Shown in pieces: positions 1-64,000 of a stretch of 64,000 bases of DNA. This stretch comes from Tritonibacter multivorans. GTDB lineage: Bacteria > Pseudomonadota > Alphaproteobacteria > Rhodobacterales > Rhodobacteraceae. The position numbers were made by a program, and so were the translations under genes. The first letter of the stretch is position 1, and each line of letters opens with the position of its first letter. The notes beneath the pieces were generated by a model that did not search any database, was not told the origin of the DNA, and worked only from the letters and a program-made list of their open reading frames with translations. The stretch lies in the NCBI RefSeq assembly GCF_001458415.1, contig NZ_CYSD01000002.1:62001-126000 (forward strand), in the 5' to 3' direction.

Positions 1-156
1 ATTGCCAGCCGGAACCTTCACAGAGACATAATCCGCCGCCGGGAGGTTTTCGAGCGCCGTGACAACGTCTGTGGGGCAATCATCAGATCCCAGCTCGACC
101 TCCAACACATCCAGTCCGAGATTGCGCTTTTCCCAAACAGCTTCAATGATTTTCAC
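1..156 (-). CDS. Partial N-terminal part of a GNAT-like/unknown protein downstream of luxC
   Basis: Only the first 52 codons are present; the gene runs off the left edge. A GTG start at 156 overlaps the luxC stop TGA (GTGA), so it is translationally coupled to luxC and belongs to the same operon. The visible protein begins MKIIEAVWEKRNLGLD and continues with an acidic stretch. The short W-E-x-R-N-L-G opening resembles the start of WecD-type acetyltransferases that N-acetylate dTDP-4-amino sugars, which would suit the WecE-like aminotransferase three genes upstream. That is inference from a short fragment; the family is not established. Confidence 0.55.
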   Translation of the reverse strand, partial: MKIIEAVWEKRNLGLDVLEVELGSDDCPTDVVTALENLPAADYVSVKVPAGN

Positions 157-1325
157 AATTCGAAACTCCGTGACATGAGCCGGATCAAATCCTTCCCTTC
201 CCAAACAAAAGAGAAGTGACCCGCGGTCCCGACCGGAACCACCCGGTCCACCCCCTTCATGCCGTGTTCAGCAACACAGGACAGGATGTCCGTTTTGAGA
301 TCCCCAACAAACGCCAGCGTCTGGCAGCGTTGGTCCAATGCGTCCGAAAGCTCGCCCAGGTGTTGGATACTTCGCTCTAGGAAAAACCCCTCGCTCGCGC
401 CGTGATCCAGACGGCAGGCGCTGGCGGTTTCTGCTTCAATGACCGTCAAACTGGGATGGCTTATGGATCGCCGAATGGGCGCCTCGACCGCCAATTGCGC
501 AACGCTTTTGAAATGCCGGACCCCGACACCTTCCGCTGGCTGATACTGTGCCCGATGCATGGTCTGTTTCAGCTCTGACCAGAACCGTTCTTTTGCTTGT
601 CGGATAACGACATCCTCGCCCAGCCAGAACACCAGTTTCGGGGCCGTGCAGGCGTTTTGTTCGAACGGGTAGACGTCGTTGTAAAACTTCTGCGCAATCT
701 CCCGCGCCTCGCAGGTTTCCAGATAGTCACGGGCATCGATCACCGCCGCAGAGTAGCGATTGGCGAAATGTATCTCCGTCGCGCGCGCTGGGACGGGAAT
801 GGAGGCAAACGTCTGAATTGTTTGGTCGCCGCCCCAGATCACGCGAAGGTCGCAGGTCTGCGACAGGCGTTCATTCATCGCGCTGTCGTGCCCGTACCGC
901 AGGATCGAAACCCTGTTGGACATCTTCGCCGCATCAAACGCGGCATTCAGCGCGTCCACAAACAGATCCACCTGCGGAAACGGTCTGGACGAGACGCGCA
1001 CAACACTTGGATTGCCCGCCAGCAAGGACGCCACAAGGGAGTAGGCAAAATTCAGGGGCACGTTCGCCGGGCCCACATGAAACGCAAGCCCGCGTCCCAT
1101 TAAGAAGACTTTGCCATCTCCAAGATACCCGCGGCCAATCCGATCCAGGTTCTTGCGCCGCAGGAAGAACCCCAATGTCGCAAGATCAGGAAACTGGCGT
1201 GTCGTTGACGTGTTCAGAATTTTCTGACTGACGTCATCCAAAAACCCAAGAACGGACGGATCGAACGCACGCATCGGTGCGGCCGACAGAACGTTTCCAA
1301 AATCGCTGTTGGTGAGTTCTTGCAT
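153..1325 (-). CDS. luxC: LuxC-family acyl-CoA/acyl-protein reductase
   Basis: A 390-aa protein of the LuxC family, which reduces an activated acyl group (acyl-enzyme, acyl-CoA) to an aldehyde with NADPH. The aldehyde-dehydrogenase-like fold is visible: a nucleotide-binding part around residues 80-115 (GPANVPLNFAYSL, GNPSVVR) and the presumed acyl-accepting cysteine, Cys226, in FEQNACTAPK. The start ATG lies directly after the luxE stop (no gap), so the pair is co-translated. No luxD, luxA or luxB is in the window, so this is not a light-producing lux operon. The neighbouring sugar aminotransferase suggests that the reduced acyl group feeds surface glycan or lipid modification. Family assignment is firm; the substrate is unknown. 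Confidence 0.85.
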   Translation of the reverse strand: MQELTNSDFGNVLSAAPMRAFDPSVLGFLDDVSQKILNTSTTRQFPDLATLGFFLRRKNLDRIGRGYLGDGKVFLMGRGLAFHVGPANVPLNFAYSLVASLLAGNPSVVRVSSRPFPQVDLFVDALNAAFDAAKMSNRVSILRYGHDSAMNERLSQTCDLRVIWGGDQTIQTFASIPVPARATEIHFANRYSAAVIDARDYLETCEAREIAQKFYNDVYPFEQNACTAPKLVFWLGEDVVIRQAKERFWSELKQTMHRAQYQPAEGVGVRHFKSVAQLAVEAPIRRSISHPSLTVIEAETASACRLDHGASEGFFLERSIQHLGELSDALDQRCQTLAFVGDLKTDILSCVAEHGMKGVDRVVPVGTAGHFSFVWEGKDLIRLMSRSFEL

Positions 1326-2381
1326 TTAACGCCCCTGATAGGTGTCGCTGCACCCTCGTATTTCCGCCTGAGCCATGCGGCCGTGGACTTCAAAGACTGT
1401 GCTGGCATGGGTCACACCAGCTGTCATCGTCTCACCGGGCCCAATGACCCGTCCAAGGTCCTCGGTCAGGATTGAGAATCCGGGGTAAGAGGTGGGCAGG
1501 GTCGACATAACCTGCAGCACGCCTGTTTCCCCCTCGGGTAGCGGTTCAAGCGTGTTTTGATCCCGGCAAATGATGTGATTGTAGGGATTGGTATGGAGAT
1601 ATCCCTGATCGCAGCCCAAAAAGATCGACCCAGTCTGTTCCACCATGCCGTAATAATCATGCACGCTTTGTACAAAAGGCAGCCGTTCTTTCACCCTGGC
1701 ACCAAAGGTCTGGCTGGAAATGTTCTGCGCAGCCAGCTTCTTCCAGCCCCCCCCATGGAGCAAAACCGCAGCGCCTGCCTTTTCTTTAAAGCTGTGCGCG
1801 TCAATCTTGCTCAGGAATTCCTGCCAGATAATCGCCGTGAACCCAAAGAGGAAACTTTGGTCCGCATCGCAGTCCAGAAACGCCTGAATATTCTCGTGGT
1901 TGATGGACATGTCGTCGTTCAGCGCAAAGAATTTCTTGGTCGCAAAGGTAGAGAAGCCAAGAATTCCAGCGCCGCGTGCGGAAAACGTTGCCCTGTTGGC
2001 GATCTGCGCCGGGCAATCGATCACCAGCATAGGGCGACGTTTCTTGCCCAGGACTCCGGCGACAATGGAAGACAGCGCCTTACTTTGTGCCCGTGCGGTA
2101 TCCCGGTCCAAATAGATCTGTGATCGCAGTTGCGATGTGGTGCCCGAGGATTTCATCACCTTGAACACCTCCTCCTCGGGGACGCTCTTGAGCGCGTGGG
2201 TCTTAAAGATTTCGGCCGGAAGAAATGGCAGTTCCTCCAGTCGCCCCGAAAGCGCCGATGGTCCAAACCATCGGTCAACAATATTGCGATAGGCCGAACA
2301 CGCGTCGTAGTGGTGACGCGCAAGAGACTGAAACCGCGCAAGTCTTTCGTCTGTCGCGGTTGGAAAATCAAAATCCTTCAT
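1326..2381 (-). CDS. luxE: LuxE-family acyl-protein synthetase
   Basis: A 351-aa LuxE-type ATP-dependent acyl-activating enzyme. In the classical complex LuxE activates a fatty acid as acyl-AMP and passes the acyl group to LuxC. The adenylate-forming signature KSSGTTS is at residues 77-83, and a second conserved block (VHDYYGMVEQTGSIF) lies in the C-terminal third. The reading frame is open further upstream, but ATG 2381 is chosen because AAGGA lies 9-10 bases before it and the longer form would run into the upstream aminotransferase gene. That gene ends 14 bases upstream (stop at 2395-2397). The substrate is not predictable; in this sugar-biosynthesis context a fatty or hydroxy acid is plausible. 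Confidence 0.85.
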   Translation of the reverse strand: MKDFDFPTATDERLARFQSLARHHYDACSAYRNIVDRWFGPSALSGRLEELPFLPAEIFKTHALKSVPEEEVFKVMKSSGTTSQLRSQIYLDRDTARAQSKALSSIVAGVLGKKRRPMLVIDCPAQIANRATFSARGAGILGFSTFATKKFFALNDDMSINHENIQAFLDCDADQSFLFGFTAIIWQEFLSKIDAHSFKEKAGAAVLLHGGGWKKLAAQNISSQTFGARVKERLPFVQSVHDYYGMVEQTGSIFLGCDQGYLHTNPYNHIICRDQNTLEPLPEGETGVLQVMSTLPTSYPGFSILTEDLGRVIGPGETMTAGVTHASTVFEVHGRMAQAEIRGCSDTYQGR

Positions 2382-2394
2382 TGATTTTCCGTCC

Positions 2395-3615
2395 TTAAAC
2401 ACCTGATCTGTTTGTCGCCGCCGCCGAAGAAATTCCTGCCCCGGACAACAATTGCGCCGGGCTGTGCAGCGAGGCAAGCCAGCTGAGTTCCAGAACCTCC
2501 GTGGCTGCAGAGATCACGGTTTCAATGTCAGAGCCCAAATCATAAAACATCGGCAGGCGGACCAATGTCTCTGATACTTGGTCGGTCACTGTTAGTGACC
2601 CATGTGTTCTGCCATACCGCCGTCCCGCCGGCGCGGAATGCAGAGGCACATAGTGGAAGGGCGTCCCAATTCCCCGTGCCTTCATTTCCTGAATAAAATG
2701 CTGTCGCGCGTTTTGGCTTTTCATAAGAAAATAGAACATGTGGCCATTGCCATCACAGTCAGGAAGCGCCTTGGGAAGCGTCACCAGGCCGCGATCTTCC
2801 AGATCGGAAAATGCCTCGGTATAGGCATCATACACCGAAAGCCTTCGGGCTCGAATGGCGGGTTCCACATCAAGCTGTGCGGCCAGATAAGCTGCAATCA
2901 ACTCCCCCGGTAAAAAGGAGGAGCCAATGTCGACCCAGGTGTATTTATCGACCTGTCCTCGAAAGAACTGCGACCGGTTGGTGCCCTTTTCGCGAATGAT
3001 TTCCGCACGCTCCGCCATGGCTGGATTGTTGACAACCAACGCCCCACCTTCGCCGCTGATGACGTTTTTGGTTTCGTGAAAACTAAAGGCGGCAAGATCG
3101 CCAAAACTGCCTGCCGGTCGCCCCTTGTAGCGCGAACCAAGCGCCTGTGCCGCATCTTCGATCAAGAAGAGCCCGTGATCCTTTGCAATGTCGGCCAAAG
3201 TCTCGATCCCTGCCGGGAACCCCGCATAGTGAACCGCCATAATCGCGCGTGTTTTCGAGGTAATCGCCGCACGCACCTTGTTTGGATCCAGACAAAGCGA
3301 GACCGGGTCAATATCAACAAAAACTGGAACCGCGCCCCGAAGCACGACCGCATTTGCAGTCGAGACAAAGGTGAAAGAGGGCATAATAACCTCATCCCCC
3401 GGCCCGAGGTCGCACAATATCGCCGCCATTTCCAAGGCCGCCGTGCAGGAGTGGGAAATAAGGGTGTCCCCGCCGCCGACCAATTTGGAGATCTGCTTTT
3501 GGCAACGCTCCGTATATGTGCCGTCGCCTGCAAGCTGACCCAGCCGCACCGCATCCCGGATATATTTGATCTCGTCACCGACAAGACTGGGCTTGTTGAA
3601 TGGGACTTTGTTCAT
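2395..3615 (-). CDS. wecE: WecE/RffA-like dTDP-4-keto-6-deoxy-hexose aminotransferase
   Basis: A 406-aa PLP-dependent aminotransferase of the DegT/DnrJ/EryC1/StrS family. The PLP lysine is Lys183 in FSFHETKN, followed by SGEGGA, the form typical of WecE/RffA enzymes that convert dTDP-4-keto-6-deoxyglucose to dTDP-4-amino-4,6-dideoxygalactose. The N-terminal substrate-binding part (FNKPSLVGDEIKYI) and SHSCTAALEMAA are also typical of the subgroup. About 25 extra residues after the usual C-terminus have no recognised motif. It is the first gene of a minus-strand operon with luxE, luxC and the partial gene. The WecF-like transferase at 20282-21316, which would use the resulting dTDP-Fuc4NAc, fits this activity. 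The family is certain; the exact sugar is inferred. Confidence 0.85.
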   Translation of the reverse strand: MNKVPFNKPSLVGDEIKYIRDAVRLGQLAGDGTYTERCQKQISKLVGGGDTLISHSCTAALEMAAILCDLGPGDEVIMPSFTFVSTANAVVLRGAVPVFVDIDPVSLCLDPNKVRAAITSKTRAIMAVHYAGFPAGIETLADIAKDHGLFLIEDAAQALGSRYKGRPAGSFGDLAAFSFHETKNVISGEGGALVVNNPAMAERAEIIREKGTNRSQFFRGQVDKYTWVDIGSSFLPGELIAAYLAAQLDVEPAIRARRLSVYDAYTEAFSDLEDRGLVTLPKALPDCDGNGHMFYFLMKSQNARQHFIQEMKARGIGTPFHYVPLHSAPAGRRYGRTHGSLTVTDQVSETLVRLPMFYDLGSDIETVISAATEVLELSWLASLHSPAQLLSGAGISSAAATNRSGV

Positions 3616-3773
3616 ATCGACGCGGCCTTTCTAGCGATCTTGCTTTCGCCCCCCTTTCCGGCAGGCGATCAGGCCAAATTTACCGATTCCAAATTAACAA
3701 AGGGTGTCGAGGTTAAACGCTCCTCGTACATCCCAAATGAAAGCCGCCGCCCGGCGCGAAAATCCCGCCACCC

Positions 3774-4919
3774 TCACAATGCGTTTTCGAAGAGTTTTGT
3801 GAGGTTTTCTTCTGTGAGTTTGATTGGGTTGCCGCCGCAGGAGGGGTCGGTGATTGCGTCTTTGACGAGGGCGGGGATGGCGGTTTCGGTGATGCCGAGG
3901 GCGCGCAGGGATGAGGGAATGCCAAGACGGTTGTTGAGATCCTGAACAAAGGCGCAGAAGCCCTCAAAGCCGCCCTCGATCCCCAAGTAAGCCGCCGCCT
4001 GATCAAAGCGGTCGCGGATGGCGGGCGCGTTGAAGGCCAACACGGCGGGCATGCAGACCGCATTGGTGGTGCCGTGGTGGGTGTTGAACTGCGCGCCCAC
4101 GGGGTGGCTCATGGCGTGGATAGCGCCCAGCCCCTTCTGGAAGGCGGTCGCGCCCATCATCGCCGCTGACATCATCTGGGCACGGGCCTCCAGATCCTGA
4201 CCATCGGCATAGGCGCGCGGCAGGTAATCCTTGACCAGACGCATGCCCTCCAGCGCAATGCCCTGACTCATCGGGTGATAATGCGGGCTGGAAAACGCCT
4301 CCACACAATGGGCAAAAGCGTCCAATCCGGTGCCTGCGGTGATCGCGGGCGGCATGCCCACGGTCAGTTCCGGGTCGCAGATCACCACGGCGGGCAGCAC
4401 CTTGGGGTGAAAGATGATCTTCTTGGCGTGGGTTTCAGAATTGGTGATGACGCTGGCGCGGCCCACCTCAGATCCGGTGCCCGCGGTGGTGGGCACCGCG
4501 ATAATGGGCGCAATTGCATCCGCATCTGCCCGCGTCCACCAGTCGCCAATATCCTCAAAATCCCAGACCGGACGGGTTTGGCCTGCCATAAAGGCCACCA
4601 TTTTCCCCAGATCCAGCCCCGAGCCCCCGCCAAAGGCGATGACCCCATCATGGCCGCCCGCCTTATAGGCCGCGACCCCCGCTGCGAGGTTGATCTCGTT
4701 TGGGTTCGGGTCGACCTCGGCAAAAATCGCACGCCCCAGACCTGCGGCCTCCAGAATATCCAGCGTTGCGGATGTGATCGGCAAAGCGGCCAGCCCCCGG
4801 TCCGTGACCAGCAGAGGGCGTTTCATCCCCGCCTGCGCGCAGGCGTCGGACAGTTCAGCAATGCGGCCAGCGCCGAATTTGATCGCGGTCGGATAGGACC
4901 AGTTTCCAACAAGGCTCAT
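3774..4919 (-). CDS. Iron-containing (group III) alcohol dehydrogenase
   Basis: A 381-aa Fe-ADH family NAD(P)-dependent dehydrogenase. The nucleotide-binding GGGSGLDLGK and the metal-site region are visible (DAFAHCVEAFSSP, then GLGAIHAMSHPVGA and HHGTTNA with the metal-binding histidines). ATG 4919 is used because it overlaps the stop of the aldehyde dehydrogenase gene (ATGA). It is the last gene of the ten-gene catabolic operon. Its placement after an aldehyde dehydrogenase and a gamma-glutamyl ligase suggests oxidation of an alcohol group on a glutamylated or free amino alcohol. The family is firm; the substrate is inference. Confidence 0.85.
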   Translation of the reverse strand: MSLVGNWSYPTAIKFGAGRIAELSDACAQAGMKRPLLVTDRGLAALPITSATLDILEAAGLGRAIFAEVDPNPNEINLAAGVAAYKAGGHDGVIAFGGGSGLDLGKMVAFMAGQTRPVWDFEDIGDWWTRADADAIAPIIAVPTTAGTGSEVGRASVITNSETHAKKIIFHPKVLPAVVICDPELTVGMPPAITAGTGLDAFAHCVEAFSSPHYHPMSQGIALEGMRLVKDYLPRAYADGQDLEARAQMMSAAMMGATAFQKGLGAIHAMSHPVGAQFNTHHGTTNAVCMPAVLAFNAPAIRDRFDQAAAYLGIEGGFEGFCAFVQDLNNRLGIPSSLRALGITETAIPALVKDAITDPSCGGNPIKLTEENLTKLFENAL

Positions 4920-6298
4920 GAGGTCACCTTTTTCAGATGGTAGGATTTCGGGCGGGTGAGGTTCTGATAGCCAATCACAGAAAGTCCGCCCCCGCGCCCG
5001 GTGTTCTTGCAGCCCGTCCAGCACAGGCCGGGATCCAGATAATCAGCCCGGTTCATAAAGACCGTCCCGGTTTCCAGCTGGTCGCCAATGCGCGCGGCGC
5101 GCTCCACATCCGCAGTCCAGAGCGACGCCGTCAGACCAAAGTCGCAGTCATTCATCAGCCGGATCGCTTCCGCATCAGAAGAAACCTTCATAATGCCGAC
5201 CACCGGGCCAAAGCTTTCTTCGCGCATCACCCGCATGTCATGGGTCACATCCGTCAGGATCTGCGGCGTCAGATAAGCGCCGCCATCATCGGCGGCAAAG
5301 AGGTCTATATGAGCGGTCGCGCCATCGGCCACAGCCTCGGCAATCTGGGCCCGCACCTCAGCGGCGAAACGCACATTGGCCATTGGCCCCAGCGTGGTTG
5401 CGGGATCCATGGGATTGCCCAGCTTATAGCCCTGAACCAGCGCCACGGCTTTGGCCACGAAGCTGTCATACAGGCTTTCGTGCACATAGATCCGCTCAAT
5501 CCCGCAGCAGCACTGACCGGCGTTGAACATGGCGCCATCAATCAACGTGTCGACCGCCGCATCCAGATCGGCGTCCTCCATCACATAGCCCGGATCCTTG
5601 CCGCCCAGTTCGGTGCCAACACCGGTAAACGTCCCTGCCGCCGCGCGCTCCATCGCCTGCCCCCCGCCGACGGACCCGGTGAAGTTCACAAAATCAAAGG
5701 CGCGATCTGCAATCAGGGCCGAGGTGGCGTCATGATCAAGAAAGACATTGGCAAAGACATCCTCAGGCACGCCCGCGCTGTGGAAGGCCGCCGCCATGCG
5801 CTCGCCCACCAAAAGGGTCTGGGTGGCATGTTTCAGCACCACCGTATTGCCCGCAATCAGCGCAGGCGCGACAGTGTTGATCGCGGTCATATAGGGGTAG
5901 TTCCAGGGCGCCACGACCAGCACCACCCCATGGGGGATGCGTTTGATGTACCGGCGGAAGGTCGCATCCTCGCCCACCTCAATGTCAGCAAGGCTCTCTG
6001 CAGCGATCTGCGCCATATACTGCGCCCGTTCCTCAAAGCCGCCAAATTCCCCGCCATAGCGCACAGGCCGGCCCATCATCTGCGCCAGTTCCGGCACGAT
6101 CTCATCATTCATGGCGCCCACAGCGGCCACGCCCGCCAGCACCAGATCAATGCGCTCCTGCAAGGGTCGCGCCGCCCAGGCCGCCTGCGCCGCGCGCACA
6201 CGGGCAACTGTGGCACGGGCGGCCTCAAGGGGCAGCGTGTCGCGCGTGGCAAAGACCGATCCATCAATCGGCGAGATACAGCTCAGCTTCTGGCGCAT
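4916..6298 (-). CDS. Aldehyde dehydrogenase family protein
   Basis: An NAD(P)-dependent aldehyde dehydrogenase of about 460 aa. Counting from an ATG two codons further upstream at 6304, the general base is Glu232 in TELGGK and the nucleophile is the middle cysteine, Cys266, of GQCCCG. The cofactor-binding APWNYP and the FTGSVGGG loop are present. Both 6304 and 6298 are possible starts; AGGAGG about 6-8 bases before the pair favours either. A 91-bp gap, which holds a copy of a palindromic repeat, separates it from the glutamine-synthetase-like gene; the downstream dehydrogenase overlaps it by 4 bases. It probably oxidises the aldehyde made by the adjacent Fe-alcohol dehydrogenase. Confidence 0.85.
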   Translation of the reverse strand: MRQKLSCISPIDGSVFATRDTLPLEAARATVARVRAAQAAWAARPLQERIDLVLAGVAAVGAMNDEIVPELAQMMGRPVRYGGEFGGFEERAQYMAQIAAESLADIEVGEDATFRRYIKRIPHGVVLVVAPWNYPYMTAINTVAPALIAGNTVVLKHATQTLLVGERMAAAFHSAGVPEDVFANVFLDHDATSALIADRAFDFVNFTGSVGGGQAMERAAAGTFTGVGTELGGKDPGYVMEDADLDAAVDTLIDGAMFNAGQCCCGIERIYVHESLYDSFVAKAVALVQGYKLGNPMDPATTLGPMANVRFAAEVRAQIAEAVADGATAHIDLFAADDGGAYLTPQILTDVTHDMRVMREESFGPVVGIMKVSSDAEAIRLMNDCDFGLTASLWTADVERAARIGDQLETGTVFMNRADYLDPGLCWTGCKNTGRGGGLSVIGYQNLTRPKSYHLKKVTS

Positions 6299-6329
6299 GG
6301 GCACCTCCTTTTGGCCGCAGCGGCCTGTC

Positions 6330-6374
6330 TTTCATCTTTTTCCAAATATCCCGGGGGTGCGGGGGCTGGCCCCC
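6330..6374 (+). repeat. Palindromic repeat copy R1 (intergenic)
   Basis: It starts TTTCATCTTTTTCCAAATAT, then CCCGGGGGT, then a perfect 8-bp stem GCGGGGGC-TG-GCCCCCGC that ends at about 6376. It sits between the glutamine-synthetase-like gene and the aldehyde dehydrogenase gene within an operon. It is nearly identical to the copy at 45498, with a compensatory C/T and G/A change at the second stem pair. Confidence 0.85.
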
Positions 6375-6395
6375 GCTCCGACCTCCCGGTTCCGC

Positions 6396-7775
6396 TCAGG
6401 CTTTCTCAAACCCACGGGCGATCTCATAGGTGGTCACCACGCGGTTGAACTCTTCGATCTCCCACGCGGCCGCGCGCGCATAATGGGTGATTACCTCTTC
6501 CCCCATGGCCGCGCGCAGCATGTCCGATGCAAGCAGGGCGTCGCGCGCCTCGCGCAGGGTGCGCGGCAGGTGGCGGCTGTCGTCTTCACTGTAAGCATCG
6601 CCCGCAAAAGGCTCCGGCAGCGGCAACTCTTCCTCAATGCCCTTGAGCCCCGCCGCCAGCATCGCCGCCAGCGCCAGATAGGGGTTCATGTCGGACCCCG
6701 GCGTGCGGCATTCCACCCGCACCCCCTTGGTGCCATCGCCGCACAGGCGGAAGGCGGCGGTGCGATTGTCCACCGACCAGACCACCTGTGTCGGCGCAAA
6801 GGTGCCTTTGGCAAAGCGCTTGTAGCTGTTGATATAGGGCGCAAAGAAATAGGTGCAGTCGGGCGCGTATTTCAAAAGCCCGGCCATATAGTGATCCATC
6901 AGCTTGGATTTCCCCAGAGGCGCGGTTGCGTCATAAAACGCGTTCTCTCCCTCAGCCCAGAGCGACTGGTGCACATGGGCAGCTGATCCGACGCGATCAT
7001 GGTGCCATTTCGCCAGAAAACTTGCCGCAGACCCGTGCAGATGGGCGATTTCCTTGATGCCATTCTTTGCCAGCGTGTGGTGATCGGCCGTGGCCAGCGC
7101 CCCGGCATATTTGATGTTCAGCTCTTCCTGACCCGCCTCTGCCTCGCCTTTGGAGCCCTCTACCGGGATCCCCATGGCGCGCAGATGGTTGCGGATCGGG
7201 CGCATCACGCCCTCTTCTTTGGTGGTCTGGAAGATGTGGTAATCTTCATTGTAGTTCGAGATCGGCTTGAGGTCGAACCCAGCCCGGGCAATCTCGTCAT
7301 GGGTGCCCTGAAACAGGAAAAACTCCAGCTCCGTCGCCATCACCGGTGAAAACCCCATGGCCTCGGCGCGGGCAATCTGCCGCTTCAGCATCTCGCGCGG
7401 CGAATGGGGCACGGGCGCGTGGCTGTGGTGATCCAGCACATCACAGAGCACCATCGCCGTGCCCTCAAGCCAGGGCACCGGGCGCAAGGTGGTCAGATCC
7501 GGTTTCATCACATAGTCGCCATAACCCGCCTGCCAGCTGCTGGAGGCATAGCCATCCGGCGTCGCCATCTCCAGATCCGTGGCCAGCAGATAAGTGCAGC
7601 AATGGGTCTCCCCCTCCCGGGCATCCAGAAAACTCTCTGCAAAGCTTTCGGCCTGAAACCGCTTCCCCATCAAACGACCCTGCATATCAACAAGACACAC
7701 CAATACGGTGTCAATCAAACCAGATCCAATCTGGGTCCGCAGCGTGTCGGGGGAGAGTAGTCTGGTCACGTCCAA
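6396..7775 (-). CDS. Glutamine-synthetase-like gamma-glutamyl-amine ligase (PuuA-like)
   Basis: A 459-aa member of the glutamine synthetase superfamily. Compared with housekeeping GlnA it has the PuuA-like layout: an N-terminal beta-grasp part, the catalytic ATELEFFLF strand around residue 150, and the ATP/metal site around NIKYAGALATADHHT. Such enzymes join the gamma-carboxyl of glutamate to an amine (putrescine, ethanolamine, methylamine, isopropylamine) using ATP. It is preceded by an amidohydrolase gene that overlaps its start by 10 bases and followed by aldehyde and alcohol dehydrogenases, the set expected for a gamma-glutamylation pathway. The amine is inferred to be an amino alcohol from the choline-type transporter and kinase in the operon. 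Confidence 0.8.
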   Translation of the reverse strand: MDVTRLLSPDTLRTQIGSGLIDTVLVCLVDMQGRLMGKRFQAESFAESFLDAREGETHCCTYLLATDLEMATPDGYASSSWQAGYGDYVMKPDLTTLRPVPWLEGTAMVLCDVLDHHSHAPVPHSPREMLKRQIARAEAMGFSPVMATELEFFLFQGTHDEIARAGFDLKPISNYNEDYHIFQTTKEEGVMRPIRNHLRAMGIPVEGSKGEAEAGQEELNIKYAGALATADHHTLAKNGIKEIAHLHGSAASFLAKWHHDRVGSAAHVHQSLWAEGENAFYDATAPLGKSKLMDHYMAGLLKYAPDCTYFFAPYINSYKRFAKGTFAPTQVVWSVDNRTAAFRLCGDGTKGVRVECRTPGSDMNPYLALAAMLAAGLKGIEEELPLPEPFAGDAYSEDDSRHLPRTLREARDALLASDMLRAAMGEEVITHYARAAAWEIEEFNRVVTTYEIARGFEKA

Positions 7776-8536
7776 GCCTCCTTAGTGTTGAGTTTCTGGA
7801 GCGCCGGCTGAAGCATCGTCAGGATTTCGGTCGCGATGGTGTCGATCTGCCCTGAGTGTTCCAGCAAGTCGTTACGCACCTCGATCATCGCGTTGGGCAC
7901 GCCCCGCGCGATCGCATGGCGTTGCAGCGTGTGGGTTACCCCGTCTTGCGGACCATAAGGTTCGTTTCGCGCGATACAGCGATGCGGCAGCAGAGAGGCC
8001 TGTTCCAGCATGCCATCCACAAGGCGGCTGTCCACGTCATGCAAGAGCCCCAGTTCCGTTTCGCGCACCTCTCCGTGAAAGACAGGTGTGAAACTGTGCA
8101 CGGTAACCAACACCACATCCGGACCCGCTGCGGTGATCAGCTCTGACAGCGCCTGTGAAAATGGATCATAGATTTGGGCCGTGCGCGCGGCACGGGTTGC
8201 GGCCGTCAAATCGCGGTTGCCGGGCACCTCGATACGTTCCGATTTGTCCGGCATAGCCGTCTCAGAGTCTGGTGGGCGGTTGCAGTCATAGACCAGGCGC
8301 GACACTGTGCCCGCAATCATCGGAGCCTCCAGCGCCGCGGACAACCGCGCAGCCAATGCGCGCGCGCCTGGATCCCACGCGGCGTGGCTTTGGCGGTCTT
8401 CCGGGGCAAGGCCAAGCCCCGCATAACACGCTGGAATATGGGAACTTGCATGTTCACAGACCAGAACCACACCACTTTGCCCTTTTGGGGTCATGATTTC
8501 AAAGGGAGCCAGCCCCATGTTCTGCACGTCAACCAT
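7766..8536 (-). CDS. N-formylglutamate amidohydrolase-family protein
   Basis: A 256-aa zinc hydrolase of the N-formylglutamate amidohydrolase (HutG-type) family. The N-terminal metal-site motif VCEHASSHIP is at about residues 27-35, and VTVHSFTPVF and the later HTLQRHA are the other family blocks. ATG 8536 is preferred over upstream codons because it overlaps the stop of the phosphatase gene. No other hut genes are present, so histidine degradation is unlikely. Next to a gamma-glutamyl ligase it may cleave a gamma-glutamyl or N-acyl amide bond to release the product and glutamate. That role is inference from context. Confidence 0.75.
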   Translation of the reverse strand: MVDVQNMGLAPFEIMTPKGQSGVVLVCEHASSHIPACYAGLGLAPEDRQSHAAWDPGARALAARLSAALEAPMIAGTVSRLVYDCNRPPDSETAMPDKSERIEVPGNRDLTAATRAARTAQIYDPFSQALSELITAAGPDVVLVTVHSFTPVFHGEVRETELGLLHDVDSRLVDGMLEQASLLPHRCIARNEPYGPQDGVTHTLQRHAIARGVPNAMIEVRNDLLEHSGQIDTIATEILTMLQPALQKLNTKEAWT

Positions 8537-9302
8537 TGAGAACCCCCAGCAATTCGCGATGCAGTTCCGGGGTTGCCGCCGACACAATAGCGCCGGACGA
8601 ACCCAAATGCAGCGGTTGACCCTGCCAGTCGGTCACAACCCCGCCGGCCGCTTCGATGATCGGCGCAAGTGCCAGAAAATCATAGGGTTGCAGGTCATAA
8701 TCGACAACAGCATCCACATGCCCCGCAGCAAGCAAAGCATGAGGATAGCAATCATAGGCAAACCGACGTGTCTGGCCACTGGACATTAGGCGACCAAAGA
8801 TTGCGGAGTGGTCGCGAAACAGCTTGTCGCCCTCGTTCACGTAAAGGATCGCCTGATCCAGCCGCGCAACGTCAGAGCTTTGAATGGGCGCACCGTTCAG
8901 ACGTGCACTGGCCCCACGTCCCGCAACAAAAACTTCCCCCAGCGCGGGCATTGCAATCACTCCAAGCTGCGGCGCCCCATCCACAAGATGCGCCAGCAAA
9001 AATCCAAACAGCGGATGCCCGGACAGGAACGACCGTGTGCCGTCGATCGGGTCGATCACCCAAAGCTGGGCTTGGTCGCCGCCGGTCCTGCCTTCTTCCT
9101 CGCCAAATATTCCGTGATCGGGGAAATGGTCAGAAAGATAGGCGCGGATGGCGGCTTCCACCGCTTTGTCCGCCTGCGTCACCGGGCTGAGATCCGCTTT
9201 GAAATCCACGCCCAATTCTCCCCGAAAGAACAGCATCGCGGTTTCCGAGGCAATGTGAGCCATGCGCGCGCCATGGGCCATGAGAGCATCAAGATCAGCC
9301 AT
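8529..9302 (-). CDS. Inositol monophosphatase/histidinol-phosphatase (HisN-like) family phosphatase
   Basis: A 257-aa metal-dependent phosphatase of the IMPase superfamily. The magnesium-site signatures are GEEEG around residues 67-71 and WVIDPIDGTRSF at 81-92 (Asp84, Asp87); the C-terminal AYDCYPHALLAAG and DLQPYDFLAL complete the site. The sequence is of the HisN type. It lies in a catabolic operon, not with his genes, next to a choline-kinase-like gene. A housekeeping histidinol phosphatase role is possible, but removal of phosphate from a phosphorylated intermediate made by the kinase fits the neighbourhood. It overlaps the downstream hydrolase gene by 8 bases. Confidence 0.8.
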   Translation of the reverse strand: MADLDALMAHGARMAHIASETAMLFFRGELGVDFKADLSPVTQADKAVEAAIRAYLSDHFPDHGIFGEEEGRTGGDQAQLWVIDPIDGTRSFLSGHPLFGFLLAHLVDGAPQLGVIAMPALGEVFVAGRGASARLNGAPIQSSDVARLDQAILYVNEGDKLFRDHSAIFGRLMSSGQTRRFAYDCYPHALLAAGHVDAVVDYDLQPYDFLALAPIIEAAGGVVTDWQGQPLHLGSSGAIVSAATPELHRELLGVLNG

Positions 9303-9311
9303 GCCGCGGCC

Positions 9312-11756
9312 TCAGGACTTCACATTGGACATGTTGGGATCATAAAGCGGGCGCATATGAACCGTGGCTTTGACCCGCTTGGTTGCGACCTCCAGTTCAT
9401 AGTCGCCGTCCAGCACATACTCCTCGGTTACGCCATTGGGATTGCGCACATAGCCTAGGCCAATCGACTGCCCAATCGTATGTCCAAATCCACCCGAGCT
9501 GAGCCAGCCAACACGTTCGCCATTGCGGTAGATCGTTTCCCGCCCCAGAAGCACAATGTCAGGAGCGACGGTGAAACAGGCGAGCATCTTTTTGACCCCA
9601 TTGGCCTTTTGCGCAGCTGACGCCGCTCGACCTTTGAAATCTAAATCCTTGCGCAGCTTGACGGCCCAGCCCAGACCAGCTTCGAGCGGCGTATGGTCGG
9701 GCCCGATATCAGCCCCCCACGCGCGATACCCTTTCTCAAGACGCAGGCTTTCAATCGCCCGGTAACCCGCATTGATCAATCCATGTAGCGCCCCTGCCTC
9801 CATCAACGCACTGTAGACGGTCTGGGCATATTCGACCGGCAAATGGAGTTCCCAACCCAATTCGCCCACATAGGTCACCCGGAGCGCCTGCACAGGGCAA
9901 CCCGCGATCCCGATGGTGCGAAGGGTGCCGAACTTGAAACCCGCGTTGCTGACATCATCGCGGGTCACAGCAGCAAGAATGTCACGCGCCTTCGGCCCCA
10001 TCAGCGACAGAACGGCATTTGATGACGTAATATCAAACAGCTGGCAGTTCATCCCCGCAGGGATGTTGCGCTTGATCCAATCAAAATCATGGGTCGCAAA
10101 GCCGGTACCGGTGACAATGTAGAATTCATCATGGGCCACCCGCCCTACCGTAAGGTCACATTCAATGCCGCCCTTGTCATTGAGCATCTGCGTATAGACC
10201 AGCGCGCCGACGGGTTTGTCGACATCATTGGCACAGATCCAATTGAGCGCTGCCAGCGCATCCGGGCCTTTCAGGGTAAATTTTGCAAAAGAGGTCTGGT
10301 CAAACAGCACCGCCGCTTCCCGAGCGGCCTTGTGTTCGCGCCCCACCGCCGCAAACCAGTTCTGGCGGCCAAAGCTGTATGCGTCTTTTGCGACCTCGCC
10401 AGCGGCAAGATCCGCAAACCAATTAGGCCGTTCCCAACCCAGTTTTTCACCGAAACACGCGCCCTGCTCGGCCAAACGGTCATAAAGCGGCGATTTACGA
10501 CAGGGACGACCGCTGGCATGTTCCTCGTGCGGCCAGGCCATAGTGTAATGTTTGCCATAGGCCTCGACGGTGCGGGTTCGCACCCAGTCGGTGTCAAAAT
10601 GCGGGCGACCAAAGCGACGAATGTCCGCCGACCAAAGATCAAAGGGCGGCTCGCCATTTTTGACCCATTCGGCCAGCGCCATGCCAGCGCCACCACCTGA
10701 GGCAATGCCAAAGGCATTGAAGCCCGCACCGACAAAGAAATTCGCAAGCTCCGGTGCTTCGCCAATGATGAAATTCCCATCAGGGGTAAAGCTTTCGGGG
10801 CCATTGGTCAGGGTTTTGACCCCCGCAGTCTCGAGCGCAGGCACCCGCCCCAAGGCGAGCTCCATCAGCTGTTCAAAATGGTCGAAGTTGCCGTCCAGAA
10901 GCGTGTAGTGGAACCCCTTGGGAATGCCCTTGGTGGCCCAGGGGATCGGGTTTGGTTCATAGCCGCCCATAACCAGACCACCAACTTCTTCTTTGTAGTA
11001 GGTCAGCCGGTCCGGGTCGCGCAGGGTCGGCAGGTTCGTGGGCACATCAAAGGCCTCTGTCACCATATACTGGTGCTCCATTGGCACCAGCGGCACATTT
11101 ACCCCGAATTTCGCGGCAAAGTCACGGGTCCATTGGCCTGCGCAGCAAATCACTTTTTCGCATTCAATCCGGCCGTGTTCGGTGATCACAGCACGGATTT
11201 TGCCATTCTCGATCTCAAGGTCGGTGACCTTGGTGTCTTCATAGATCCTGGCGCCAGCCATCCGCGCGCCTTTGGCCAGCGCTTGGGTGATATCGGACGG
11301 GTTGGCCTGACCGTCGGTCGGCAAATAGGCCGCGCCGATCACGTCAGAAATATCCATCAGCGGCCAAAGATCCTGCGCCTCTTGCGGGGTCAGCAGTTGC
11401 ATATCAAGCCCAAAGCTATGCGCCGTGGTGGCCTGGCGTTTGACCTCGGTCCAGCGTTCCTCGTTGCAGGCCAGACGCAAGCCGCCGTTCATCTTCCAGC
11501 CGGTGCCAAGGCCGGTTTCTTCTTCGATCGAGTTATAGAGGTCAACTGAATAGCCCAGAAGCTGGGTGATATTGGCATTCGACCGCAACTGCCCCACAAG
11601 ACCTGCCGCATGGAAGGTCGTGCCCGAGGTGAGCTTTTTACGCTCCAGCAGGACGGTGTCCGTCCAGCCCAGTTTTGCCAAGTGATAGGCCGTCGAGCAG
11701 CCGATGATCCCGCCGCCAATGATGACGGCTTTTGCTGTGGTGGGAAGTTCGGTCAT
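9312..11756 (-). CDS. FAD-dependent oxidoreductase/GcvT fusion (dimethylglycine/sarcosine dehydrogenase-like)
   Basis: An 814-aa two-domain enzyme. The N-terminal DAO-type FAD domain (about 1-400) has the dinucleotide motif VIIGGGIIGCS and His49 in TTFHAAG, the position used for covalent flavin in dimethylglycine and sarcosine dehydrogenases. The C-terminal half (about 430-814) is a GcvT/aminomethyltransferase folate domain, with YVGELGWELH and GLRAIESLRLEKGYR-like blocks. The family oxidatively demethylates N-methyl glycines or related amines and passes the one-carbon unit to tetrahydrofolate. In this operon with a betaine-type importer it points to an N-methylated substrate. The exact substrate cannot be read from sequence. 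Confidence 0.85.
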   Translation of the reverse strand: MTELPTTAKAVIIGGGIIGCSTAYHLAKLGWTDTVLLERKKLTSGTTFHAAGLVGQLRSNANITQLLGYSVDLYNSIEEETGLGTGWKMNGGLRLACNEERWTEVKRQATTAHSFGLDMQLLTPQEAQDLWPLMDISDVIGAAYLPTDGQANPSDITQALAKGARMAGARIYEDTKVTDLEIENGKIRAVITEHGRIECEKVICCAGQWTRDFAAKFGVNVPLVPMEHQYMVTEAFDVPTNLPTLRDPDRLTYYKEEVGGLVMGGYEPNPIPWATKGIPKGFHYTLLDGNFDHFEQLMELALGRVPALETAGVKTLTNGPESFTPDGNFIIGEAPELANFFVGAGFNAFGIASGGGAGMALAEWVKNGEPPFDLWSADIRRFGRPHFDTDWVRTRTVEAYGKHYTMAWPHEEHASGRPCRKSPLYDRLAEQGACFGEKLGWERPNWFADLAAGEVAKDAYSFGRQNWFAAVGREHKAAREAAVLFDQTSFAKFTLKGPDALAALNWICANDVDKPVGALVYTQMLNDKGGIECDLTVGRVAHDEFYIVTGTGFATHDFDWIKRNIPAGMNCQLFDITSSNAVLSLMGPKARDILAAVTRDDVSNAGFKFGTLRTIGIAGCPVQALRVTYVGELGWELHLPVEYAQTVYSALMEAGALHGLINAGYRAIESLRLEKGYRAWGADIGPDHTPLEAGLGWAVKLRKDLDFKGRAASAAQKANGVKKMLACFTVAPDIVLLGRETIYRNGERVGWLSSGGFGHTIGQSIGLGYVRNPNGVTEEYVLDGDYELEVATKRVKATVHMRPLYDPNMSNVKS

Positions 11757-11764
11757 GTCTGTCC

Positions 11765-12658
11765 TCAGGTATTTTGGAAATCTTTAAGGGCCGCGCGAAA
11801 CCGCGCGAGGTTTTCGGCCGTGTAGGCCGCGTAGTCGAAGTCAATTTCGGAGGTCTTTTCCGACACCATGCTCCACATGGTTTCCCGCAGGAGAGAGGCA
11901 CATTTCATCGCGCTGTAGCGATGGCGCAGATCCTCGGTGACGGGGGCCTCAAAATACGTCTCGAGCATCGCCTCTTCCTGATGGGCGGACAGGCCATTGT
12001 TTGAGGCCAGCCCCCCCAGATCGAAAAGCGGGCAGTTGAAGCCGGCATAGTCATAGTCGATCAGCCACAGACGCTGGCCATCATCCAAGAAATTGCCACA
12101 GAGCAGGTCATTGTGCCCAAAGACCATGTCAAAGGGCCCTGCTTCCTGCTCCAGCACGGCACCGGCTTCCAGCAGCTCGGGCATCAGGCCCATATGCGCG
12201 CTTCCAAGGTCGTCCAACGTGGCCGCGTAGTCGCGGATGACATGAAACACCCAAAACACCAGCGCCGGTCCACGCAGGTGTTTTGGCACCTCCGTGTGGC
12301 AGGCTTTGACAAGGTCCAGCACACGCGGCAGCATCTCCGGATGACGGACATCTTCTTCGGTCAGGGTGCGGCTTTCGATAAACTCGAGCACCGTGAGATC
12401 GCCAGACGCATGCACAACAGCCGGAGAAAGCCCAGCAGCATGGGCCGCTTTGGAGGCGGCAAGCTCATTGAAACGCATCACCTGATGCAGGGGAATATCG
12501 TCGCCAACCCGCACCACAAAAGCGCCGACCTGATCCGTAACCTTGAAATTTACATTGGTAATCCCGCCTGTCATCGGCTCAACCGCGATCTCGCCGTGCC
12601 AAATCGGCAAGCTCCGAATTCGATCCAGAAGGGCTGTCTGACGCAAAGATTTATTCAT
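11765..12658 (-). CDS. Choline/ethanolamine kinase-like phosphotransferase
   Basis: A 297-aa protein-kinase-fold phosphotransferase of the APH/choline kinase group. The Brenner motif FGHNDLLCGNF and the metal-binding LIDYDYAG, typical of choline/ethanolamine kinases, are seen in the C-terminal half, with the N-terminal GGITNVNFKV glycine loop. ATG 12658 follows the permease stop by one base. In bacteria such genes often act in choline phosphate or surface decoration (LicA-like), but here the gene lies inside a transporter-catabolic operon, so the imported substrate is a likely target. The substrate is choline, ethanolamine or an N-methyl derivative by inference. Confidence 0.8.
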   Translation of the reverse strand: MNKSLRQTALLDRIRSLPIWHGEIAVEPMTGGITNVNFKVTDQVGAFVVRVGDDIPLHQVMRFNELAASKAAHAAGLSPAVVHASGDLTVLEFIESRTLTEEDVRHPEMLPRVLDLVKACHTEVPKHLRGPALVFWVFHVIRDYAATLDDLGSAHMGLMPELLEAGAVLEQEAGPFDMVFGHNDLLCGNFLDDGQRLWLIDYDYAGFNCPLFDLGGLASNNGLSAHQEEAMLETYFEAPVTEDLRHRYSAMKCASLLRETMWSMVSEKTSEIDFDYAAYTAENLARFRAALKDFQNT

Positions 12659-12659
12659 A

Positions 12660-14654
12660 TCAGTTCTCCAATCCAAAACGGATACGCGCTTGTTGCGCCC
12701 CGGCTTTGATCAGACGGTCCGCAAGGATGGCGATAAAGGCAATGGCAAGCCCGGCGACCACCCCGCGACCGATGTCGGCCTTGGTCAGCGCAATATAGAC
12801 CTCCTGGCCAAGGTCCCGCGTTCCGACCAAAGCGGTGATCACTAGCATCGATAGCGCAAGCATAATGGTCTGATTGAGACCAAGCAGAATTTCCGGCAGC
12901 GCAAGAGGCAGGCGAATGTGGCGAAGAAGCTGAAGCGGCGTGCAACCTGACACCAATCCCGCCTCGACCAATTCGCCGCTGACATTGCGCACGCCGTGGG
13001 CAGCATAGCGGACAGCCGGAGCCAGCGCATAAAGCACAATCGCAATCAGCGCGGTAAAATCACCCACCCGGAACAGCATGACCACAGGGATCAGATAGAC
13101 AAAGCTTGGCAGGGTTTGCAGCGTGTCAATGAACAGGTTGATCGCAACACCCGCACGACGGTTCAAGGCCGCCCAAACACCCAATGGCACACCAATCACA
13201 GTGGCAAGGACAACTGATGCGCCACACAGATAGACGGTAACCATTGCCTTCGCCCAAAGGCCCGACACCAGGATCAACCCCGCCAGCCCGCCGCACAGCA
13301 GGGCCAGTCGCCAGCCGCCAGCCGACCAGCCAAGCAGCACCAGCATGGCAATTGCCCAGGGCCACGGCATGCCCAGCAAGACCTTTTTAATCGGGATCAT
13401 GAACCAATTGAGGAAGAAAACCTTCACAGCCTCGAACTGGTCAAAATAGTTTACGTTCAGATACTTGATCGTGTCATCCCAAAACGCTCCGGTTGTTAGG
13501 GTCCGGGTTGCCGGATAGTCCTGCAACAAAGGGATCACTTGTCCGACCGTCCAGGTCATCAGCAGCAAAGCGCCAACCAGAACCGTGCGTTTATGGCGGG
13601 CAACAAAAGACCCAGTGGTGCGTTCGGGCATCCTGCCCATGCGCTCCGCAAAGGCTTGGCTCAGCCGATCCACGGCAATCGCCAGCACCACAATGGCAAG
13701 GCCTGCCTCGAACCCGGCGCCGATATCCAGTCGGCGCAATGCAGCAAGGACGTCAAACCCCAACCCCCCTGCCCCGATCATGGACGCAATGATGACCATA
13801 TTCAGGGTCAGCATAATGACCTGATTGACGCCGACCATCAGACTTTGCCGCGCAGATGGGATCAGCACACGCCACATCAATTGGCGTTCGGTGGTGCCCG
13901 CCATTCGTCCGAAATCGACGATCTCGGGATCCACAGCTTTCAACGCCATTGTTGTGATGCGGACCATCGGCGGCGTGGCATAGATTATTGTGGCAACCAG
14001 TGCCGAAATCGGACCAAAGCCAAACATGAACAGGATCGGAACCAGATAAGCAAAAATCGGGATGGTCTGCATCAGGTCAAGGATCGGCGACAGGATCTTT
14101 TCACCCGTCGGGTGGCGATAGGCCCAGACCCCAACCAGGAGCCCACCGCCCGCGCCAATCGGCACCGCAATCAGCACAGAGGCGAGCGTGACCATGGCGC
14201 TGTCCCATTGGCCAAAGACCGCCAGATACAGGAAGCACGCCCCCGCCAACAGCGCCAGCCCCCAATCGCGACAATAGTGCCCCAGCGCCAAAACAGCGGC
14301 AATCACCACAATCCAGCTCACCGCAGGAAGGATCACTTGTGCCTCATTGCCCAAACCAGAGACAAACCCCGTCGCCAGGAGGGCAAGAATAAGGTTATAG
14401 GGCTGTTCAATCGCCCAGGCGATCGCGCGTGTGACATCCGTAAAGGACACCGGCCCGATGGCGGCGTCTTCGATCAGCCAGCGCATGGCCTCGCTGATGA
14501 CGGATTTGAACGGCAAAACCCAGGCAGACGGGTATTTGACGATCCAGCGCATATCCAACGCTTTGGAGAGATCCCTGCCATGATAGCCCAGCACAATGGT
14601 CACAATGACCAGCGCCAGAACAATCACAGTGCGTCTGTCAAAGCGCTGAATCAT
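12660..14654 (-). CDS. Betaine/choline-type ABC permease with two fused permease domains
   Basis: A 664-aa inner-membrane protein made of two tandem ProW-type permease modules. The coupling-helix (EAA) motifs recur near residues 246-280 (IVDFGRMAGTTERQL) and 560-594 (LVEAGLVSGCTPLQL), each followed by a similar NQ..ML.L.M.VI segment, so the protein is an internal duplication or fusion. A single fused chain could replace the usual homodimer of ProW. It overlaps the ATPase gene stop by 4 bases. With the ATPase and binding protein it forms a complete importer for a quaternary amine or related compound. Confidence 0.85.
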   Translation of the reverse strand: MIQRFDRRTVIVLALVIVTIVLGYHGRDLSKALDMRWIVKYPSAWVLPFKSVISEAMRWLIEDAAIGPVSFTDVTRAIAWAIEQPYNLILALLATGFVSGLGNEAQVILPAVSWIVVIAAVLALGHYCRDWGLALLAGACFLYLAVFGQWDSAMVTLASVLIAVPIGAGGGLLVGVWAYRHPTGEKILSPILDLMQTIPIFAYLVPILFMFGFGPISALVATIIYATPPMVRITTMALKAVDPEIVDFGRMAGTTERQLMWRVLIPSARQSLMVGVNQVIMLTLNMVIIASMIGAGGLGFDVLAALRRLDIGAGFEAGLAIVVLAIAVDRLSQAFAERMGRMPERTTGSFVARHKRTVLVGALLLMTWTVGQVIPLLQDYPATRTLTTGAFWDDTIKYLNVNYFDQFEAVKVFFLNWFMIPIKKVLLGMPWPWAIAMLVLLGWSAGGWRLALLCGGLAGLILVSGLWAKAMVTVYLCGASVVLATVIGVPLGVWAALNRRAGVAINLFIDTLQTLPSFVYLIPVVMLFRVGDFTALIAIVLYALAPAVRYAAHGVRNVSGELVEAGLVSGCTPLQLLRHIRLPLALPEILLGLNQTIMLALSMLVITALVGTRDLGQEVYIALTKADIGRGVVAGLAIAFIAILADRLIKAGAQQARIRFGLEN

Positions 14655-15673
14655 GGCGTGCTGCCTTCGCCAAACAACACCTTTGCGACGGCCATCCGGT
14701 CCACGGCACCGATGATCTGGCCCGCATCATCCTGTACCGAAAGCGGCGCGTCCGACGCAATAATACGCTCGGCCACATCGGCAACTTTTGCGGAATGCAA
14801 CAGGGGTGCGCCTTCACCGACAGCTCCCGGTGTCATGAGACCGGCCAAACTCAGAACCTTAGAGCGGGGAATATGTTTGGTAAATTCAGCCACATAGTCG
14901 GTGGCGGGGTTCATCACCAGCTTTTCCGGCGTGGCCACCTGAATGACCTCGCCGTCCTTCATAATGGCAATGCGATCCGCAAGGCGGACGGCCTCCTCAA
15001 AATCATGGGTGATGAACACGATTGTTTTGTGGAGCCGCCCCTGCAAACGCAGAAACTCGTCCTGCATTTCGCGACGGATCAGCGGGTCAAGCGCAGAGAA
15101 AGGCTCATCCAGAAACCAAAGGTCCGGCTCTGTGACCAGCGACCGGGCGATGCCGACGCGCTGTTGCTGGCCGCCTGACAACTGACGGGGGTAATTGCCC
15201 TCGCGGCCTTTCAGCCCGACCAGTTCAACCACCTCACGCGCGCGGGCCTCAGCTTCGGCTTCCGGGGCCGCCTGGATCGTCAACGGAAACATGACGTTCT
15301 GTAGAACGGTCAGATGCGGCAACAGGGCGAAGTGCTGGAACACCATACCCATTTTGTGACGGCGGATATCGATCAGCGCCTTGCCGTCAGCCTTGAGCAG
15401 GTCCACCCCGTCAAACAGAACCTCGCCACTGGTCGGTTCGATCAGCCGGGACAGGCAACGCACCAAAGTCGACTTGCCTGACCCCGACAGCCCCATGATG
15501 ACAAAGATTTCCCCTTCTTCGATCTCTATGTTCGCGGCTCTAACCGCGCCAACGGTGTTCGCGTTGCGGATCTCATCCGCCGAGGGGCTGGGGTTGGCTT
15601 TAAGCAAAGTCTCTGCGTTCGCACCGTAGAGTTTCCACACGTTGCGGCAGGCCAGTTTAATCTTGGCTGACAT
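14651..15673 (-). CDS. Betaine/choline-type ABC transporter ATPase (ProV-like)
   Basis: A 340-aa ATPase of the ProV/OpuAA group. Walker A is GLSGSGKST at residues 61-69, with the signature LSGGQQQR and Walker B LWFLDEPFSALDP. A C-terminal extension after about residue 265 (DYVAEFTKHIPRSKVL) leads into a short CBS-like regulatory tail, as in osmoprotectant transporters. ATG 15673 (MSAKIKL) is chosen; the longer open frame upstream would cross an 8-bp hairpin. It is the second gene of the operon after the binding protein. Confidence 0.9.
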   Translation of the reverse strand: MSAKIKLACRNVWKLYGANAETLLKANPSPSADEIRNANTVGAVRAANIEIEEGEIFVIMGLSGSGKSTLVRCLSRLIEPTSGEVLFDGVDLLKADGKALIDIRRHKMGMVFQHFALLPHLTVLQNVMFPLTIQAAPEAEAEARAREVVELVGLKGREGNYPRQLSGGQQQRVGIARSLVTEPDLWFLDEPFSALDPLIRREMQDEFLRLQGRLHKTIVFITHDFEEAVRLADRIAIMKDGEVIQVATPEKLVMNPATDYVAEFTKHIPRSKVLSLAGLMTPGAVGEGAPLLHSAKVADVAERIIASDAPLSVQDDAGQIIGAVDRMAVAKVLFGEGSTP

Positions 15674-15702
15674 GAAAGATGATCCAGTGAAGCGGGAAAG
15701 GA

Positions 15703-15729
15703 CCGGAGCGCCAAGCTTTGACGCTCCGG
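15703..15729 (-). terminator. Attenuator-like hairpin between binding-protein and ATPase genes
   Basis: CCGGAGCG at 15703-15710 pairs with CGCTCCGG at 15722-15729 around an 11-base loop. It lies between the binding-protein stop and the ATPase start and has no long U-run. Such hairpins commonly stabilise the upstream mRNA or partly terminate, giving more binding protein than membrane components. Function is inferred. Confidence 0.6.
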
Positions 15730-15741
15730 CCAAGGTGCAGC

Positions 15742-16701
15742 TTACTTGGCGATCCAAGCAGACCAGCGGTCCTTGTTTGCGCCCATCCATGTGGCCACAA
15801 CAGCGTCGATGTCTGTGCCTTCCAAATCAGCTTCGCCGACCATGGCGCTCATCTCGGCATTGTCGATTTTGTAGGCTTCAATAATGTCATAAGCGCCCGG
15901 CCATTTCTCCTGAAGTCCAGACCAGGCGGCTTTCCAGATCGGGCCACGCGGCTTGCCACAGTCATAGGCCATGTCCGGGTTCACGCCCACGGAAGGGTCC
16001 GAGTAACATTCTGCGGAAAACGGCGGGAATTCCACAAACTCACCCTCGTATTTTGCAGGCGCCCAATGCGGAACATAGACCCAGAGCATAACGGGGGCCT
16101 CCCGCTGGTAGGCCGATTCCAGCTCTGCAAAAAGCGCCGCGTCGGTGCCCGCGTGGACCACTTCGAAATCAAGGCCAAGCGCTTCAACACGTTCTTCGTC
16201 AAAGCCCCCCCAAGTGACTGGACCGCCCACATAGCGACCGTTGGGGTCCGTTTCAGCTGTTGCAAACTCTTCGGCGCAGTCCTTCAGCGCCTCCCAGTTC
16301 GGCAAGCCGGGGCACCGGTCCTTCATATAGCTTGGATACCACCACTCTTCGATTGCCATGAGGCCGGTTTCGCCGACATTCACAACCTTGCCTGTGGCGG
16401 TCGCCTCATCCAGCGCCTCACGACCTGTGGTTTCCCAAATCTCCATCGCCAGATGCAGATCACCAGACTTCAGGCCCGCAAACTGCGCAATATAGTCGGC
16501 CTGAACATACTCAACATTATACCCGGCCTCCTGCAGAATAGAGCCCATGATCTTTGTGTTGATCAGCTGACCTGACCAGTCATGCAAGGTCAGCTTGATC
16601 GGGTCCGTAGACTCCGCCGCCATCACAGGCATCGTCAAGCCCGGAGACAGACATGCCGCCGCCGAAATCGTGAATGCGCCTATAGTCGATCTTTTGAACA
16701 T
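15742..16701 (-). CDS. Glycine betaine/choline-type ABC substrate-binding protein
   Basis: A 319-aa periplasmic binding protein of the OpuAC/ProX-like family. The Sec signal peptide spans about 25 residues and ends in VMAAE. The mature part contains HDWSGQLINTKIM, ADYIAQFAGLKSGDLHLAMEIW and several tryptophan and tyrosine residues (EEWWYPSYM, WVYVPHW) of the kind that form cation-binding aromatic cages; this last point is inference. Counting six cysteines, disulfides are possible. ATG 16701 has AGGGAAGG upstream; the frame is open to 16749 but lacks a ribosome site there. It is the first gene of the ten-gene operon and divergent from the DeoR regulator. Confidence 0.85.
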   Translation of the reverse strand: MFKRSTIGAFTISAAACLSPGLTMPVMAAESTDPIKLTLHDWSGQLINTKIMGSILQEAGYNVEYVQADYIAQFAGLKSGDLHLAMEIWETTGREALDEATATGKVVNVGETGLMAIEEWWYPSYMKDRCPGLPNWEALKDCAEEFATAETDPNGRYVGGPVTWGGFDEERVEALGLDFEVVHAGTDAALFAELESAYQREAPVMLWVYVPHWAPAKYEGEFVEFPPFSAECYSDPSVGVNPDMAYDCGKPRGPIWKAAWSGLQEKWPGAYDIIEAYKIDNAEMSAMVGEADLEGTDIDAVVATWMGANKDRWSAWIAK

Positions 16702-16887
16702 CCTAGTACCTTCCCTGTTTTTCTGTGGCTTTATGTGTCTTTTTTTCAATCACTATGAATGAGCCCTGATCAAAGTCAACAAAAACAACATTAGACCACG
16801 AAAGCTTGTCTGAATTTTCAGCAAAGCCACTTATTACAGATGACGCGTTGCTTTTTGTGGCTTTTACACCTAGGACTGATGTTCGAA
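16702..16887. promoter_or_regulatory. Divergent promoter region of the catabolic operon and DeoR-type regulator
   Basis: An AT-rich stretch separates the two divergent genes and must hold the promoters for both. No obvious strong palindrome was found. It is the natural place for DeoR-type autoregulation and control of the operon. Confidence 0.5.
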
Positions 16888-17688
16888 ATGAGTACGCCTT
16901 CAGAGCAGCAATCGATGAACCACCGAACAACAAACCAACGAGAAGAAGAAATCCTCCGCGAGCTGTATCGCACGGGAGGATCTTGCCGGGTTAGCGTTCT
17001 TGCGAATGCCCTTGGCGTGACGCTGGAAACCATCCGCCGCAATGTACGCACCTTGGAAGAGCGCAATATCGTGCGCAAAGTTCACGGCGGCGTGCATCTG
17101 GTTGAGGACGTTCAGGAACCCACCTTGAAAAGTCGCCTGGACACCAAAGTCGATGCCAAGGAAAAGCTTGCAGCGAAGGTTGCCGACATTATCAGCGACG
17201 GCGACTCTCTGTTTCTGGATATTGGCTCGACCACGGCCTATGTGGCCAAAGCTCTGCGCGACCATAGTGATCTGTTTGTCGTAACCAATTCCGTTTTTGT
17301 GGCGCAAACCCTGGCGAGCCGAAACAACAATCGCGTCTTTATGGCCGGAGGAGAGCTGCGCGCCCACGACGGAGGCGCCTTCGGGGCAGAAGCACAAGAT
17401 CTGGTGCGACGCCTGAACGTGCGGTTTGCAATCCTCTCCGCCGGCGCTGTGAACGGCGAAAATGGCTTCATGCTGCATGACCTGCAAGAGGCAAATCTGG
17501 CGCGCCTCGCCATCGACAGCGCGCAGGTTCGGGTGATTGTGACCGACAGCGAAAAGCTTGGAAAGCGGGCGCCAGTTACATTGGAGAAGGCAAACAAGAT
17601 CGACCTGCTGTTCACCGACCAGACACCGGAGCAATCCATTCAGGACATGCTGAACCGCAATGACATCGAGCTCGTCGTTGCGGATTGA
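16888..17688 (+). CDS. DeoR-family transcriptional regulator
   Basis: A 266-aa repressor-type regulator. The N-terminal winged helix (VSVLANALGVTLETIRRNVRTLEE, shown here in part as LGVTLETIRRNV) is followed by the DeoR sugar-sensor domain with DGDSLFLDIGSTTAYVA and VVTNSVFVA-like blocks. Start is uncertain: ATG 16888 or ATG 16915 (MNHRTTNQREEE), the latter giving the usual family length. It is divergent from the amine-catabolism operon and is the likely local regulator. DeoR regulators usually sense phosphorylated metabolites, which agrees with a kinase in the operon. Confidence 0.85.
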   Translation: MSTPSEQQSMNHRTTNQREEEILRELYRTGGSCRVSVLANALGVTLETIRRNVRTLEERNIVRKVHGGVHLVEDVQEPTLKSRLDTKVDAKEKLAAKVADIISDGDSLFLDIGSTTAYVAKALRDHSDLFVVTNSVFVAQTLASRNNNRVFMAGGELRAHDGGAFGAEAQDLVRRLNVRFAILSAGAVNGENGFMLHDLQEANLARLAIDSAQVRVIVTDSEKLGKRAPVTLEKANKIDLLFTDQTPEQSIQDMLNRNDIELVVAD

Positions 17689-18215
17689 TCATGACCAGCG
17701 CGCAAAAAGCACGATTTCATAAGCCGCCCTCAGCATTGCCTTTGCCAAAACTCTCCGCCGGTGAGCGCGACCTACGCCGCAATCTGAGGGCAAACATCGC
17801 TTTGACACTTCTTTGCGAAACGTAAAATCCGCACGAAAGACAGCGCAGCTGGGCGCTGCCACATCACCAGAGGCCGCAGCCCTAATTTACAAAGCTGCTC
17901 GCGACCAACGCCTACTCCCCAGACGACGGCCGGACAAGTCACGCCCCAAACGTGCACCCCTTATGCAGTTTTAAATTTCTCAAAACCGCCCCCCCCCGAC
18001 GCGCCCATCCCGCCCCTCAAAAATCCAGCCGCGCGCCGCTTTCGATTTTCGAAACAACCGCAACCTTCCCCAAGAACAGCACCACTTCAAAGTCGTCAAG
18101 TTGTTGTTTTGTTTTGGAAATTTTTAACCTCTTCCCTCCCATCTAGGGAAAGATTACCCGGCAAGAAACGCCGCTTCGGTACATCTGTTGCACTATTCAA
18201 GGACGCAGCCCGAAG
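17689..18215. other. 527-bp intergenic region
   Basis: It contains an ORF of 44 codons (17691-17825, plus) directly after the DeoR stop with no recognisable product, a C-rich stretch near 17988-17998, and an imperfectly placed inverted repeat TTCCCT-N7-AGGGAA at 18132-18150 about 65 bases upstream of the next gene, which may be an operator or part of the promoter. No convincing gene was seen. Confidence 0.5.
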
Positions 18216-19439
18216 ATGCAGAAACGCATTTCAACTTCCGCCGATCTGGCATTGCACGGTGCCCCGCCCGCGATGCCAGCCCCCGTCCACGTGGGACGCC
18301 CCAATGTGACCAACCGCGAGAATTTTTTGTGGCACGTGGATGATATTCTGGATCGCAACTGGCTCACCAACAATGGGCCAAAGGTCTGCGAACTTGAGCA
18401 GCGGTTGGCCGACTACTTAGGTGTGCGCCACTGTATTGCTATGTGCAATGGCACCATCGCCCTAGAGATCGCCATTCGCGCCACCGGCATGACAGGTGAG
18501 GTCATCCTGCCGTCCTATACCTTTGTTGCAACCGCGCATGCCGTCTCTTGGCAGGGGCTGCGGCCCCTGTTTGCCGACATCCGCTTGCAGGATCATTGCA
18601 TCGATCCCGAAGCCGTGCGCCGCGCCATCACGCCGCAAACAACGGGCATTGTGGCCACCCATCTTTGGGGCGGCACCTGCGATGTCGACGCGCTGCAGGA
18701 CATCGCCGATGAACATGGGCTGAAACTGGTCTTTGATGCCGCCCATGCCTTTGGCTGCTCGCATGGCGGACAGCGGGTCGGAAGCTTTGGCAACGCCGAG
18801 GTGTTCAGCTTTCATGCCACCAAGTTCTTCAACAGCATTGAAGGCGGCGCCGTCACCACAAATGACGATGCCCTGGCAGAAAAGATCCGCCTCATGCGCA
18901 ACTTTGGTTTCGCAGGGGTCGACAAGGTCATTCACCCGGGCACCAATGGCAAAATGACCGAAATCAACGCCGCGATGGGTTTGGCCAATCTGGATTCCCT
19001 GACCGAGGTCATGGACACAAACAAGGCCCGCTATGCCGCTTACCGCGCCGCGCTTGACCCGATCCCTGGCCTACGTCTGGCGGAAATCAACACCCGTGAA
19101 GAGCGCAACCACCAATATGTGGTGCTGATCGTCGAAGACAGCTTCGCGCAATCCCGCGATACGCTTTTGGCCGCTTTGACAGCAGAAAACATTCTGGCCC
19201 GCAAATACTTCTGGCCGGGATGCCACCGCATGGAACCCTATGCGACCCAGCAACCCGATGCAGGTCAGGCATTGCCCATAACAGAGGCCCTGTCTGAACA
19301 GGTCATCGTCCTGCCAACCGGCCCCACCTTGCCAATGGAAACCATCGGTGTGGTCCGTGATGTCTGCCGCGTGCTGGCCTTTGGCAACGCCGCGCAACCG
19401 CGCCACCCCGGCCGCGCGCAGCGAAAGAATGTGGCCTGA
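18216..19439 (+). CDS. DegT/DnrJ/EryC1/StrS-family sugar aminotransferase
   Basis: A 407-aa PLP enzyme. Lys203 in FSFHATKFFNSIEGG is the predicted PLP lysine, and NGTIALEIAIRA and PSYTFVATAHAV are the family substrate-loop motifs. It differs from the WecE-like enzyme at 2395-3615 in the active-site context (HATK instead of HETK), so it likely acts on another keto sugar. The first 25-30 residues are not conserved family sequence, so a start at ATG 18273 is possible. It starts a plus-strand glycan cluster with an acyltransferase 38 bases downstream. Confidence 0.85.
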   Translation: MQKRISTSADLALHGAPPAMPAPVHVGRPNVTNRENFLWHVDDILDRNWLTNNGPKVCELEQRLADYLGVRHCIAMCNGTIALEIAIRATGMTGEVILPSYTFVATAHAVSWQGLRPLFADIRLQDHCIDPEAVRRAITPQTTGIVATHLWGGTCDVDALQDIADEHGLKLVFDAAHAFGCSHGGQRVGSFGNAEVFSFHATKFFNSIEGGAVTTNDDALAEKIRLMRNFGFAGVDKVIHPGTNGKMTEINAAMGLANLDSLTEVMDTNKARYAAYRAALDPIPGLRLAEINTREERNHQYVVLIVEDSFAQSRDTLLAALTAENILARKYFWPGCHRMEPYATQQPDAGQALPITEALSEQVIVLPTGPTLPMETIGVVRDVCRVLAFGNAAQPRHPGRAQRKNVA

Positions 19440-19477
19440 GCCCCAAATCGGCCCCACCTAGAAAGAGGTGTTCCAGA

Positions 19478-20182
19478 ATGGAACAAAAGAAAATCGTATA
19501 TGCAGTCTTTGGCACCGGCGGTTGCGGCCGAGAAGTCATGCCCTTCACCAAGGCCTATATTACAAGCCGTCATGCGGACCTGAACCCTGCCGACATTGGA
19601 CTGTGTTTCGTGGAAACCGAGCCCGCACAAGATCAGATCAATGGCTACCCCTGCCTCAGCGAGGCTGCGTTTTGTGCGATGGAATGCGAGGCCAAATTCT
19701 ACCACATCGCCATTGGGAATTCTGCTGCTCGACAAGCGGTTTCCGAACGCCTCGCCCAATTCGACTGTCGGCCGTTTTCAAGCTATGCGCCCTCTGCGAT
19801 TGTCTATGACAACAACCAGATTGGCGAAGGCGCGGCGATTTGTGATCATGTGATGATCACATCCAACGTTCAGATCGGCCGCTTCTTTCAAGCCAACATC
19901 TATTCCTATGTGACCCACGACTGCAAAATCGGGGATTTTGTAACCTTTGCTCCGCGCGTGTCCTGCAATGGAAATGTCGTCATCGAAGACCACGCCTATA
20001 TAGGGTCCGGCGCTGTGATCCGCCAAGGCACCCGCGAAAACCCGATCGTAATCGGAACGGGCGCCGTTGTTGGGATGGGAGCTGTGGTGACCAAAAGCGT
20101 CCCCCCGCACACAACAGTTGTGGGTAATCCCGCAGCAGAGCTGAAGCGTGCGCCGTCCAAACCGCGGGGAACCCCCTTGTGA
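19478..20182 (+). CDS. NeuD/PglD-like sugar O/N-acyltransferase (left-handed beta-helix)
   Basis: A 234-aa protein. The N-terminal part has a Rossmann-like opening (AVFGTGGCGREVMP) and the C-terminal half, from about residue 100, shows hexapeptide repeats (IGEGAAICDHVMI, VQIGRFFQ, CKIGDFVTF, VVIEDHAYIGSGAVIRQG, IGTGAVVGMGAVVTKSV). That is the layout of PglD/NeuD-type acetyltransferases that use acetyl-CoA to modify amino sugars. It would acylate the amino sugar made by the aminotransferase immediately upstream. Acetyl group and sugar identity are inferred. Confidence 0.85.
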   Translation: MEQKKIVYAVFGTGGCGREVMPFTKAYITSRHADLNPADIGLCFVETEPAQDQINGYPCLSEAAFCAMECEAKFYHIAIGNSAARQAVSERLAQFDCRPFSSYAPSAIVYDNNQIGEGAAICDHVMITSNVQIGRFFQANIYSYVTHDCKIGDFVTFAPRVSCNGNVVIEDHAYIGSGAVIRQGTRENPIVIGTGAVVGMGAVVTKSVPPHTTVVGNPAAELKRAPSKPRGTPL

Positions 20183-20281
20183 ACGCACGACCAACCCACT
20201 GATACAAATGACTTATACTCGCTTTCCATTCAAATACAGGCAACCAGTTCGGATGCCAAACCGCACGGAGCTTATGGCACA

Positions 20282-21316
20282 ATGAAATTTTGGCACATTA
20301 TTCACGACGGCAATCACCTCGTCAGCCTCGCCAAGAATTTGGCCGATATCGACACCACAGATGATCATGACATCCAGGCCCTGTATTCCAGGGGCCATCA
20401 GAAAAGTTACATCGACAAGGCCCAGGAAATTTTTGCCAATGTTCGCCCGTTCGACGGGCGCCTCAACGTGGGGCCGCAGGACGTGGTGGTTATTCACGGC
20501 CTCTTTGGCCAGCCCATGGCGGATCTGTGTCAGGCGCTGTTCAAAAACAAGATCAAAACCGTTTGGTGCATGTGGGGCGGCGATCTGCATATGATCGCCC
20601 CTTTGGAAGGCGGGTTTGATCTGCTCAACTCCTTCGATTGCATTATCTCATACACCGGGGAGCTTGCCCTTTATCCTGAGATCATTGCGCCCGAAGTCCA
20701 AGGTGCGGTTCACATTATTGACGGCACCGCCAGCGACCCATCAATTGAGAAGGAAAAGCTGATCCTGATCGGCAACTCAGGCGATCCGTCCAACGATCAC
20801 CTTTACCTGCTGGAACTCGCCAGCAAATTCGAAGGCTACCAGCTGTGGCTGCCCTTTGCCTACAATGGAACCGAAGAATACAAAGCGCAGATTCTTGCCA
20901 AAGCCGATGAGCTGGGCGTCCTCGAACGTCTGACCCTTCAGGAAGACATGCTCCCGTTTGAAGAGTACAGCAACCTGATCGCGCGCGCCGAAATGATCTT
21001 TGCAGCCCACAACCGCCAGCAGGCACTGGGTACGATGGGGCAGGGTTACCTGAGCAATTGCCGGGTGTTTATGCGCAAGACAATTTTGTCGAAGGCCGGC
21101 AAAACGATGGTCAATCCCGGCTACCTTCAGATGCTCAGTTATGGCTGGGTCAGCGTGGCCGACATCTGCGATCTGGAGCAGGACGTCCACCGCAAGGCAA
21201 TTCTGGAGAACCCGGATTGGAAAAATGAGTTCGCCGAAGTCAGCTCGCAATCCCACATTGCCAGATCCAAGGTGTTTGACCGCGTCAAACGTGTCTGCTT
21301 CCCCTCACAGAGCTGA
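20282..21316 (+). CDS. wecF: WecF-like TDP-Fuc4NAc:lipid II Fuc4NAc transferase (GT56)
   Basis: A 344-aa glycosyltransferase resembling WecF/RffT of enterobacterial common antigen synthesis. Shared features are MWGGDLH around residue 99, the nucleotide-sugar binding block IGNSGDPSNDH around 161-171, and NRQQALGT near 242-249. No N-terminal signal or membrane segment is seen, as expected for a peripheral cytoplasmic-face enzyme. It would transfer 4-acetamido-4,6-dideoxygalactose from dTDP to an undecaprenyl-linked acceptor. A WecE homologue lies 17 kb away at the left end. The acceptor in this organism is unknown. TATACT at about 20214 could be a -10 element. Confidence 0.75.
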   Translation: MKFWHIIHDGNHLVSLAKNLADIDTTDDHDIQALYSRGHQKSYIDKAQEIFANVRPFDGRLNVGPQDVVVIHGLFGQPMADLCQALFKNKIKTVWCMWGGDLHMIAPLEGGFDLLNSFDCIISYTGELALYPEIIAPEVQGAVHIIDGTASDPSIEKEKLILIGNSGDPSNDHLYLLELASKFEGYQLWLPFAYNGTEEYKAQILAKADELGVLERLTLQEDMLPFEEYSNLIARAEMIFAAHNRQQALGTMGQGYLSNCRVFMRKTILSKAGKTMVNPGYLQMLSYGWVSVADICDLEQDVHRKAILENPDWKNEFAEVSSQSHIARSKVFDRVKRVCFPSQS

Positions 21317-21647
21317 CGCCAAAGCGCAGTTGCGGATCAGGGACGGTTTTAGCAGCCCCCTGCCCGCAACCGAGCAGAAATCCCCCCCCAAAGCTGCAGC
21401 TTTTTCAAAACCACTGCCCCCTCGTGGGCCTTCAAGACATTTTGAACGACTTCCGTTTAACAAAAACATGCCAGAGGGAGAAATTTCTGCGACGGAAACG
21501 CGATCCCTCCAGCGTGGAACAATGGTCGCCCTAATGTTGCCGCGAAAGCTGTGTAGCCAATCGGGCATTCAATTCGGTCCCCTGCACAGGGGCGAAGTGG
21601 TTTAAAACGGGCCGCAAGAGCAGCCCGAAGAACGAGAAGGTAGAACA
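21317..21647. other. 331-bp intergenic region
   Basis: It holds a small palindrome AAAGCTGCAGCTTT (21390-21403) followed by a short T run, a weak candidate terminator for the wecF transcript, and a long C run just before it. A good ribosome site (AGAAGG) precedes the next gene. No other gene is supported. Confidence 0.4.
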
Positions 21648-22265
21648 ATGTCCCTTAGAGAGGCTTTCCGAAGCGCCAGAACAGGTTTTGGTCGCAAAGA
21701 GTTTCCGATGCAACAGAAGAAGGAACTGAAGAAGCTCAACCTCGACAGCAAAGGCGTTTGCCAGGGACTGTGCATGGCACATGCCGCATTGCGTAAAATC
21801 GGTGAGAAAACCCGGATCAAAGACGACCAAGACTTCGGGATGGACGAACTGTTCGCCTATGCCAACAAGGCCCAACAACACTTTGAGACTATCGGCAACC
21901 CAGACGATCTGGCGAGCGTCGGCCGCATGTATCAGCACCTCGGAAAACACTTTGATCTCAAGATGAAAACCATCCGAGAGTATAGTTGTGGCAATGACGA
22001 CGTTCAGAAGATGTATGCGTGGGCGGCGCAACGAAAGCCGGGTTATTTCCAAGTCCTGCTGCCGAACCATGTGGTGTCCTTCCACATCACCGACGATATC
22101 ATCAGCTACTTCGACCCGAATTGTGGTTCTGTAAAATTCGCAGGCCTGAACGACCTCTCAACGTTCCTGAACTTTTACCACACACACCCGCAGTTTCGAA
22201 AAGAGTATGGCTTGGGTGAGGCGCTACCGTCTTCGCGCCCGATTTTCCTCGTTGGGCTTGAATAA
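21648..22265 (+). CDS. Probable YopT/AvrPphB-like (C58-type) cysteine peptidase
   Basis: A 205-aa protein without signal peptide or membrane segment. It has the pattern of the C58 peptidases: GVCQGLCMAHA with Cys38 as candidate nucleophile, His141 in LPNHVVSFHI, and Asp156 in YFDPNCG, with 15 residues between His and Asp as in AvrPphB and a similar value in YopT. In this family the H...FDPN.G arrangement marks the catalytic triad. The N-terminus is basic (LREAFRSARTGFGRK). Its neighbours are glycan genes, not a secretion system. An AGAAGG ribosome site precedes ATG 21648. The fold assignment rests on motif order and spacing only; it could act in the cell or as a secreted effector. Confidence 0.6.
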   Translation: MSLREAFRSARTGFGRKEFPMQQKKELKKLNLDSKGVCQGLCMAHAALRKIGEKTRIKDDQDFGMDELFAYANKAQQHFETIGNPDDLASVGRMYQHLGKHFDLKMKTIREYSCGNDDVQKMYAWAAQRKPGYFQVLLPNHVVSFHITDDIISYFDPNCGSVKFAGLNDLSTFLNFYHTHPQFRKEYGLGEALPSSRPIFLVGLE

Positions 22266-22442
22266 CCTTTACGGTTGCCTTGAATGTGCAGGCGGTTTTC
22301 CCGCCTGCAGCACAAGACAGACCTCCGCATTGGCCTTGCGGGGATCACCCTGCCATGCCCCCCACCTTTCGCTGCGGGAACGAAACAGGTGCTTAGCCCC
22401 TCGGCTGTCGACATCGTTTCAGATTGTCTGTTCAGATCAAAA

Positions 22443-22470
22443 AATGGACCGCCGGGTGCAGCGGTCCATT
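22443..22470 (-). terminator. Rho-independent terminator after the PreA-like gene
   Basis: A perfect 10-bp stem AATGGACCGC (22443-22452) with GCGGTCCATT (22461-22470), 8-base loop. Read on the minus strand the second arm runs into a six-T tract, directly downstream of the stop at 22491. Confidence 0.85.
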
Positions 22471-22490
22471 ATAACTTTCACACGCAGAGC

Positions 22491-23585
22491 TTACGCTGAC
22501 TTGGCGAAACCGCCGTTGTAGTCTTCGCTTTTCCGCCGGATCTGAGCGTGCTGGACAACGCGCTCCCGTGCGATGCCGCGGAACTCTTCAAGCGACGCAT
22601 AGCCATGGCGGTCCAGATAATCTGTCATGTCCTCACAAAGCTCTTGGATAAGCTTCACACCGACGCCGCCGCTGCCTTTTTCTTCCATCGCCGCAGTGCA
22701 GACCTGAAGGTTGCCCGCGCCGTGAACGATAAAATTGAAAGCTTCGCGGAACCCACGAATGCCACCGATCCCGGAAATTGCTTTGTCCGGGTATGCTTTG
22801 TGGAGATCATTCACCCGCTTCAGCGCTTGGTGCAGGATCGCCAGGCCCCCTTGACCGCCGGGGGTGACCAGGCCGTCGACTTCGACCTCGAATTTCATTG
22901 TTTCCGGGTCCATAAGAGGCAGCGACGGAAAAGTGTTGCAGGTCGAAATCGCCGCCGCACCCGCGTCATAGGCCGCACCCGCCGCGTCCACAATGGTCGA
23001 GGCAGACGGTGTCAGCTTGACCCAGATCGGAACGTCCACAACGCTGGTAACCGCCTCAAGAACAGACCGGATGATCGCTTCATCATTGGCAACATGCGCG
23101 CCCATGTCCTTGCGGTCCATGTGCGGGCAGGACAGGTTCAGCTCTAGCGCGTCGCAGCCAACGCCAACAACAGCGGTCGCGAGCTTTTTCCAGTTCTCCA
23201 GTTCTTCTTCGCTGCCGGTGCCAGCCATGATCGAAGCAATCACCATGCGATCAGGATAGGTGGCTTTGATCTCTTCCAGATCCGGCAGCCATTGCTCCAG
23301 CGGTTGGTCCGAGATCAGCTCCCAGTTCCAAGACGAATGCGACACCGTGTCCGGGCGTTTCATCCGCGACACGTAAGGCTTGGCTTCGCTCGTGCGTTGA
23401 TAGATCGTCTTCGGCCCCGCAACGTTTTCCACCGGGTGCAAGCCAATCGTCTTGGTGACCACACCACCCCACCCAGCCTCAAAGGCCTTGAGGATCTTGC
23501 GCTTGCTTTCGGTCGGCGGTGCGGAGGCAAGAATAAACGGGTTTACGAACTTCAGACCGGTGAAGTTGGTTGCTAGTTTGCTCAT
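22491..23585 (-). CDS. preA: Dihydropyrimidine dehydrogenase subunit PreA-like (dihydroorotate dehydrogenase family)
   Basis: A 364-aa FMN beta-barrel enzyme of the dihydroorotate/dihydropyrimidine dehydrogenase family (NPFILASAPPTES at the start, ELNLSCPH for the cysteine-bearing active loop, GIGGIRG for phosphate binding). It ends after the barrel (GGFAKSA) without the C-terminal CxxCxxC ferredoxin domain of full-length PreA, and no PreT partner gene is in the window. The role inferred is the first step of uracil/thymine reduction, supported by a RutR-like palindrome 16 bases upstream. It may instead use a separate electron partner. A terminator follows and a strong SD precedes nothing else; it is apparently monocistronic. 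Confidence 0.8.
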   Translation of the reverse strand: MSKLATNFTGLKFVNPFILASAPPTESKRKILKAFEAGWGGVVTKTIGLHPVENVAGPKTIYQRTSEAKPYVSRMKRPDTVSHSSWNWELISDQPLEQWLPDLEEIKATYPDRMVIASIMAGTGSEEELENWKKLATAVVGVGCDALELNLSCPHMDRKDMGAHVANDEAIIRSVLEAVTSVVDVPIWVKLTPSASTIVDAAGAAYDAGAAAISTCNTFPSLPLMDPETMKFEVEVDGLVTPGGQGGLAILHQALKRVNDLHKAYPDKAISGIGGIRGFREAFNFIVHGAGNLQVCTAAMEEKGSGGVGVKLIQELCEDMTDYLDRHGYASLEEFRGIARERVVQHAQIRRKSEDYNGGFAKSA

Positions 23586-23980
23586 CGTGGCGCTCTCTTT
23601 TTTGACTACTTGGTCAAATTTGAGCCCGAGAACAAACTCCAGTCAACAGCCTTGCGCGCAACACAGGCAAACAAACTCAATTCTACCGCCCGATGACGCG
23701 GAGTTTGCCTAGAAAATAGGAAGCCGCGGCACGGAACCGTCGAAAATCCCGAATTTTCGCATTCCACCCCAAATAGAATGAAACCGTCTTTGTGGGGTCT
23801 GGGTGAAAAAGGCCCATGACGGCTGATCCAGACTCGCCATCGGACCCATCGTGCACCGGCCAAAGTTCTTATCGCCGGGTAAACTTCCCCTCTGGACATA
23901 TCTGACAAAAACACTAGGTTCGCGCCAACTTCGACAAAGCCAGCCCGCCGCAAGCAATGTCTCCTCTTTTTAGAAGGTAC
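23586..23980. other. Intergenic region between preA and the siderophore importer operon
   Basis: About 395 bp holding the RutR-like site near preA and a 7-bp inverted repeat CGAAAAT-CCCGA-ATTTTCG at 23741-23759. It must hold the fat-type operon promoter. None of the TAGTA-AAA-TACTA boxes found elsewhere in the iron locus occurs here. No gene was seen. Confidence 0.5.
23601..23618 (-). promoter_or_regulatory. RutR-like palindromic operator upstream of preA
   Basis: Minus-strand sequence TTTGACCAAGTAGTCAAA, arms TTTGAC/GTCAAA, located 16 bases upstream of the preA ATG. It matches the E. coli RutR consensus TTGACCANNTGGTCAA except for one base (A for G in the second arm). RutR-type regulators control pyrimidine catabolism and respond to uracil. 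Binding here is inferred. Confidence 0.55.
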
Positions 23981-24901
23981 ATGCGAATGCGCAACAAACG
24001 GCTGTTTATGACATTGGCGGCTTTGGTCACTGCCGGCGCGGTGTCCTCTCTCGCCGCTCAAGAGGTGATCGTCCCGACCTATCGCGGTGACGCAACCGTG
24101 GTCGGGATCCCTTCGAAAATTGTGGCATTGGATATTGCCGCAGTCGACACGCTGGATGCGCTTGGGGTGGAACTGGGCGGCGTTCCAGACAAGCTTTATG
24201 TTGATTATCTTGAGGATGTCGCAGCAAAGGCGCAGTCTGTTGGCACCCTGTTCGAGCCGAACTTCGAAGCGATTGCGCTAATGGGCCCCGACCTGATCGT
24301 CGCTGGAGGCCGGTCGTCTGACCAATACGAACCGCTTCTGGACATTGCGCCCACCATCGACATGACAATTTGGGGCGATGATCATGTCGCCCAATCGCTG
24401 CAGCGGCTCAAGAGCTTTGGTGAAATCACCGGCAAAACCGCAGAAGCCGCCGCAGTCAAAGCCGCGTTTGACGCCAAACTGGCGACCGCACAAGCAGCAG
24501 TGACCGGCAAAGGGTCTGCGCTGATTGTTCTGACCAATGGACCCAAGATCTCGGTCTATGGCGAGGGGTCCCGGTTTGGCTGGCTGCATTCGGCCGTCGG
24601 CCTGCCGGAAAACGTCCAGAATGTTGACGCGCAGACCCATGGCGAGGCGATCTCTTTTGAATTCATTGCAGAAGCCAACCCCGATTGGCTGATCGTGATT
24701 GATCGCGCTGCCGCGATTGGCCAAGACAACCAATCTGCCAAGGCGACGTTGGACAATGCGCTGGTGGCGCAGACCACTGCATGGTCCAAAGGTCAGGTGA
24801 TTTATCTGAAATCGGCCAATGTGTATGTCGCAGGCGGTGGCATCCAATCGATGATGTACACGCTTGATGACCTGATTGCTGGGTTTGGTCCCGGTGCCTA
24901 A
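23981..24901 (+). CDS. Siderophore ABC transporter substrate-binding protein (FatB/CeuE-like)
   Basis: A 306-aa periplasmic protein with an N-terminal signal ending LAAQ. The type III solute-binding fold is visible, with VGIPSKIVALDIAAVDTLDALG (in part IVALDIAAVDTL), PDLIVAGGRSSD, and GPKISVYGEGSRFGWLH typical of the FatB/CeuE/YclQ group that bind catecholate siderophores, including petrobactin and enterobactin fragments. Two start codons are close (23981 and 23987); AGAAGG lies just upstream. It heads an operon with two permeases and an ATPase and lies beside a petrobactin-type synthesis locus. The ligand is inferred to be ferric petrobactin or similar. Confidence 0.85.
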   Translation: MRMRNKRLFMTLAALVTAGAVSSLAAQEVIVPTYRGDATVVGIPSKIVALDIAAVDTLDALGVELGGVPDKLYVDYLEDVAAKAQSVGTLFEPNFEAIALMGPDLIVAGGRSSDQYEPLLDIAPTIDMTIWGDDHVAQSLQRLKSFGEITGKTAEAAAVKAAFDAKLATAQAAVTGKGSALIVLTNGPKISVYGEGSRFGWLHSAVGLPENVQNVDAQTHGEAISFEFIAEANPDWLIVIDRAAAIGQDNQSAKATLDNALVAQTTAWSKGQVIYLKSANVYVAGGGIQSMMYTLDDLIAGFGPGA

Positions 24902-24911
24902 TACGACCGTT

Positions 24912-25886
24912 ATGTCTGCGGCAGGGGGCGGCGTTGGCTGGCCCCTGCTTGGGGTGTTCGTGGGGCTGTCTGGCCTGACGGGCCTCAGCCTTTTTGTCGG
25001 GGTGCAGTCCCTGTCTTTGCCCGCGCTGTTTCAGGACCCCGAAGCGCTGCAGCTATTGATGATCAGTCGCCTGCCCCGCACGCTTGCCGCCCTTTTGACC
25101 GGCGCGAGCATGGCGGTGGCCGGTGTTATCATGCAGCTTTTGGTGCGCAATCGCTTTGTAGAGCCCGGCACCACTGGCACCAACGAAGCCGCCATGCTGG
25201 GGTTGCTGGCAGTGACCCTCTTGGCGCCGGGCTGGCCATTGTTTGCCAAAATGACCGTGGCGGCCGGAACCGCGCTGCTCGGCACCTTTGGTTTTATGCG
25301 GCTCAGCCGCCATTTGCCGCCGCAGCAACCCCTCTTGTTGCCTTTGGTGGGGCTGATCTATGCTGGGGTTCTCTATGCCAGCGCCACCTTCATCGCCTAT
25401 CAGACGGATCTCATTCAATATCTGGGGACCTGGATGGCGGGTGAGTTTTCCGGCGTGCTTGCAGGCCGTTACGAACTTTTGTGGCTCGCTGGATTCCTGT
25501 CGATTGTGGCCTATTTTGCAGCGGACCAATTCACCCTCGTCGGGCTGGGTCGCGGCCTGAGCCTGAGTCTGGGGCTGCGGTATGGGCAGGTTGTGGCACT
25601 TGGCGTTGCCACCGTGTCCATGGTGTCTGCGCTGGTGATTGTGACAGTGGGCACGTTGCCCTTTGTGGGGCTGGTTGTGCCCAATGTTGTATCCCGGCTG
25701 ATGGGCGACAATCTGCGCCAAAGCTTGCCTGTTGTTGCAGGTCTGGGCGCTGGAATGGTGCTGGCCTGTGACATTCTGGGCCGTGTCTTGCGCCACCCCT
25801 ATGAAATACCTGCGGGGACGATTTTTGGCATCCTAGGTGCGATTTTGTTCCTCTGGATGCTGCTGGGGCGCGGTTCAAATGCCTGA
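24912..25886 (+). CDS. Siderophore ABC permease 1 (FatD/CeuB-like, FecCD family)
   Basis: A 324-aa polytopic inner-membrane protein of the FecCD/BtuC family with about nine predicted segments. The hallmark region RLPRTLAALLTGASMAVAG, then RNRFVEPGTTGTNEAA (the conserved N-R..P...G block), and GTLPFVGLVVPN are visible. The frame is also open to TTG 24876 and GTG 24894, which would overlap the upstream stop; ATG 24912 is preferred but has a poor ribosome site, so GTG 24894 is a real alternative. It pairs with the next permease. Confidence 0.85.
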   Translation: MSAAGGGVGWPLLGVFVGLSGLTGLSLFVGVQSLSLPALFQDPEALQLLMISRLPRTLAALLTGASMAVAGVIMQLLVRNRFVEPGTTGTNEAAMLGLLAVTLLAPGWPLFAKMTVAAGTALLGTFGFMRLSRHLPPQQPLLLPLVGLIYAGVLYASATFIAYQTDLIQYLGTWMAGEFSGVLAGRYELLWLAGFLSIVAYFAADQFTLVGLGRGLSLSLGLRYGQVVALGVATVSMVSALVIVTVGTLPFVGLVVPNVVSRLMGDNLRQSLPVVAGLGAGMVLACDILGRVLRHPYEIPAGTIFGILGAILFLWMLLGRGSNA

Positions 25887-26823
25887 TAAGCGATTGATTG
25901 CACTGGGCGCCGCAGTTCTTGCGGCCTCGGTCGTTTTCCTGTTTTGGGGCGGCGCGTGGCGCTCTGCTTATGTGCTTGAACTGCGGGGCATAAAACTCGG
26001 TGGGTTGATCTGTGTCGGCACCGCCGTCGGCATCGCCACGGTCTTGTTTCAGACCCTGAGCAACAACCGCATTCTGACCCCGTCGATTATGGGCTTTGAT
26101 GCGCTCTTTATCTTAATGAAAACACTTGTGGTCTTTGCCTCAGCCGGGGTCGCGGTCCGCACGATGCCGACAGAGCTGGTTTTCCTGACAGACACGCTGT
26201 TTATGATTGGGGCCACGCTTGTGATTTTTCTGTTGGTCCTGCGGCGTGCCCGGCAGGATATCCAGTTGTTGATCCTTGTGGGCGTCATATTTGGCCTGCT
26301 GTTTCGGACCCTTGCAGGGTTTATGCAGCGCCTGCTGGACCCTTCGGAATTTGCCATGGTTCAGGCCAATATGTTTGCCCAGTTCAGCGGCATTGACCGT
26401 CAGGCCCTTTTCATTGCCATCTGCTTGATGATCTTGGTGGTTTTCTGGTTGGCCAGCAAACATCTGGTGCTCGATGTGATGGCATTGGGGCGCGGGCCTG
26501 CGTCCACACTCGGGGTATCTTATGACAGGTTGCAAGTGCACATGCTGATTGCCATTGCCACGCTGGTGGCGGTTTCAACCGCGCTGGTGGGGCCGCTGGC
26601 CTTTCTTGGGCTGTTGGTCACCGCCCTGACCCATAGCCTGATGCAAAGCCATCGACATGCCCTGCAATTGCCCGGCGCCGCACTGATGGGCTGCCTTGTG
26701 CTGATCCTTGGCCAGACCCTGTTCGAGCGGATCTTGAAGCTGGACTCCACCTTGGCGGTCATCATCGAGTTTTGCGGCGGCCTGTTGTTTCTTGCGCTTC
26801 TGGCAAAAGGAAAAGTCAAATGA
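25879..26823 (+). CDS. Siderophore ABC permease 2 (FatC/CeuC-like)
   Basis: A 314-aa polytopic FecCD-family permease. ATG 25879 overlaps the upstream permease stop by 8 bases, indicating translational coupling. Recognisable blocks are LGGLICVGTAVGIATVLFQTLSNNRILTP (in part FQTLSNNRILTPS), MGFDALF and GPLAFLGLLV. Together with the upstream permease it forms the translocation pathway. Many hydrophobic segments, about nine to ten. Confidence 0.85.
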   Translation: MPDKRLIALGAAVLAASVVFLFWGGAWRSAYVLELRGIKLGGLICVGTAVGIATVLFQTLSNNRILTPSIMGFDALFILMKTLVVFASAGVAVRTMPTELVFLTDTLFMIGATLVIFLLVLRRARQDIQLLILVGVIFGLLFRTLAGFMQRLLDPSEFAMVQANMFAQFSGIDRQALFIAICLMILVVFWLASKHLVLDVMALGRGPASTLGVSYDRLQVHMLIAIATLVAVSTALVGPLAFLGLLVTALTHSLMQSHRHALQLPGAALMGCLVLILGQTLFERILKLDSTLAVIIEFCGGLLFLALLAKGKVK

Positions 26824-27581
26824 TCCAGATTGACACGCTCAGTCACCACATCGCCGGAACGCCGGTCTTGTCGGACATCTCTCTGACCCTGCCGCAAGGC
26901 AAGATCACGGCGCTCATCGGCCCCAATGGTGCTGGGAAATCTACATTGCTCAATGCCATTGGTCGCCAACTTGAACCGCAGCAGGGCAATATCACCATAA
27001 GCGGGCAGAACCTGCGTCGCTTTGCGCCGCGCGACCTCGCCTTTCAGATCGCGGTGGTGGCCCAGCATCTGAATGTGGGAAGCCGCATCCGGGTGGCCGA
27101 TCTGGTTGGTTATGGCCGATGGCCCCATGCCCAAGGCCGCCTCAGAGCGGAGGACCGGGTCATGATTGACCGCGCCTTGATCCAATTTGACCTGCAAAAC
27201 CTGCGCCACAGGTTTCTGGACGAATTGTCCGGCGGACAGCGGCAACGCGCCTTTATTGCGATGGCCTATGCTCAGGACACCAATTGGCTGCTTCTGGACG
27301 AGCCATTGAACAACCTTGACCTGAAACACGCCCGTAGTCTGATGGCCAAGCTGCGCGAGCTGGTGGACACTCAAGGCAAAAGCGTGGTGATCGTTTTGCA
27401 CGACCTGAACTACACGCTTTCCTGGGCAGATCACGTCGTGGCCATGCGAGATGGGCAATTGGCTTTTGCCGGCCCCACCTTGGACGTTGCGACAGCAGAT
27501 GCGCTAAGTGATTTATACCAAACAGATATCAACATTGCGCAAACAGATCGCGGCACGCCCCTTGCCCTCTATCATCGCTAA
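26820..27581 (+). CDS. Siderophore ABC ATPase (FatE/CeuD-like)
   Basis: A 253-aa ATPase of the FecE/BtuD group. Walker A is GPNGAGKSTLLN, the signature is LSGGQRQRAFIA, Walker B is LLLDEPLNNLDL, and the H-loop is LHDLNYTL. ATG 26820 overlaps the permease stop TGA (ATGA), giving tight coupling. It completes the four-gene importer and is followed by the receptor gene 173 bp downstream, which has its own promoter box. Confidence 0.9.
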   Translation: MIQIDTLSHHIAGTPVLSDISLTLPQGKITALIGPNGAGKSTLLNAIGRQLEPQQGNITISGQNLRRFAPRDLAFQIAVVAQHLNVGSRIRVADLVGYGRWPHAQGRLRAEDRVMIDRALIQFDLQNLRHRFLDELSGGQRQRAFIAMAYAQDTNWLLLDEPLNNLDLKHARSLMAKLRELVDTQGKSVVIVLHDLNYTLSWADHVVAMRDGQLAFAGPTLDVATADALSDLYQTDINIAQTDRGTPLALYHR

Positions 27582-27633
27582 ACGGCCCCTTTTGCGGCCA
27601 AATTCACGCAATCCGATTACAACCCTTAATCCT

Positions 27634-27646
27634 TAGTAAAATACTA
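27634..27646. promoter_or_regulatory. Candidate iron-responsive box A
   Basis: TAGTA-AAA-TACTA, a perfect 13-bp palindrome (with a further T at 27633), 108 bases upstream of the TonB receptor ATG. The same core recurs at 29894 and at 42024. Iron control is inferred from the three downstream gene sets. Confidence 0.65.
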
Positions 27647-27753
27647 TTGATTGTTTCTTCGAAGCTTCCTAAGAGGTCTTCGGCTTATTTCAGGCAAGCC
27701 AGGTTCTTTCCCCCGCCATGCCAGACACTCACCTTTACGATGTTAGGTAAATC

Positions 27754-29745
27754 ATGGCTCGGAATCGATCCCATCTCTTGCCGGGGCTGCTTTGTGGCAC
27801 GGCACTTACGCTTTCCTTCTCTACAGTTGCGCTGGCCGAACATGACCTCGGCGTTTCAGTCCTGGACCCCATTATCGCGGAAAAAGAAGACCCGCTTTAT
27901 GGTGCCGCGGACCGGGCGACGGCTGTCTATGTGGCCGAAGCCGAAATCGAGCGCGCGAGCCTCGGTGATCTGAAAGACCTGTTTGCTGGTCTGGCCTCTG
28001 TGTCCGTCGGTGGCGCTATACCTGTGGCCCAGAAGATCTTTGTGAACGGCGTGGATATGCTAAACCTCGCGATCAAGGTCGATGGCGTGTCGCAAAACAA
28101 CCGCGTCTTCCACCACGCCAGCGCCAACGCCTTTGACCCCGGCCTGATGAAATCGGTTCGTGTCGATCCCGGCGTGGCCCCCGCCGATGCGGGCCCCGGC
28201 GCGCTGGCTGGCGGCGTGACCATGGAAACCGTGGACGTTGCCGACATTCTGGAAGACGGCGATAATTTCGGCGGCAAAGCGCGTTTTGGCTACTCTGACA
28301 ACGGAAGCACCGCACAGGCTGCCCTGACTTTGGCCGCACGTCGCGAAGGCTTTGAAGTTCTGGCCTATGCCCGTCGCGCCACCGGCGACGACTACGAAGA
28401 CGGCGATGGCAATGTGGTCACCGGCACCGAAGCCAAATTGTCCTCTCAGCTTTTGAAATTCGCCTATGAGTCCGCCGAGGGCCACCGGGTCGAATTTTCA
28501 GCCCAGCAAATGAAAGACAACGGGCTGCGCAATACCCGCGCCAACTTTGGCTATATGCCGCCGCGCGGTCCTTTCCCGGATTTGCGCGTTTATGACACCA
28601 CCCGCCGGATTGCCTCCCTGCGTTATGAAAACACATTTGACAGCGGCCTTTGGGACCCGAGTGTGGTTGTTGGCTTCTCGGAAACTGATCTGAAAACAGA
28701 AGTGCCGTTTGGCGATGATGCACAATCCCGCACATTCTCTGTGACCGTTCAGAACGAATTCCACCTCAGCGAAAGCAACACCATCACGGCGGGTTTGGAT
28801 TATCAGCGCAAGGACAACCGCTATAATGCGGATTGGGTCACCGAAGCCACCTCTGAGGAAAGCCGGAACATCGGCATCTTTGCACAGGCCCGCCTGGAGC
28901 CGACGGACCGTCTCAAGGTTTCGACTGGTCTGCGGGCTGACTGGCAGGACTTTACCGATCGCAATGGCGGCAGCCAAAGCCCGAACGGCATCAGTGGCAA
29001 CCTGTCTCTGACCTATGATGTCACCGACTCCCTGTCGCTGCGGGCGGCCTATTCCACTGTCTTTGGTGGCATTATCCTCGAGGACAACTATCTGCTCGGG
29101 GACGCTTGGGATTATTCGGGGCTGACCGACGCGTCCCGTGGCCGCAACCTTGTGATCGGCGCCGATTTTGAGCAGGGCAACTGGACCTTTGGTGGCGAAT
29201 TCTTCCGCACCAATATCGATGATGCGCGGTTCTCGACTTATGACAGCGGGCTGGCAGCCTACACCGCCAGCCACAACGACTTTGAAACCAAAGGCGTGAA
29301 CATCGCAGCCACCTATGGCTGGGACAGCGGTTTTGCCCGCTTTACCGCAAGCCGGTCCGAGAACTACATCAATGGCGAAAAAGCCTCGAGCTACTATGTT
29401 CTGGACTACGGCGCACCCTTGGGCACCGTTCTGGCGCTCGAGGTTCAACAAGAGCTGCCGCAGTATAACCTCGTGGTCGGAGGATCGGTGGATGCCGCGC
29501 TCTCTTATGACCACGGCGCAGTCGAAGCGGATCCGGTTCAGAAACTCGACGGCTATCAGGTGCTCAACCTCTTTGCCGAATACACCCCGCCCTCTGCTCA
29601 GAACGTGACGATCCGCGCCTCGGTCGACAATGTGTTCGACACGCAATTTGCAGACCGCGCGACCTATGGCGCAGACTATGGCGGCTTCAACACCCTCAAA
29701 GAACCGGGGCGCACCGTCTCTGTTGTGGCGACTGTCAAGTTCTGA
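27754..29745 (+). CDS. TonB-dependent siderophore receptor
   Basis: A 663-aa outer-membrane beta-barrel receptor. A signal peptide ends ALA at about residue 28; an N-terminal segment GVSVLDPII may be the TonB box. The plug domain follows (LKDLFAGLASVSVGGAIP, shown in part) with the usual FVNGVDMLNLAIKVDGVSQN block. The C-terminus VSVVATVKF ends in phenylalanine as barrel proteins do. The length is typical for a catecholate siderophore receptor. It sits between the ABC importer and the petrobactin operon, so ferric petrobactin is the inferred ligand. An iron box lies upstream and a terminator downstream at 29789. Confidence 0.85.
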   Translation: MARNRSHLLPGLLCGTALTLSFSTVALAEHDLGVSVLDPIIAEKEDPLYGAADRATAVYVAEAEIERASLGDLKDLFAGLASVSVGGAIPVAQKIFVNGVDMLNLAIKVDGVSQNNRVFHHASANAFDPGLMKSVRVDPGVAPADAGPGALAGGVTMETVDVADILEDGDNFGGKARFGYSDNGSTAQAALTLAARREGFEVLAYARRATGDDYEDGDGNVVTGTEAKLSSQLLKFAYESAEGHRVEFSAQQMKDNGLRNTRANFGYMPPRGPFPDLRVYDTTRRIASLRYENTFDSGLWDPSVVVGFSETDLKTEVPFGDDAQSRTFSVTVQNEFHLSESNTITAGLDYQRKDNRYNADWVTEATSEESRNIGIFAQARLEPTDRLKVSTGLRADWQDFTDRNGGSQSPNGISGNLSLTYDVTDSLSLRAAYSTVFGGIILEDNYLLGDAWDYSGLTDASRGRNLVIGADFEQGNWTFGGEFFRTNIDDARFSTYDSGLAAYTASHNDFETKGVNIAATYGWDSGFARFTASRSENYINGEKASSYYVLDYGAPLGTVLALEVQQELPQYNLVVGGSVDAALSYDHGAVEADPVQKLDGYQVLNLFAEYTPPSAQNVTIRASVDNVFDTQFADRATYGADYGGFNTLKEPGRTVSVVATVKF

Positions 29746-29788
29746 TCCGGTCAAACGAGCACCCTCGTTCGAACCCACTACTCTATTT

Positions 29789-29821
29789 GACGGCTCCGTT
29801 CCGCGGGGCCGTCTTTCTTTT
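29789..29821 (+). terminator. Rho-independent terminator after the receptor gene
   Basis: GACGGCTCC (29789-29797) pairs with GGGGCCGTC (29105 offset: 29805-29813) with one G-T wobble and a 7-base loop, followed by TTTCTTTT. It lies 44 bases after the receptor stop. Confidence 0.8.
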
Positions 29822-29893
29822 GGGAAACGGGTTAAACTTTGCTTTTTCCCGCAGGGCGCCATTTCCCGCCGACTGCCATTTTTCGCCTTTACC

Positions 29894-29906
29894 TAGTAAA
29901 ATACTC
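29894..29906. promoter_or_regulatory. Candidate iron-responsive box B
   Basis: TAGTAAAATACTC, identical to box A in 12 of 13 bases (palindrome arms TAGTA and TACT). It lies about 220 bases upstream of asbA, before the likely leader. Confidence 0.6.
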
Positions 29907-29930
29907 ATCTATAAGTCACCCACGCGCGAC

Positions 29931-30128
29931 ATGCCTCACAGAAGCTGCGAGTCGTGCCATGCCAGCACGCCACATCGCCTGCCAGTCTCCTTAAAATCAA
30001 TTTGCATCAAAGCTATACGTCGCAGCCCCTGTGACGGACTGCACTGTGATGCACAAAGGGAGCTCGCTCGGATGACCGTCGCATTCACTTTGCCCTCTCA
30101 CTGCCCCATGTGCGGAGCAGTGAGATGA
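29931..30128 (+). CDS. Possible small ORF overlapping the asbA start
   Basis: An ORF of 65 codons whose TGA overlaps the asbA ATG (ATGA). It is cysteine-rich (SCESCH, CPMCG) and may be a leader peptide or chance. No family is recognised and no clear ribosome site precedes the first ATG. Kept at low confidence because of the coupling geometry. Confidence 0.2.
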   Translation: MPHRSCESCHASTPHRLPVSLKSICIKAIRRSPCDGLHCDAQRELARMTVAFTLPSHCPMCGAVR

Positions 30129-31885
30129 GTTTTCAACGTATAGCTGATAAACAATCCCGCGCAGAACAGGCCTCTCTGCAAGCGCTGGTCAATGGGTTCC
30201 TGCGCGAAATCGATCCGGGTCTCTGGCTTCAATCTGAAGACGGGCCCCGTCTTCAGATTGAACTGCGCCATTGCAAAGCGGTTTTGTGCTTGGAGGTGCT
30301 TTATGCCTCTCAGACCGGCCCACATGAATTTGGTGGGATACGGGTTCTGGACCCTCTATCTGGCTCTCAGCGGGCCACTTCTGCGGTTCAGGCCCTGTGC
30401 CTGGTCGCCCAAGAATGCGCCGCGCGTCTGGGTCGCGATGCCGATCGGAAGTTACCAGAATTCCTGCGCTGCGTTTTCAACAGCAACGCAGAAATCACCG
30501 CGTTTATGGACCATGCCGCAAAAGATGCCGACCTTCGGGATTTTCTAACCGCAGAACAGAGCGTGGTCTTTGGCCATTGGTTGCACCCAACCCCCAAAAG
30601 CCGCGACGGGATGAGCAACTGGCAGCAAAAAACCTATGCACCGGAGTGGCAGGGACGGTTTCAGCTGACATGGTTTGCAGTTGATGCGGGCCTCTTTGAA
30701 GAAGACAGCGCAACCACTCCAGTTGACCAGATTGTCACGGATCTTCTGGGACAGGACAGCGCGTTTTCCCTTGCCCCAAATGAGCGGCTTTTGCCCCTGC
30801 ACCCCCTGCAGGCTGAGGCGCTGCGCCTTGACCCCGAGGTGGCATCGCTTTTGGATCGTGGCGTGCTGCGCGACCTTGGCCCGGCCGGACAGGAATTCTT
30901 TGCGACCTCTTCCGTGCGCACGCTTTACGCACCGAATTGCCCCTGGATGGTAAAGTTCTCCATTCCTGTCCGTCTGACCAATTCTTTGCGGGTGACCAAA
31001 CGAAGTGAACTGCGTGTCGGCCTGCTGATGGCGCGCCTGCTTGCGCGTCTGAACTTTGCCACCGACGTGCCCTGCTTCCAGATCCTTGACGATCCGGCCT
31101 ATGCCAATGTTCGGATACCCCAACGACGCGAAAGCGGGTTTGAAACCATCTTTCGACAAAACCCGTTCCTGCAGGGCAAAAGCAATGGCATCGTGAATGT
31201 TGCCGCGTTGACAGCCGATCCGGCAGTTGGCGCGACAAGTCTGCTTGCCACCGAAATTCTGCGCCTCGCGCAAGCGGAGGGCCAAAGCCGCAGCACAATC
31301 GCCAGACGCTGGTTCGACGCCTATCTGGATTGCATGTTAGTGCCGCTTTTGACGCTCTATGACCGCCATGGCATCGCCGTCGAAGCACATCAGCAAAACG
31401 CCCTTCTGGATTTGTCCCAAGGCTATCCAGGGCGCGGGTTTTTCCGGGACAATCAAGGCTATTTTGTTACCCAAGAGGCACTGCCGCGGCTTGCTGCCCT
31501 GCAGCCTGAGCTTGCCGAGCTTGACGCGCTGGTCTTTGAGGCAGAGCACATTCATCAGCGGTTTGCCTACTATCTGTTTGTCAATCAGATCTTTGCTGTC
31601 ATCCGGCGGCTGGGACGCGATGGCATCGTTCCGGAAACCACAACGCTGGCGCAACTGGCGCAGCGGCTTGATGATCTGGCACCGCACCTCACTGGCGCAG
31701 GGGCTGGTTTCATCGCCTATCTGCGCAGTAGCCCCCAACTGGCAACCAAAGCCAACCTGCTAACCCGCTTTCACGACATGGACGAACTGCAAACCGCAGC
31801 GTTAGAAGGGATGTTTATCGACATGCCCAACCCGCTTTGCCGTCAGACCATCACAATGCGGGAGGTTGAAGATGCTTGCCTCTGA
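30125..31885 (+). CDS. asbA: AsbA-like NIS siderophore synthetase (IucA/IucC family)
   Basis: A 586-aa NRPS-independent siderophore synthetase. The family motif HWLHPTPKSR is near residues 151-160, and LHPLQAEAL near 228 is the second conserved site. In petrobactin synthesis AsbA uses ATP to join citrate with spermidine or a spermidine derivative. The start is ATG 30125 with GGAG eight bases upstream. It overlaps asbB by 14 bases. The run asbA-asbB-asbC-asbD/E-asbF that follows is the B. anthracis petrobactin order, which makes this assignment strong. Confidence 0.85.
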   Translation: MSFQRIADKQSRAEQASLQALVNGFLREIDPGLWLQSEDGPRLQIELRHCKAVLCLEVLYASQTGPHEFGGIRVLDPLSGSQRATSAVQALCLVAQECAARLGRDADRKLPEFLRCVFNSNAEITAFMDHAAKDADLRDFLTAEQSVVFGHWLHPTPKSRDGMSNWQQKTYAPEWQGRFQLTWFAVDAGLFEEDSATTPVDQIVTDLLGQDSAFSLAPNERLLPLHPLQAEALRLDPEVASLLDRGVLRDLGPAGQEFFATSSVRTLYAPNCPWMVKFSIPVRLTNSLRVTKRSELRVGLLMARLLARLNFATDVPCFQILDDPAYANVRIPQRRESGFETIFRQNPFLQGKSNGIVNVAALTADPAVGATSLLATEILRLAQAEGQSRSTIARRWFDAYLDCMLVPLLTLYDRHGIAVEAHQQNALLDLSQGYPGRGFFRDNQGYFVTQEALPRLAALQPELAELDALVFEAEHIHQRFAYYLFVNQIFAVIRRLGRDGIVPETTTLAQLAQRLDDLAPHLTGAGAGFIAYLRSSPQLATKANLLTRFHDMDELQTAALEGMFIDMPNPLCRQTITMREVEDACL

Positions 31886-33575
31886 AGCACGGCATTCGCC
31901 CGCCATGCAGCGCGTATTGCGCCAATTCTGCGAAGCGTTGCTGAGCGAGGGCTGGGCCAATCAGCTTTTGTTGGACCGCAGTGGCAGATTGTCCTGGACC
32001 TTTGGGTCGCTAGCCCTGCGCGCCAAAGGGCGGATGGGCGCCTTTGGACGCTTTCGCCTGAACGCGGACAGTCTTGAGATGCAGATAGGCACGCGTTGGC
32101 AGGTCGCCACCCTAGAGGCCATTCTTTCTACGGTGCCCTCAGAACACGCCCAACCGCTTCAACAAGACCTCGAACAAACCGCCCGGCTGACCGCCCTAAA
32201 CGCGCGTTACCTCAGCGGGGAAGACCGGCGTGGCCTACCGCTGTTTGCGCTGGAAACCGCCCTTCACGAAGGGCACCCGTACCACCCCTGTTTTAAGGCC
32301 CGCAGCGGGTTTTCAGAGGCGGACCATTTGGCCTATGGGCCAGAATTTGGCGAACGTTTCCGCCTTGTTGCGGTTTTCTTTGACCGGGACCTCGCACTCG
32401 AGGCCCTGCCCCACACAGAGTTCTGGTCCAGTGAACTGGGAGAGGACGAGTGGCACCGCATCACAACCGCATTGCGCGACGGGGGACAGGATCCAGCGCA
32501 GTTTTCGCTGCTGCCGCTGCACCCATGGCAATGGGCGGCAGTGCAAGACCACCCGCTGCTACAACAATGGATTGCGCAGGGGCGTTGTCACGCATTGGGC
32601 CCGATCGGTGACAGCTACCGGGCCACACAGTCCGTGCGCACGCTGATGAACGCCCAAGACAGCAAACGCGCCCATGTCAAAACCGCCATGGCCATGCGCA
32701 ATACATCTTCGTTGCGGACCCTGATCCCGGAAACCGTAGAGATCGCGCCGGTCATTTCGAACTGGGTGACACAAGTGATCGACAGCGACCCGCTGTTTGC
32801 CAATCGCTACCCGCTTCGGCTGCTTCCCGAATATGCGGGGCTCATCGTTGGGCGCGACACCGAACTCGCCGGTCATCTGGCTGCCATTTGGCGTCAAAGC
32901 CCCATGGCACTCGGGATCGAGGCGACAGAAATGGTGCCATTCAACGCGCTCTCTGTCATCGAAAGCGACGGCTCTCCGTTTATTGCGCCATGGGTTGACC
33001 ATTTCGGGATCGAGCCCTGGGTCAAACGCCTGATCGAGGTGGCCGTTTTGCCAGTTTGGCACCTGATGGTCGCACATGGCATCGGGTTGGAAGCCCATGG
33101 CCAGAACCTTATCCTGCATCATAAGGACGGCTGGCCGACAGAGATTATTGCGCGCGATTTCCACGATGGGGTGGAATACGTGCCCGACCTCCTGTCGCGT
33201 CCCGACCTCTGCCCCGATTTGGGCGCGATCAATCCCGTGTTCGATCACGCCCCGCCCGACACATTCCACCGGCTGTCCTCGGCCGATGGGCTGCGCGAAC
33301 TGGTGATGGATACATTGTTTGTGTTCAACCTCGCCGATCTCTCTGACCTTCTGCAACGGCATTGGGGATTTGCGGAAAGCCGCTTTTGGCAAATCGTCCG
33401 CGGCTGTCTGGACAGTTATGCAGAGGAACACGGGCTTCAGGCGCGGCAGGCGATGTTTGACCCGTTCAAGCGCCAGATCCACGCCGAAAGCCTGATCACC
33501 CGAAAACTGGACCCCACCCGAGACAGCTATCGCCATCTGGTCCCCAACAGCCTTTCCCTTGTAGAGGAGCATTGA
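31872..33575 (+). CDS. asbB: AsbB-like NIS siderophore synthetase (IucA/IucC family)
   Basis: A 567-aa NIS synthetase. The motif GHPYHPCFKARSGF (around residue 136) and LHPWQWAAV are the ATP/citrate site hallmarks; TLRTLIPETVEIAPV and AHGIGLEAHGQNLIL (in part) are family blocks of the IucA/IucC C-terminal FhuF-like half. ATG 31872 follows GGAGG by six bases and overlaps the asbA stop. AsbB in petrobactin synthesis couples the second 3,4-dihydroxybenzoyl-spermidine arm to the citrate core. Confidence 0.85.
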   Translation: MLASEARHSPAMQRVLRQFCEALLSEGWANQLLLDRSGRLSWTFGSLALRAKGRMGAFGRFRLNADSLEMQIGTRWQVATLEAILSTVPSEHAQPLQQDLEQTARLTALNARYLSGEDRRGLPLFALETALHEGHPYHPCFKARSGFSEADHLAYGPEFGERFRLVAVFFDRDLALEALPHTEFWSSELGEDEWHRITTALRDGGQDPAQFSLLPLHPWQWAAVQDHPLLQQWIAQGRCHALGPIGDSYRATQSVRTLMNAQDSKRAHVKTAMAMRNTSSLRTLIPETVEIAPVISNWVTQVIDSDPLFANRYPLRLLPEYAGLIVGRDTELAGHLAAIWRQSPMALGIEATEMVPFNALSVIESDGSPFIAPWVDHFGIEPWVKRLIEVAVLPVWHLMVAHGIGLEAHGQNLILHHKDGWPTEIIARDFHDGVEYVPDLLSRPDLCPDLGAINPVFDHAPPDTFHRLSSADGLRELVMDTLFVFNLADLSDLLQRHWGFAESRFWQIVRGCLDSYAEEHGLQARQAMFDPFKRQIHAESLITRKLDPTRDSYRHLVPNSLSLVEEH

Positions 33576-33576
33576 C

Positions 33577-34827
33577 GTGTTTGTCTTAAACGACACCCCA
33601 GTTGACCCGAACGCCCTGTTTCCGCGCCTGGAGCGCACCTTAAGCGGCTGCGCCAGCCATCGTTATGCGCTGCACCTCAGCGACACCGGAACCCTACTGT
33701 CCACAATCCTGTTTCTGCGTTCCAAAGGCGCGGGGGTTTTCCCAATCCGGGCTGACATTCCCGCAGACAAAGCTCTGACGATGGCCAAGACCGCTGGCTG
33801 CGACCGGTTCATAGCAGAGGGTTTGAAAGAACACGAAATCCCCTGCCACGCGGCGGTAGAGCCCGGTGTTCTGGTGCAGATGTCTTCGGGCACCACCGGC
33901 GCCCCAAAGGTGATTGCCCGCAGTTGGCAAAACATCGACGAAGAAATCGCGGCCTACGCCGCTTTCTTTGTGCGCAGCGCTGAAATGACCCCGGTCATCG
34001 CCAGCCCGATCAACCACAGCTACGGGCTGATTGCCGGAGCCATGGTGGCCCTGCACCGGGGTCATGTGCCGGTGCTGATCGATGCGGTAAACCCCAAGTA
34101 TATCTTGCGGCGCATGCGCGAAATTGAGAACCCCGTTCTTTATACCTCGCCCGCCATGCTGCACACGCTGGCTAGGCTTTTGCCCAAAGATCAGAAGCTG
34201 AATGCCGTGGTGACATCCGGCACAGTGCTGCCGGACGCCTGGTTCGCCGTGATCCGCGCGCGCACGACCCATTTCTTCCAGCAATATGGCTGCTCCGAAG
34301 TTGGTTGCATTGCCATCAATCAGGATCTGCAAAACCCGGCCGCCGTTGGCCGCGCCTTGCCGCATCTGCGGCTTATGGCCGGCACCGCGTCGTCCCCGGC
34401 TGCCGTTCAAGTCGAAAAACAAGGCCGGTTGATTGCAACCGGGGACCTCGGCGTTTTGGACGAGACCGGGCTGCTGACCTTTGTGTCGCGCGCAGATGAT
34501 ATGATCAATGTGGCCGGGCTGAACGTTTACCCGCAGGACGTTGAAGCCGCGGTTATGACGTCCGACGGGATTTCCGACGCAGTTGCCTTTCGGGTCGAAG
34601 ACGGCATGGCCGGCGCCCGTGTGGGTCTGCTGTATTGCGGTCACACGGTCACTGAAGACGACGTCCGCCAGATTTGCAACGCACGACTGGCCCCCTATCA
34701 GCAGCCAACGCTGATCAAACAGGTCTCCAACCTGCCACGCGAAGCGAACGGAAAACTCAGCCGCCGCGCCATTGCCGCGCAATTTGCCCCGGCCGGGGCC
34801 TCGCAAACGCAGGAGGTGCCAGCATGA
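33577..34827 (+). CDS. asbC: AsbC-like 3,4-dihydroxybenzoate adenylating enzyme
   Basis: A 416-aa AMP-forming ligase of the ANL family. The phosphate loop SSGTTGAPK is at about residues 107-115, the adenylate site YGCSEVG around 244-250 and the C-terminal catalytic lysine block PREANGKLSRRAI. It is short compared with EntE-type enzymes (about 540 aa), like AsbC. It activates 3,4-dihydroxybenzoate and loads the carrier domain of the next protein. The GTG start follows GAGGAG and lies one base after asbB. It overlaps the next gene by 4 bases. Confidence 0.85.
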   Translation: MFVLNDTPVDPNALFPRLERTLSGCASHRYALHLSDTGTLLSTILFLRSKGAGVFPIRADIPADKALTMAKTAGCDRFIAEGLKEHEIPCHAAVEPGVLVQMSSGTTGAPKVIARSWQNIDEEIAAYAAFFVRSAEMTPVIASPINHSYGLIAGAMVALHRGHVPVLIDAVNPKYILRRMREIENPVLYTSPAMLHTLARLLPKDQKLNAVVTSGTVLPDAWFAVIRARTTHFFQQYGCSEVGCIAINQDLQNPAAVGRALPHLRLMAGTASSPAAVQVEKQGRLIATGDLGVLDETGLLTFVSRADDMINVAGLNVYPQDVEAAVMTSDGISDAVAFRVEDGMAGARVGLLYCGHTVTEDDVRQICNARLAPYQQPTLIKQVSNLPREANGKLSRRAIAAQFAPAGASQTQEVPA

Positions 34828-36101
34828 CCTTTGACAGCATCCTGACCGCGATCGAAAGCACCCTGCGCGGTCCGCTTCAGAATACACATATGCAGCATTT
34901 CAGCGCCCATGCCCTTCTCAATGACCAGCTGCATCTGGATTCCGTGTTGATCATCAACCTGCTATTGCATCTGGAAACGGATCACGGGATCGATGTGCCC
35001 GAGCGTGAGTTCAGCAAGGATGCGTTCAAAACCGTCGCTGACCTGATCCACTCGATCCTTGGTTCCGAGGCGGAGAAACCGATTGGGGTAACAACGGCCA
35101 GCCCCTCGCCCGAAGGTGCGGAAATTACGGTTCATTGCGTCGTCAGCTGCATCTGCGCAGCCATACGCCGTCAAGAAGGCGTCGATTTCCGGCCCTTCTA
35201 CTTTGGCACCTGGGACAGTGACTTTGCGCTGACCCCAGACATGCGACTGTCCTACCACAGCCCAGAGATGAGCCACGCCCATTTTTTCCAATGGGCGACC
35301 AAGCTCTATGGGTTGCAGATCCGCTCCTGGTACGATCACAGCCAGAACAAGTCCGCCAACCTCATCCATTTTGAGACCTGCCTTGCGCAAAAGCACCCTT
35401 CTGAAGATCTGATGGTGCTGGTGGATATGTACCACCTCCCGGAACGCGAAAATAAGTTCAACCAGAATCCTTTTCCTCATTTTGTCCTGATCGAAGGCAC
35501 CGCAGATCCTGACAGTTGGCACATGAATGATGCCGATTATCGCTGGCGGGGCGACTTGCCGCGTGCTGCGATTTTGAATGCCATGGCACAGCCAACCGTC
35601 GCAGGCGGCTATGTCTTGCGCTGGGATCAGGTCGCGCCCCCAAAACCCGCGGATGTGGCAGAGTATTTCAACAAAACCCTGCTTGCCGACCATAACCCCC
35701 TGACCTCGGCCGTTCGTGACATTGTGACCCATCACGCCAGTCCCGAACGCCTGCCAGCCATGCAGGACGCGCTGCGCGAGCTGCCGGTTTTGTCCCTGCG
35801 CAAATACGCCTTCGAGCACGCCTTTGCGTTTTTCTGGGAAGAGCTGGACACGCCATTTGCTGATTTCGATGCGGAATGTGACCGAATTGAAGCGCTCTGC
35901 GAAGGATATCGCCAATTCCACTATCAAGCGGCCCGCGCCGCACATACGCAGGACCAAACTTTGATCCCAGAGGTGCTGCAGGCGTTGGATCGACTGGACC
36001 GGTTGGAATACGACATCAAAGCGGCCCTCACGGCGCAGTTTGACCAATGGTGCGCGCTGAAGCTGGCACCGAAAACCGAAACTCAGGGGGAACTGGCATG
36101 A
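34824..36101 (+). CDS. asbDE: AsbD-AsbE fusion: aryl carrier domain plus condensing enzyme
   Basis: A 425-aa protein made of two parts that are separate in B. anthracis. Residues 1 to about 85 are an acyl-carrier domain with the phosphopantetheine serine Ser40 in LHLDSVLII; the serine number matches AsbD. From about 95 to 425 it matches AsbE, which moves 3,4-dihydroxybenzoyl from the carrier to spermidine; blocks such as RPFYFGTWDSDF and MSHAHFFQWA are visible. The joined length (425) is close to the sum of AsbD (about 91) and AsbE (about 327), so fusion without loss is likely. ATG 34824 overlaps asbC by 4 bases. A linker of about 10 residues (PIGVTTASPSPEG) joins the parts. Confidence 0.8.
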   Translation: MTFDSILTAIESTLRGPLQNTHMQHFSAHALLNDQLHLDSVLIINLLLHLETDHGIDVPEREFSKDAFKTVADLIHSILGSEAEKPIGVTTASPSPEGAEITVHCVVSCICAAIRRQEGVDFRPFYFGTWDSDFALTPDMRLSYHSPEMSHAHFFQWATKLYGLQIRSWYDHSQNKSANLIHFETCLAQKHPSEDLMVLVDMYHLPERENKFNQNPFPHFVLIEGTADPDSWHMNDADYRWRGDLPRAAILNAMAQPTVAGGYVLRWDQVAPPKPADVAEYFNKTLLADHNPLTSAVRDIVTHHASPERLPAMQDALRELPVLSLRKYAFEHAFAFFWEELDTPFADFDAECDRIEALCEGYRQFHYQAARAAHTQDQTLIPEVLQALDRLDRLEYDIKAALTAQFDQWCALKLAPKTETQGELA

Positions 36102-36937
36102 GACTGTCGCTCTGTACCATCTCCTTTCGCCATCAGCTGATTGACCTCAAAGACATCGCGTTTTGGGCGCGTGACAGCGGGTTTCAGGGGATTGAACTCT
36201 GGGGAGCGCATGCCCGAAATCAGTCGCCTTTGGCGCTGTACAATGCCCAGTGGATGGCCGCGCAGGGGCTGTCGATTCCAATGGTCAGTGATTATCTGCC
36301 CCTTCATGATCTGGCCTTGCTGCGGCAAAGCACGCTGGACCTGTGCCGTCAGGCGCAGATCTGGGGCGCGACGAAAATGCGCACCTTCGCCGGGATGACA
36401 GCCACCGCCGACGCCTGCCCTGACCAGCGCCGCAAGACGGCGCGCGCCTTGCGCGAAGCCTGCGCGATTGCCCAGGATAATGGCCTGAAGCTTTTGATCG
36501 AAACCCACCCAGGCACATTGGCTGACAGCCTTGCCGCGACCTGTGACCTGATTTCCGAGACCAACCATCCCGGACTTGCTGTCAATTTCGACGCTATTCA
36601 CCTCTGGGAGGCAGGGGATGACCCGGTTGTAGCCCATAAGGTGCTGTCGCCCTATATCGCCCACTACCATCTGAAAAACATCACATCGCGCGACCGTCTG
36701 GGCGTCTTTGCCCCCGCCAATATCTACAGCGCAGCCGGAGACCGCGACGGGCTCGTGTCCCTTTTTGACGGGGCCTATGACTATCGACCGCTGCTGACAT
36801 TGATGGCAAAAACACCCCAATGCGAAGCCTCACTGGAGTGGTTCGGCGGCAATGTGTTTGCCGCGCTCAAAACGGACCTGAACCAGATCCGATCCTTGAC
36901 CGATCTCCCCCACGACGCCTCTGTAAACGCGGGATAA
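36098..36937 (+). CDS. asbF: AsbF-like 3-dehydroshikimate dehydratase
   Basis: A 279-aa TIM-barrel enzyme of the xylose-isomerase-like family. It starts MRLSLCTISFRHQLIDLKDI and shares GFQGIELWG, TFAG, IETHPGTL, HLWEAGDDP and ASLEWFG with AsbF of petrobactin synthesis, which makes 3,4-dihydroxybenzoate from 3-dehydroshikimate using a divalent metal. Length matches AsbF (280 aa). The Glu, Asp, His and Glu metal ligands fall within these blocks. ATG 36098 overlaps the fusion gene stop (ATGA). Last gene of the asb operon, followed by a strong terminator. Confidence 0.9.
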   Translation: MRLSLCTISFRHQLIDLKDIAFWARDSGFQGIELWGAHARNQSPLALYNAQWMAAQGLSIPMVSDYLPLHDLALLRQSTLDLCRQAQIWGATKMRTFAGMTATADACPDQRRKTARALREACAIAQDNGLKLLIETHPGTLADSLAATCDLISETNHPGLAVNFDAIHLWEAGDDPVVAHKVLSPYIAHYHLKNITSRDRLGVFAPANIYSAAGDRDGLVSLFDGAYDYRPLLTLMAKTPQCEASLEWFGGNVFAALKTDLNQIRSLTDLPHDASVNAG

Positions 36938-36967
36938 AACGCGATAGACAGCGCTGTGAAAGCAAAA

Positions 36968-37002
36968 CGCCGCCCCCGAATTTCCGGGGGCGGCGCTTTT
37001 TT
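36968..37002. terminator. Bidirectional terminator between asbF and the ABC exporter
   Basis: An 11-bp stem CGCCGCCCCCG (36968-36978) with CGGGGGCGGCG (36985-36995), loop AATTTC, then TTTTTT on the plus strand and TTTT on the minus strand. It can end both convergent transcripts. Confidence 0.9.
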
Positions 37003-37023
37003 GCATTGTCGTTTTTCCGGTGC

Positions 37024-38892
37024 CTATGCGGGCGCGGCGGTCCTATCAGCGCTCCGGGAGACGTCTTCTGTGTGTCCAGCACCTACCGCCTGTTTGGCCC
37101 AAAGATCGGCATAAAGTCCGCCTTCCTCCAGCAGCTGACGATGCGTGCCATCGGCGACAATACGACCTTTGTCGAGAACCAGAATGCGGTCCATCTGCGC
37201 AATGGTGGACAGGCGGTGGGCAATTGCGATCACCGTCTTTCCGCCCATCACCTCCATCAGTGTCTTCTGGATCTCTGCTTCGACAGCGCTATCCAGTGCA
37301 GAGGTTGCCTCGTCCAGAACAAGGATTGGGGCATCTTTCAGCACCACCCGCGCGATTGCGATCCGCTGGCGCTGCCCGCCAGACAGGGTCACACCACGTT
37401 CCCCAACATGCACATCATAGCCGGTACGGCCGCAATGGTCTTTGAGGGAGGCTATGAACGTATCCGCACGGGCGCGCTGCGCGGCTTGGATCACCTCGGC
37501 CTCGCTCGCGGTGCTTCGCCCATAAAGAATATTGGCCCTCAAAGACCGATGCAGCAGTGACGTGTCCTGCGTTACAACACCGATCTGAGCTCTCAAACTG
37601 TCCTGCGTGACGGTTGCAATGTCCTGCCCATCAATCAGGATTTTGCCCTCTTGCGGGTCATGATAGCGCAGCAACAGTTTGACCAAGGTCGATTTCCCAG
37701 CACCGGACGGGCCAACAATTCCAACCCGTTCACCTGCACGCAGGGTCAGGTCGATGCCGTCCAGCCCGCCGCCGTCATTGCCAAACCGATGCGTTACGCC
37801 TTGGAACGAAATCTCGGCCTCTTTCAAGTTCAGCTCCTGCGCGTCCGGCGCATCAGTGACACGATGCGGCGGAGCAATGGACTGCAATCCTTCGCGGATG
37901 ACCCCAAGGTTTTCGAACAACCGGATCACCACCCAAAGGATCCAACCCGCCATTCCATTCAGACGAATGGTAAGCGCGGCTGCCGCAGCGACCTCGCCCA
38001 CGGAGACCAGCCCGCGGGTCCAAAGCCAAATGGCAGGAACAACCACGATCAGGATCAGTACCCCATTCAGCGCAATGCTGCCAAACGCCAGCTGCGTCAT
38101 CATCCGCAGGAACCGGCGATAGCCCAGTCGCAGCTTTTGCAACGACGCAAGCGCATGGCGGTCCTCCTGGTCCCCCTGTGCGAACAACTTTACGGTTTCA
38201 ATATTGCCATATGCATCGACAATCCGCCCGGACGCATCAGAACGCGCAGCAGACCAGCGTTCTGCGGTGCGCGCCACGTGCAGCGCGATATAGCGCACAT
38301 AGGCCACATACAGCCCGACCCAAAGCAGCAAGGGCACCGCCAGTCGCCAGTCGATCTGCATCAAAACCACCACAGCGCCCACCATATAGGTGATGGCAAA
38401 CAGCAGGGCCTCGAACATCATGTGCACGCTGTCCTGGACCGCAGGCCCCATTTGCATGACCCGATTGCTTAACCGTCCTGCAAAATCGGTCTGGAAAAAA
38501 CCAACCGACTGGCGCAGCAGATGACGATGGCCCTGCCAGCGCACCTGTTCTTGCAGGTTCGAGGACAGCGATTGCTCCAGCAGCAAGTGGTTCAGCCCGA
38601 CCAGACAGGGCCGCACAAGCAAGATACAGAACAGCGCCAGCAGCATTTCAACCTTATAGGTTGACCAAAACGCGGCAGCTCCGGCCGCGTTCATCAAATC
38701 CAGAACACGACCAGAATAGAAGATCAGACCGCTTTCCATAAGCGCGGTCAGAACGCCGGTCAGAACCATAAGCGGCAACAGCCGCCGGTAAGGATAGAGC
38801 TGTTGAGTTAGATAAGCCCACACGGTTGCTGCAGGCGGAGAATTTTCTGTCGGATCAAACGGATCGACAAGTCGTTCGAAAAATCGAAACAC
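37024..38892 (-). CDS. ABC exporter half-transporter (ABCB type)
   Basis: A 622-aa protein with a fused six-helix membrane domain (about 1-340) and ATPase domain (about 365-600). Walker A is GPSGAGKSTLVK, signature LSGGQRQR, Walker B ILVLDEATSALD, H-loop IAHRLSTI. The start is GTG 38892 with AGGGAC upstream; no later Met is convincing. It is convergent with the asb operon and 188 bp from tonB. Siderophore loci often carry an exporter; this one may export petrobactin, but a lipid or peptide export role is possible, and no iron box was found directly upstream. Confidence 0.8.
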   Translation of the reverse strand: MFRFFERLVDPFDPTENSPPAATVWAYLTQQLYPYRRLLPLMVLTGVLTALMESGLIFYSGRVLDLMNAAGAAAFWSTYKVEMLLALFCILLVRPCLVGLNHLLLEQSLSSNLQEQVRWQGHRHLLRQSVGFFQTDFAGRLSNRVMQMGPAVQDSVHMMFEALLFAITYMVGAVVVLMQIDWRLAVPLLLWVGLYVAYVRYIALHVARTAERWSAARSDASGRIVDAYGNIETVKLFAQGDQEDRHALASLQKLRLGYRRFLRMMTQLAFGSIALNGVLILIVVVPAIWLWTRGLVSVGEVAAAAALTIRLNGMAGWILWVVIRLFENLGVIREGLQSIAPPHRVTDAPDAQELNLKEAEISFQGVTHRFGNDGGGLDGIDLTLRAGERVGIVGPSGAGKSTLVKLLLRYHDPQEGKILIDGQDIATVTQDSLRAQIGVVTQDTSLLHRSLRANILYGRSTASEAEVIQAAQRARADTFIASLKDHCGRTGYDVHVGERGVTLSGGQRQRIAIARVVLKDAPILVLDEATSALDSAVEAEIQKTLMEVMGGKTVIAIAHRLSTIAQMDRILVLDKGRIVADGTHRQLLEEGGLYADLWAKQAVGAGHTEDVSRSADRTAAPA

Positions 38893-39080
38893 CTATGTCC
38901 CTCTCAAAGCTGGGAATGGTTTGCAATGAGATGTGGGTGGGGAACGTGGCGGCATGAGACGCGGAGGGCGCGTCGCTTGGGCTGCCAAGTGTCTGCCTGC
39001 ATCGAAGCTCCGGGCCTTACTACCGCGAGGGCCGGGAATTGTCACGGTGTTCTGGTACACGTTCGGCCCACTTTAGCCGA

Positions 39081-39941
39081 TCATTTTGGCGCTCGATACG
39101 TGAGCGTGGTGTCAAACTGACGCTGGGTGACCTGAAGCCCTTTTGGCGCTTTGGGGAAACGGCGAATGGACTTCAACAGACGCTGCGCGGCTTGGTCCAA
39201 TGCAGCGACCCCAGAAGAACGGGCAATACGGTAGCTCAGGACATTCCCCTTGCTATCAAGTGTGAAACTCACCTGCACGCCACCATCGCCATGATTGCCA
39301 CGCGGATAGCGAATACCCTTGCGCAGCCTGGCTGACACCCGCGCCTCCCAAATCGCGTTCAGCTCTGCCTGTTTGCCTGCCGACTTGGCCGACGCCTGCG
39401 CCGTACCCGTTCCGGCCTCAGTGCCCCCAGCGGTTCCAGCCGCACGCTGCGCAGCCCGCCCGGCGCTGTCCTGCTTGGACGTGACCGCATCTCCTGGCGG
39501 CGCTTTCTTCTTGGGTTTCGGCGCTGGTTTGTGCTCTGGTTTCGGTTCTGGTGCCTGAACCGGCTCGGGAGGCGGGGGCGGCGCGGTGTCCACCTGCACC
39601 GCACGCTCCGTTGCGGTCGCCGGCAACGGCATCGACAGCTGCGCCAATGCGCGCGGCGCCTCAGATAATTTGATCTGCGGAATCTCTGGTGCCTGCGTTG
39701 CCGCAGTCTGCACCGGCGGAAGCGAAGGTTTTTGCTGCGGGATCGGCGGTGGACGTTCCCACTGCTCCACCATATCCGCAACCGAAGCTGCCGCAGCAGC
39801 AAGGGTGACGTCATGCGTCCCGCCTGATCCCCCAGTTTGGCTGCCAGACTGCGGCAGGCTGACAAACCCCGCAATCAGAACAGTCGCCGCAAGGCCGCCA
39901 AAGACAACGACCTCAAACATTCCTTGCCCAAGCTGTTTCAT
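39081..39941 (-). CDS. tonB: TonB energy-transducing protein
   Basis: A 286-aa TonB. An N-terminal membrane anchor is at about residues 7-28 (FEVVVFGGLAATVLIAGFV in part), followed by a long proline/lysine-rich periplasmic spacer (PEPVQAPEPKPEHKPAPKPKKK in part) and the C-terminal domain (VQVSFTLDSKGNVLSYRIARSSG in part). It transmits energy from ExbB/ExbD to outer-membrane receptors, most simply to the receptor at 27754-29745. It overlaps the second exbD by 4 bases and ends the operon. Confidence 0.85.
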   Translation of the reverse strand: MKQLGQGMFEVVVFGGLAATVLIAGFVSLPQSGSQTGGSGGTHDVTLAAAAASVADMVEQWERPPPIPQQKPSLPPVQTAATQAPEIPQIKLSEAPRALAQLSMPLPATATERAVQVDTAPPPPPEPVQAPEPKPEHKPAPKPKKKAPPGDAVTSKQDSAGRAAQRAAGTAGGTEAGTGTAQASAKSAGKQAELNAIWEARVSARLRKGIRYPRGNHGDGGVQVSFTLDSKGNVLSYRIARSSGVAALDQAAQRLLKSIRRFPKAPKGLQVTQRQFDTTLTYRAPK

Positions 39942-40321
39942 TTGGGGGAGACCGCCAGCTCGACCGCGCTGCGACCCGCCTCTGCCAATTGACGCAGAAT
40001 ACGCGCGAGCCGCGCTGCCTCCAACTTCGCATCCGCCCGGATCTGCAAAACCTGAACACGATCGCCCAGCCCCGCAATCGCCACCAGTGCTGCATCGCCT
40101 TCTTGTCCGGCAAAGGACAGGCGTCCATCAGATGAAATAAACAGGACCTGTTCCCCTGCGCCAGCCGCCTCAAGCGCGGCTTCAGGCGGCACGATTTCAA
40201 AGGGATCTGGCTGGGCAAGCCGTGAGGTCATCAAAAAGAAGATTAACAACAGAAAGACGACGTTGATCATCGGAACAATGGACTCCGCCGGTTTTCGGCG
40301 TGTGGGCGTGCTGAAGTCCAT
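39938..40321 (-). CDS. exbD: ExbD/TolR-family protein (second copy)
   Basis: A 127-aa ExbD-type protein: short cytoplasmic N-terminus, single membrane helix VPMINVVFLLLIFFLMTS with the proton-relevant Asp replaced by Asn (PMINVV, where the usual motif is PMIDV), and a periplasmic domain. The Asp-to-Asn change in PMINVVFLLL is unusual compared with the neighbouring copy, which has PMIDVVFLLL, and may mean this copy is structural. ATG 40321 follows the first exbD stop by five bases. Confidence 0.8.
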   Translation of the reverse strand: MDFSTPTRRKPAESIVPMINVVFLLLIFFLMTSRLAQPDPFEIVPPEAALEAAGAGEQVLFISSDGRLSFAGQEGDAALVAIAGLGDRVQVLQIRADAKLEAARLARILRQLAEAGRSAVELAVSPK

Positions 40322-40326
40322 GGCGC

Positions 40327-40698
40327 TTACTCCACCAAGACCACAGAGGTAATGCCACCCGCCCGCAGCGCTTCGGTTACAGCAAGTATCCGCTGCAAAT
40401 CTGCCCCATCCGTGCCCCGCAAAATCACCATGTCGCCTGCTTTTTCCATCAAAGGAGCCAAAGCGCCCGGCAGATCGGTCACAGGCTGGCCATTCAGCAA
40501 GAGCGACTGCGGACCAATATCGACCAAACGCGGCGGACCAGTGTAAGTGCCACCTCCAGCCGCCAGCGGCATGGGCAAAACAGTATCCGTGCCAAACCGC
40601 GAGGCAAGCATAAAGAACACCAATAGCAGGAAAACCACATCGATCATCGGCGTCAGGCTGGGCCTGCGGCGGGGGCGTGCTGGCGGGGCAAAGTCCAT
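40327..40698 (-). CDS. exbD: ExbD/TolR-family protein (first copy)
   Basis: A 123-aa ExbD with the proton-pathway Asp in TPMIDVVFLLLVFFM, one membrane helix and a C-terminal periplasmic domain. It works with ExbB to use the proton motive force. It is 12 bases downstream of exbB and five bases upstream of the second copy. Two unequal exbD genes in tandem are known in several Gram-negatives and imply a heteromeric assembly. Confidence 0.85.
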   Translation of the reverse strand: MDFAPPARPRRRPSLTPMIDVVFLLLVFFMLASRFGTDTVLPMPLAAGGGTYTGPPRLVDIGPQSLLLNGQPVTDLPGALAPLMEKAGDMVILRGTDGADLQRILAVTEALRAGGITSVVLVE

Positions 40699-40710
40699 TG
40701 GTGATAGCGC

Positions 40711-41688
40711 CTACTCTGCTGCGACACGCAATTCCGGCGCGGTGGGTGACGCCAGAAACAGCCGCGTTGCACAATCCTCAACATCGAGGCGGATTTTCTC
40801 AATCACGGCCTCATACCATGTGAGCGCAGCAGAGGCCGGGATCGCCACTGCCATCCCGGCAGCCGTGGTCAACAAAGCCTCCCAGATCCCCCCAGCGAGC
40901 AGAGAGGGATCCGCTTTTGACCCCGCGGCTTGCAACGCCTGAAAGGCGGCGATCATACCCAAAACTGTGCCCAGCAGGCCCAGCAAAGGGGCAATCGTTG
41001 AAATCAGCTCCAAGGCGCCCAGGCCACTGCGGGCCGATGCGATCTGCTTTTTTGCCACGCGGGTGGTTTCTTCGCGTGCACCGGATTGAGAGCGTTCCGA
41101 AAGCGCTGTGATGGCCGCTGACACCACCTTGGACCGCACGCCCCTGCGGCCGTAAACAAGCGCAAGCGCCTGATCTTTTTGCCCGGCCTCAAAGGCAGCA
41201 ACAGCCCGGAACGCTTTGCCCCGTGACCACGCCCCGAGGAGCGCCAAGCGCCATGCCTTCCACAAAATCAACGCAAGTGTTGCCAATGCAAGCGCCGCAA
41301 TGGCCCAAATCGACGGGCCACCATCGACGAGAAACTTCAACGCCCTGCCGTAAGCCGCCTGCGCAATTTCGACTGGTGTTTCTGCCGGCGCGGCTTCTTG
41401 CACACCTACGTCAGCCTGCGACGAGGGCCCCGCCAAAGCCGTCGAACCCTCGGTCGCCAGATGCATCTCGTCCGATGCAGTCTGCAAATCTCTCGGTTCT
41501 TCCTGTTGCGGGCTTGATCCTTCCGCGACCAATGCTGCACCGATGTCGGGGACCGCATCTAGCGTAAGAAGCGCTGGGGCTTCGGGCAGTTCAGATGCGA
41601 CAACAGGCTGGTTCACCTGAGCGGTCAACGAGGCCGCCGACAGGGCTAAAACAACCGCAACAGACGTCGCAAGAAAGGCTGGTCGCAT
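40711..41688 (-). CDS. exbB: ExbB/TolQ/MotA-family proton channel protein
   Basis: A 325-aa ExbB with an unusual N-terminal extension: a signal peptide (to about residue 23, LTAQ) and a periplasmic segment of about 100 residues before the first helix ([19 protein letters not shown] in part). The two other membrane helices ([27 protein letters not shown] in part, and [24 protein letters not shown] in part) are canonical, with the Thr and Glu residues of the channel. The longer N-terminal part is a feature of some alphaproteobacterial ExbB proteins. Forms the complex with both ExbD copies and TonB. Confidence 0.85.
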
Positions 41689-41708
41689 GGTTTGGTTCTC
41701 TCAACAGG

Positions 41709-42002
41709 TCAGGCAGCCAAAGAGGCCCAATTCATCGCCTCAAAGGCTTCGCGATGGGCAAAACACGCCAAATGTTTGTCGATAATGATCCGGGCTTCCG
41801 CGAGAGCGCCCGTCTCTTCAGAACAAACGGTGATGGTCAGCAGATCTGCGTCGGCGGTGAGCTCGACCGGGCCTGTGCCCAGGGCGACCGTACCGTTGGT
41901 TTCAGTGAATTCTGCTTTAACCTTATGGCCAAAATGCTTGCACAGCTGCTGAAGATACTGAGAGGCTTTTGGTGTTTGAAAAGTGCCGGTATCGCGGAGC
42001 AT
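41709..42002 (-). CDS. DUF2218-family protein
   Basis: A 97-aa soluble protein with no signal, of the DUF2218 family. It is first in the exbB-exbD-exbD-tonB operon and an iron box starts 22 bases upstream of its ATG. The sequence shows two Cys and several His (CKHFGHK, CFAHREAF), which could bind metal, but no function is known. Members of this family are often beside iron-uptake genes. A role in siderophore iron release or regulation is a guess. Confidence 0.65.
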   Translation of the reverse strand: MLRDTGTFQTPKASQYLQQLCKHFGHKVKAEFTETNGTVALGTGPVELTADADLLTITVCSEETGALAEARIIIDKHLACFAHREAFEAMNWASLAA

Positions 42003-42023
42003 TGGAAACCTCAGCTTTTATCT

Positions 42024-42036
42024 TAGTATTTTACTA
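42024..42036. promoter_or_regulatory. Candidate iron-responsive box C
   Basis: TAGTA-TTT-TACTA, the complement of box A (minus strand reads TAGTA-AAA-TACTA). It starts 22 bases upstream of the DUF2218 ATG, so it probably overlaps the promoter of the exb/tonB operon. Confidence 0.65.
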
Positions 42037-42291
42037 TGTTTTTCTACCTAGGTTAGTTCACCCATCGAATGCAAGTTAAATTTCCGCTCGAAACAATTGA
42101 CCGTTGGGCTTGGGCAGCATGACCGCACCAAGGCCCCAACCGTTGTCCCCAAACGCAGATAAGGAACTGGCAGTCCAGAGACACCGCCCTGAAGCAGGCC
42201 TGATCAATGTTGACCCGAAACCATTCCCAAAGGCCGGATCTGACCCGCCCCGGCCCTTGCATCGAAGTGGCCGGCTTTTGCCGCCGTTACG

Positions 42292-42315
42292 GTTTTTTCG
42301 CTAAATATCCGGGCC
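42292..42315 (+). repeat. Degenerate fragment R6 of the palindromic repeat family
   Basis: TTTTTTCGCTAAATATCCGG resembles the left flank of R1 and R2 (TTTTTCCAAATATCCCGG) and lies directly before the stop of the phosphodiesterase gene. The GC hairpin is missing, so this is a weak call. Confidence 0.35.
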
Positions 42316-43140
42316 TCAGCGGACCATTGTTGTGCGGTCCCAATCAGCGTAGTCTGGAGAGCCCTCTCCCTTGATGTCACCAGCATAGCCGAATTCAACC
42401 ATATGCGTCATGGTAGAGGCCGTGTCTGCGAACGTGACGGCATAGGCTTCGGGAAGCTCGGCCGAGGACAATAAGCGTGTCGCAGAAAAATCGGCCCAAC
42501 CCGCATGGTTTGTACCGCGCGGCGCATAGAGCGGAATCCCATGCAAAGAACCTGCCAACGGCAGATGGCAATGGCCGTGATAGATATGGCGGATGCGGCC
42601 GCTAAAGGGCTGGATCGTGGCGGCGAACCGATCTGCATCCAGAAGCATGATTTTGTCCATCGGAGCAATACGCAGAGCCACAGGGTTGTGGTGCATGAAA
42701 ATCCACACCGGCCCCTCGAGACGTGAAAGCTGCGCCTGCAGCCAAGCGGCCCGTGTTTCGCAAAAATGGCCGGCATGGGATTGTGGCCCCCAAGTGTCCA
42801 GACAGATCGCCGTGCCAAGGCTCAGCGGAACGGTATATTGAACAAAGCCATTTGGGTCTGCGAGATCCGGAAAGGCCGCGCGCAGCAAGGCGCGTTCATC
42901 GTGATTGCCGATCAGCGGATATACGGGCACAGGAACGTCCCGCAGAATATCCTTGAGCTTTTGGTAGTCTTCGGCATCCCCCCAATCCGAGAGATCTCCG
43001 GTGATAAAAAGCGCCTCAGCGTCGGCGTGGAACTCCATCGCATGCGCAAGCCCTTTGCGAAAGTTCAAAACGGGATCGCGACCGCCAATGGTTTCGCCGT
43101 CCTTGGTCAGGTGGATGTCGGTAAATTGCAGAAATTTCAT
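42316..43140 (-). CDS. GpdQ/CpdA-like metallophosphoesterase (phosphodiesterase)
   Basis: A 274-aa metallophosphoesterase of the class III cyclic nucleotide/glycerophosphodiester phosphodiesterase type. Metal-site motifs in order: DIHLTKDG, GDLSDWGD, GNHDE, HHNPV and GHCHLPLAG. No signal peptide. It follows the ABC importer genes in the same orientation, after an 8-bp hairpin. Enzymes like GpdQ split glycerophosphodiesters such as glycerophosphoethanolamine; that would suit an importer for such compounds. Cyclic-AMP hydrolysis is the alternative. Confidence 0.75.
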   Translation of the reverse strand: MKFLQFTDIHLTKDGETIGGRDPVLNFRKGLAHAMEFHADAEALFITGDLSDWGDAEDYQKLKDILRDVPVPVYPLIGNHDERALLRAAFPDLADPNGFVQYTVPLSLGTAICLDTWGPQSHAGHFCETRAAWLQAQLSRLEGPVWIFMHHNPVALRIAPMDKIMLLDADRFAATIQPFSGRIRHIYHGHCHLPLAGSLHGIPLYAPRGTNHAGWADFSATRLLSSAELPEAYAVTFADTASTMTHMVEFGYAGDIKGEGSPDYADWDRTTMVR

Positions 43141-43158
43141 GAGGCTACCTTGTTCGAG

Positions 43159-43182
43159 GGCTCCGGACAGATGCCCGGAGCC
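43159..43182 (-). terminator. Hairpin between binding-protein and phosphodiesterase genes
   Basis: GGCTCCGG (43159-43166) pairs perfectly with CCGGAGCC (43175-43182), loop of 8. It lies just after the binding-protein stop at 43210 and has no U-run, so it is likely a partial terminator or mRNA stabiliser that raises binding-protein level. Confidence 0.6.
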
Positions 43183-43209
43183 AGAGGTTTAGAAACGTCG
43201 CGATTGCAG

Positions 43210-44460
43210 TTACTTGAGCAAGTCCTGAACTTCTTCCGTCAGCTCTTCCTGAAGTTCGGTCATGTCGCTGTATTCTCCGGTCACGATGCCTTCGAGGCCG
43301 TCATAGATAACCTGCGTCGCGGCCAGACCATTGTCGCCCGGATAGGCCTGCCATTCCCGCAAAAGCGGCAGCTGGCGTACCGCCGTCGCCTTGGCGGGGT
43401 TGTCCGCATAGAAATCTTTGAGGATGATTTCATTCGCCGCCTGGTTCGGAGGCATATAACCGGTGGTGCGCGCCACATCTGCCGCACCTTCACCAGACGT
43501 GATGAATTTCAGCCAGGCCCAAGCGGCCTCCAGCTCTGCCGGGTCTTCGGAAGTAGAGACCATAAGCGCAGAGTTGCCACCTGCAGGCAGGCCCATCGGA
43601 CCCTTTTCATCCAGCCCCGGGTATTCACTGGTTACCAGGGTGAAATCCCCCATTGCGCGTTCCACGGCCCCCACCGCAGAGGTGGACCAGTACATCATAC
43701 CCAGATCACCAGCAGAGAAAGACGCAAGCGCGGCTTTCCACTCCAGGTTCTGCATTTCACAGCCCGAGAAGATGTCCTTCATTGTGTTCAGCGCCGTCAG
43801 CCCTTCGGGTGTATCCAGCTGGAAATCGTTGCCTTCGACAGTTGGCTTGTCCTGCGACCACATCAGCGCCTGCAGGAACCAGTTGCCGGTGATGTTCCAG
43901 CCCCAGAACATCGGGTTGTCCACGCCCGCTTCACGCAGCTTGCCACAGGCCTCCACAACCTCAGACCAGGTGGTGGGCAGGTTGGTCTCATCATAGCCAG
44001 CCTTCGCCATCACTTCCATGTTGTAGTAGCCAACCGGCAGCGAGATGGAGAACGGCAGGCCATAGACATCATCGCCAAAGGTGCCCAGATCCAGCATTGC
44101 CTTGTGATATCCGTCTTTGGCAAAATCGGCTTCCTTTGCGATGAACGGCTCTAGCGATTTGGCGATGCCCTTCTCGACCAGAATGGCCTGACGGTTTAGA
44201 CCTTGCATGGTGACGTCCGGCAGCGTGCCCGCAACCGCTTCGCGCAGGATGGTGTTGGTGCCGTCCTCGTAGGACTCATATGTAGCACGCATTTTGATTT
44301 CGATATTGGGATGCTGCTCGTAAAACTTTGGCAGGATCTTCTCATATGTAACGTCAAAGAGGTGGCTGTAGGGGTAGCCGAACTCAACAACGATTTTGTC
44401 TTCAGCGGTGGCGGCAGTGGCCGCCAGCACAAGACCCATTGCGGTCGCAGTCAGTTTCAT
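43210..44460 (-). CDS. CUT1-family ABC substrate-binding protein
   Basis: A 416-aa extracellular solute-binding family 1 protein. Signal peptide of about 19 residues ending ATA/E. The usual blocks are FYEQHPNIEIK, GTLPDVTMQG, YGLPFSISLPVGYYN and GGNSALMV. Resembles UgpB-type proteins for glycerol-3-phosphate or glycerophosphodiesters; sugar is the alternative. Third component of the importer encoded to the right and upstream of the phosphodiesterase. Confidence 0.8.
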   Translation of the reverse strand: MKLTATAMGLVLAATAATAEDKIVVEFGYPYSHLFDVTYEKILPKFYEQHPNIEIKMRATYESYEDGTNTILREAVAGTLPDVTMQGLNRQAILVEKGIAKSLEPFIAKEADFAKDGYHKAMLDLGTFGDDVYGLPFSISLPVGYYNMEVMAKAGYDETNLPTTWSEVVEACGKLREAGVDNPMFWGWNITGNWFLQALMWSQDKPTVEGNDFQLDTPEGLTALNTMKDIFSGCEMQNLEWKAALASFSAGDLGMMYWSTSAVGAVERAMGDFTLVTSEYPGLDEKGPMGLPAGGNSALMVSTSEDPAELEAAWAWLKFITSGEGAADVARTTGYMPPNQAANEIILKDFYADNPAKATAVRQLPLLREWQAYPGDNGLAATQVIYDGLEGIVTGEYSDMTELQEELTEEVQDLLK

Positions 44461-44563
44461 TATCGTAGTCTCCTGTTGGGGGGACGGACAGTTTGGCGAT
44501 TGGATGTCCCCTGATGTGATCCCTCTTGGGATTTGGCGGTAGGCCGGGCCGACAAGGTCCGGC

Positions 44564-45487
44564 TTACTTCATTCCAGACAGCGTGATCCCCTCAATGAAC
44601 CTGCGTTGCGCGAGCAGAAAGCAGACGATCAGAGGGGTGACGATGATACAGGCGGTGGCCATCATGGGTCCAAAGTTGTCGCCATCGGCGTCGCCCTTGA
44701 ACTCTCGCAGGCCCAGGGGCGGTGTGAACAGATCCCGGTTGCCGGTGATGACAATGCGGGGCCAGAAATAATCGTTCCAATGGGCCACCACGGAAAAGAT
44801 CCCAAAGGCCATCAGCGCCGGGATCGCAGTGGGCAGCATGACGCGCCAGATAATCGCGTATTCGCTCATCCCATCCATGCGCGCGGCATCGATCAAGTCA
44901 TCCGGCACCGTCATAAAGAACTGGCGCATCAGAAAAATTCCAAAAACCGAAATGGTCCAAGGAATGATCAGCGCGGCATAGGTATTGGTCAGACCAACCT
45001 TTGCCAGCATAATATAAAGCGGCAGCGCAATCGCATGGACAGGGATCAGCAGGCAGAACAGAACCAGCGTGAAAACAAACTCACGCCCCCAAAACCGCAG
45101 CTTGGCCAGCGCATAGGCGCAGGGCAGCGCAACCACCACCTGAATGAAGAAGATCGACACCGTCACCACGACGCCATTCAACAGATAGCGCAGCAGCGGC
45201 GCTTTCTCAAAGGCGGTGCTATAGTTGTAGGCAATCGGATTCACCATGCAATCGGCAACCTCCTTTCCAAGCTTTATGCAGTAGTCATCGCGAAACGGCG
45301 CCTGCGTGCCGATAAAGCCACCGGTCTGCTGCATGATCTCGGCAGGTGCTTTCAGCGACAGGCTGAGCATGGTGTAAAACGGCAAGAGCACAATCAGCGC
45401 GCCCAGGATCAGCACCGCATGGGTCAGCGCGGTCTTGGTGCTGAACCGCAAGGCCAGCGCCTTTGTATCCGCAACAGCTTCAGTCAT
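44564..45487 (-). CDS. CUT1-family ABC permease (MalG/UgpE-like)
   Basis: A 307-aa inner-membrane permease, six predicted helices, with the EAA loop DLIDAARMDGMSEYAIIWRVMLP (in part IDAARMDGMSEY) that binds the ATPase. A soluble loop of about 60 residues after the first helix (LKAPAEIMQQTGGFIG, YCIKLGKEVADCMVN) is longer than usual and contains two cysteines. A copy of the palindromic repeat separates it from the upstream permease. Confidence 0.85.
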   Translation of the reverse strand: MTEAVADTKALALRFSTKTALTHAVLILGALIVLLPFYTMLSLSLKAPAEIMQQTGGFIGTQAPFRDDYCIKLGKEVADCMVNPIAYNYSTAFEKAPLLRYLLNGVVVTVSIFFIQVVVALPCAYALAKLRFWGREFVFTLVLFCLLIPVHAIALPLYIMLAKVGLTNTYAALIIPWTISVFGIFLMRQFFMTVPDDLIDAARMDGMSEYAIIWRVMLPTAIPALMAFGIFSVVAHWNDYFWPRIVITGNRDLFTPPLGLREFKGDADGDNFGPMMATACIIVTPLIVCFLLAQRRFIEGITLSGMK

Positions 45488-45497
45488 CCCCCGCCCC

Positions 45498-45542
45498 TTT
45501 CATCTTTTTGCAAATATCCCGGGGGTGTGGGGGCTGGCCCCC
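45498..45542 (+). repeat. Palindromic repeat copy R2 (intergenic)
   Basis: TTTCATCTTTTTGCAAATAT, CCCGGGGGT, then stem GTGGGGGC-TG-GCCCCCAC, ending at about 45544. It lies between two permease genes of the same operon. Compared with R1 the second base pair is T-A instead of C-G, a compensatory change. Confidence 0.85.
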
Positions 45543-45570
45543 ACGCGGACCACCAGCCCAAACGGCAGGA

Positions 45571-46491
45571 TCAGGCATAATGCGTCCTCCGTTCAACCAG
45601 CCACCGCTGGATCAGCGTCAGCACCATAACAAAGGCAAGAAACACGACGGTGATCGCCGCCCCAATCCCCATGAGGTTCTGCTGAATGCCCTTCTCATAG
45701 ATGGCAAACATCATCACGAAGACCGATTTCGACGGCCCCCCACCCTGCGGATAGAAAGCTTCAACCATGTCGAACACCTGAAAGGAGCGGATAAAGCTGA
45801 TGGTAACCACAAAGACAGTGGTTGGCCCCAACAACGGCCATGTCACTAGCCGGAACCGGTCCCACCCGCGTTTCGCCCCATCCATTTCCGCAGCGTCATA
45901 CAGCGACCGCGGAATGGACGTCAGCCCCGCGAGGTACAACACCATATTAAAGCCAAAGCCCTGCCAAACCCCAATGAAAGACACGGTCCAGATCGCATAG
46001 TCGCGATCCTGCAACCAAAGGGGAAAGCTGCGCTCGCACCCTTTTGCGTACCAGGTCCACAGCTCCAGCCAAGTGCCACAGCCACGTTCCAATGTGCTGT
46101 TGATCACACCGATGGTCGGGTGAAAGGCGAACTCCCAGACAATCGCCATCGCGATCAGCGCGGCCATAACGGGCAGAAAGTAGATCGTCTTATAGATGTC
46201 GCCAAATCGCCCCAGAGAATGGATCAACAAGGCAGACCCCAGGCCCAGCCCGACGGTCAACGGCACCACAACAAAGACATATCGAAACGTGGCGCCGAAC
46301 ATTTTCTCATAGGCCGACCGGGTGAAAATCTTCTCGTAGTTCTCAAACCCCACAAACTCTGCGCCCATGTTGCCGAGAGAATAATCTGTGACGCTCAGCC
46401 CCATGGCGATGAGGATCGGGATCAACAGGATCACAGTCATCAAGACCAAGGCAGGGCCGATAAACCAGATATGGGCATGGCTTTTGATCAT
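45571..46491 (-). CDS. CUT1-family ABC permease (MalF/UgpA-like)
   Basis: A 306-aa permease, six predicted helices, with the EAA motif LYDAAEMDGAKRGWDRFRLVTWP (in part YDAAEMDGAKRGW). It has a periplasmic insertion of about 30 residues rich in Cys, Trp and Glu (LERGCGTWLELWTWYAKGCE), absent in the classical proteins, which may interact with the binding protein. It overlaps the ATPase gene by 4 bases. Confidence 0.85.
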   Translation of the reverse strand: MIKSHAHIWFIGPALVLMTVILLIPILIAMGLSVTDYSLGNMGAEFVGFENYEKIFTRSAYEKMFGATFRYVFVVVPLTVGLGLGSALLIHSLGRFGDIYKTIYFLPVMAALIAMAIVWEFAFHPTIGVINSTLERGCGTWLELWTWYAKGCERSFPLWLQDRDYAIWTVSFIGVWQGFGFNMVLYLAGLTSIPRSLYDAAEMDGAKRGWDRFRLVTWPLLGPTTVFVVTISFIRSFQVFDMVEAFYPQGGGPSKSVFVMMFAIYEKGIQQNLMGIGAAITVVFLAFVMVLTLIQRWLVERRTHYA

Positions 46492-47627
46492 TGTGCAACC
46501 TCAAGCTGCCGCGCACCGTCCAAAGTCACACGCTGGCCATCGGCCTCAAAAAACAACACTTTGGCGGGATCCAGATCAAACCGCACGTTGTGTCCACGTG
46601 CGACGTTGCGGGCCTGATCCGGGTGCGCCCGGATGACCACAGGATTGTCCATCTCTTTCAGCGTCAGGTGCAGAAACAAATCCGACCCCAGGTTTTCCCG
46701 GTGCGAGATCATGCCTTCAAAGCGCCCCTCTGCCGCAAGATGCAGATGCTCCGGGCGCAGACCAATAAACAGAGCCCGCGGTTGGCCAGACTGCACGTTG
46801 AAAAGCCGCTGACCAAGAAGCACAACCCGTCCGTCGGCCAACTTTTCCCCCGGCAGGACATTGATTGCCGGCGATCCAATAAAGCGTGCCACAGCCAGAG
46901 AGGCCGGGTTGTGGTAAATCTCGTCCGGTGGTCCCACCTGAAGGATTTCCCCTTGCATCATGACTGCCATGCGGTCCGACATCGTCAGCGCCTCAGCTTG
47001 GTCATGGGTCACATAAACAAAGGTCGCATTGAGGCGTCGATGAAGCTCTGACAGTTCCGCCCGCATATGGACCCGCAACGCGGCGTCTAGATTGGACAGG
47101 GGTTCATCCATCAAAAAGGCGACGGGGTCACGCACCATGGCCCGTCCCAGCGCAACCCGCTGGCGTTGACCTCCAGACAGCTGCCCCGGCTTGCGGGCCA
47201 AAAGTGGCGTGATTTTTAGCGTTTCAGCCACCGCCTCAACACGCGCATGAATATCCCGACAGGCCCTACGTGCGACCAGCGGCCCCACAATCGGCAACCG
47301 CCCGGCCCAGCCCAGCTCACGCATCTTCAGAGGCGTCATCATGTTTTCCGCAACGCTCAGATGGGGATAAAGCGCATAGCTTTGGAACACCATCGCAAGG
47401 TTTCGATCCGCCGCGCGGGTCTGAGTGACGCTTTGCGCTTGGATCCTGACGTCGCCGGTGTCGGCGCTGTCCAAACCGGCAAGAATGCGCAGCAGGGTGG
47501 ATTTCCCACAGCCTGATGGGCCAACCAGCGTTACAAATTCGCCCGCCTCAATGTCCAGCGACACGCCCTTGAGGACTTCCGTGCTACCAAATGATTTGTG
47601 AATTCCGGAAAGGGAAATCTGTGACAC
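46488..47627 (-). CDS. CUT1-family ABC ATPase (MalK/UgpC-like)
   Basis: A 379-aa ATPase. Walker A GPSGCGKSTLLR, signature LSGGQRQRVALG, Walker B AFLMDEPLSNLD and a C-terminal OB-type regulatory domain (from about residue 245: GSPAINVLPGEKL). An insertion of about 15 residues (RELGWAGRLPIVGPL) after VAENMMTPL is not common in this family. It is the first gene of the operon and divergent from the LysR gene. Confidence 0.85.
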   Translation of the reverse strand: MSQISLSGIHKSFGSTEVLKGVSLDIEAGEFVTLVGPSGCGKSTLLRILAGLDSADTGDVRIQAQSVTQTRAADRNLAMVFQSYALYPHLSVAENMMTPLKMRELGWAGRLPIVGPLVARRACRDIHARVEAVAETLKITPLLARKPGQLSGGQRQRVALGRAMVRDPVAFLMDEPLSNLDAALRVHMRAELSELHRRLNATFVYVTHDQAEALTMSDRMAVMMQGEILQVGPPDEIYHNPASLAVARFIGSPAINVLPGEKLADGRVVLLGQRLFNVQSGQPRALFIGLRPEHLHLAAEGRFEGMISHRENLGSDLFLHLTLKEMDNPVVIRAHPDQARNVARGHNVRFDLDPAKVLFFEADGQRVTLDGARQLEVAQ

Positions 47628-47689
47628 AGCCGCCTCCTGCGTTTGTGGCGCAAGAATGCAAGCTCTCGTTCTCAGTTCTGTGACGACAT

Positions 47690-47704
47690 ATTAGTTTCAC
47701 TAAT
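47690..47704. promoter_or_regulatory. LysR-type palindrome in the divergent intergenic region
   Basis: ATTAGT-TTC-ACTAAT: perfect 6-bp arms and T-N11-A spacing typical of LysR binding sites. It lies 18 bases upstream of the LysR ATG and 62 bases upstream of the ATPase ATG, suiting autoregulation and control of the importer. Confidence 0.65.
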
Positions 47705-47722
47705 GCATGTGAGAGTCCGCGC

Positions 47723-48592
47723 ATGAAACCGCCTTTTACAAACCCTCACCAAATGCGCGCCTTTGCTCAGGTCGTGCGCAAAGGGTCCATCAGCGCAGCC
47801 GCGCAGCAATTGGGCGTTTCACAGTCCGCGATCAGCCAGCATATCTCCAAAGTCGAGACCCTCGTGGGTTCTAAACTTCTGATCAGGGGCCGCGACGGCG
47901 TAACCCTGACAACGATCGGTCAGGAAATTTTCAGCCTCGCCGATGAGTTCGCCGCGCTGGACCAGCAAATCGCAGAACGGCTTCATCAGCATTCGGAACT
48001 GGACCTTGGGCATATCTCGATCATCGCGAACGCCCCGCAACCTGCTTTGCGTTTGATCGCGCGGTTTACCCGGCGGTTTCCCAAAATTTCGGTGAATTTT
48101 GGTCTATGCGACTGGTCCTCTGCCGTCGAGCAACTGCATTCGCACCGTGTCGACATCGCGTTTATTACGGACCCGCCGCAACAGACGGATCTGTTTATCA
48201 AAGAAATCATACGCTCACGATATGTGGCCTACGCCCGCGCGGATCATCCCATCGCCACACTGCAATCCTCGCGGCTGGCCGACCTGGTCGAACACACATT
48301 GGTTCTGCCAGAAAAGGGATCCCTGACGCAGCGGGTTGTGAAACAAGCGCTGAAGAAGGCCAATCTCACACTGCAACGATCGGTCACCATGACCACCTTC
48401 CCGGTCATGAAAGAAGCCGTGCTGCAAGGCGTCGGGGTGGGGATCTTCTTGCAGCACAGCTCGGTCGCAGCAAAAGACCTGTGCGAAATCCCAATTGCAG
48501 ATATGCCAGAGGAATTTTCAACTTGTCTGGTCGTCCCGAAGCACAAGTTGGGGCTTCGGGTGACCCAAAGCTTTCTGGAAGCCTTGGATTGA
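47723..48592 (+). CDS. LysR-family transcriptional regulator
   Basis: A 289-aa LysR regulator. The N-terminal winged helix is MRAFAQVVRKGSISAAAQQLGVSQSAISQHI (in part SISAAAQQLGVSQSA), followed by a C-terminal effector domain of usual length. It is divergent from the importer operon and has a palindrome in the shared region. It likely responds to the imported compound. No other target is apparent. Confidence 0.85.
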   Translation: MKPPFTNPHQMRAFAQVVRKGSISAAAQQLGVSQSAISQHISKVETLVGSKLLIRGRDGVTLTTIGQEIFSLADEFAALDQQIAERLHQHSELDLGHISIIANAPQPALRLIARFTRRFPKISVNFGLCDWSSAVEQLHSHRVDIAFITDPPQQTDLFIKEIIRSRYVAYARADHPIATLQSSRLADLVEHTLVLPEKGSLTQRVVKQALKKANLTLQRSVTMTTFPVMKEAVLQGVGVGIFLQHSSVAAKDLCEIPIADMPEEFSTCLVVPKHKLGLRVTQSFLEALD

Positions 48593-49261
48593 ACGGCACA
48601 AGACACCTTGTTTCCGGTGTTCCGGAGGCGGCATGATATTGGCGACCACAGACCCGCAGCGCAGTTGTCAGTTTCGCCTCATACGATGTCTGGTAAGGTC
48701 ACGCCCAGACTACCCAGAACCGTAAGCACCAGCAGCGCCCAGCCGGCCAAAACAGCAGCCAAAACAATGTACGCGCCGTAAAAGGCAGGTTCGTTCTCGT
48801 TTGTGCCACATACGAAAACCGGGTCACAAGCGGAATGCCGAGGCGCACATTGCCTAGGGCACCAACGCCGTACGGGCGGGCGCTCCAAAACAGAGCTGAT
48901 TGGCACCAATGCCCTTCCAACAATCGCAGGAAAGTCATGTTTCGCCATGTCAAACCGAAATCAAAAACCGCCCAAGGTTTCAGCACCCATTGTTCCGCTT
49001 TTTTTGAAGCTGCTTCATTTGATGCGACGTGACATATGGTCATTCTCTTGGGAAACAACTATGAATCAGCGCTGTAGCGACTTTCTGCGCAGGTCCGGGT
49101 GGCAGGTGTGACACGGCGGGGCGCAAAGCCCCATCTTGTCACATCAAATTGCCGCCCTTTAGGCTTTCGCAAGGTCACAGACATTTGCCCGCGCCTCCCT
49201 CTACGTCGCATCGAGGGCCGCGCAAACAGGGCTCCACTTGGGTAACGCGACGGGTATCAAG
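48593..49261. other. 669-bp region without a supported gene
   Basis: A minus-strand open frame (48679-48948, 89 codons) ends with a hydrophobic stretch (AFYGAYIVLAAVLAGWALLVLTVLG in part, here FYGAYIVLAAVLAG) that faintly resembles the start of PstC-type permeases. No ribosome site and an unusual N-terminal half suggest a relic. An AT-richer stretch from about 49010 to 49080 may carry the xdh promoter. Confidence 0.35.
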
Positions 49262-50662
49262 ATGACGATCACCTTTCATCTCAACGGTGAAGAGGTCTCG
49301 CTTCCAGACATTTCTCCCACCACCACGCTGCTGGATTGGCTGCGCGAAGACCGCGGGCTGACAGGCACAAAGGAAGGCTGCAACGAAGGCGACTGCGGCG
49401 CCTGTACCGTCATGGTCACTGATCAGGGCGGCCATAAGGCGCTGAACGCCTGTATTCTGTTCCTGCCACAGCTACACGGAAAATCCGTGCGCACCGTCGA
49501 AGGCGCGGCAGGCCCCGATGGCCAGCTCCACCCGGTGCAAGAGGCAATGGTGGATCTACACGGCTCGCAGTGTGGGTTCTGCACCCCGGGCTTTGTCATG
49601 AGCATGGCCACCGCGCACGCAAATGGCGCTACTGATCACGACGACCAGCTTGCCGGCAACCTATGCCGCTGCACCGGCTACGCGCCGATCATTCGCGCGG
49701 CCAAAGCCGCCGAAGAGGCCCCGGTTCCCAGCTGGATCAAGGACGACAGCTCCTTCATCTTTTCCGAAATATCCCGGGGGGAGGTCGCAGACCGGGGGGC
49801 AGAGCCCCCCACATCCCTGCGCCCCACCTGCGCGGACGAGCTGGCCACAGCCTATGCCGCCCGCCCCGATGCGACCCTGATCGCAGGGGCGACCGATGTT
49901 GGCCTCTGGGTCACCAAATCCCTGCGCGATCTGGACGATGTGATCTTCCTAGATGGCTGCACTGACCTGAAAGACATCACCGTCACCGAAGACGAGGTGC
50001 GCTTTGGCGCGATGGTCGATATGAACCGCGTGCGCGACACGCTTGCGCCGCTGCATAGTTCTTACGCGGAAATGGTCCGCCGCTATGCCTCGCAACAGGT
50101 GCGTGGCGCAGCCACAATTGGCGGCAATATTGCCAATGGCTCTCCCATTGGGGACAACCCACCTGCGTTGATCGCGCTGGGGGCCACTTTGCATTTGCGG
50201 CAGGGCGAGACCCGACGTGCGCTTCCAATCGAAGATTTCTTCATCGATTACGGCAAACAAGCCCGCGCCCCCGGTGAATTTGTCGCGGCGGTGAGTTTCC
50301 CGCGCCAGCCAGACAGCCTGCGGGTCTACAAGATCTCCAAGCGCTTTGATCAGGACATTTCGGCCGTTCTGGGCGCGTTTAATGTGACTGTTGTGAATGG
50401 CTCTGTGACGGCGGCACGCATTGCGTTCGGGGGCATGGCCGGCATTCCAAAACGCGCATCGCACGTTGAAGCAGCCCTGATTGGCAAAGCTTGGACTGCA
50501 GAGACCGTGGCTGCAGCGCAAGCCATGTTCGACAAGGACTTCACCCCGCTTACCGATATGCGCGCCTCAAGCCACTACCGGCTCGAGACCGCACGTGGCC
50601 TTCTGGCCCGGTACTTTGCCGATCTGAACGGCGAAACCACACATGTGCTGGAGGTGAACTGA
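49262..50662 (+). CDS. xdhA: Xanthine dehydrogenase small subunit XdhA (2Fe-2S and FAD domains)
   Basis: A 466-aa protein. The N-terminal 2Fe-2S cluster motif CNEGDCGACTV is at about 40-50 and the second cluster is formed by CGFCTPGF and CRCTGYAP. The FAD domain starts near residue 190 (ATLIAGATDVGLWVTK). Between them, residues 164-183 are encoded by repeat copy R3 (SFIFSEISRGEVADRGAEPP, about 20 residues). ATG 49262 is preferred to the upstream GTG. The stop overlaps the xdhB ATG (TGATG). Passes electrons from the molybdenum centre to NAD. Confidence 0.9.
   Translation: MTITFHLNGEEVSLPDISPTTTLLDWLREDRGLTGTKEGCNEGDCGACTVMVTDQGGHKALNACILFLPQLHGKSVRTVEGAAGPDGQLHPVQEAMVDLHGSQCGFCTPGFVMSMATAHANGATDHDDQLAGNLCRCTGYAPIIRAAKAAEEAPVPSWIKDDSSFIFSEISRGEVADRGAEPPTSLRPTCADELATAYAARPDATLIAGATDVGLWVTKSLRDLDDVIFLDGCTDLKDITVTEDEVRFGAMVDMNRVRDTLAPLHSSYAEMVRRYASQQVRGAATIGGNIANGSPIGDNPPALIALGATLHLRQGETRRALPIEDFFIDYGKQARAPGEFVAAVSFPRQPDSLRVYKISKRFDQDISAVLGAFNVTVVNGSVTAARIAFGGMAGIPKRASHVEAALIGKAWTAETVAAAQAMFDKDFTPLTDMRASSHYRLETARGLLARYFADLNGETTHVLEVN
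49753..49810 (+). repeat. Palindromic repeat copy R3, in frame inside xdhA
   Basis: TTCATCTTTTCCGAAATATC, CCGGGGGG, hairpin GGTC-GCA-GACC, then GGGGGGC-AGA-GCCCCCC. It encodes about 20 residues at the linker between the Fe-S and FAD domains of XdhA without breaking the frame. It differs from the copy in xdhB at five positions of 57, two of which compensate in the small stem. Confidence 0.85.
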
Positions 50663-53028
50663 TGGCTGTTGCAAAATCCCTGCCCCATGACGCCGCCCGC
50701 CTGCATGTGACCGGTCAGGCGCGTTATGTCGATGACATCCCCATGCCGCGCGGCACGCTGCATCTGGCCTTTGGCCTGTCAAACATTGCCAAGGGCACCA
50801 TTTCCTCGATGGATCTGGAGGCGGTGCGCGCCAGCGCAGGCGTGGTTGCGGTGCTGACCGCAGAGGATGTCCCGTTTGAAAACGATGTCTCGCCTGCCGC
50901 CCATGATGAGCCGCTTCTGGCCATGGGAGAGGTCCATTACCTTGGCCAGCCGGTGTTTCTGGTGGTCGCCACATCCCATCGCGCCGCGCGGGTCGCCGCG
51001 CGCAAGGGCGTGATCACCTATGACCAAGGCGAAGCCCTTCTGACGCTGGATCAGGCGCTGGCGGCTGACAGCCGCTTTGAGGACGGGCCGCGCATCTACC
51101 AAAAGGGCGATGCAGGCGCTGCCATCGAGACGGCCGCCCATGTGATAGAAGACACCTTTGAAATCGGCGGTCAGGAGCATTTCTATCTGGAAGGTCAGGC
51201 CGCCCTTGCCCTGCCGCAGGAAGACGGCGGTATGCTGGTGAGTTCCTCCACCCAGCACCCGACCGAAATCCAGCACAAAGTTGCCCATGCCATCGGCTTG
51301 CCGATGCACGCCGTGCGGGTGGAAACCCGCCGCATGGGTGGGGGCTTTGGCGGCAAGGAAAGCCAGGGCAACGCGCTTGCCGTGGCCTGCGCCATTGCCG
51401 CACGCCAGACCGGCAAACCCTGCAAGATGCGCTATGACCGCGATGATGACATGACCATCACCGGCAAACGCCACGCGTTTCGGATTTCCTATCGCGCAGG
51501 CTTTGACACCGAAGGGCGGATAACGGGGGTGGAGTTCACCCATCTGGTGAACTGTGGTTGGGCGCAGGATCTGTCCCTGCCGGTGGCTGACCGTGCCATG
51601 CTGCATTCCGACAACGCCTATGCGATTCCCGCCATCCGGATCGAGAGCCACCGGCTCAAGACCAACCTGCAATCCGCCACCGCCTATCGCGGCTTTGGTG
51701 GCCCGCAGGGGATGGTGGGCATTGAACGGGTGATGGACCATGCGGCGCATGCTCTGGGGATCGACCCGATCGAGCTGCGCAAGCGCAATTATTATGACGC
51801 GCCGTCTGAGGCGTCTGTTGATGGGGGCTCTGCCCCCCGCTCTGCGAGCGCCCCCCGGGATATTTCTGAAAAGATGAAAGACAACACCACGCCCTATGGA
51901 ATGGAGGTGACGGATTTCGAGCTGCATGCGATCACCGATCAGCTGGTGGCCTCGTCTGATTATGACGCGCGCAAGGCGGAGATCGCGGCGTGGAATGCCA
52001 AGAATGACCGGATGAAGCGCGGCATTGCCTTCTCTCCGGTGAAGTTTGGCATTTCCTTCACGCTGACGCATCTGAACCAGGCAGGCGCGCTGGTGCATGT
52101 TTATCAGGATGGGTCTATTCACCTGAACCACGGCGGCACGGAAATGGGCCAGGGCCTGTTCCAGAAGGTCGCACAAGTGGCTGCAAGCCGGTTTGGCGTC
52201 GATCTGGGCCGGGTGAAGATCACGGCGACGGATACGGCCAAGGTGCCCAATACCTCTGCAACGGCGGCGTCGTCGGGATCGGATCTGAACGGCATGGCCG
52301 TGAAAGCCGCCTGTGACGAGATCCGCGATCGTATGGCGGCCTATTTGGCCGAATACCACCAACAGCCCGTGGCAAAGGTCAGCTTTGATGGGGACCGGGT
52401 GACGGTAGGCCACGAAGAGCTGAGCTTCGAGCAGGCGGCCATGCTGTGCTACACTGGTCGGATCAGCCTGTCGGCCACAGGGTATTACAAGACGCCGAAG
52501 CTTGAATGGGACCGCATTCAGGGCAAGGGCCGCCCGTTCTTCTATTTTGCCTATGGCGCGGCGATCACCGAAGTGGTCGTTGACCGCCTGACCGGCGAAA
52601 ACCGCATTCTGCGCGCCGATGTGCTGCATGATGCGGGGGCCTCGCTGAACCCGGCGCTGGATGTGGGTCAGGTTGAAGGGGCCTATGTGCAAGGGGCTGG
52701 CTGGCTGACCACGGAGGAACTGGTCTGGGACGGGCAGGGCAATCTGCGCACGCATGCGCCTTCGACCTATAAGATCCCGGCCTGTTCCGACCGGCCGGAT
52801 GTGTTCAATGTTGCGCTCTTTGACGGGCAGAACCGCGAGGACACGATCTATAAATCCAAAGCCGTGGGCGAGCCGCCCTTTATGCTGGGGATCTCCGCCT
52901 GGCTTGCCCTGTCGGACGCCACAGCGGCCTTTGGTGAGACCTATCCGCATCTGAATGCGCCCGCGACCGCAGAAGAGGTCTGGCGCCGGGCCACAGAAGT
53001 TGCGGCGGAGGTTGCTGATGGCGTTTGA
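50662..53028 (+). CDS. xdhB: Xanthine dehydrogenase large subunit XdhB (molybdopterin-binding)
   Basis: A 788-aa molybdopterin subunit. Motifs: GQEHFYLEGQ, RMGGGFGGKE, AYRGFGGPQG, GGTEMGQGL and the C-terminal KAVGEPPF with the catalytic Glu. Residues about 388-407 (between KRNYYDAPSE and TPYGMEV) are encoded by repeat copy R4 in inverted orientation, in a surface loop by homology. ATG 50662 overlaps the xdhA stop. Oxidises hypoxanthine and xanthine together with XdhA. Confidence 0.9.
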   Translation: MAVAKSLPHDAARLHVTGQARYVDDIPMPRGTLHLAFGLSNIAKGTISSMDLEAVRASAGVVAVLTAEDVPFENDVSPAAHDEPLLAMGEVHYLGQPVFLVVATSHRAARVAARKGVITYDQGEALLTLDQALAADSRFEDGPRIYQKGDAGAAIETAAHVIEDTFEIGGQEHFYLEGQAALALPQEDGGMLVSSSTQHPTEIQHKVAHAIGLPMHAVRVETRRMGGGFGGKESQGNALAVACAIAARQTGKPCKMRYDRDDDMTITGKRHAFRISYRAGFDTEGRITGVEFTHLVNCGWAQDLSLPVADRAMLHSDNAYAIPAIRIESHRLKTNLQSATAYRGFGGPQGMVGIERVMDHAAHALGIDPIELRKRNYYDAPSEASVDGGSAPRSASAPRDISEKMKDNTTPYGMEVTDFELHAITDQLVASSDYDARKAEIAAWNAKNDRMKRGIAFSPVKFGISFTLTHLNQAGALVHVYQDGSIHLNHGGTEMGQGLFQKVAQVAASRFGVDLGRVKITATDTAKVPNTSATAASSGSDLNGMAVKAACDEIRDRMAAYLAEYHQQPVAKVSFDGDRVTVGHEELSFEQAAMLCYTGRISLSATGYYKTPKLEWDRIQGKGRPFFYFAYGAAITEVVVDRLTGENRILRADVLHDAGASLNPALDVGQVEGAYVQGAGWLTTEELVWDGQGNLRTHAPSTYKIPACSDRPDVFNVALFDGQNREDTIYKSKAVGEPPFMLGISAWLALSDATAAFGETYPHLNAPATAEEVWRRATEVAAEVADGV
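51823..51880 (-). repeat. Palindromic repeat copy R4, in frame inside xdhB
   Basis: Inverted orientation relative to R3: the complement reads TTCATCTTTTCAGAAATATC, CCGGGGGG, hairpin GCTC-GCA-GAGC, then GGGGGGC-AGA-GCCCCC. It encodes about 20 residues (GGSAPRSASAPRDISEKMKD). The stem pair differs from R3 by compensating changes (GGTC/GACC versus GCTC/GAGC). Confidence 0.85.
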
Positions 53029-53953
53029 CGTCGACGCCCTGCGCAAAGCGGTTACCACCCATGGCCGTGTGGCCCGGGTGGTGATTGCCGAGGTGCGCGG
53101 TTCCAGCCCCCGCGAGGTGGGGGCTGCGATGCTGGTCTGGGACGGCGGGCAATCGGGCACCATTGGCGGCGGAACATTGGAATTCGAGGCGGCGAAGGCC
53201 GCTTTGCACCAGACCCGTCCCCGGCACCTGTCCCGTCATGCGCTTGGCCCCGATCTGGGCCAGTGCTGTGGAGGGTCGGTGGCGCTTTTGACTGAGGTCT
53301 TTGAGGCAGCGGATCTCGACACTCTCGGCGACGACGTGATTATCCGTCCGGTCGAGGCCAGCCCGCAGCCACTGTCGGTTGCACGTCTCATCGGCCAAGC
53401 GCGCAATATGGGCATCCAGCCCACCGTGCAATTGACTGACGGCTGGATGATCGAACCGGTCTATCGCCCGGACCAGCCCCTGTGGATTTGGGGCGCTGGT
53501 CATGTAGGCCGCGCGCTGGTGGACGTCCTGTCACCCTTGCCGCAATATGACATCACCTGGGTCGATACAGGGCCGGAACGGTTTCCAGCAGACATCCCCT
53601 CTGGCGTCACACAATTGCCCGCCGCCCGGCCGGAACGGCTGGTGCCCCACGCGCCAGCAAAAGCCGTGCATCTGGTGCTGACTTATTCCCACCAACTGGA
53701 TCTGGCGCTGTGTCATCGCCTGCTGGGCCACGGTTTTCAGTTCGCAGGCCTGATCGGTTCTGACACCAAATGGGCGCGTTTCCGATCCCGGCTGGCAGAC
53801 TTGGGCCATCGACCGGAACAAATTTCCCGGATCACCTGCCCCATCGGCCAAAAGGATCTTGGAAAACACCCCCAAGCCATTGCCGTAGGCGTCACAGCTG
53901 AGCTACTGAGCCTCAGCCTGAGCCTCGAAACCAAAAAGGACCTGACAGCGTGA
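53018..53953 (+). CDS. xdhC: XdhC-like molybdenum cofactor insertion chaperone
   Basis: A 311-aa XdhC, which delivers the sulfurated molybdenum cofactor to XdhB. Family blocks EVRGSSPREVGAAMLV, GTIGGG and the C-terminal Rossmann site IWGAGHVGRALV are present. ATG 53018 overlaps the xdhB stop by 11 bases. The stop overlaps the next gene start (GTGA). Confidence 0.9.
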   Translation: MAFDVDALRKAVTTHGRVARVVIAEVRGSSPREVGAAMLVWDGGQSGTIGGGTLEFEAAKAALHQTRPRHLSRHALGPDLGQCCGGSVALLTEVFEAADLDTLGDDVIIRPVEASPQPLSVARLIGQARNMGIQPTVQLTDGWMIEPVYRPDQPLWIWGAGHVGRALVDVLSPLPQYDITWVDTGPERFPADIPSGVTQLPAARPERLVPHAPAKAVHLVLTYSHQLDLALCHRLLGHGFQFAGLIGSDTKWARFRSRLADLGHRPEQISRITCPIGQKDLGKHPQAIAVGVTAELLSLSLSLETKKDLTA

Positions 53954-55467
53954 GCCATCCGCCCTTGTTGACCCTGAGCGGCCTGACCAAGGCCTATCCC
54001 GGCGTGGTCGCCAACGACCAAGTCTCTTTGACCATCGGCGAGGGTGAAGTACACGCGCTGCTTGGGGAAAACGGGGCTGGCAAATCGACCCTGGTCAAAA
54101 TGATCTATGGTCTGGTGAAGCCCGACAGCGGCACCATGACCCTGCGCGGAACCCCTTATGAACCGGGTGAGCCGCGCGAAGCGCGTGCCGACGGCATTGC
54201 CATGGTGTTCCAGCACTTTTCGCTGTTTGACGCGTTGAACGTTGCCGAAAACATCGCGCTTGGCATGGAAAACCCACCGCCCATGCGTGATCTTGCGGCG
54301 CGTATTCGCGAGGTATCAGAGGCCTATGGCCTGCCGCTGGACCCGTTTCGCACCGTTGGCGATCTCTCCGCAGGCGAACGCCAGCGGGTCGAGATCATCC
54401 GCTGCCTGCTTCAGGACCCAAAGCTTCTGATCATGGACGAGCCGACCTCGGTTCTGACCCCACAAGAAGTCGAGATCCTGTTCCAGACCCTGCGGAAGCT
54501 GAAATCCGAAGGCACCTCGATCCTCTATATCTCGCACAAGCTCGAAGAAATCCGCGCGCTGTGCGATCACGCCACGATCCTGCGCCTGGGCAAAAACGTC
54601 GGTGAATGCGTGCCAGCCGAGACCTCGGCCCGTGACATGGCAGAACTTATGGTTGGCACCACGCTACAAACGCCGGAACGCCACGCGCGGGACGTAGGCG
54701 AGGTGATCCTTGATATTTCAGGGCTGTCTGTGGCCTCGCCATCGGAATTTGGCACCGCGCTGAAAAACCTGCATCTGACCGTCCGCCGCGGCGAAATCCT
54801 TGGTATTGGCGGTGTGGCTGGTAACGGCCAAGACGAACTGCTGAGCGTTCTGTCGGGGGAGATCACCACCGCCGCAGATGCGGTTAAATTCGACGGCAAA
54901 GCCATCGGCCAGATGGGCCCGAACGCGCGCCGCGCGTTGGGTGTACTGGCGGCGCCGGAAGAACGTTTGGGGCATGCGGCAGCGCCAGACATGAGCCTGA
55001 CCGAAAACGCGCTCTTGACCGGCGCTGCGCGCGAAGGGCTAGCGCAAAACGGGTTCCTGAAATGGGGCGCGGCCAAGGAGTTTGCCGAGACAATCATCAA
55101 AGCCTTTGATGTGCGCACCCCCGGCCCCGCCAATGCGGCGCGGTCGCTGTCGGGGGGCAACCTGCAGAAGTTCGTCATTGGCCGTGAGGTCCTGCAACGG
55201 CCCGAGGTTCTGGTGGTGAACCAGCCCACCTGGGGTGTGGATGCGGCGGCAGCCGCCGCGATCCGTCAGGCCCTACTGGACCTGGCCGCCGGTGGCGCGG
55301 CCGTCATTTGCATCAGCCAAGATCTGGACGAACTGATGGAAATCTCGGACAACTTTGCCGCCCTGAACGAAGGCCGCCTGTCGGCGCCGCGTCCTGCGGT
55401 GGATCTGACGGTGGATGAAATTGGCCTGATGATGGGTGGATCCCACGGTATGGAAGTGGCGCATTGA
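53950..55467 (+). CDS. BMP-family (purine/nucleoside type) ABC ATPase with two cassettes
   Basis: A 505-aa double ATPase of the RbsA/NupO type. The first cassette has GENGAGKSTLVK, the signature LSAGERQRVEI and LIMDEPTSVL; the second starts near residue 255 and has the degenerate GVAGNGQDEL and RSLSGGNLQKFVIGREV. GTG start overlapping the xdhC stop. Together with the two permeases and the BMP protein it forms a purine nucleoside importer, coherent with xanthine dehydrogenase. Confidence 0.85.
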   Translation: MSHPPLLTLSGLTKAYPGVVANDQVSLTIGEGEVHALLGENGAGKSTLVKMIYGLVKPDSGTMTLRGTPYEPGEPREARADGIAMVFQHFSLFDALNVAENIALGMENPPPMRDLAARIREVSEAYGLPLDPFRTVGDLSAGERQRVEIIRCLLQDPKLLIMDEPTSVLTPQEVEILFQTLRKLKSEGTSILYISHKLEEIRALCDHATILRLGKNVGECVPAETSARDMAELMVGTTLQTPERHARDVGEVILDISGLSVASPSEFGTALKNLHLTVRRGEILGIGGVAGNGQDELLSVLSGEITTAADAVKFDGKAIGQMGPNARRALGVLAAPEERLGHAAAPDMSLTENALLTGAAREGLAQNGFLKWGAAKEFAETIIKAFDVRTPGPANAARSLSGGNLQKFVIGREVLQRPEVLVVNQPTWGVDAAAAAAIRQALLDLAAGGAAVICISQDLDELMEISDNFAALNEGRLSAPRPAVDLTVDEIGLMMGGSHGMEVAH

Positions 55468-55510
55468 ACCCTGCGCCGCCCCCAAAGGGCAAAGGCCTGC
55501 GCCTGTGGTG

Positions 55511-55553
55511 GCGGGGGGGAGCCTCCGGCGGGGATATTTGGAAAAAGATGAAA
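55511..55553 (-). repeat. Palindromic repeat copy R5 (intergenic)
   Basis: Read on the minus strand: TTTCATCTTTTTCCAAATAT then CCCCGCCGGAGGCTCCCC. The flank is the same as in R1 but the GC-rich hairpin is of a different, shorter type. It lies between the ATPase gene and the first permease gene. Confidence 0.75.
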
Positions 55554-55593
55554 GAGCGGCCGCTAAGGGCCGCAAATGACAGGGGAGTTGGAG

Positions 55594-56676
55594 ATGATCC
55601 GGCTTGAGAAAAGACCACAGCCATCGCGCGCCTGGTCACTGGCGACGCCTTTGGTTGCGGTGCTTGCAACGATGCTGTTTGGGGGCGTGCTGTTTGCTGT
55701 GCTGGGCAAAGACCCGGTGGAAGCTATTCGCACGATCTTCTGGGAGCCGCTGTTTGGCGAGTTTGCCTTTTATTACCGCCCGCAGCTTCTGGTGAAAGGT
55801 GCACCCTTGGTGCTGATTGCCATTGGCCTGTCCTTGGGCTTTCGCGCTGGCATCTGGAACATTGGCGCTGAGGGGCAGTATATCATCGGTGCACTGACCG
55901 GCGCGGGCGTGGGGCTGGCGTTTTACCCGATGGAAGCCTTCTATATCTTCCCGCTGATGGTCCTTGCCGGTGCGCTTGGCGGCTGGGCCTGGGCGATGAT
56001 CCCTGCAATCCTGAAAACACGCTTTGGCACCAATGAGATCCTTGTGTCGCTAATGCTCGTCTATGTGGCTGAGCAGCTTTTGGCCTCTATGTCCTTGGGG
56101 TTGTTGAAAAACCCTGAAGGCTTTGGTTTCCCCGGTTCACGCAACCTGCAGCAATATGACAGCGCTCATAATGCGGAACTCATCGCAGGCACAGGCATGC
56201 ACTGGGGTGTTGTGGCCGCGCTGATCGCGGTGATCTTTGCCTATGTTCTGCTGAACCGCCACATGCTGGGCTTTCAGATCCGCCTCACCGGTGAAGCGCC
56301 ACGGGCTGCAAAATTCGCCGGTGTGAACCCGCCGCGCCTGATCCTGTTTTGCCTCGGGATCTCTGGTGCGCTGGCCGGTCTTGCGGGCCTGTTTGAAGTG
56401 GCAGGCCCGGCTGGCCAGGTGTCGATCGACTTTAACGTGGGTTATGGCTTCACCGCCATTATTGTGGCTTTCCTTGGCCGCCTGCATCCTGTGGGCATCC
56501 TGCTGGCCGGTGGGCTGATGGCGCTGACTTACATTGGCGGTGACATTGCGCAGGGCAATCTGGGCCTGCCTGCCGCTGCGATCCAGGTGTTCCAGGGGAT
56601 GCTTCTGTTCTTCCTCTTGGCGCTGGACCTGTTGACCAACTACCGTATTGCAATCGGCAAACCGGAGGCCGCGTGA
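55594..56676 (+). CDS. BMP-family ABC permease 1
   Basis: A 360-aa permease of the branched-chain/RbsC-like group with 8-10 predicted helices; family block FRAGIWNIGAEGQYIIGAL (in part WNIGAEGQY), TRFGTNEILVSLML. ATG 55594 with GGGGAGTTGGAG is preferred to ATG 55576. Pairs with the following permease. Confidence 0.85.
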   Translation: MIRLEKRPQPSRAWSLATPLVAVLATMLFGGVLFAVLGKDPVEAIRTIFWEPLFGEFAFYYRPQLLVKGAPLVLIAIGLSLGFRAGIWNIGAEGQYIIGALTGAGVGLAFYPMEAFYIFPLMVLAGALGGWAWAMIPAILKTRFGTNEILVSLMLVYVAEQLLASMSLGLLKNPEGFGFPGSRNLQQYDSAHNAELIAGTGMHWGVVAALIAVIFAYVLLNRHMLGFQIRLTGEAPRAAKFAGVNPPRLILFCLGISGALAGLAGLFEVAGPAGQVSIDFNVGYGFTAIIVAFLGRLHPVGILLAGGLMALTYIGGDIAQGNLGLPAAAIQVFQGMLLFFLLALDLLTNYRIAIGKPEAA

Positions 56677-57596
56677 TGGACCTTAGTGCAATCAACCCCG
56701 TCCTCCTCGTTGCATCGCTGATGGTCGCGGCCACCCCGATCCTACTGGCAGCCATTGGCGAACTGGTGGTGGAGAAAGCTGGCGTGCTGAACCTTGGTGT
56801 TGAGGGCATGATGATCGTCGGCGCCATCGCAGGCTTTGCCACTGCCGTTGAGACCGGCTCACCGCTGTTCGGTTTCCTGATCTCTGCTTTCGCTGGTGCG
56901 GCGCTGTCGCTGTTGTTTGTGATCATGACCCAGGTGGCGCTGGCGAACCAAGTGGCGTCTGGCCTTGCGCTGACACTGTTTGGCCTGGGGCTTTCGGCGC
57001 TGATGGGGCAATCCTATGTTGGGATCAAACCGCCGCAGCTGGGTCAAATACACCTGCCGGTCCTGTCGGACCTGCCGGTTGTCGGCCAAATCCTGTTCAG
57101 CCATGACATCATTCTTTACTTTGGCATCGCGCTGACGGCAGCGGTCTGGGCGGTTCTGAAATACACGCGCGTTGGCCTGATCCTACGGGCGGTTGGCGAA
57201 AACCACGACGCCGCCCATGCGCTTGGCTATAAGGTTGTGCGCATTCGCATTCTCGCCATTTTGTTTGGTGGTGCCTGCGCTGGTCTGGGTGGCGCTTACA
57301 TTAGCCTGATCCGCGTGCCGCAATGGACCGAGGGCATGACTGCAGGCGTGGGCTGGATTGCGCTGGCGCTGGTCGTCTTTGCCAGCTGGAAACCCTGGCG
57401 TGCGCTGCTCGGTGCCTATCTTTTTGGCGGTGTGACCGTTGTTCAGCTTAATCTACAGGCAGCCGGCGTTGCGATCCCCGTCGAATATCTGGCAATGTCA
57501 CCCTATCTGATCACCATTCTGGTGCTCGTCATGCTTTCCGCAGACAAGAGCAGCGCACCTGCCGCACTTGGCCGCATCTTCCACGCCTCCCGCTGA
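56676..57596 (+). CDS. BMP-family ABC permease 2
   Basis: A 306-aa permease similar to the previous protein (GVLNLGVEGMMIVGA, VGENHDAAHALGYKV). ATG 56676 overlaps the upstream stop (TGATG) and follows GGAGG; a GTG start three bases earlier is possible. Second half of the membrane channel. Confidence 0.85.
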   Translation: MDLSAINPVLLVASLMVAATPILLAAIGELVVEKAGVLNLGVEGMMIVGAIAGFATAVETGSPLFGFLISAFAGAALSLLFVIMTQVALANQVASGLALTLFGLGLSALMGQSYVGIKPPQLGQIHLPVLSDLPVVGQILFSHDIILYFGIALTAAVWAVLKYTRVGLILRAVGENHDAAHALGYKVVRIRILAILFGGACAGLGGAYISLIRVPQWTEGMTAGVGWIALALVVFASWKPWRALLGAYLFGGVTVVQLNLQAAGVAIPVEYLAMSPYLITILVLVMLSADKSSAPAALGRIFHASR

Positions 57597-57621
57597 TTTC
57601 GGGGGGCTTTTACCTGCCTGA

Positions 57622-57640
57622 CTGCCGGAGAAACCGGCAG
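57622..57640 (+). terminator. Small hairpin between permease and binding-protein genes
   Basis: CTGCCGG (57622-57628) with CCGGCAG (57634-57640), loop AGAAA. No U-run. It may act as an mRNA stabiliser or processing site that lets binding protein accumulate. Confidence 0.5.
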
Positions 57641-57681
57641 CGGCTCTCATCAACAGGATCCAACAAGGGGGAACCTTACTT

Positions 57682-58752
57682 ATGAAACTCACCAAACTTC
57701 TGACCGGGGCCGCAATGGCACTGGCGCTGGCCACCGGCGCGATGGCCGACACCACCAAAGTTGGCTTTGTCTACGTTGGCCCCGTCGGCGACGGCGGCTG
57801 GACCTATGAACACGATCAGGGCCGACTTGCTGTCGAAGAAGCCTTCGGCGACAAGGTCGAAACCGTCTATGTAGAAAGCGTCGCGGAAGGCCCAGACTCC
57901 GAGCGTGTGATGACCCAGATGGCGCTGGAAGGTGCAGACCTGATCTTCACCACCTCGTTCGGCTATATGGACCCGACCATCAACGTTGCGAAGAAATTCC
58001 CGAACGTGAAGTTCGAACACGCAACCGGCTATAAGCGCGCAGACAACGTCTCCACCTATTCCGCACGCTTCTATGAAGGTCGCGCGGTTCAGGGCCACAT
58101 CGCGGGCAAGCTGACCAAGTCCAACACCATTGGCTACATCGCCTCCTACCCGATCCCCGAAGTGATCCGCGGCATCAACTCTGCTTATGTGCACGCCAAG
58201 AAAGTAAACCCGGATGTCGAGTTCAAAATCATCTGGGCCTACACATGGTTTGATCCGGCAAAAGAAGCCGATGCGGCTAAGGCGCTGATCGAACAGGGCG
58301 CAGACGTAATCCTGCAGCACACCGACTCCACCGCGCCGCAGGCGGCAGCTCAGGCTGCTGGCAACGTCTACACCTTTGGTCAGGCGTCTGACATGGCGGA
58401 ATACGGCCCGATGCCGCGTGTGTCCTCCATCATCGACAACTGGGCGCCCTACTACATCGCGCGCACCCAAGCGGTCATTGACGGCACCTGGACCTCTGTT
58501 GACACCTGGGACGGTATCCCCACCGGCATGGTTAAAATCGGCGAGATCACCGACGCGGTTCCCGCGGACGTAAAAGCCGAAGCTCTGGCCATGGTCGAAG
58601 CCATGCGTGCGGGCGAATACCACCCGTTCACCGGTCCGCTGAAAAAGCAGGACGGCTCTGACTGGCTGGCAGATGGTGAAACCGCAGACGACGGCACCCT
58701 GGCAGGCATGAACTTCTATGTTGAGGGCCTCGAAGGCACCATCCCGCAATAA
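57682..58752 (+). CDS. BMP-family ABC substrate-binding protein
   Basis: A 356-aa periplasmic BMP/PnrA-like protein. Signal peptide of about 22 residues (ATGAMA) without lipobox. Family blocks are VGFVYVGPVGDGGWTYEHDQG (in part GPVGDGGWTYEHD) and GYIASYPIPEV, and IIWAYTWFDPAKEA (in part). PnrA-type proteins bind purine nucleosides, in agreement with the linked xanthine dehydrogenase. GGGGGA ribosome site. A terminator follows. Confidence 0.85.
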   Translation: MKLTKLLTGAAMALALATGAMADTTKVGFVYVGPVGDGGWTYEHDQGRLAVEEAFGDKVETVYVESVAEGPDSERVMTQMALEGADLIFTTSFGYMDPTINVAKKFPNVKFEHATGYKRADNVSTYSARFYEGRAVQGHIAGKLTKSNTIGYIASYPIPEVIRGINSAYVHAKKVNPDVEFKIIWAYTWFDPAKEADAAKALIEQGADVILQHTDSTAPQAAAQAAGNVYTFGQASDMAEYGPMPRVSSIIDNWAPYYIARTQAVIDGTWTSVDTWDGIPTGMVKIGEITDAVPADVKAEALAMVEAMRAGEYHPFTGPLKKQDGSDWLADGETADDGTLAGMNFYVEGLEGTIPQ

Positions 58753-58777
58753 TTTGCGCTGAGACTGAGACCGAAAT

Positions 58778-58801
58778 GGCCCGCCATTGGCGGGCCTTTT
58801 T
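58778..58801 (+). terminator. Rho-independent terminator after the binding-protein gene
   Basis: GGCCCGCC (58778-58785), loop ATT, GGCGGGCC (58789-58796), then TTTTT. It lies 26 bases after the stop and ends the xdh-importer transcript. Confidence 0.9.
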
Positions 58802-58985
58802 CGTCACGAGGCGGAGGGCAGCGTCCGTGTGCCGTACCACTTCGGATAGTTTGGGGCCCTGACAGACTGTGTGAAAACTACCACGCGTGGCCAAACATCC
58901 CGCTGTTTTCACTATTTTGAACAAATTCCGTATGTAATGATTCTTTCATGCGCTTCGCTGTTGGTTAATTTATTGGTGAGGAAGA

Positions 58986-59489
58986 ATGAAAATTCTACGT
59001 TTGGCCCCCTTGGTACTCGTCCTATGCGCCTGTGAGATGTCAGCCTTCTCGGACTCATCTGACGCTGTGAAAGATACGGCAAATGTCGCATACTATCCCG
59101 ATGATGAATTGCTGGTCTCGGCCAAGGTTCAGTTTAGCGAAGGAAACTACGGCAAGTCCTTCCGCATGTTCGAACAGGCCTTGGATGTTACGCCAAAAGA
59201 TCCTGCCGCCCTGCTGGGATATGCCGCAAGCGCAGATATGCTGCGCCGGTTCGACAAGGCCGACGTTGCTTATCGCAAACTGCGTCCCACCATCGGCAAC
59301 CGCATCGAATATCTGAACAATTACGGATACTCCCTGCTACTGCGTGGAGATCTGGTCAGTGCGCGAAAATTCTTTCTCAAAGCCTATGAGAAAGACCCGG
59401 CGAACCCCGTTACGGCAAATAATCTGGAATTGCTGCGCAACTCCGTAAACTATCCGAAGCGCGGTCGTGGTGACCTCAAAGGCCTTTGA
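58986..59489 (+). CDS. Tad-locus TPR lipoprotein (TadD-like)
   Basis: A 167-aa lipoprotein: short signal with lipobox LCAC (Cys16), then TPR repeats from about residue 40 (SEGNYGKSFRMFEQALDVTP, in part; IEYLNNYGYSLLLRGDLVSARKFFLKAYEKDP, in part). TadD is a pilotin-type factor for the Tad pilus. It overlaps the next gene by 23 bases. Candidate first gene of the pilus locus. Confidence 0.75.
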   Translation: MKILRLAPLVLVLCACEMSAFSDSSDAVKDTANVAYYPDDELLVSAKVQFSEGNYGKSFRMFEQALDVTPKDPAALLGYAASADMLRRFDKADVAYRKLRPTIGNRIEYLNNYGYSLLLRGDLVSARKFFLKAYEKDPANPVTANNLELLRNSVNYPKRGRGDLKGL

Positions 59490-59988
59490 GTCCGCAAACA
59501 TCGGTGAATTGATCTCCACCAGTGCGACCGCTGTTTCTGTCGGGCTTCTGATTTGGATCGCGGTTCAGGACATTCGGTACCAGCGGATCGGGAACCGCGC
59601 AGTTTTGGCGCTTTTGCTTTTGTATTTGCCTGCTCAAGGGGGATTCGGTTTTCCCAATCTTGCCAGCGATTTTCTGGCTGGAAGTACCCTGTTTGGAATC
59701 GGTTTCCTCCTTTGGCTAGTCCGGGCACTGGGTGCAGGAGATGCAAAACTCATGTTTCCACTGGGTCTCCTTATGGGGATTGACGGGTTACCGATCTTTG
59801 CGGTGGCGCTCCTCTTCGGAACTGTATTGTTTACCACGACTTCACGTCTAAGCATTTACTTTAATTTGGAAAACTCAATTTCCACCTGGCTTCGACGGTG
59901 TCGCGATCAGGGCGAAACACCCTACGCCCCCCTGTTGGTCGTCGCGTCAATTTCGGCGCTGATCACGCCGTTTTTTTCCAGCTCTTGA
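59467..59988 (+). CDS. Prepilin peptidase (TadV/CpaA-like, A24 family)
   Basis: A 173-aa polytopic membrane aspartic peptidase. The two active-site aspartates are in AVQDIRYQRIGNR and GAGDAK. It cleaves the Flp prepilin signal. Start GTG 59467 or GTG 59470 inside the upstream gene. Length fits the short TadV type without methylase domain. Confidence 0.8.
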   Translation: MVTSKAFESANIGELISTSATAVSVGLLIWIAVQDIRYQRIGNRAVLALLLLYLPAQGGFGFPNLASDFLAGSTLFGIGFLLWLVRALGAGDAKLMFPLGLLMGIDGLPIFAVALLFGTVLFTTTSRLSIYFNLENSISTWLRRCRDQGETPYAPLLVVASISALITPFFSSS

Positions 59989-60084
59989 AAGATCGGCGAT
60001 TCTTTGCCACCATAAATCCACCGTGTTTGTTTCTGAGTAACCGCACCTTTCGAGGTGTTGGTATTGTTATAAGGGCTATTGTGT

Positions 60085-61722
60085 ATGCAATTGCTTCTAC
60101 GCCTTTTGCGCAAAGAGGACGACGGCTATGTGCTGGTTCTGACTTTGCTGCTTTTGCCGATTTTTTTGGGTGCCTCATTGCTCATGGTCGATGTTGGTCG
60201 CGTGACCAACGCGCATGCTGATTTACAGACCGTGGCCGACGCCACCGCATTGACAGCCGCCCGCGAATTGGACGGATCCCCCAACGCAATCGCCAATGCC
60301 CGCCTAGCGATGGCCGAAGTGTCGAACTCCGTGAGCATGCTGTCTGCAGGCGGCGACAACATGCTCCACGAGATTTCATTCTCGACTGAAGACGGCGCCT
60401 TCGTCTCTGTCGCGTTTCTTGACGCGATCCCGACACAAGACGACACCCCAATTGACGCAACCTGGCTTGCAGCCCACCGCGTCGCGGACAGCGCGGCAAC
60501 CGACGCAGCCTATGTCTATGTTCACGTTCAAGCCGGGGATTTCGAACCGCTTGCCGGGTACATCAACGAAGAGGGCCTCTTTGCCAGACCCGCCAGCCGC
60601 CCTATCGGTGCAGTGGCTGTCGCCAAAGTACAGCGCTCCGTTTGCAATGTACCGCCCTTGTTCATCTGCAACCCGTTTGAAGAAGAGAACGGCGTGTTTT
60701 CCACGGATGGCCTCAGAGAGGCCTTCCGCCAAGGTCTCTTGCACGGTCGCATGATCAAACTGCAACCGCTTGGGTCTGATGATCCGGCCCCCGGCCACTA
60801 TGGATTTCTGGAAACATTGGCCGAAGACGGTTCCATTTCCCTTGCAGCGGACGCCGCGCGGCACATCTATGCCGGGAAGGTCAACCCGACCTGCTATAGC
60901 GGCAACAGCGTGACCCCTTCCACCGTTCTGCCGGATGAAATCAAGGACGGGTTCAATACGCGGTTCGATATCCTAAAGGGGGCCTATAACGTCTGGAACA
61001 ACAATGATCCGGGTGTCGAATATGAAATCGCTCCTGCCCGCAATGTGCGCAAAGGCTACAAGCCGGGCCCGGTGAAATTCAAGTTCCTGCCCGAAGTGTG
61101 CACCACCGTTGTCACAGACGACCACTTTGACAACGCCGATGGTGAAACCGACGTGGCCTATGGTTTGCCCGACGATCCGGTGATGACCCGTCCCCCCCTG
61201 GGTGTGACAGGCGCTTTCATTGGCGGCGGCTCCTGGAGCATTGATCAATACCTCGAAGAAAACTATGGCGCAGCGCATGTGAACACGATCAAGAATCAGA
61301 TCACATCGTCCTTTCCGAACCGCCCCCCATCCCGGTTTGATGTCTACCTGGCCGAACAGACGATTCTGCATCCCGACACTGGCGAAGAACTTTACAAATA
61401 CACCCCAGCCGGCGGCGAAAGCGGCGAAGCACTTTGTGCGGCCACGAAACCGGCGACACGTGGCATTGATCCAGTGTCCGACCCCGACAGGCGCCAGTCT
61501 TTTGCGGTGATTGTTGATTGTATCGCAGGGTCGGCACCAACCGGGCTTCCTGACAGCTATCCAGTCAATAGTTTCGCCAGTATTTTTCTCGCGCGCCCGA
61601 TCGAAGAAATTTCCTCCCCCGGTGGAGGAACGCTCGATCTGGAAATCATCGACATGTCCGGGTCTGGAAATGAAGGTGGTTTGGAAAACCTAATGCGCGT
61701 CGAATCGGTTCTTGTCAGATAA
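60085..61722 (+). CDS. TadG-like pilus assembly protein (N-terminal Tad domain)
   Basis: A 545-aa protein with one N-terminal membrane helix (GYVLVLTLLLLPIFLGASL, in part) followed by the Tad_N pattern VDVGRVTNAHADLQTVADATALTAAREL (in part LQTVADATALTAA). The remainder is a large periplasmic domain with several cysteine pairs (CNVPPLFICNPF, CTTVV). ATG 60085 preferred. It is assumed to anchor the Tad machinery in the periplasm. Confidence 0.75.
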   Translation: MQLLLRLLRKEDDGYVLVLTLLLLPIFLGASLLMVDVGRVTNAHADLQTVADATALTAARELDGSPNAIANARLAMAEVSNSVSMLSAGGDNMLHEISFSTEDGAFVSVAFLDAIPTQDDTPIDATWLAAHRVADSAATDAAYVYVHVQAGDFEPLAGYINEEGLFARPASRPIGAVAVAKVQRSVCNVPPLFICNPFEEENGVFSTDGLREAFRQGLLHGRMIKLQPLGSDDPAPGHYGFLETLAEDGSISLAADAARHIYAGKVNPTCYSGNSVTPSTVLPDEIKDGFNTRFDILKGAYNVWNNNDPGVEYEIAPARNVRKGYKPGPVKFKFLPEVCTTVVTDDHFDNADGETDVAYGLPDDPVMTRPPLGVTGAFIGGGSWSIDQYLEENYGAAHVNTIKNQITSSFPNRPPSRFDVYLAEQTILHPDTGEELYKYTPAGGESGEALCAATKPATRGIDPVSDPDRRQSFAVIVDCIAGSAPTGLPDSYPVNSFASIFLARPIEEISSPGGGTLDLEIIDMSGSGNEGGLENLMRVESVLVR

Positions 61723-62021
61723 TACGAGGGCGGCATTAATTTGCAAAACATCAACCGGCACACAACCCCTGCGTTAATATCAATTCAGTCAATTCAGCAT
61801 TGCGATAGCCGAGCACTGATGTAAATGGAACCAATTGAAAGGAATGGAAAATATTCAAGGTTTTCCGCAAAAACGGCCTTGAAAAACCAATAAAAAATGA
61901 GGTAGATTTTAAATGTGGACGGGGCACTGGATCATGTCATTGATCACCAAAGAAGAACCCACACATTCTCAAAGAGCATGTTTATCGCCCATGAGGGCTT
62001 AGTTAGTGGTTGGAGTTAAAA
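61723..62021. other. 299-bp region upstream of the Flp pilin
   Basis: AT-rich, with an imperfect inverted repeat CAAGG...CCTTG at 61857-61882. It likely holds the pilin promoter; pilin genes usually have their own. No gene was seen. Confidence 0.45.
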
Positions 62022-62246
62022 ATGAAGCGTTTCAGCAAAATCAAAGCAATCGATGTTTTCCGTCGCTTTATGAAAGAAGAAGACGGAATCGCGCTGTCTG
62101 AATACCTGGTCGTTCTGGGTCTGATGATCGGTGGCGTTATTGTGGCCGTGACCCTTTTCGGCACAAACCTGGGCATTGCCTGGGACAACTGGGCAGACTG
62201 GATTGTCACGCTGGATGATGGTGTTGTGGCATTGATGACCCCCTAA
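62022..62246 (+). CDS. flp: Flp-type pilin
   Basis: A 74-aa type IVb prepilin. The class-III-like signal EEDG/IALSEYLVV has the cleavage glycine Gly22 and glutamate at position +5 (Glu27), as Flp pilins do, followed by a hydrophobic helix (VLGLMIGGVIVAVTLFG, in part). The TTGGAG ribosome site precedes ATG 62022. It is the structural subunit of the Tad pilus. Confidence 0.85.
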   Translation: MKRFSKIKAIDVFRRFMKEEDGIALSEYLVVLGLMIGGVIVAVTLFGTNLGIAWDNWADWIVTLDDGVVALMTP

Positions 62247-62346
62247 GGGTCTCCTTGGGGTCTCTCCTTTAGTGTCGGCATCGTGCCGTCCAAAAAGGGC
62301 TTTATTTTTCGACCCCACCAAATTGCAAAAAATGCATTTACGGAAT

Positions 62347-62376
62347 CGAGGCCCGACCCGATTGGGCCGGGCCTCG
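62347..62376 (+). terminator. Strong hairpin between flp and cpaB
   Basis: CGAGGCCCG-A-CCC, loop GATT, GGG-C-CGGGCCTCG: 12 paired bases with one mismatch. It has no U-run, so partial termination or mRNA stability control fits a highly expressed pilin followed by less expressed assembly genes. Confidence 0.7.
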
Positions 62377-62459
62377 ATCAATTGTGCTTGAATTGAGTTG
62401 TGGAGTTCGTGTGTGTTTTGCGGCCCCTCATCAATTCAGGATTACCAATGGAGTTCACA

Positions 62460-63560
62460 ATGCGATTTTCTGTTTTTTTCAGCTTCATAATTGCCGCTCT
62501 ATTTGCAGCTGGTGCTGTTTTCGGCGCCCGTGCCTGGTTAGATGCGGAGCGCAGAGAATTGCTAATGGGAATTCTTCCTGAACAGACTGAAACCGTCCCC
62601 ACAGAGACCGTTGTTGTTGCGACGGGAGGAATTGGTTTCGGCGAAAGATTGACCCAAAGAAAACTCAGAGAAATCCCCTGGTCCGGAGATATCCGACCCG
62701 AAGGATCGTTTGAAAAAATTGCTGAGGTTCTTTTGGACGGCACGGAGTCCAAGGCTCGATTTGCATTGACCTCAATTGCGGTCGGCGAACCGCTTTTGGC
62801 AACCAAAGTGACAGAGCCGGGTGTGCGTGCGAAACTGTCAACCGCACTGAGCCCAGGGCTGAAAGCCGTGTCGATCCGCGTCAATGATGTCCTTGGCGTT
62901 GCAGGCTTTGTTCTACCCGGCGACCGCGTCGATATTCTGCTCACGCGGGACGACTTCGTGGATGTTTTGTTGCAAGGGGTGAAAGTTCTGGCGATCGACC
63001 AGATTGCCGATGACCGCAAAGACAAGCCAAGCGTCGTGCGCACGGTGACATTTGAAGTCGGCACACAAGAAGCGCAGAAACTGACGCTTGGCGCGCAGGT
63101 CGGCGTTTTGTCGCTGGCCCTGCGCAACCTCAGCTCGGACGAGCTGGAGGACAATATCCGCATCACCAAAGAAGACCTGAGCGATTTTGACGTGGCGGAC
63201 GGACTCCCTTCCCTCAAAACCGCCAAAGCTGATCCAAACGCAGAACGCGTGGCAGATCTTGAAAAACAACTCGAGGATATGGCGGGGCTGCTGGCGAAGC
63301 AAATGCGGACGATCGAAGAAAAGCTGGAGCGCAAACCGTTGCCGACCCCGGCCCGTGGGGTCAGTTCTGGCAAAGCACGCCCCACATTCGATCCCAGCGC
63401 CAAAATCGGCGTGATCCGAAATGGCAACCGCGAAGAGTACCGGGTCGATGTCCCGCGCCCCACCGCAATAGAGGAAGAACATGCAATGAAAACCTCCGGG
63501 TCGGCGCTCCTGGCATCCTGGGCCAGTTTGCTCGCCGCGCAACATACGCTGAAAGAATAG
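62460..63560 (+). CDS. cpaB: Flp pilus assembly protein CpaB/RcpC
   Basis: A 366-aa protein with N-terminal helix (MRFSVFFSFIIAALFAAGAVFGA in part), SAF-type domain around residues 45-115 (GERLTQRKLREIPW) and the RcpC block PGDRVDILLTRDD. A coiled-coil segment follows near residue 270-300 (VADLEKQLEDMAGLLAKQMRTIEEKLE in part). Start ATG 62460 has GGAG seven bases upstream. Assembles with the secretin. Confidence 0.85.
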   Translation: MRFSVFFSFIIAALFAAGAVFGARAWLDAERRELLMGILPEQTETVPTETVVVATGGIGFGERLTQRKLREIPWSGDIRPEGSFEKIAEVLLDGTESKARFALTSIAVGEPLLATKVTEPGVRAKLSTALSPGLKAVSIRVNDVLGVAGFVLPGDRVDILLTRDDFVDVLLQGVKVLAIDQIADDRKDKPSVVRTVTFEVGTQEAQKLTLGAQVGVLSLALRNLSSDELEDNIRITKEDLSDFDVADGLPSLKTAKADPNAERVADLEKQLEDMAGLLAKQMRTIEEKLERKPLPTPARGVSSGKARPTFDPSAKIGVIRNGNREEYRVDVPRPTAIEEEHAMKTSGSALLASWASLLAAQHTLKE

Positions 63561-63644
63561 GATCGCCCCCTTGCAAGCCCGTTTACGCAACCAGTTTTCG
63601 TCAATAGGCTTAGCTCAGGTGGGGTAGGCAGAGAGTAAGTTGGT

Positions 63645-64000
63645 ATGATTTTAATGCGCACATCCTTCAAGAACGTCCGCGTCCGGGGCACGCCAATAGG
63701 CATGATGCGACGGCTGGGACAGACATTGATAGCAGGTCTGTTCGCCGGCGTGTTCGCCGTAACGAGCCAAACAGCACCCAGTCACGCGCAAACCAGAGAT
63801 GTGATCATCGACGACGGCATCGTGACATCGCTGACATTGGCGCCGGGGCGCACTTTGACGCTCCAGACCAATAGACCCTATGCCGATATTCTCATCGGCA
63901 ATACCAGTGTTTTGGATGTCTTCCCGCTCACCCCAAGTTCGCTTTATGTGCAGACCAAGGGGCTGGGCGCCACAAACGTCACGCTTTATGACGAAGAAAA
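63645..64000 (+). CDS. cpaC: CpaC/RcpA-type secretin, N-terminal part (partial)
   Basis: Only 118 codons are present; the gene runs beyond the window. A signal peptide (GLFAGVFAVTSQTAPSHAQ) is followed by a secretin N-terminal pattern (TLTLAPGRTLTLQTNRPYADILIGN in part, and VDVFPL). Outer-membrane secretin of the Tad pilus in the same order as other Tad loci. Start ATG 63645 or 63654. Confidence 0.75.
   Translation, partial: MILMRTSFKNVRVRGTPIGMMRRLGQTLIAGLFAGVFAVTSQTAPSHAQTRDVIIDDGIVTSLTLAPGRTLTLQTNRPYADILIGNTSVLDVFPLTPSSLYVQTKGLGATNVTLYDEE

Follow-up and report, generated by a model that had tools for sequence, protein, structure and literature searches.

It is very probable that the window, by which is meant the whole 64,000-nucleotide stretch analysed here, carries a siderophore locus that belongs to the petrobactin (asb) family and, within it, to the roseobactin type, and for which a scheme of synthesis, export, uptake and regulation can be proposed. 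The siderophore locus observed at 23981..42002 is confirmed (Table 1), and the evidence supports describing it as a complete petrobactin-family (asb) set of a roseobacter that includes uptake genes, genes for energy transduction and a candidate exporter. All named genes are intact open frames at their place in the window, which rules out a decayed locus. The find is sound but ordinary, because loci of this kind have already been described in close relatives; roseobacter clusters of the petrobactin family are sporadic, and this is one more clear example. Citrate-catecholate siderophores of this type are photoreactive and important for iron acquisition at sea (PMC8776838), so that marine iron ecology stands to gain from knowing which of the roseobacters produce them.

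Table 1. Features of the siderophore locus, in window coordinates.
Feature	Position	Strand	Match or identity
FatB-type siderophore-binding protein (start codon uncertain)	23957..24901	+	Peripla_BP_2 2.1e-31
FatD-type permease	24912..25886	+	FecCD 5.6e-59; 71% to P. inhibens pPGA1_78 permease
FatC-type permease (start uncertain)	25879..26823	+	FecCD 2.4e-43; 57% to P. inhibens
FatE-type ATPase	26820..27581	+	ABC_tran 2.4e-33; 63% to P. inhibens
Candidate iron box TAGTAAAATACT, upstream of receptor	27634..27645	+	
TonB-dependent outer-membrane receptor	27754..29745	+	Plug and barrel domains
Terminator-like hairpin 3' of receptor	29789..29813	+	
Candidate iron box TAGTAAAATACT, upstream of asbA	29894..29905	+	
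AsbA-like NIS synthetase	30125..31885	+	IucA_IucC 9.5e-53, FhuF-like domain
AsbB-like NIS synthetase	31872..33575	+	Best solved match AsbB 3to3, E 7.7e-86
AsbC-like aryl adenylating enzyme	33577..34827	+	PRK08308, AMP-binding
Fused AsbD (aryl carrier, Ser40) and AsbE (DUF6005), one frame	34824..36101	+	
AsbF-like 3-dehydroshikimate dehydratase	36098..36937	+	Best solved match AsbF 3dx5, E 4.8e-65
ABC exporter, candidate siderophore exporter	37024..38892	-	ABC_membrane and ABC_tran
TonB	39081..39941	-	TonB_2 9.7e-13
Second ExbD	39938..40321	-	ExbD 9.1e-16
First ExbD	40327..40698	-	66% to Leisingera ExbD
ExbB	40711..41688	-	MotA_ExbB 4e-26
DUF2218 protein, role unassigned	41709..42002	-	PF09981 6.1e-23
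Candidate iron box TAGTAAAATACT, upstream of DUF2218-exbB	42025..42036	-	

Two NIS synthetases are co-located with an AsbF-type dehydratase, the combination by which PMC8776838 recognises the petrobactin family. They are accompanied by an AsbC adenylation enzyme, an AsbD carrier with its phosphopantetheine serine, and an AsbE/DUF6005 part (5.9e-138); the AsbC and AsbD models fall below their NCBIfam cut-offs (448.8 bits against 513 for PRK08308, the best NCBIfam match of AsbC, and 51.1 bits, or 1.4e-13, against 100 for NF005798), and no NCBIfam model was reached at its curated cut-off among the best 25 families for each of ten proteins scanned. The synthetases are the only two members of the IucA/IucC family in a whole-genome family search (1.4e-64 for the AsbB-like one), and their motif residues are conserved in the alignment; the AsbA-like protein (61% identical to E. 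ulvae, 55% to P. inhibens) has the aerobactin synthase IucA as its best solved match (3.2e-53). An aerobactin or rhizoferrin locus is ruled out, because AsbF, AsbC and DUF6005 are present. The AsbF-like motifs claimed for the last asb gene are borne out, as all eight metal and substrate residues, whose labels and catalytic role we take as given, are conserved, each being invariant in 49 of 49 aligned rows. The asb gene order had been likened to that of Bacillus, and A-B-C-DE-F does match the Bacillus-group loci, except that the window has a single fused D-E gene. All 28 of the 28 Bacillota loci examined keep D and E as separate genes, and the proteobacterial loci examined have them fused (a count that leaves out L001, L002, L046, L047, L050, L051, L055 and L056); the fusion was thus rejected as an unusual trait, being the usual proteobacterial form. 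Within the carrier part, Ser40 lies in a DS motif, and half of the 52 rows (26) have serine in its column; the remaining 26 show a gap there, the aligned piece of these rows not including the position.

As the earlier note had proposed, a FatB-type importer, a TonB-dependent receptor, an exporter candidate and ExbBD-TonB genes surround the asb genes. The label ExbBD-TonB needs amendment, however, as there are two ExbD genes rather than one, and a DUF2218 gene, whose end is taken from the sequence, heads the DUF2218-ExbB-ExbD-ExbD-TonB operon. This gene is the sole DUF2218 (PF09981) match in the genome, and the family is also found beside the clusters of relatives. Among 40 solved matches to the FatB-type protein, YclQ (3gfv, 1.7e-45) stands fourth, after three other binding proteins. 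The receptor is 77% identical to that of E. ulvae and 60% to that of P. inhibens; its best named models are haem receptors, below cut-off, and its best solved matches, covering only about the first third, are again haem receptors, together with an iron-regulated protein of the FrpB type. The hairpin 3' of the receptor is weak by itself, because three such hairpins occur in the region against 2.8 expected in shuffles. The ABC exporter gene is convergent to the asb genes and adjoins the cluster in all 14 of the 14 roseobacter relatives whose DNA reaches that point.

It had further been claimed that nearly all steps are encoded within 18 kb, which is correct for the synthesis, uptake and energy genes, but the likely polyamine genes lie elsewhere on the contig. 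Located 40 kb outside the window, these resemble CASDH, CASDC and agmatinase genes (the CASDC match of 400.5 being slightly below the cut-off of 409.05), and their presence suggests that the arms of the siderophore may be spermidine. The spermidine synthase and AdoMet decarboxylase families gave no match in the genome.

The one small new point is the box TAGTAAAATACT, a candidate iron-responsive element. It occurs as exactly three exact copies in the 4.17-Mb genome, each 5' of a siderophore transcription unit. Near copies are found around -120 of the receptor in 7 of 13 relatives and in most Leisingera clusters, and none was found at two or fewer mismatches in the P. inhibens pPGA1_78 cluster. 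The Iron-Rhodo-box is a 19-bp palindrome upstream of iron genes. A common promoter box provides a testable link between the receptor, synthesis and TonB energy genes.

In the tree, the window and E. ulvae are paired with support 1.0, and both fall in a roseobacter clade of 14 tips, also with support 1.0, to which the P. inhibens cluster belongs; it is this position together with the same neighbouring genes that places the locus in the roseobactin type. The tree leaves out L001, L002, L046, L050, L051, L055 and L056, which are duplicates or fragments of included loci, as well as L047 (a fragment of L058) and the short L007 and L009. The window is 66.1% identical to E. ulvae over the concatenation and 60.6% to the P. 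inhibens proteins, versus 38.9-48.7% to clusters outside this clade. Of 18 genomes of the window's genus, 3 encode DUF6005, as do 2 of 295 genomes sampled across the family, the window's own genome being included in both counts; the E. ulvae U95 contig is letter-for-letter identical to a genome listed in that genus. An empty-site test by way of the downstream flank gene was unsuccessful: the gene was matched in 13 of the 18 genus genomes, the best match beyond the window's own being 41% identical. The plasmid initiator PF10134 gave a match on contig C40 only and none on the window's contig, C2, a result that does not prove C2 chromosomal, because the search was confined to that one initiator family. 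When positions 40000-64000 were compared with plasmids by megablast, 14 records matched, each over less than 80% of the query.

The petrobactin family had been held to be limited to Bacillus and Marinobacter, a view contradicted by clusters printed for roseobacters, Alteromonas, Sinorhizobium, Rhodopseudomonas and Methylobacterium. Petrobactin is reported with LC-MS proof from Alteromonas in PMC8776838, which quotes 719.361 m/z and fragments for it, an asb cluster from Sinorhizobium fredii (PMC8822346), and asb clusters from Rhodopseudomonas and Methylobacterium (PMC11317620). For Epibacterium ulvae a petrobactin-like cluster is printed together with CAS activity, and such a cluster is described in Phaeobacter inhibens (PMC7989816), which is reported to make a siderophore named roseobactin (PMC11317620). 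PMC4337385 gives siderophore clusters and a catechol-positive supernatant for Leisingera, and siderophore genes without siderophore activity for Tateyamaria ANG-S1. The proposal that the present locus extends the range of the family fails, because the same core gene set already occurs on the P. inhibens plasmid pPGA1_78, in Leisingera (including S132), in E. ulvae U95 and in other roseobacters.

The analysis itself shows which genes are present and in what order, that their frames are intact, which residues are conserved, which relatives share the set and where the box lies; the chemical steps, linker, export, regulation and product are what we infer from characterised homologues. In this scheme AsbF would convert 3-dehydroshikimate to 3,4-dihydroxybenzoate, and AsbC would transfer it, in the form of its AMP-ester, to the AsbDE carrier. 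The acceptor to which the DUF6005 part then passes it would be a polyamine, probably spermidine from the carboxyspermidine route, and AsbA and AsbB would attach two such arms to citrate. Secretion of the product is probably the task of the ABC exporter beside asbF, and the ferric siderophore may re-enter by way of the receptor, with energy from ExbBD-TonB, and then FatBDCE. The three transcription units under the common box would probably respond to iron. The most likely product is a bis-(3,4-dihydroxybenzoyl) polyamine-citrate siderophore, a description that at the level of sequence covers petrobactin, roseobactin or a variant alike.

For the identity of this product, there is an even prospect that it is roseobactin or a close analogue with arms differing from those of petrobactin, to which the tree and the common neighbourhood point, the cluster being accompanied by the same receptor, exporter and DUF2218 gene, although this depends on two premises that we infer, namely that roseobactin is encoded by the pPGA1_78 cluster and is not the same compound as petrobactin. 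Petrobactin itself, with two spermidine arms, is a possible but more doubtful product: all Asb functions are present, the genome has a probable spermidine route, and no acetyltransferase is seen among the cluster genes; however, the nearest clusters are those of roseobacters, for which a separately named product is reported, and identity is higher to the P. inhibens proteins than to anything outside the roseobacter clade. A 3,4-catecholate citrate siderophore distinct from both petrobactin and roseobactin, made under a three-promoter TAGTAAAATACT regulon of its own, appears unlikely as the product.

Gene content alone leaves the aryl group and the metal unfixed, because the homologous methylolanthanin cluster, despite its asbF-like gene, makes a lanthanophore with 4-hydroxybenzoate units (PMC11317620), and DUF2218 is common to both cluster types. 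A methylolanthanin-like metallophore for another metal, or one with another aryl group, is still a very improbable product here, as the window AsbF is intact with all of its checked residues, FatBDCE and the candidate iron box stand beside the cluster, and neither an mll-type B-C fusion nor a GNAT acetyltransferase is seen in it (the latter by Pfam in 14 cluster proteins, ExbD1, DUF2218 and antisense frames being outside the scan).

Among known systems, the rhodopetrobactin and methylolanthanin clusters share the D-E fusion and DUF2218 with the window but have a GNAT acetyltransferase and, in mll, a B-C fusion (PMC11317620). The petrobactin asbABCDEF genes of Bacillus, Marinobacter and Alteromonas encode the same enzyme functions, in matching order in the Bacillota loci, which nevertheless differ in their separate D and E genes and are 38.9-42.1% identical to the window. 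Leisingera, both the squid symbiont and others, has the same Asb order, exporter and DUF2218, and several have ExbB-ExbD-ExbD-TonB, but the DUF2218-TonB operon is oriented opposite to that of the window. P. inhibens DSM 17395 pPGA1_78 likewise carries FatBDCE, the receptor, AsbA/B/C/DE/F, the ABC exporter and DUF2218. However, its fatBDCE genes are divergent from the receptor, whereas those of the window lie ahead of the receptor and share its strand. The 29-kb P. inhibens stretch also yielded no exbBD-tonB, in contrast to the adjacent minus-strand DUF2218-exbBDD-tonB of the window. In E. ulvae U95, of the window's genus, four polyamine genes lie inside the cluster (PMC7989816) rather than elsewhere, as in the window's genome, and no ExbB match occurs in the stretch compared, which stops at a contig end; by both tree and identity, it is nonetheless the closest relative of the window locus.

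Domain searches, matches to solved structures and reading frames that are intact in every gene bear out the locus as the earlier note had read it from raw sequence, and the end coordinate given there, 42002, is the start of the DUF2218 gene, the sole genome match to that family. The top solved-structure matches of AsbB and AsbF are petrobactin enzymes (3to3, 7.7e-86, and 3dx5, 4.8e-65, respectively), and that of AsbA is IucA; a whole-genome profile search recovered only two IucA/IucC synthetase genes, both in the locus. From asbA to asbF, neighbouring genes overlap or sit one base apart, a spacing that resembles that of a single operon. Eight AsbF positions (R102, E142, H144, D172, H175, H198, K200 and E253, roles and labels presumably as in the published structure's numbering) are all kept in the window and show no variation across 49/49 aligned AsbF rows. 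In 52-row alignments, the five positions of the AsbA motif are kept in 51 rows, the remaining row having a gap, and four of the five AsbB motif positions are invariant, the fifth being kept in 49; the column of the window's AsbD carrier serine, Ser40, is Ser in 26 rows and a gap in the other 26. Among the matches listed when ten proteins were scanned against NCBIfam, no model reached its curated cut-off, which counts against function.

Features of the window and its contig (window positions unless contig C2, bases 62001-126000 of which form the window, is named)
Feature	Position	Strand
Glyco_transf_56 (fucosyltransferase-type) gene	20282-21316	
Second Glyco_transf_56 copy	G000:C2:55332-56348	
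preA-like gene	22491-23585	minus
Palindrome TTGACTACTTGGTCAA	23602-23617	
Uptake genes (binding protein, two FecCD permeases, ATPase, TonB-dependent receptor), then synthesis genes (two IucA/IucC synthetases, AMP-binding enzyme, carrier + DUF6005 protein, AP_endonuc_2-type TIM barrel), in order	23957-36937	plus throughout
Exact box TAGTAAAATACT upstream of receptor	27634	
Exact box upstream of asbA	29894	
ABC exporter	37024-38892	minus
TonB, two ExbD, ExbB	beyond exporter	minus
DUF2218 gene	41709-42002	minus
Exact box upstream of DUF2218-exbB	42025	minus
Inexact box site	61579	
Saccharopine-dehydrogenase-like, carboxynorspermidine-decarboxylase-like and agmatinase-like genes, adjacent	C2:165632-168870	

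The novelty claimed for this locus, an extension of the range of the petrobactin family, is not borne out, as a family member is already in print for the same genus: the Epibacterium ulvae cluster, said to share the organisation of its P. inhibens counterpart, is hypothesised to be petrobactin-like, and the culture supernatant was CAS-active (PMC7989816). Because the E. ulvae U95 locus lies letter for letter within G309, one of the genus's genomes, the window belongs to the same genus as the collection draws it; DUF6005, the AsbE part, was found in 3/18 genomes of the genus and 2/295 sampled from the family, the window's own genome counted in both. Reports also place the petrobactin pathway in Gammaproteobacteria, Alphaproteobacteria and Bacilli, with production by Alteromonas macleodii (PMC8776838), AsbABCDEF in 245 alphaproteobacterial genomes (PMC8822346), asbABEF in Paracoccus marcusii CP157, where asbCD was reported as not found (PMC8273931), and NIS siderophore clusters in P. 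gallaeciensis 2.10 and 17395 (PMC4771312). Among roseobacters, a catechol siderophore is made by Leisingera ANG1 (PMC4337385), the siderophore genes of P. inhibens T5 lie on a 78-kb plasmid (PMC4062626), 3,4-dihydroxybenzoate is detected in the P. inhibens exometabolome (PMC5643483), and roseobactin is given as a P. inhibens product (PMC13421778, citing Wang et al. 2022). The name 'roseobactin(s)' was also given to Phaeobacter algicides (PMC3425499; PMC12951363), which we take to mean roseobacticides, a clash that could mislead literature searches for the siderophore so named.

An AsbDE search returned 43 loci in genome contigs and 71 matching plasmid records (47 Phaeobacter, 5 Leisingera). 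A 52-tip FastTree phylogeny built on a concatenation of the five Asb proteins pairs the window with E. ulvae (support 1.0), and both fall, together with Phaeobacter and Leisingera, in a 14-tip roseobacter clade (1.0); G307, the third genus member, is placed with support 0.0. Across the concatenated proteins the window is 66.1% identical to E. ulvae and 60.6% to P. inhibens, the clade minimum being 58.6% (G307); the values are 42.6-48.3% for alphaproteobacteria beyond the clade, including G222 of the window's own family, and 38.9-42.1% for Bacillota. The window locus is thus a further roseobactin-type member of the petrobactin family. AsbF was matched in 49/52 tree rows, window counted, but not in the available DNA of L058, L068 and L069 (3/51 relatives), whose aryl acid may come from another source or be a different compound; in L058 and L068, AsbB and AsbC share one frame.

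The fused AsbD-AsbE of the window is ordinary, since the Proteobacteria surveyed have the same form: in all 26 loci (25 relatives and the window) the DUF6005 frame is long enough for a carrier. The carrier itself gave a clear match in 25 of them and a weak one (E 0.3) in the last, the Paracoccus locus L068. In Bacillota D and E are separate, as in 28/28 loci the frame has no more than 33 residues ahead of the matched portion of DUF6005, with a separate carrier match in 27 and none in L025. The Bacillota counts include, by tree position, L038: the contig is titled Pseudomonas sp. ISL-84, its asb cluster is of the Bacillota type and branches with that group, and the organism label may be wrong.

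The 12-base box TAGTAAAATACT occurs exactly three times in the 4.17-Mb, 45-contig genome, each copy at the cluster and upstream of a siderophore transcription unit, and it is on this that the weight rests. Within the window, four sites were found at up to two mismatches against 0.46 expected (1/100 shuffles attained four), and four at up to one mismatch to an 11-mer against 0.08 expected, the fourth being inexact. Two further genomic copies with one mismatch, by their flanks as read some distance ahead of a Rieske-type gene and within a sufB-like frame, are meaningless, because the reversed pattern gave 4 sites at up to one mismatch (mismatches not split) versus the box's 5. In the relatives, start positions were estimated by tblastn and the 400 bases ahead of each were scanned at up to two mismatches to an 11-base core. 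Window counted, and with the Leisingera loci being close kin rather than independent, the box precedes the receptor in 8/14 loci (-115 to -121), asbA in 9/14 and DUF2218 in 9/14 (-23 to -33). The same scan found none before fatB (0/6), at the receptor, asbA or DUF2218 promoters of either Phaeobacter locus, or upstream of the window's exporter gene; in eight Leisingera-type loci, where DUF2218 and the exporter gene are transcribed divergently, the DUF2218 box also falls in the region upstream of the exporter gene. Ahead of asbA, E. ulvae carries TTGACTGAATTACTCAA, which fits the RirA-box form TGA-N9-TCA (PMC8822346). Set beside the description, rather than a printed consensus, of the Iron-Rhodo-box, which is similar to the RirA box and bound by IscR (PMC4618611), the window's box would be a form of it.

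Two other features of the window may be recorded. The palindrome TTGACTACTTGGTCAA, near the start of the preA-like gene, resembles a RutR pyrimidine box, and contig C2 carries two Glyco_transf_56 genes, the one in the window and another that is 49% identical to it.

The exporter lies past asbF on the opposite strand in all 14 roseobacter relatives extending that far (L003-L006, L008-L011, L015, L018, L048, L049, L057 and L070), and DUF2218 was located in 13/13 examined. ExbB and ExbD adjoin the cluster in eight (L004-L006, L008, L011, L015, L018 and L049), in every case in the orientation opposite to the window's, and were not found beside it in L003, which stops at a contig end, L010, L048, L057 or L070.

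The likely source of the siderophore's arms is spermidine from the carboxyspermidine route, since such genes were found on contig C2 and neither the spermidine synthase nor the AdoMet decarboxylase family had a genome match, in searches positive in 11/14 and 8/14 control genomes, respectively. The carboxynorspermidine-decarboxylase-like gene falls slightly short of its cut-off (400.5 versus 409.05 bits), and the agmatinase-like assignment is our reading of the translated sequence. Whereas these genes lie elsewhere on the contig, polyamine genes are within the cluster in E. ulvae (as reported in PMC7989816), in squid-symbiont Leisingera (as reported in PMC4337385) and, in the sequence examined, in Leisingera S132. 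In B. anthracis, petrobactin is reported to be exported by an RND pump (PMC5596346), in contrast to the ABC exporter of the roseobacter loci.
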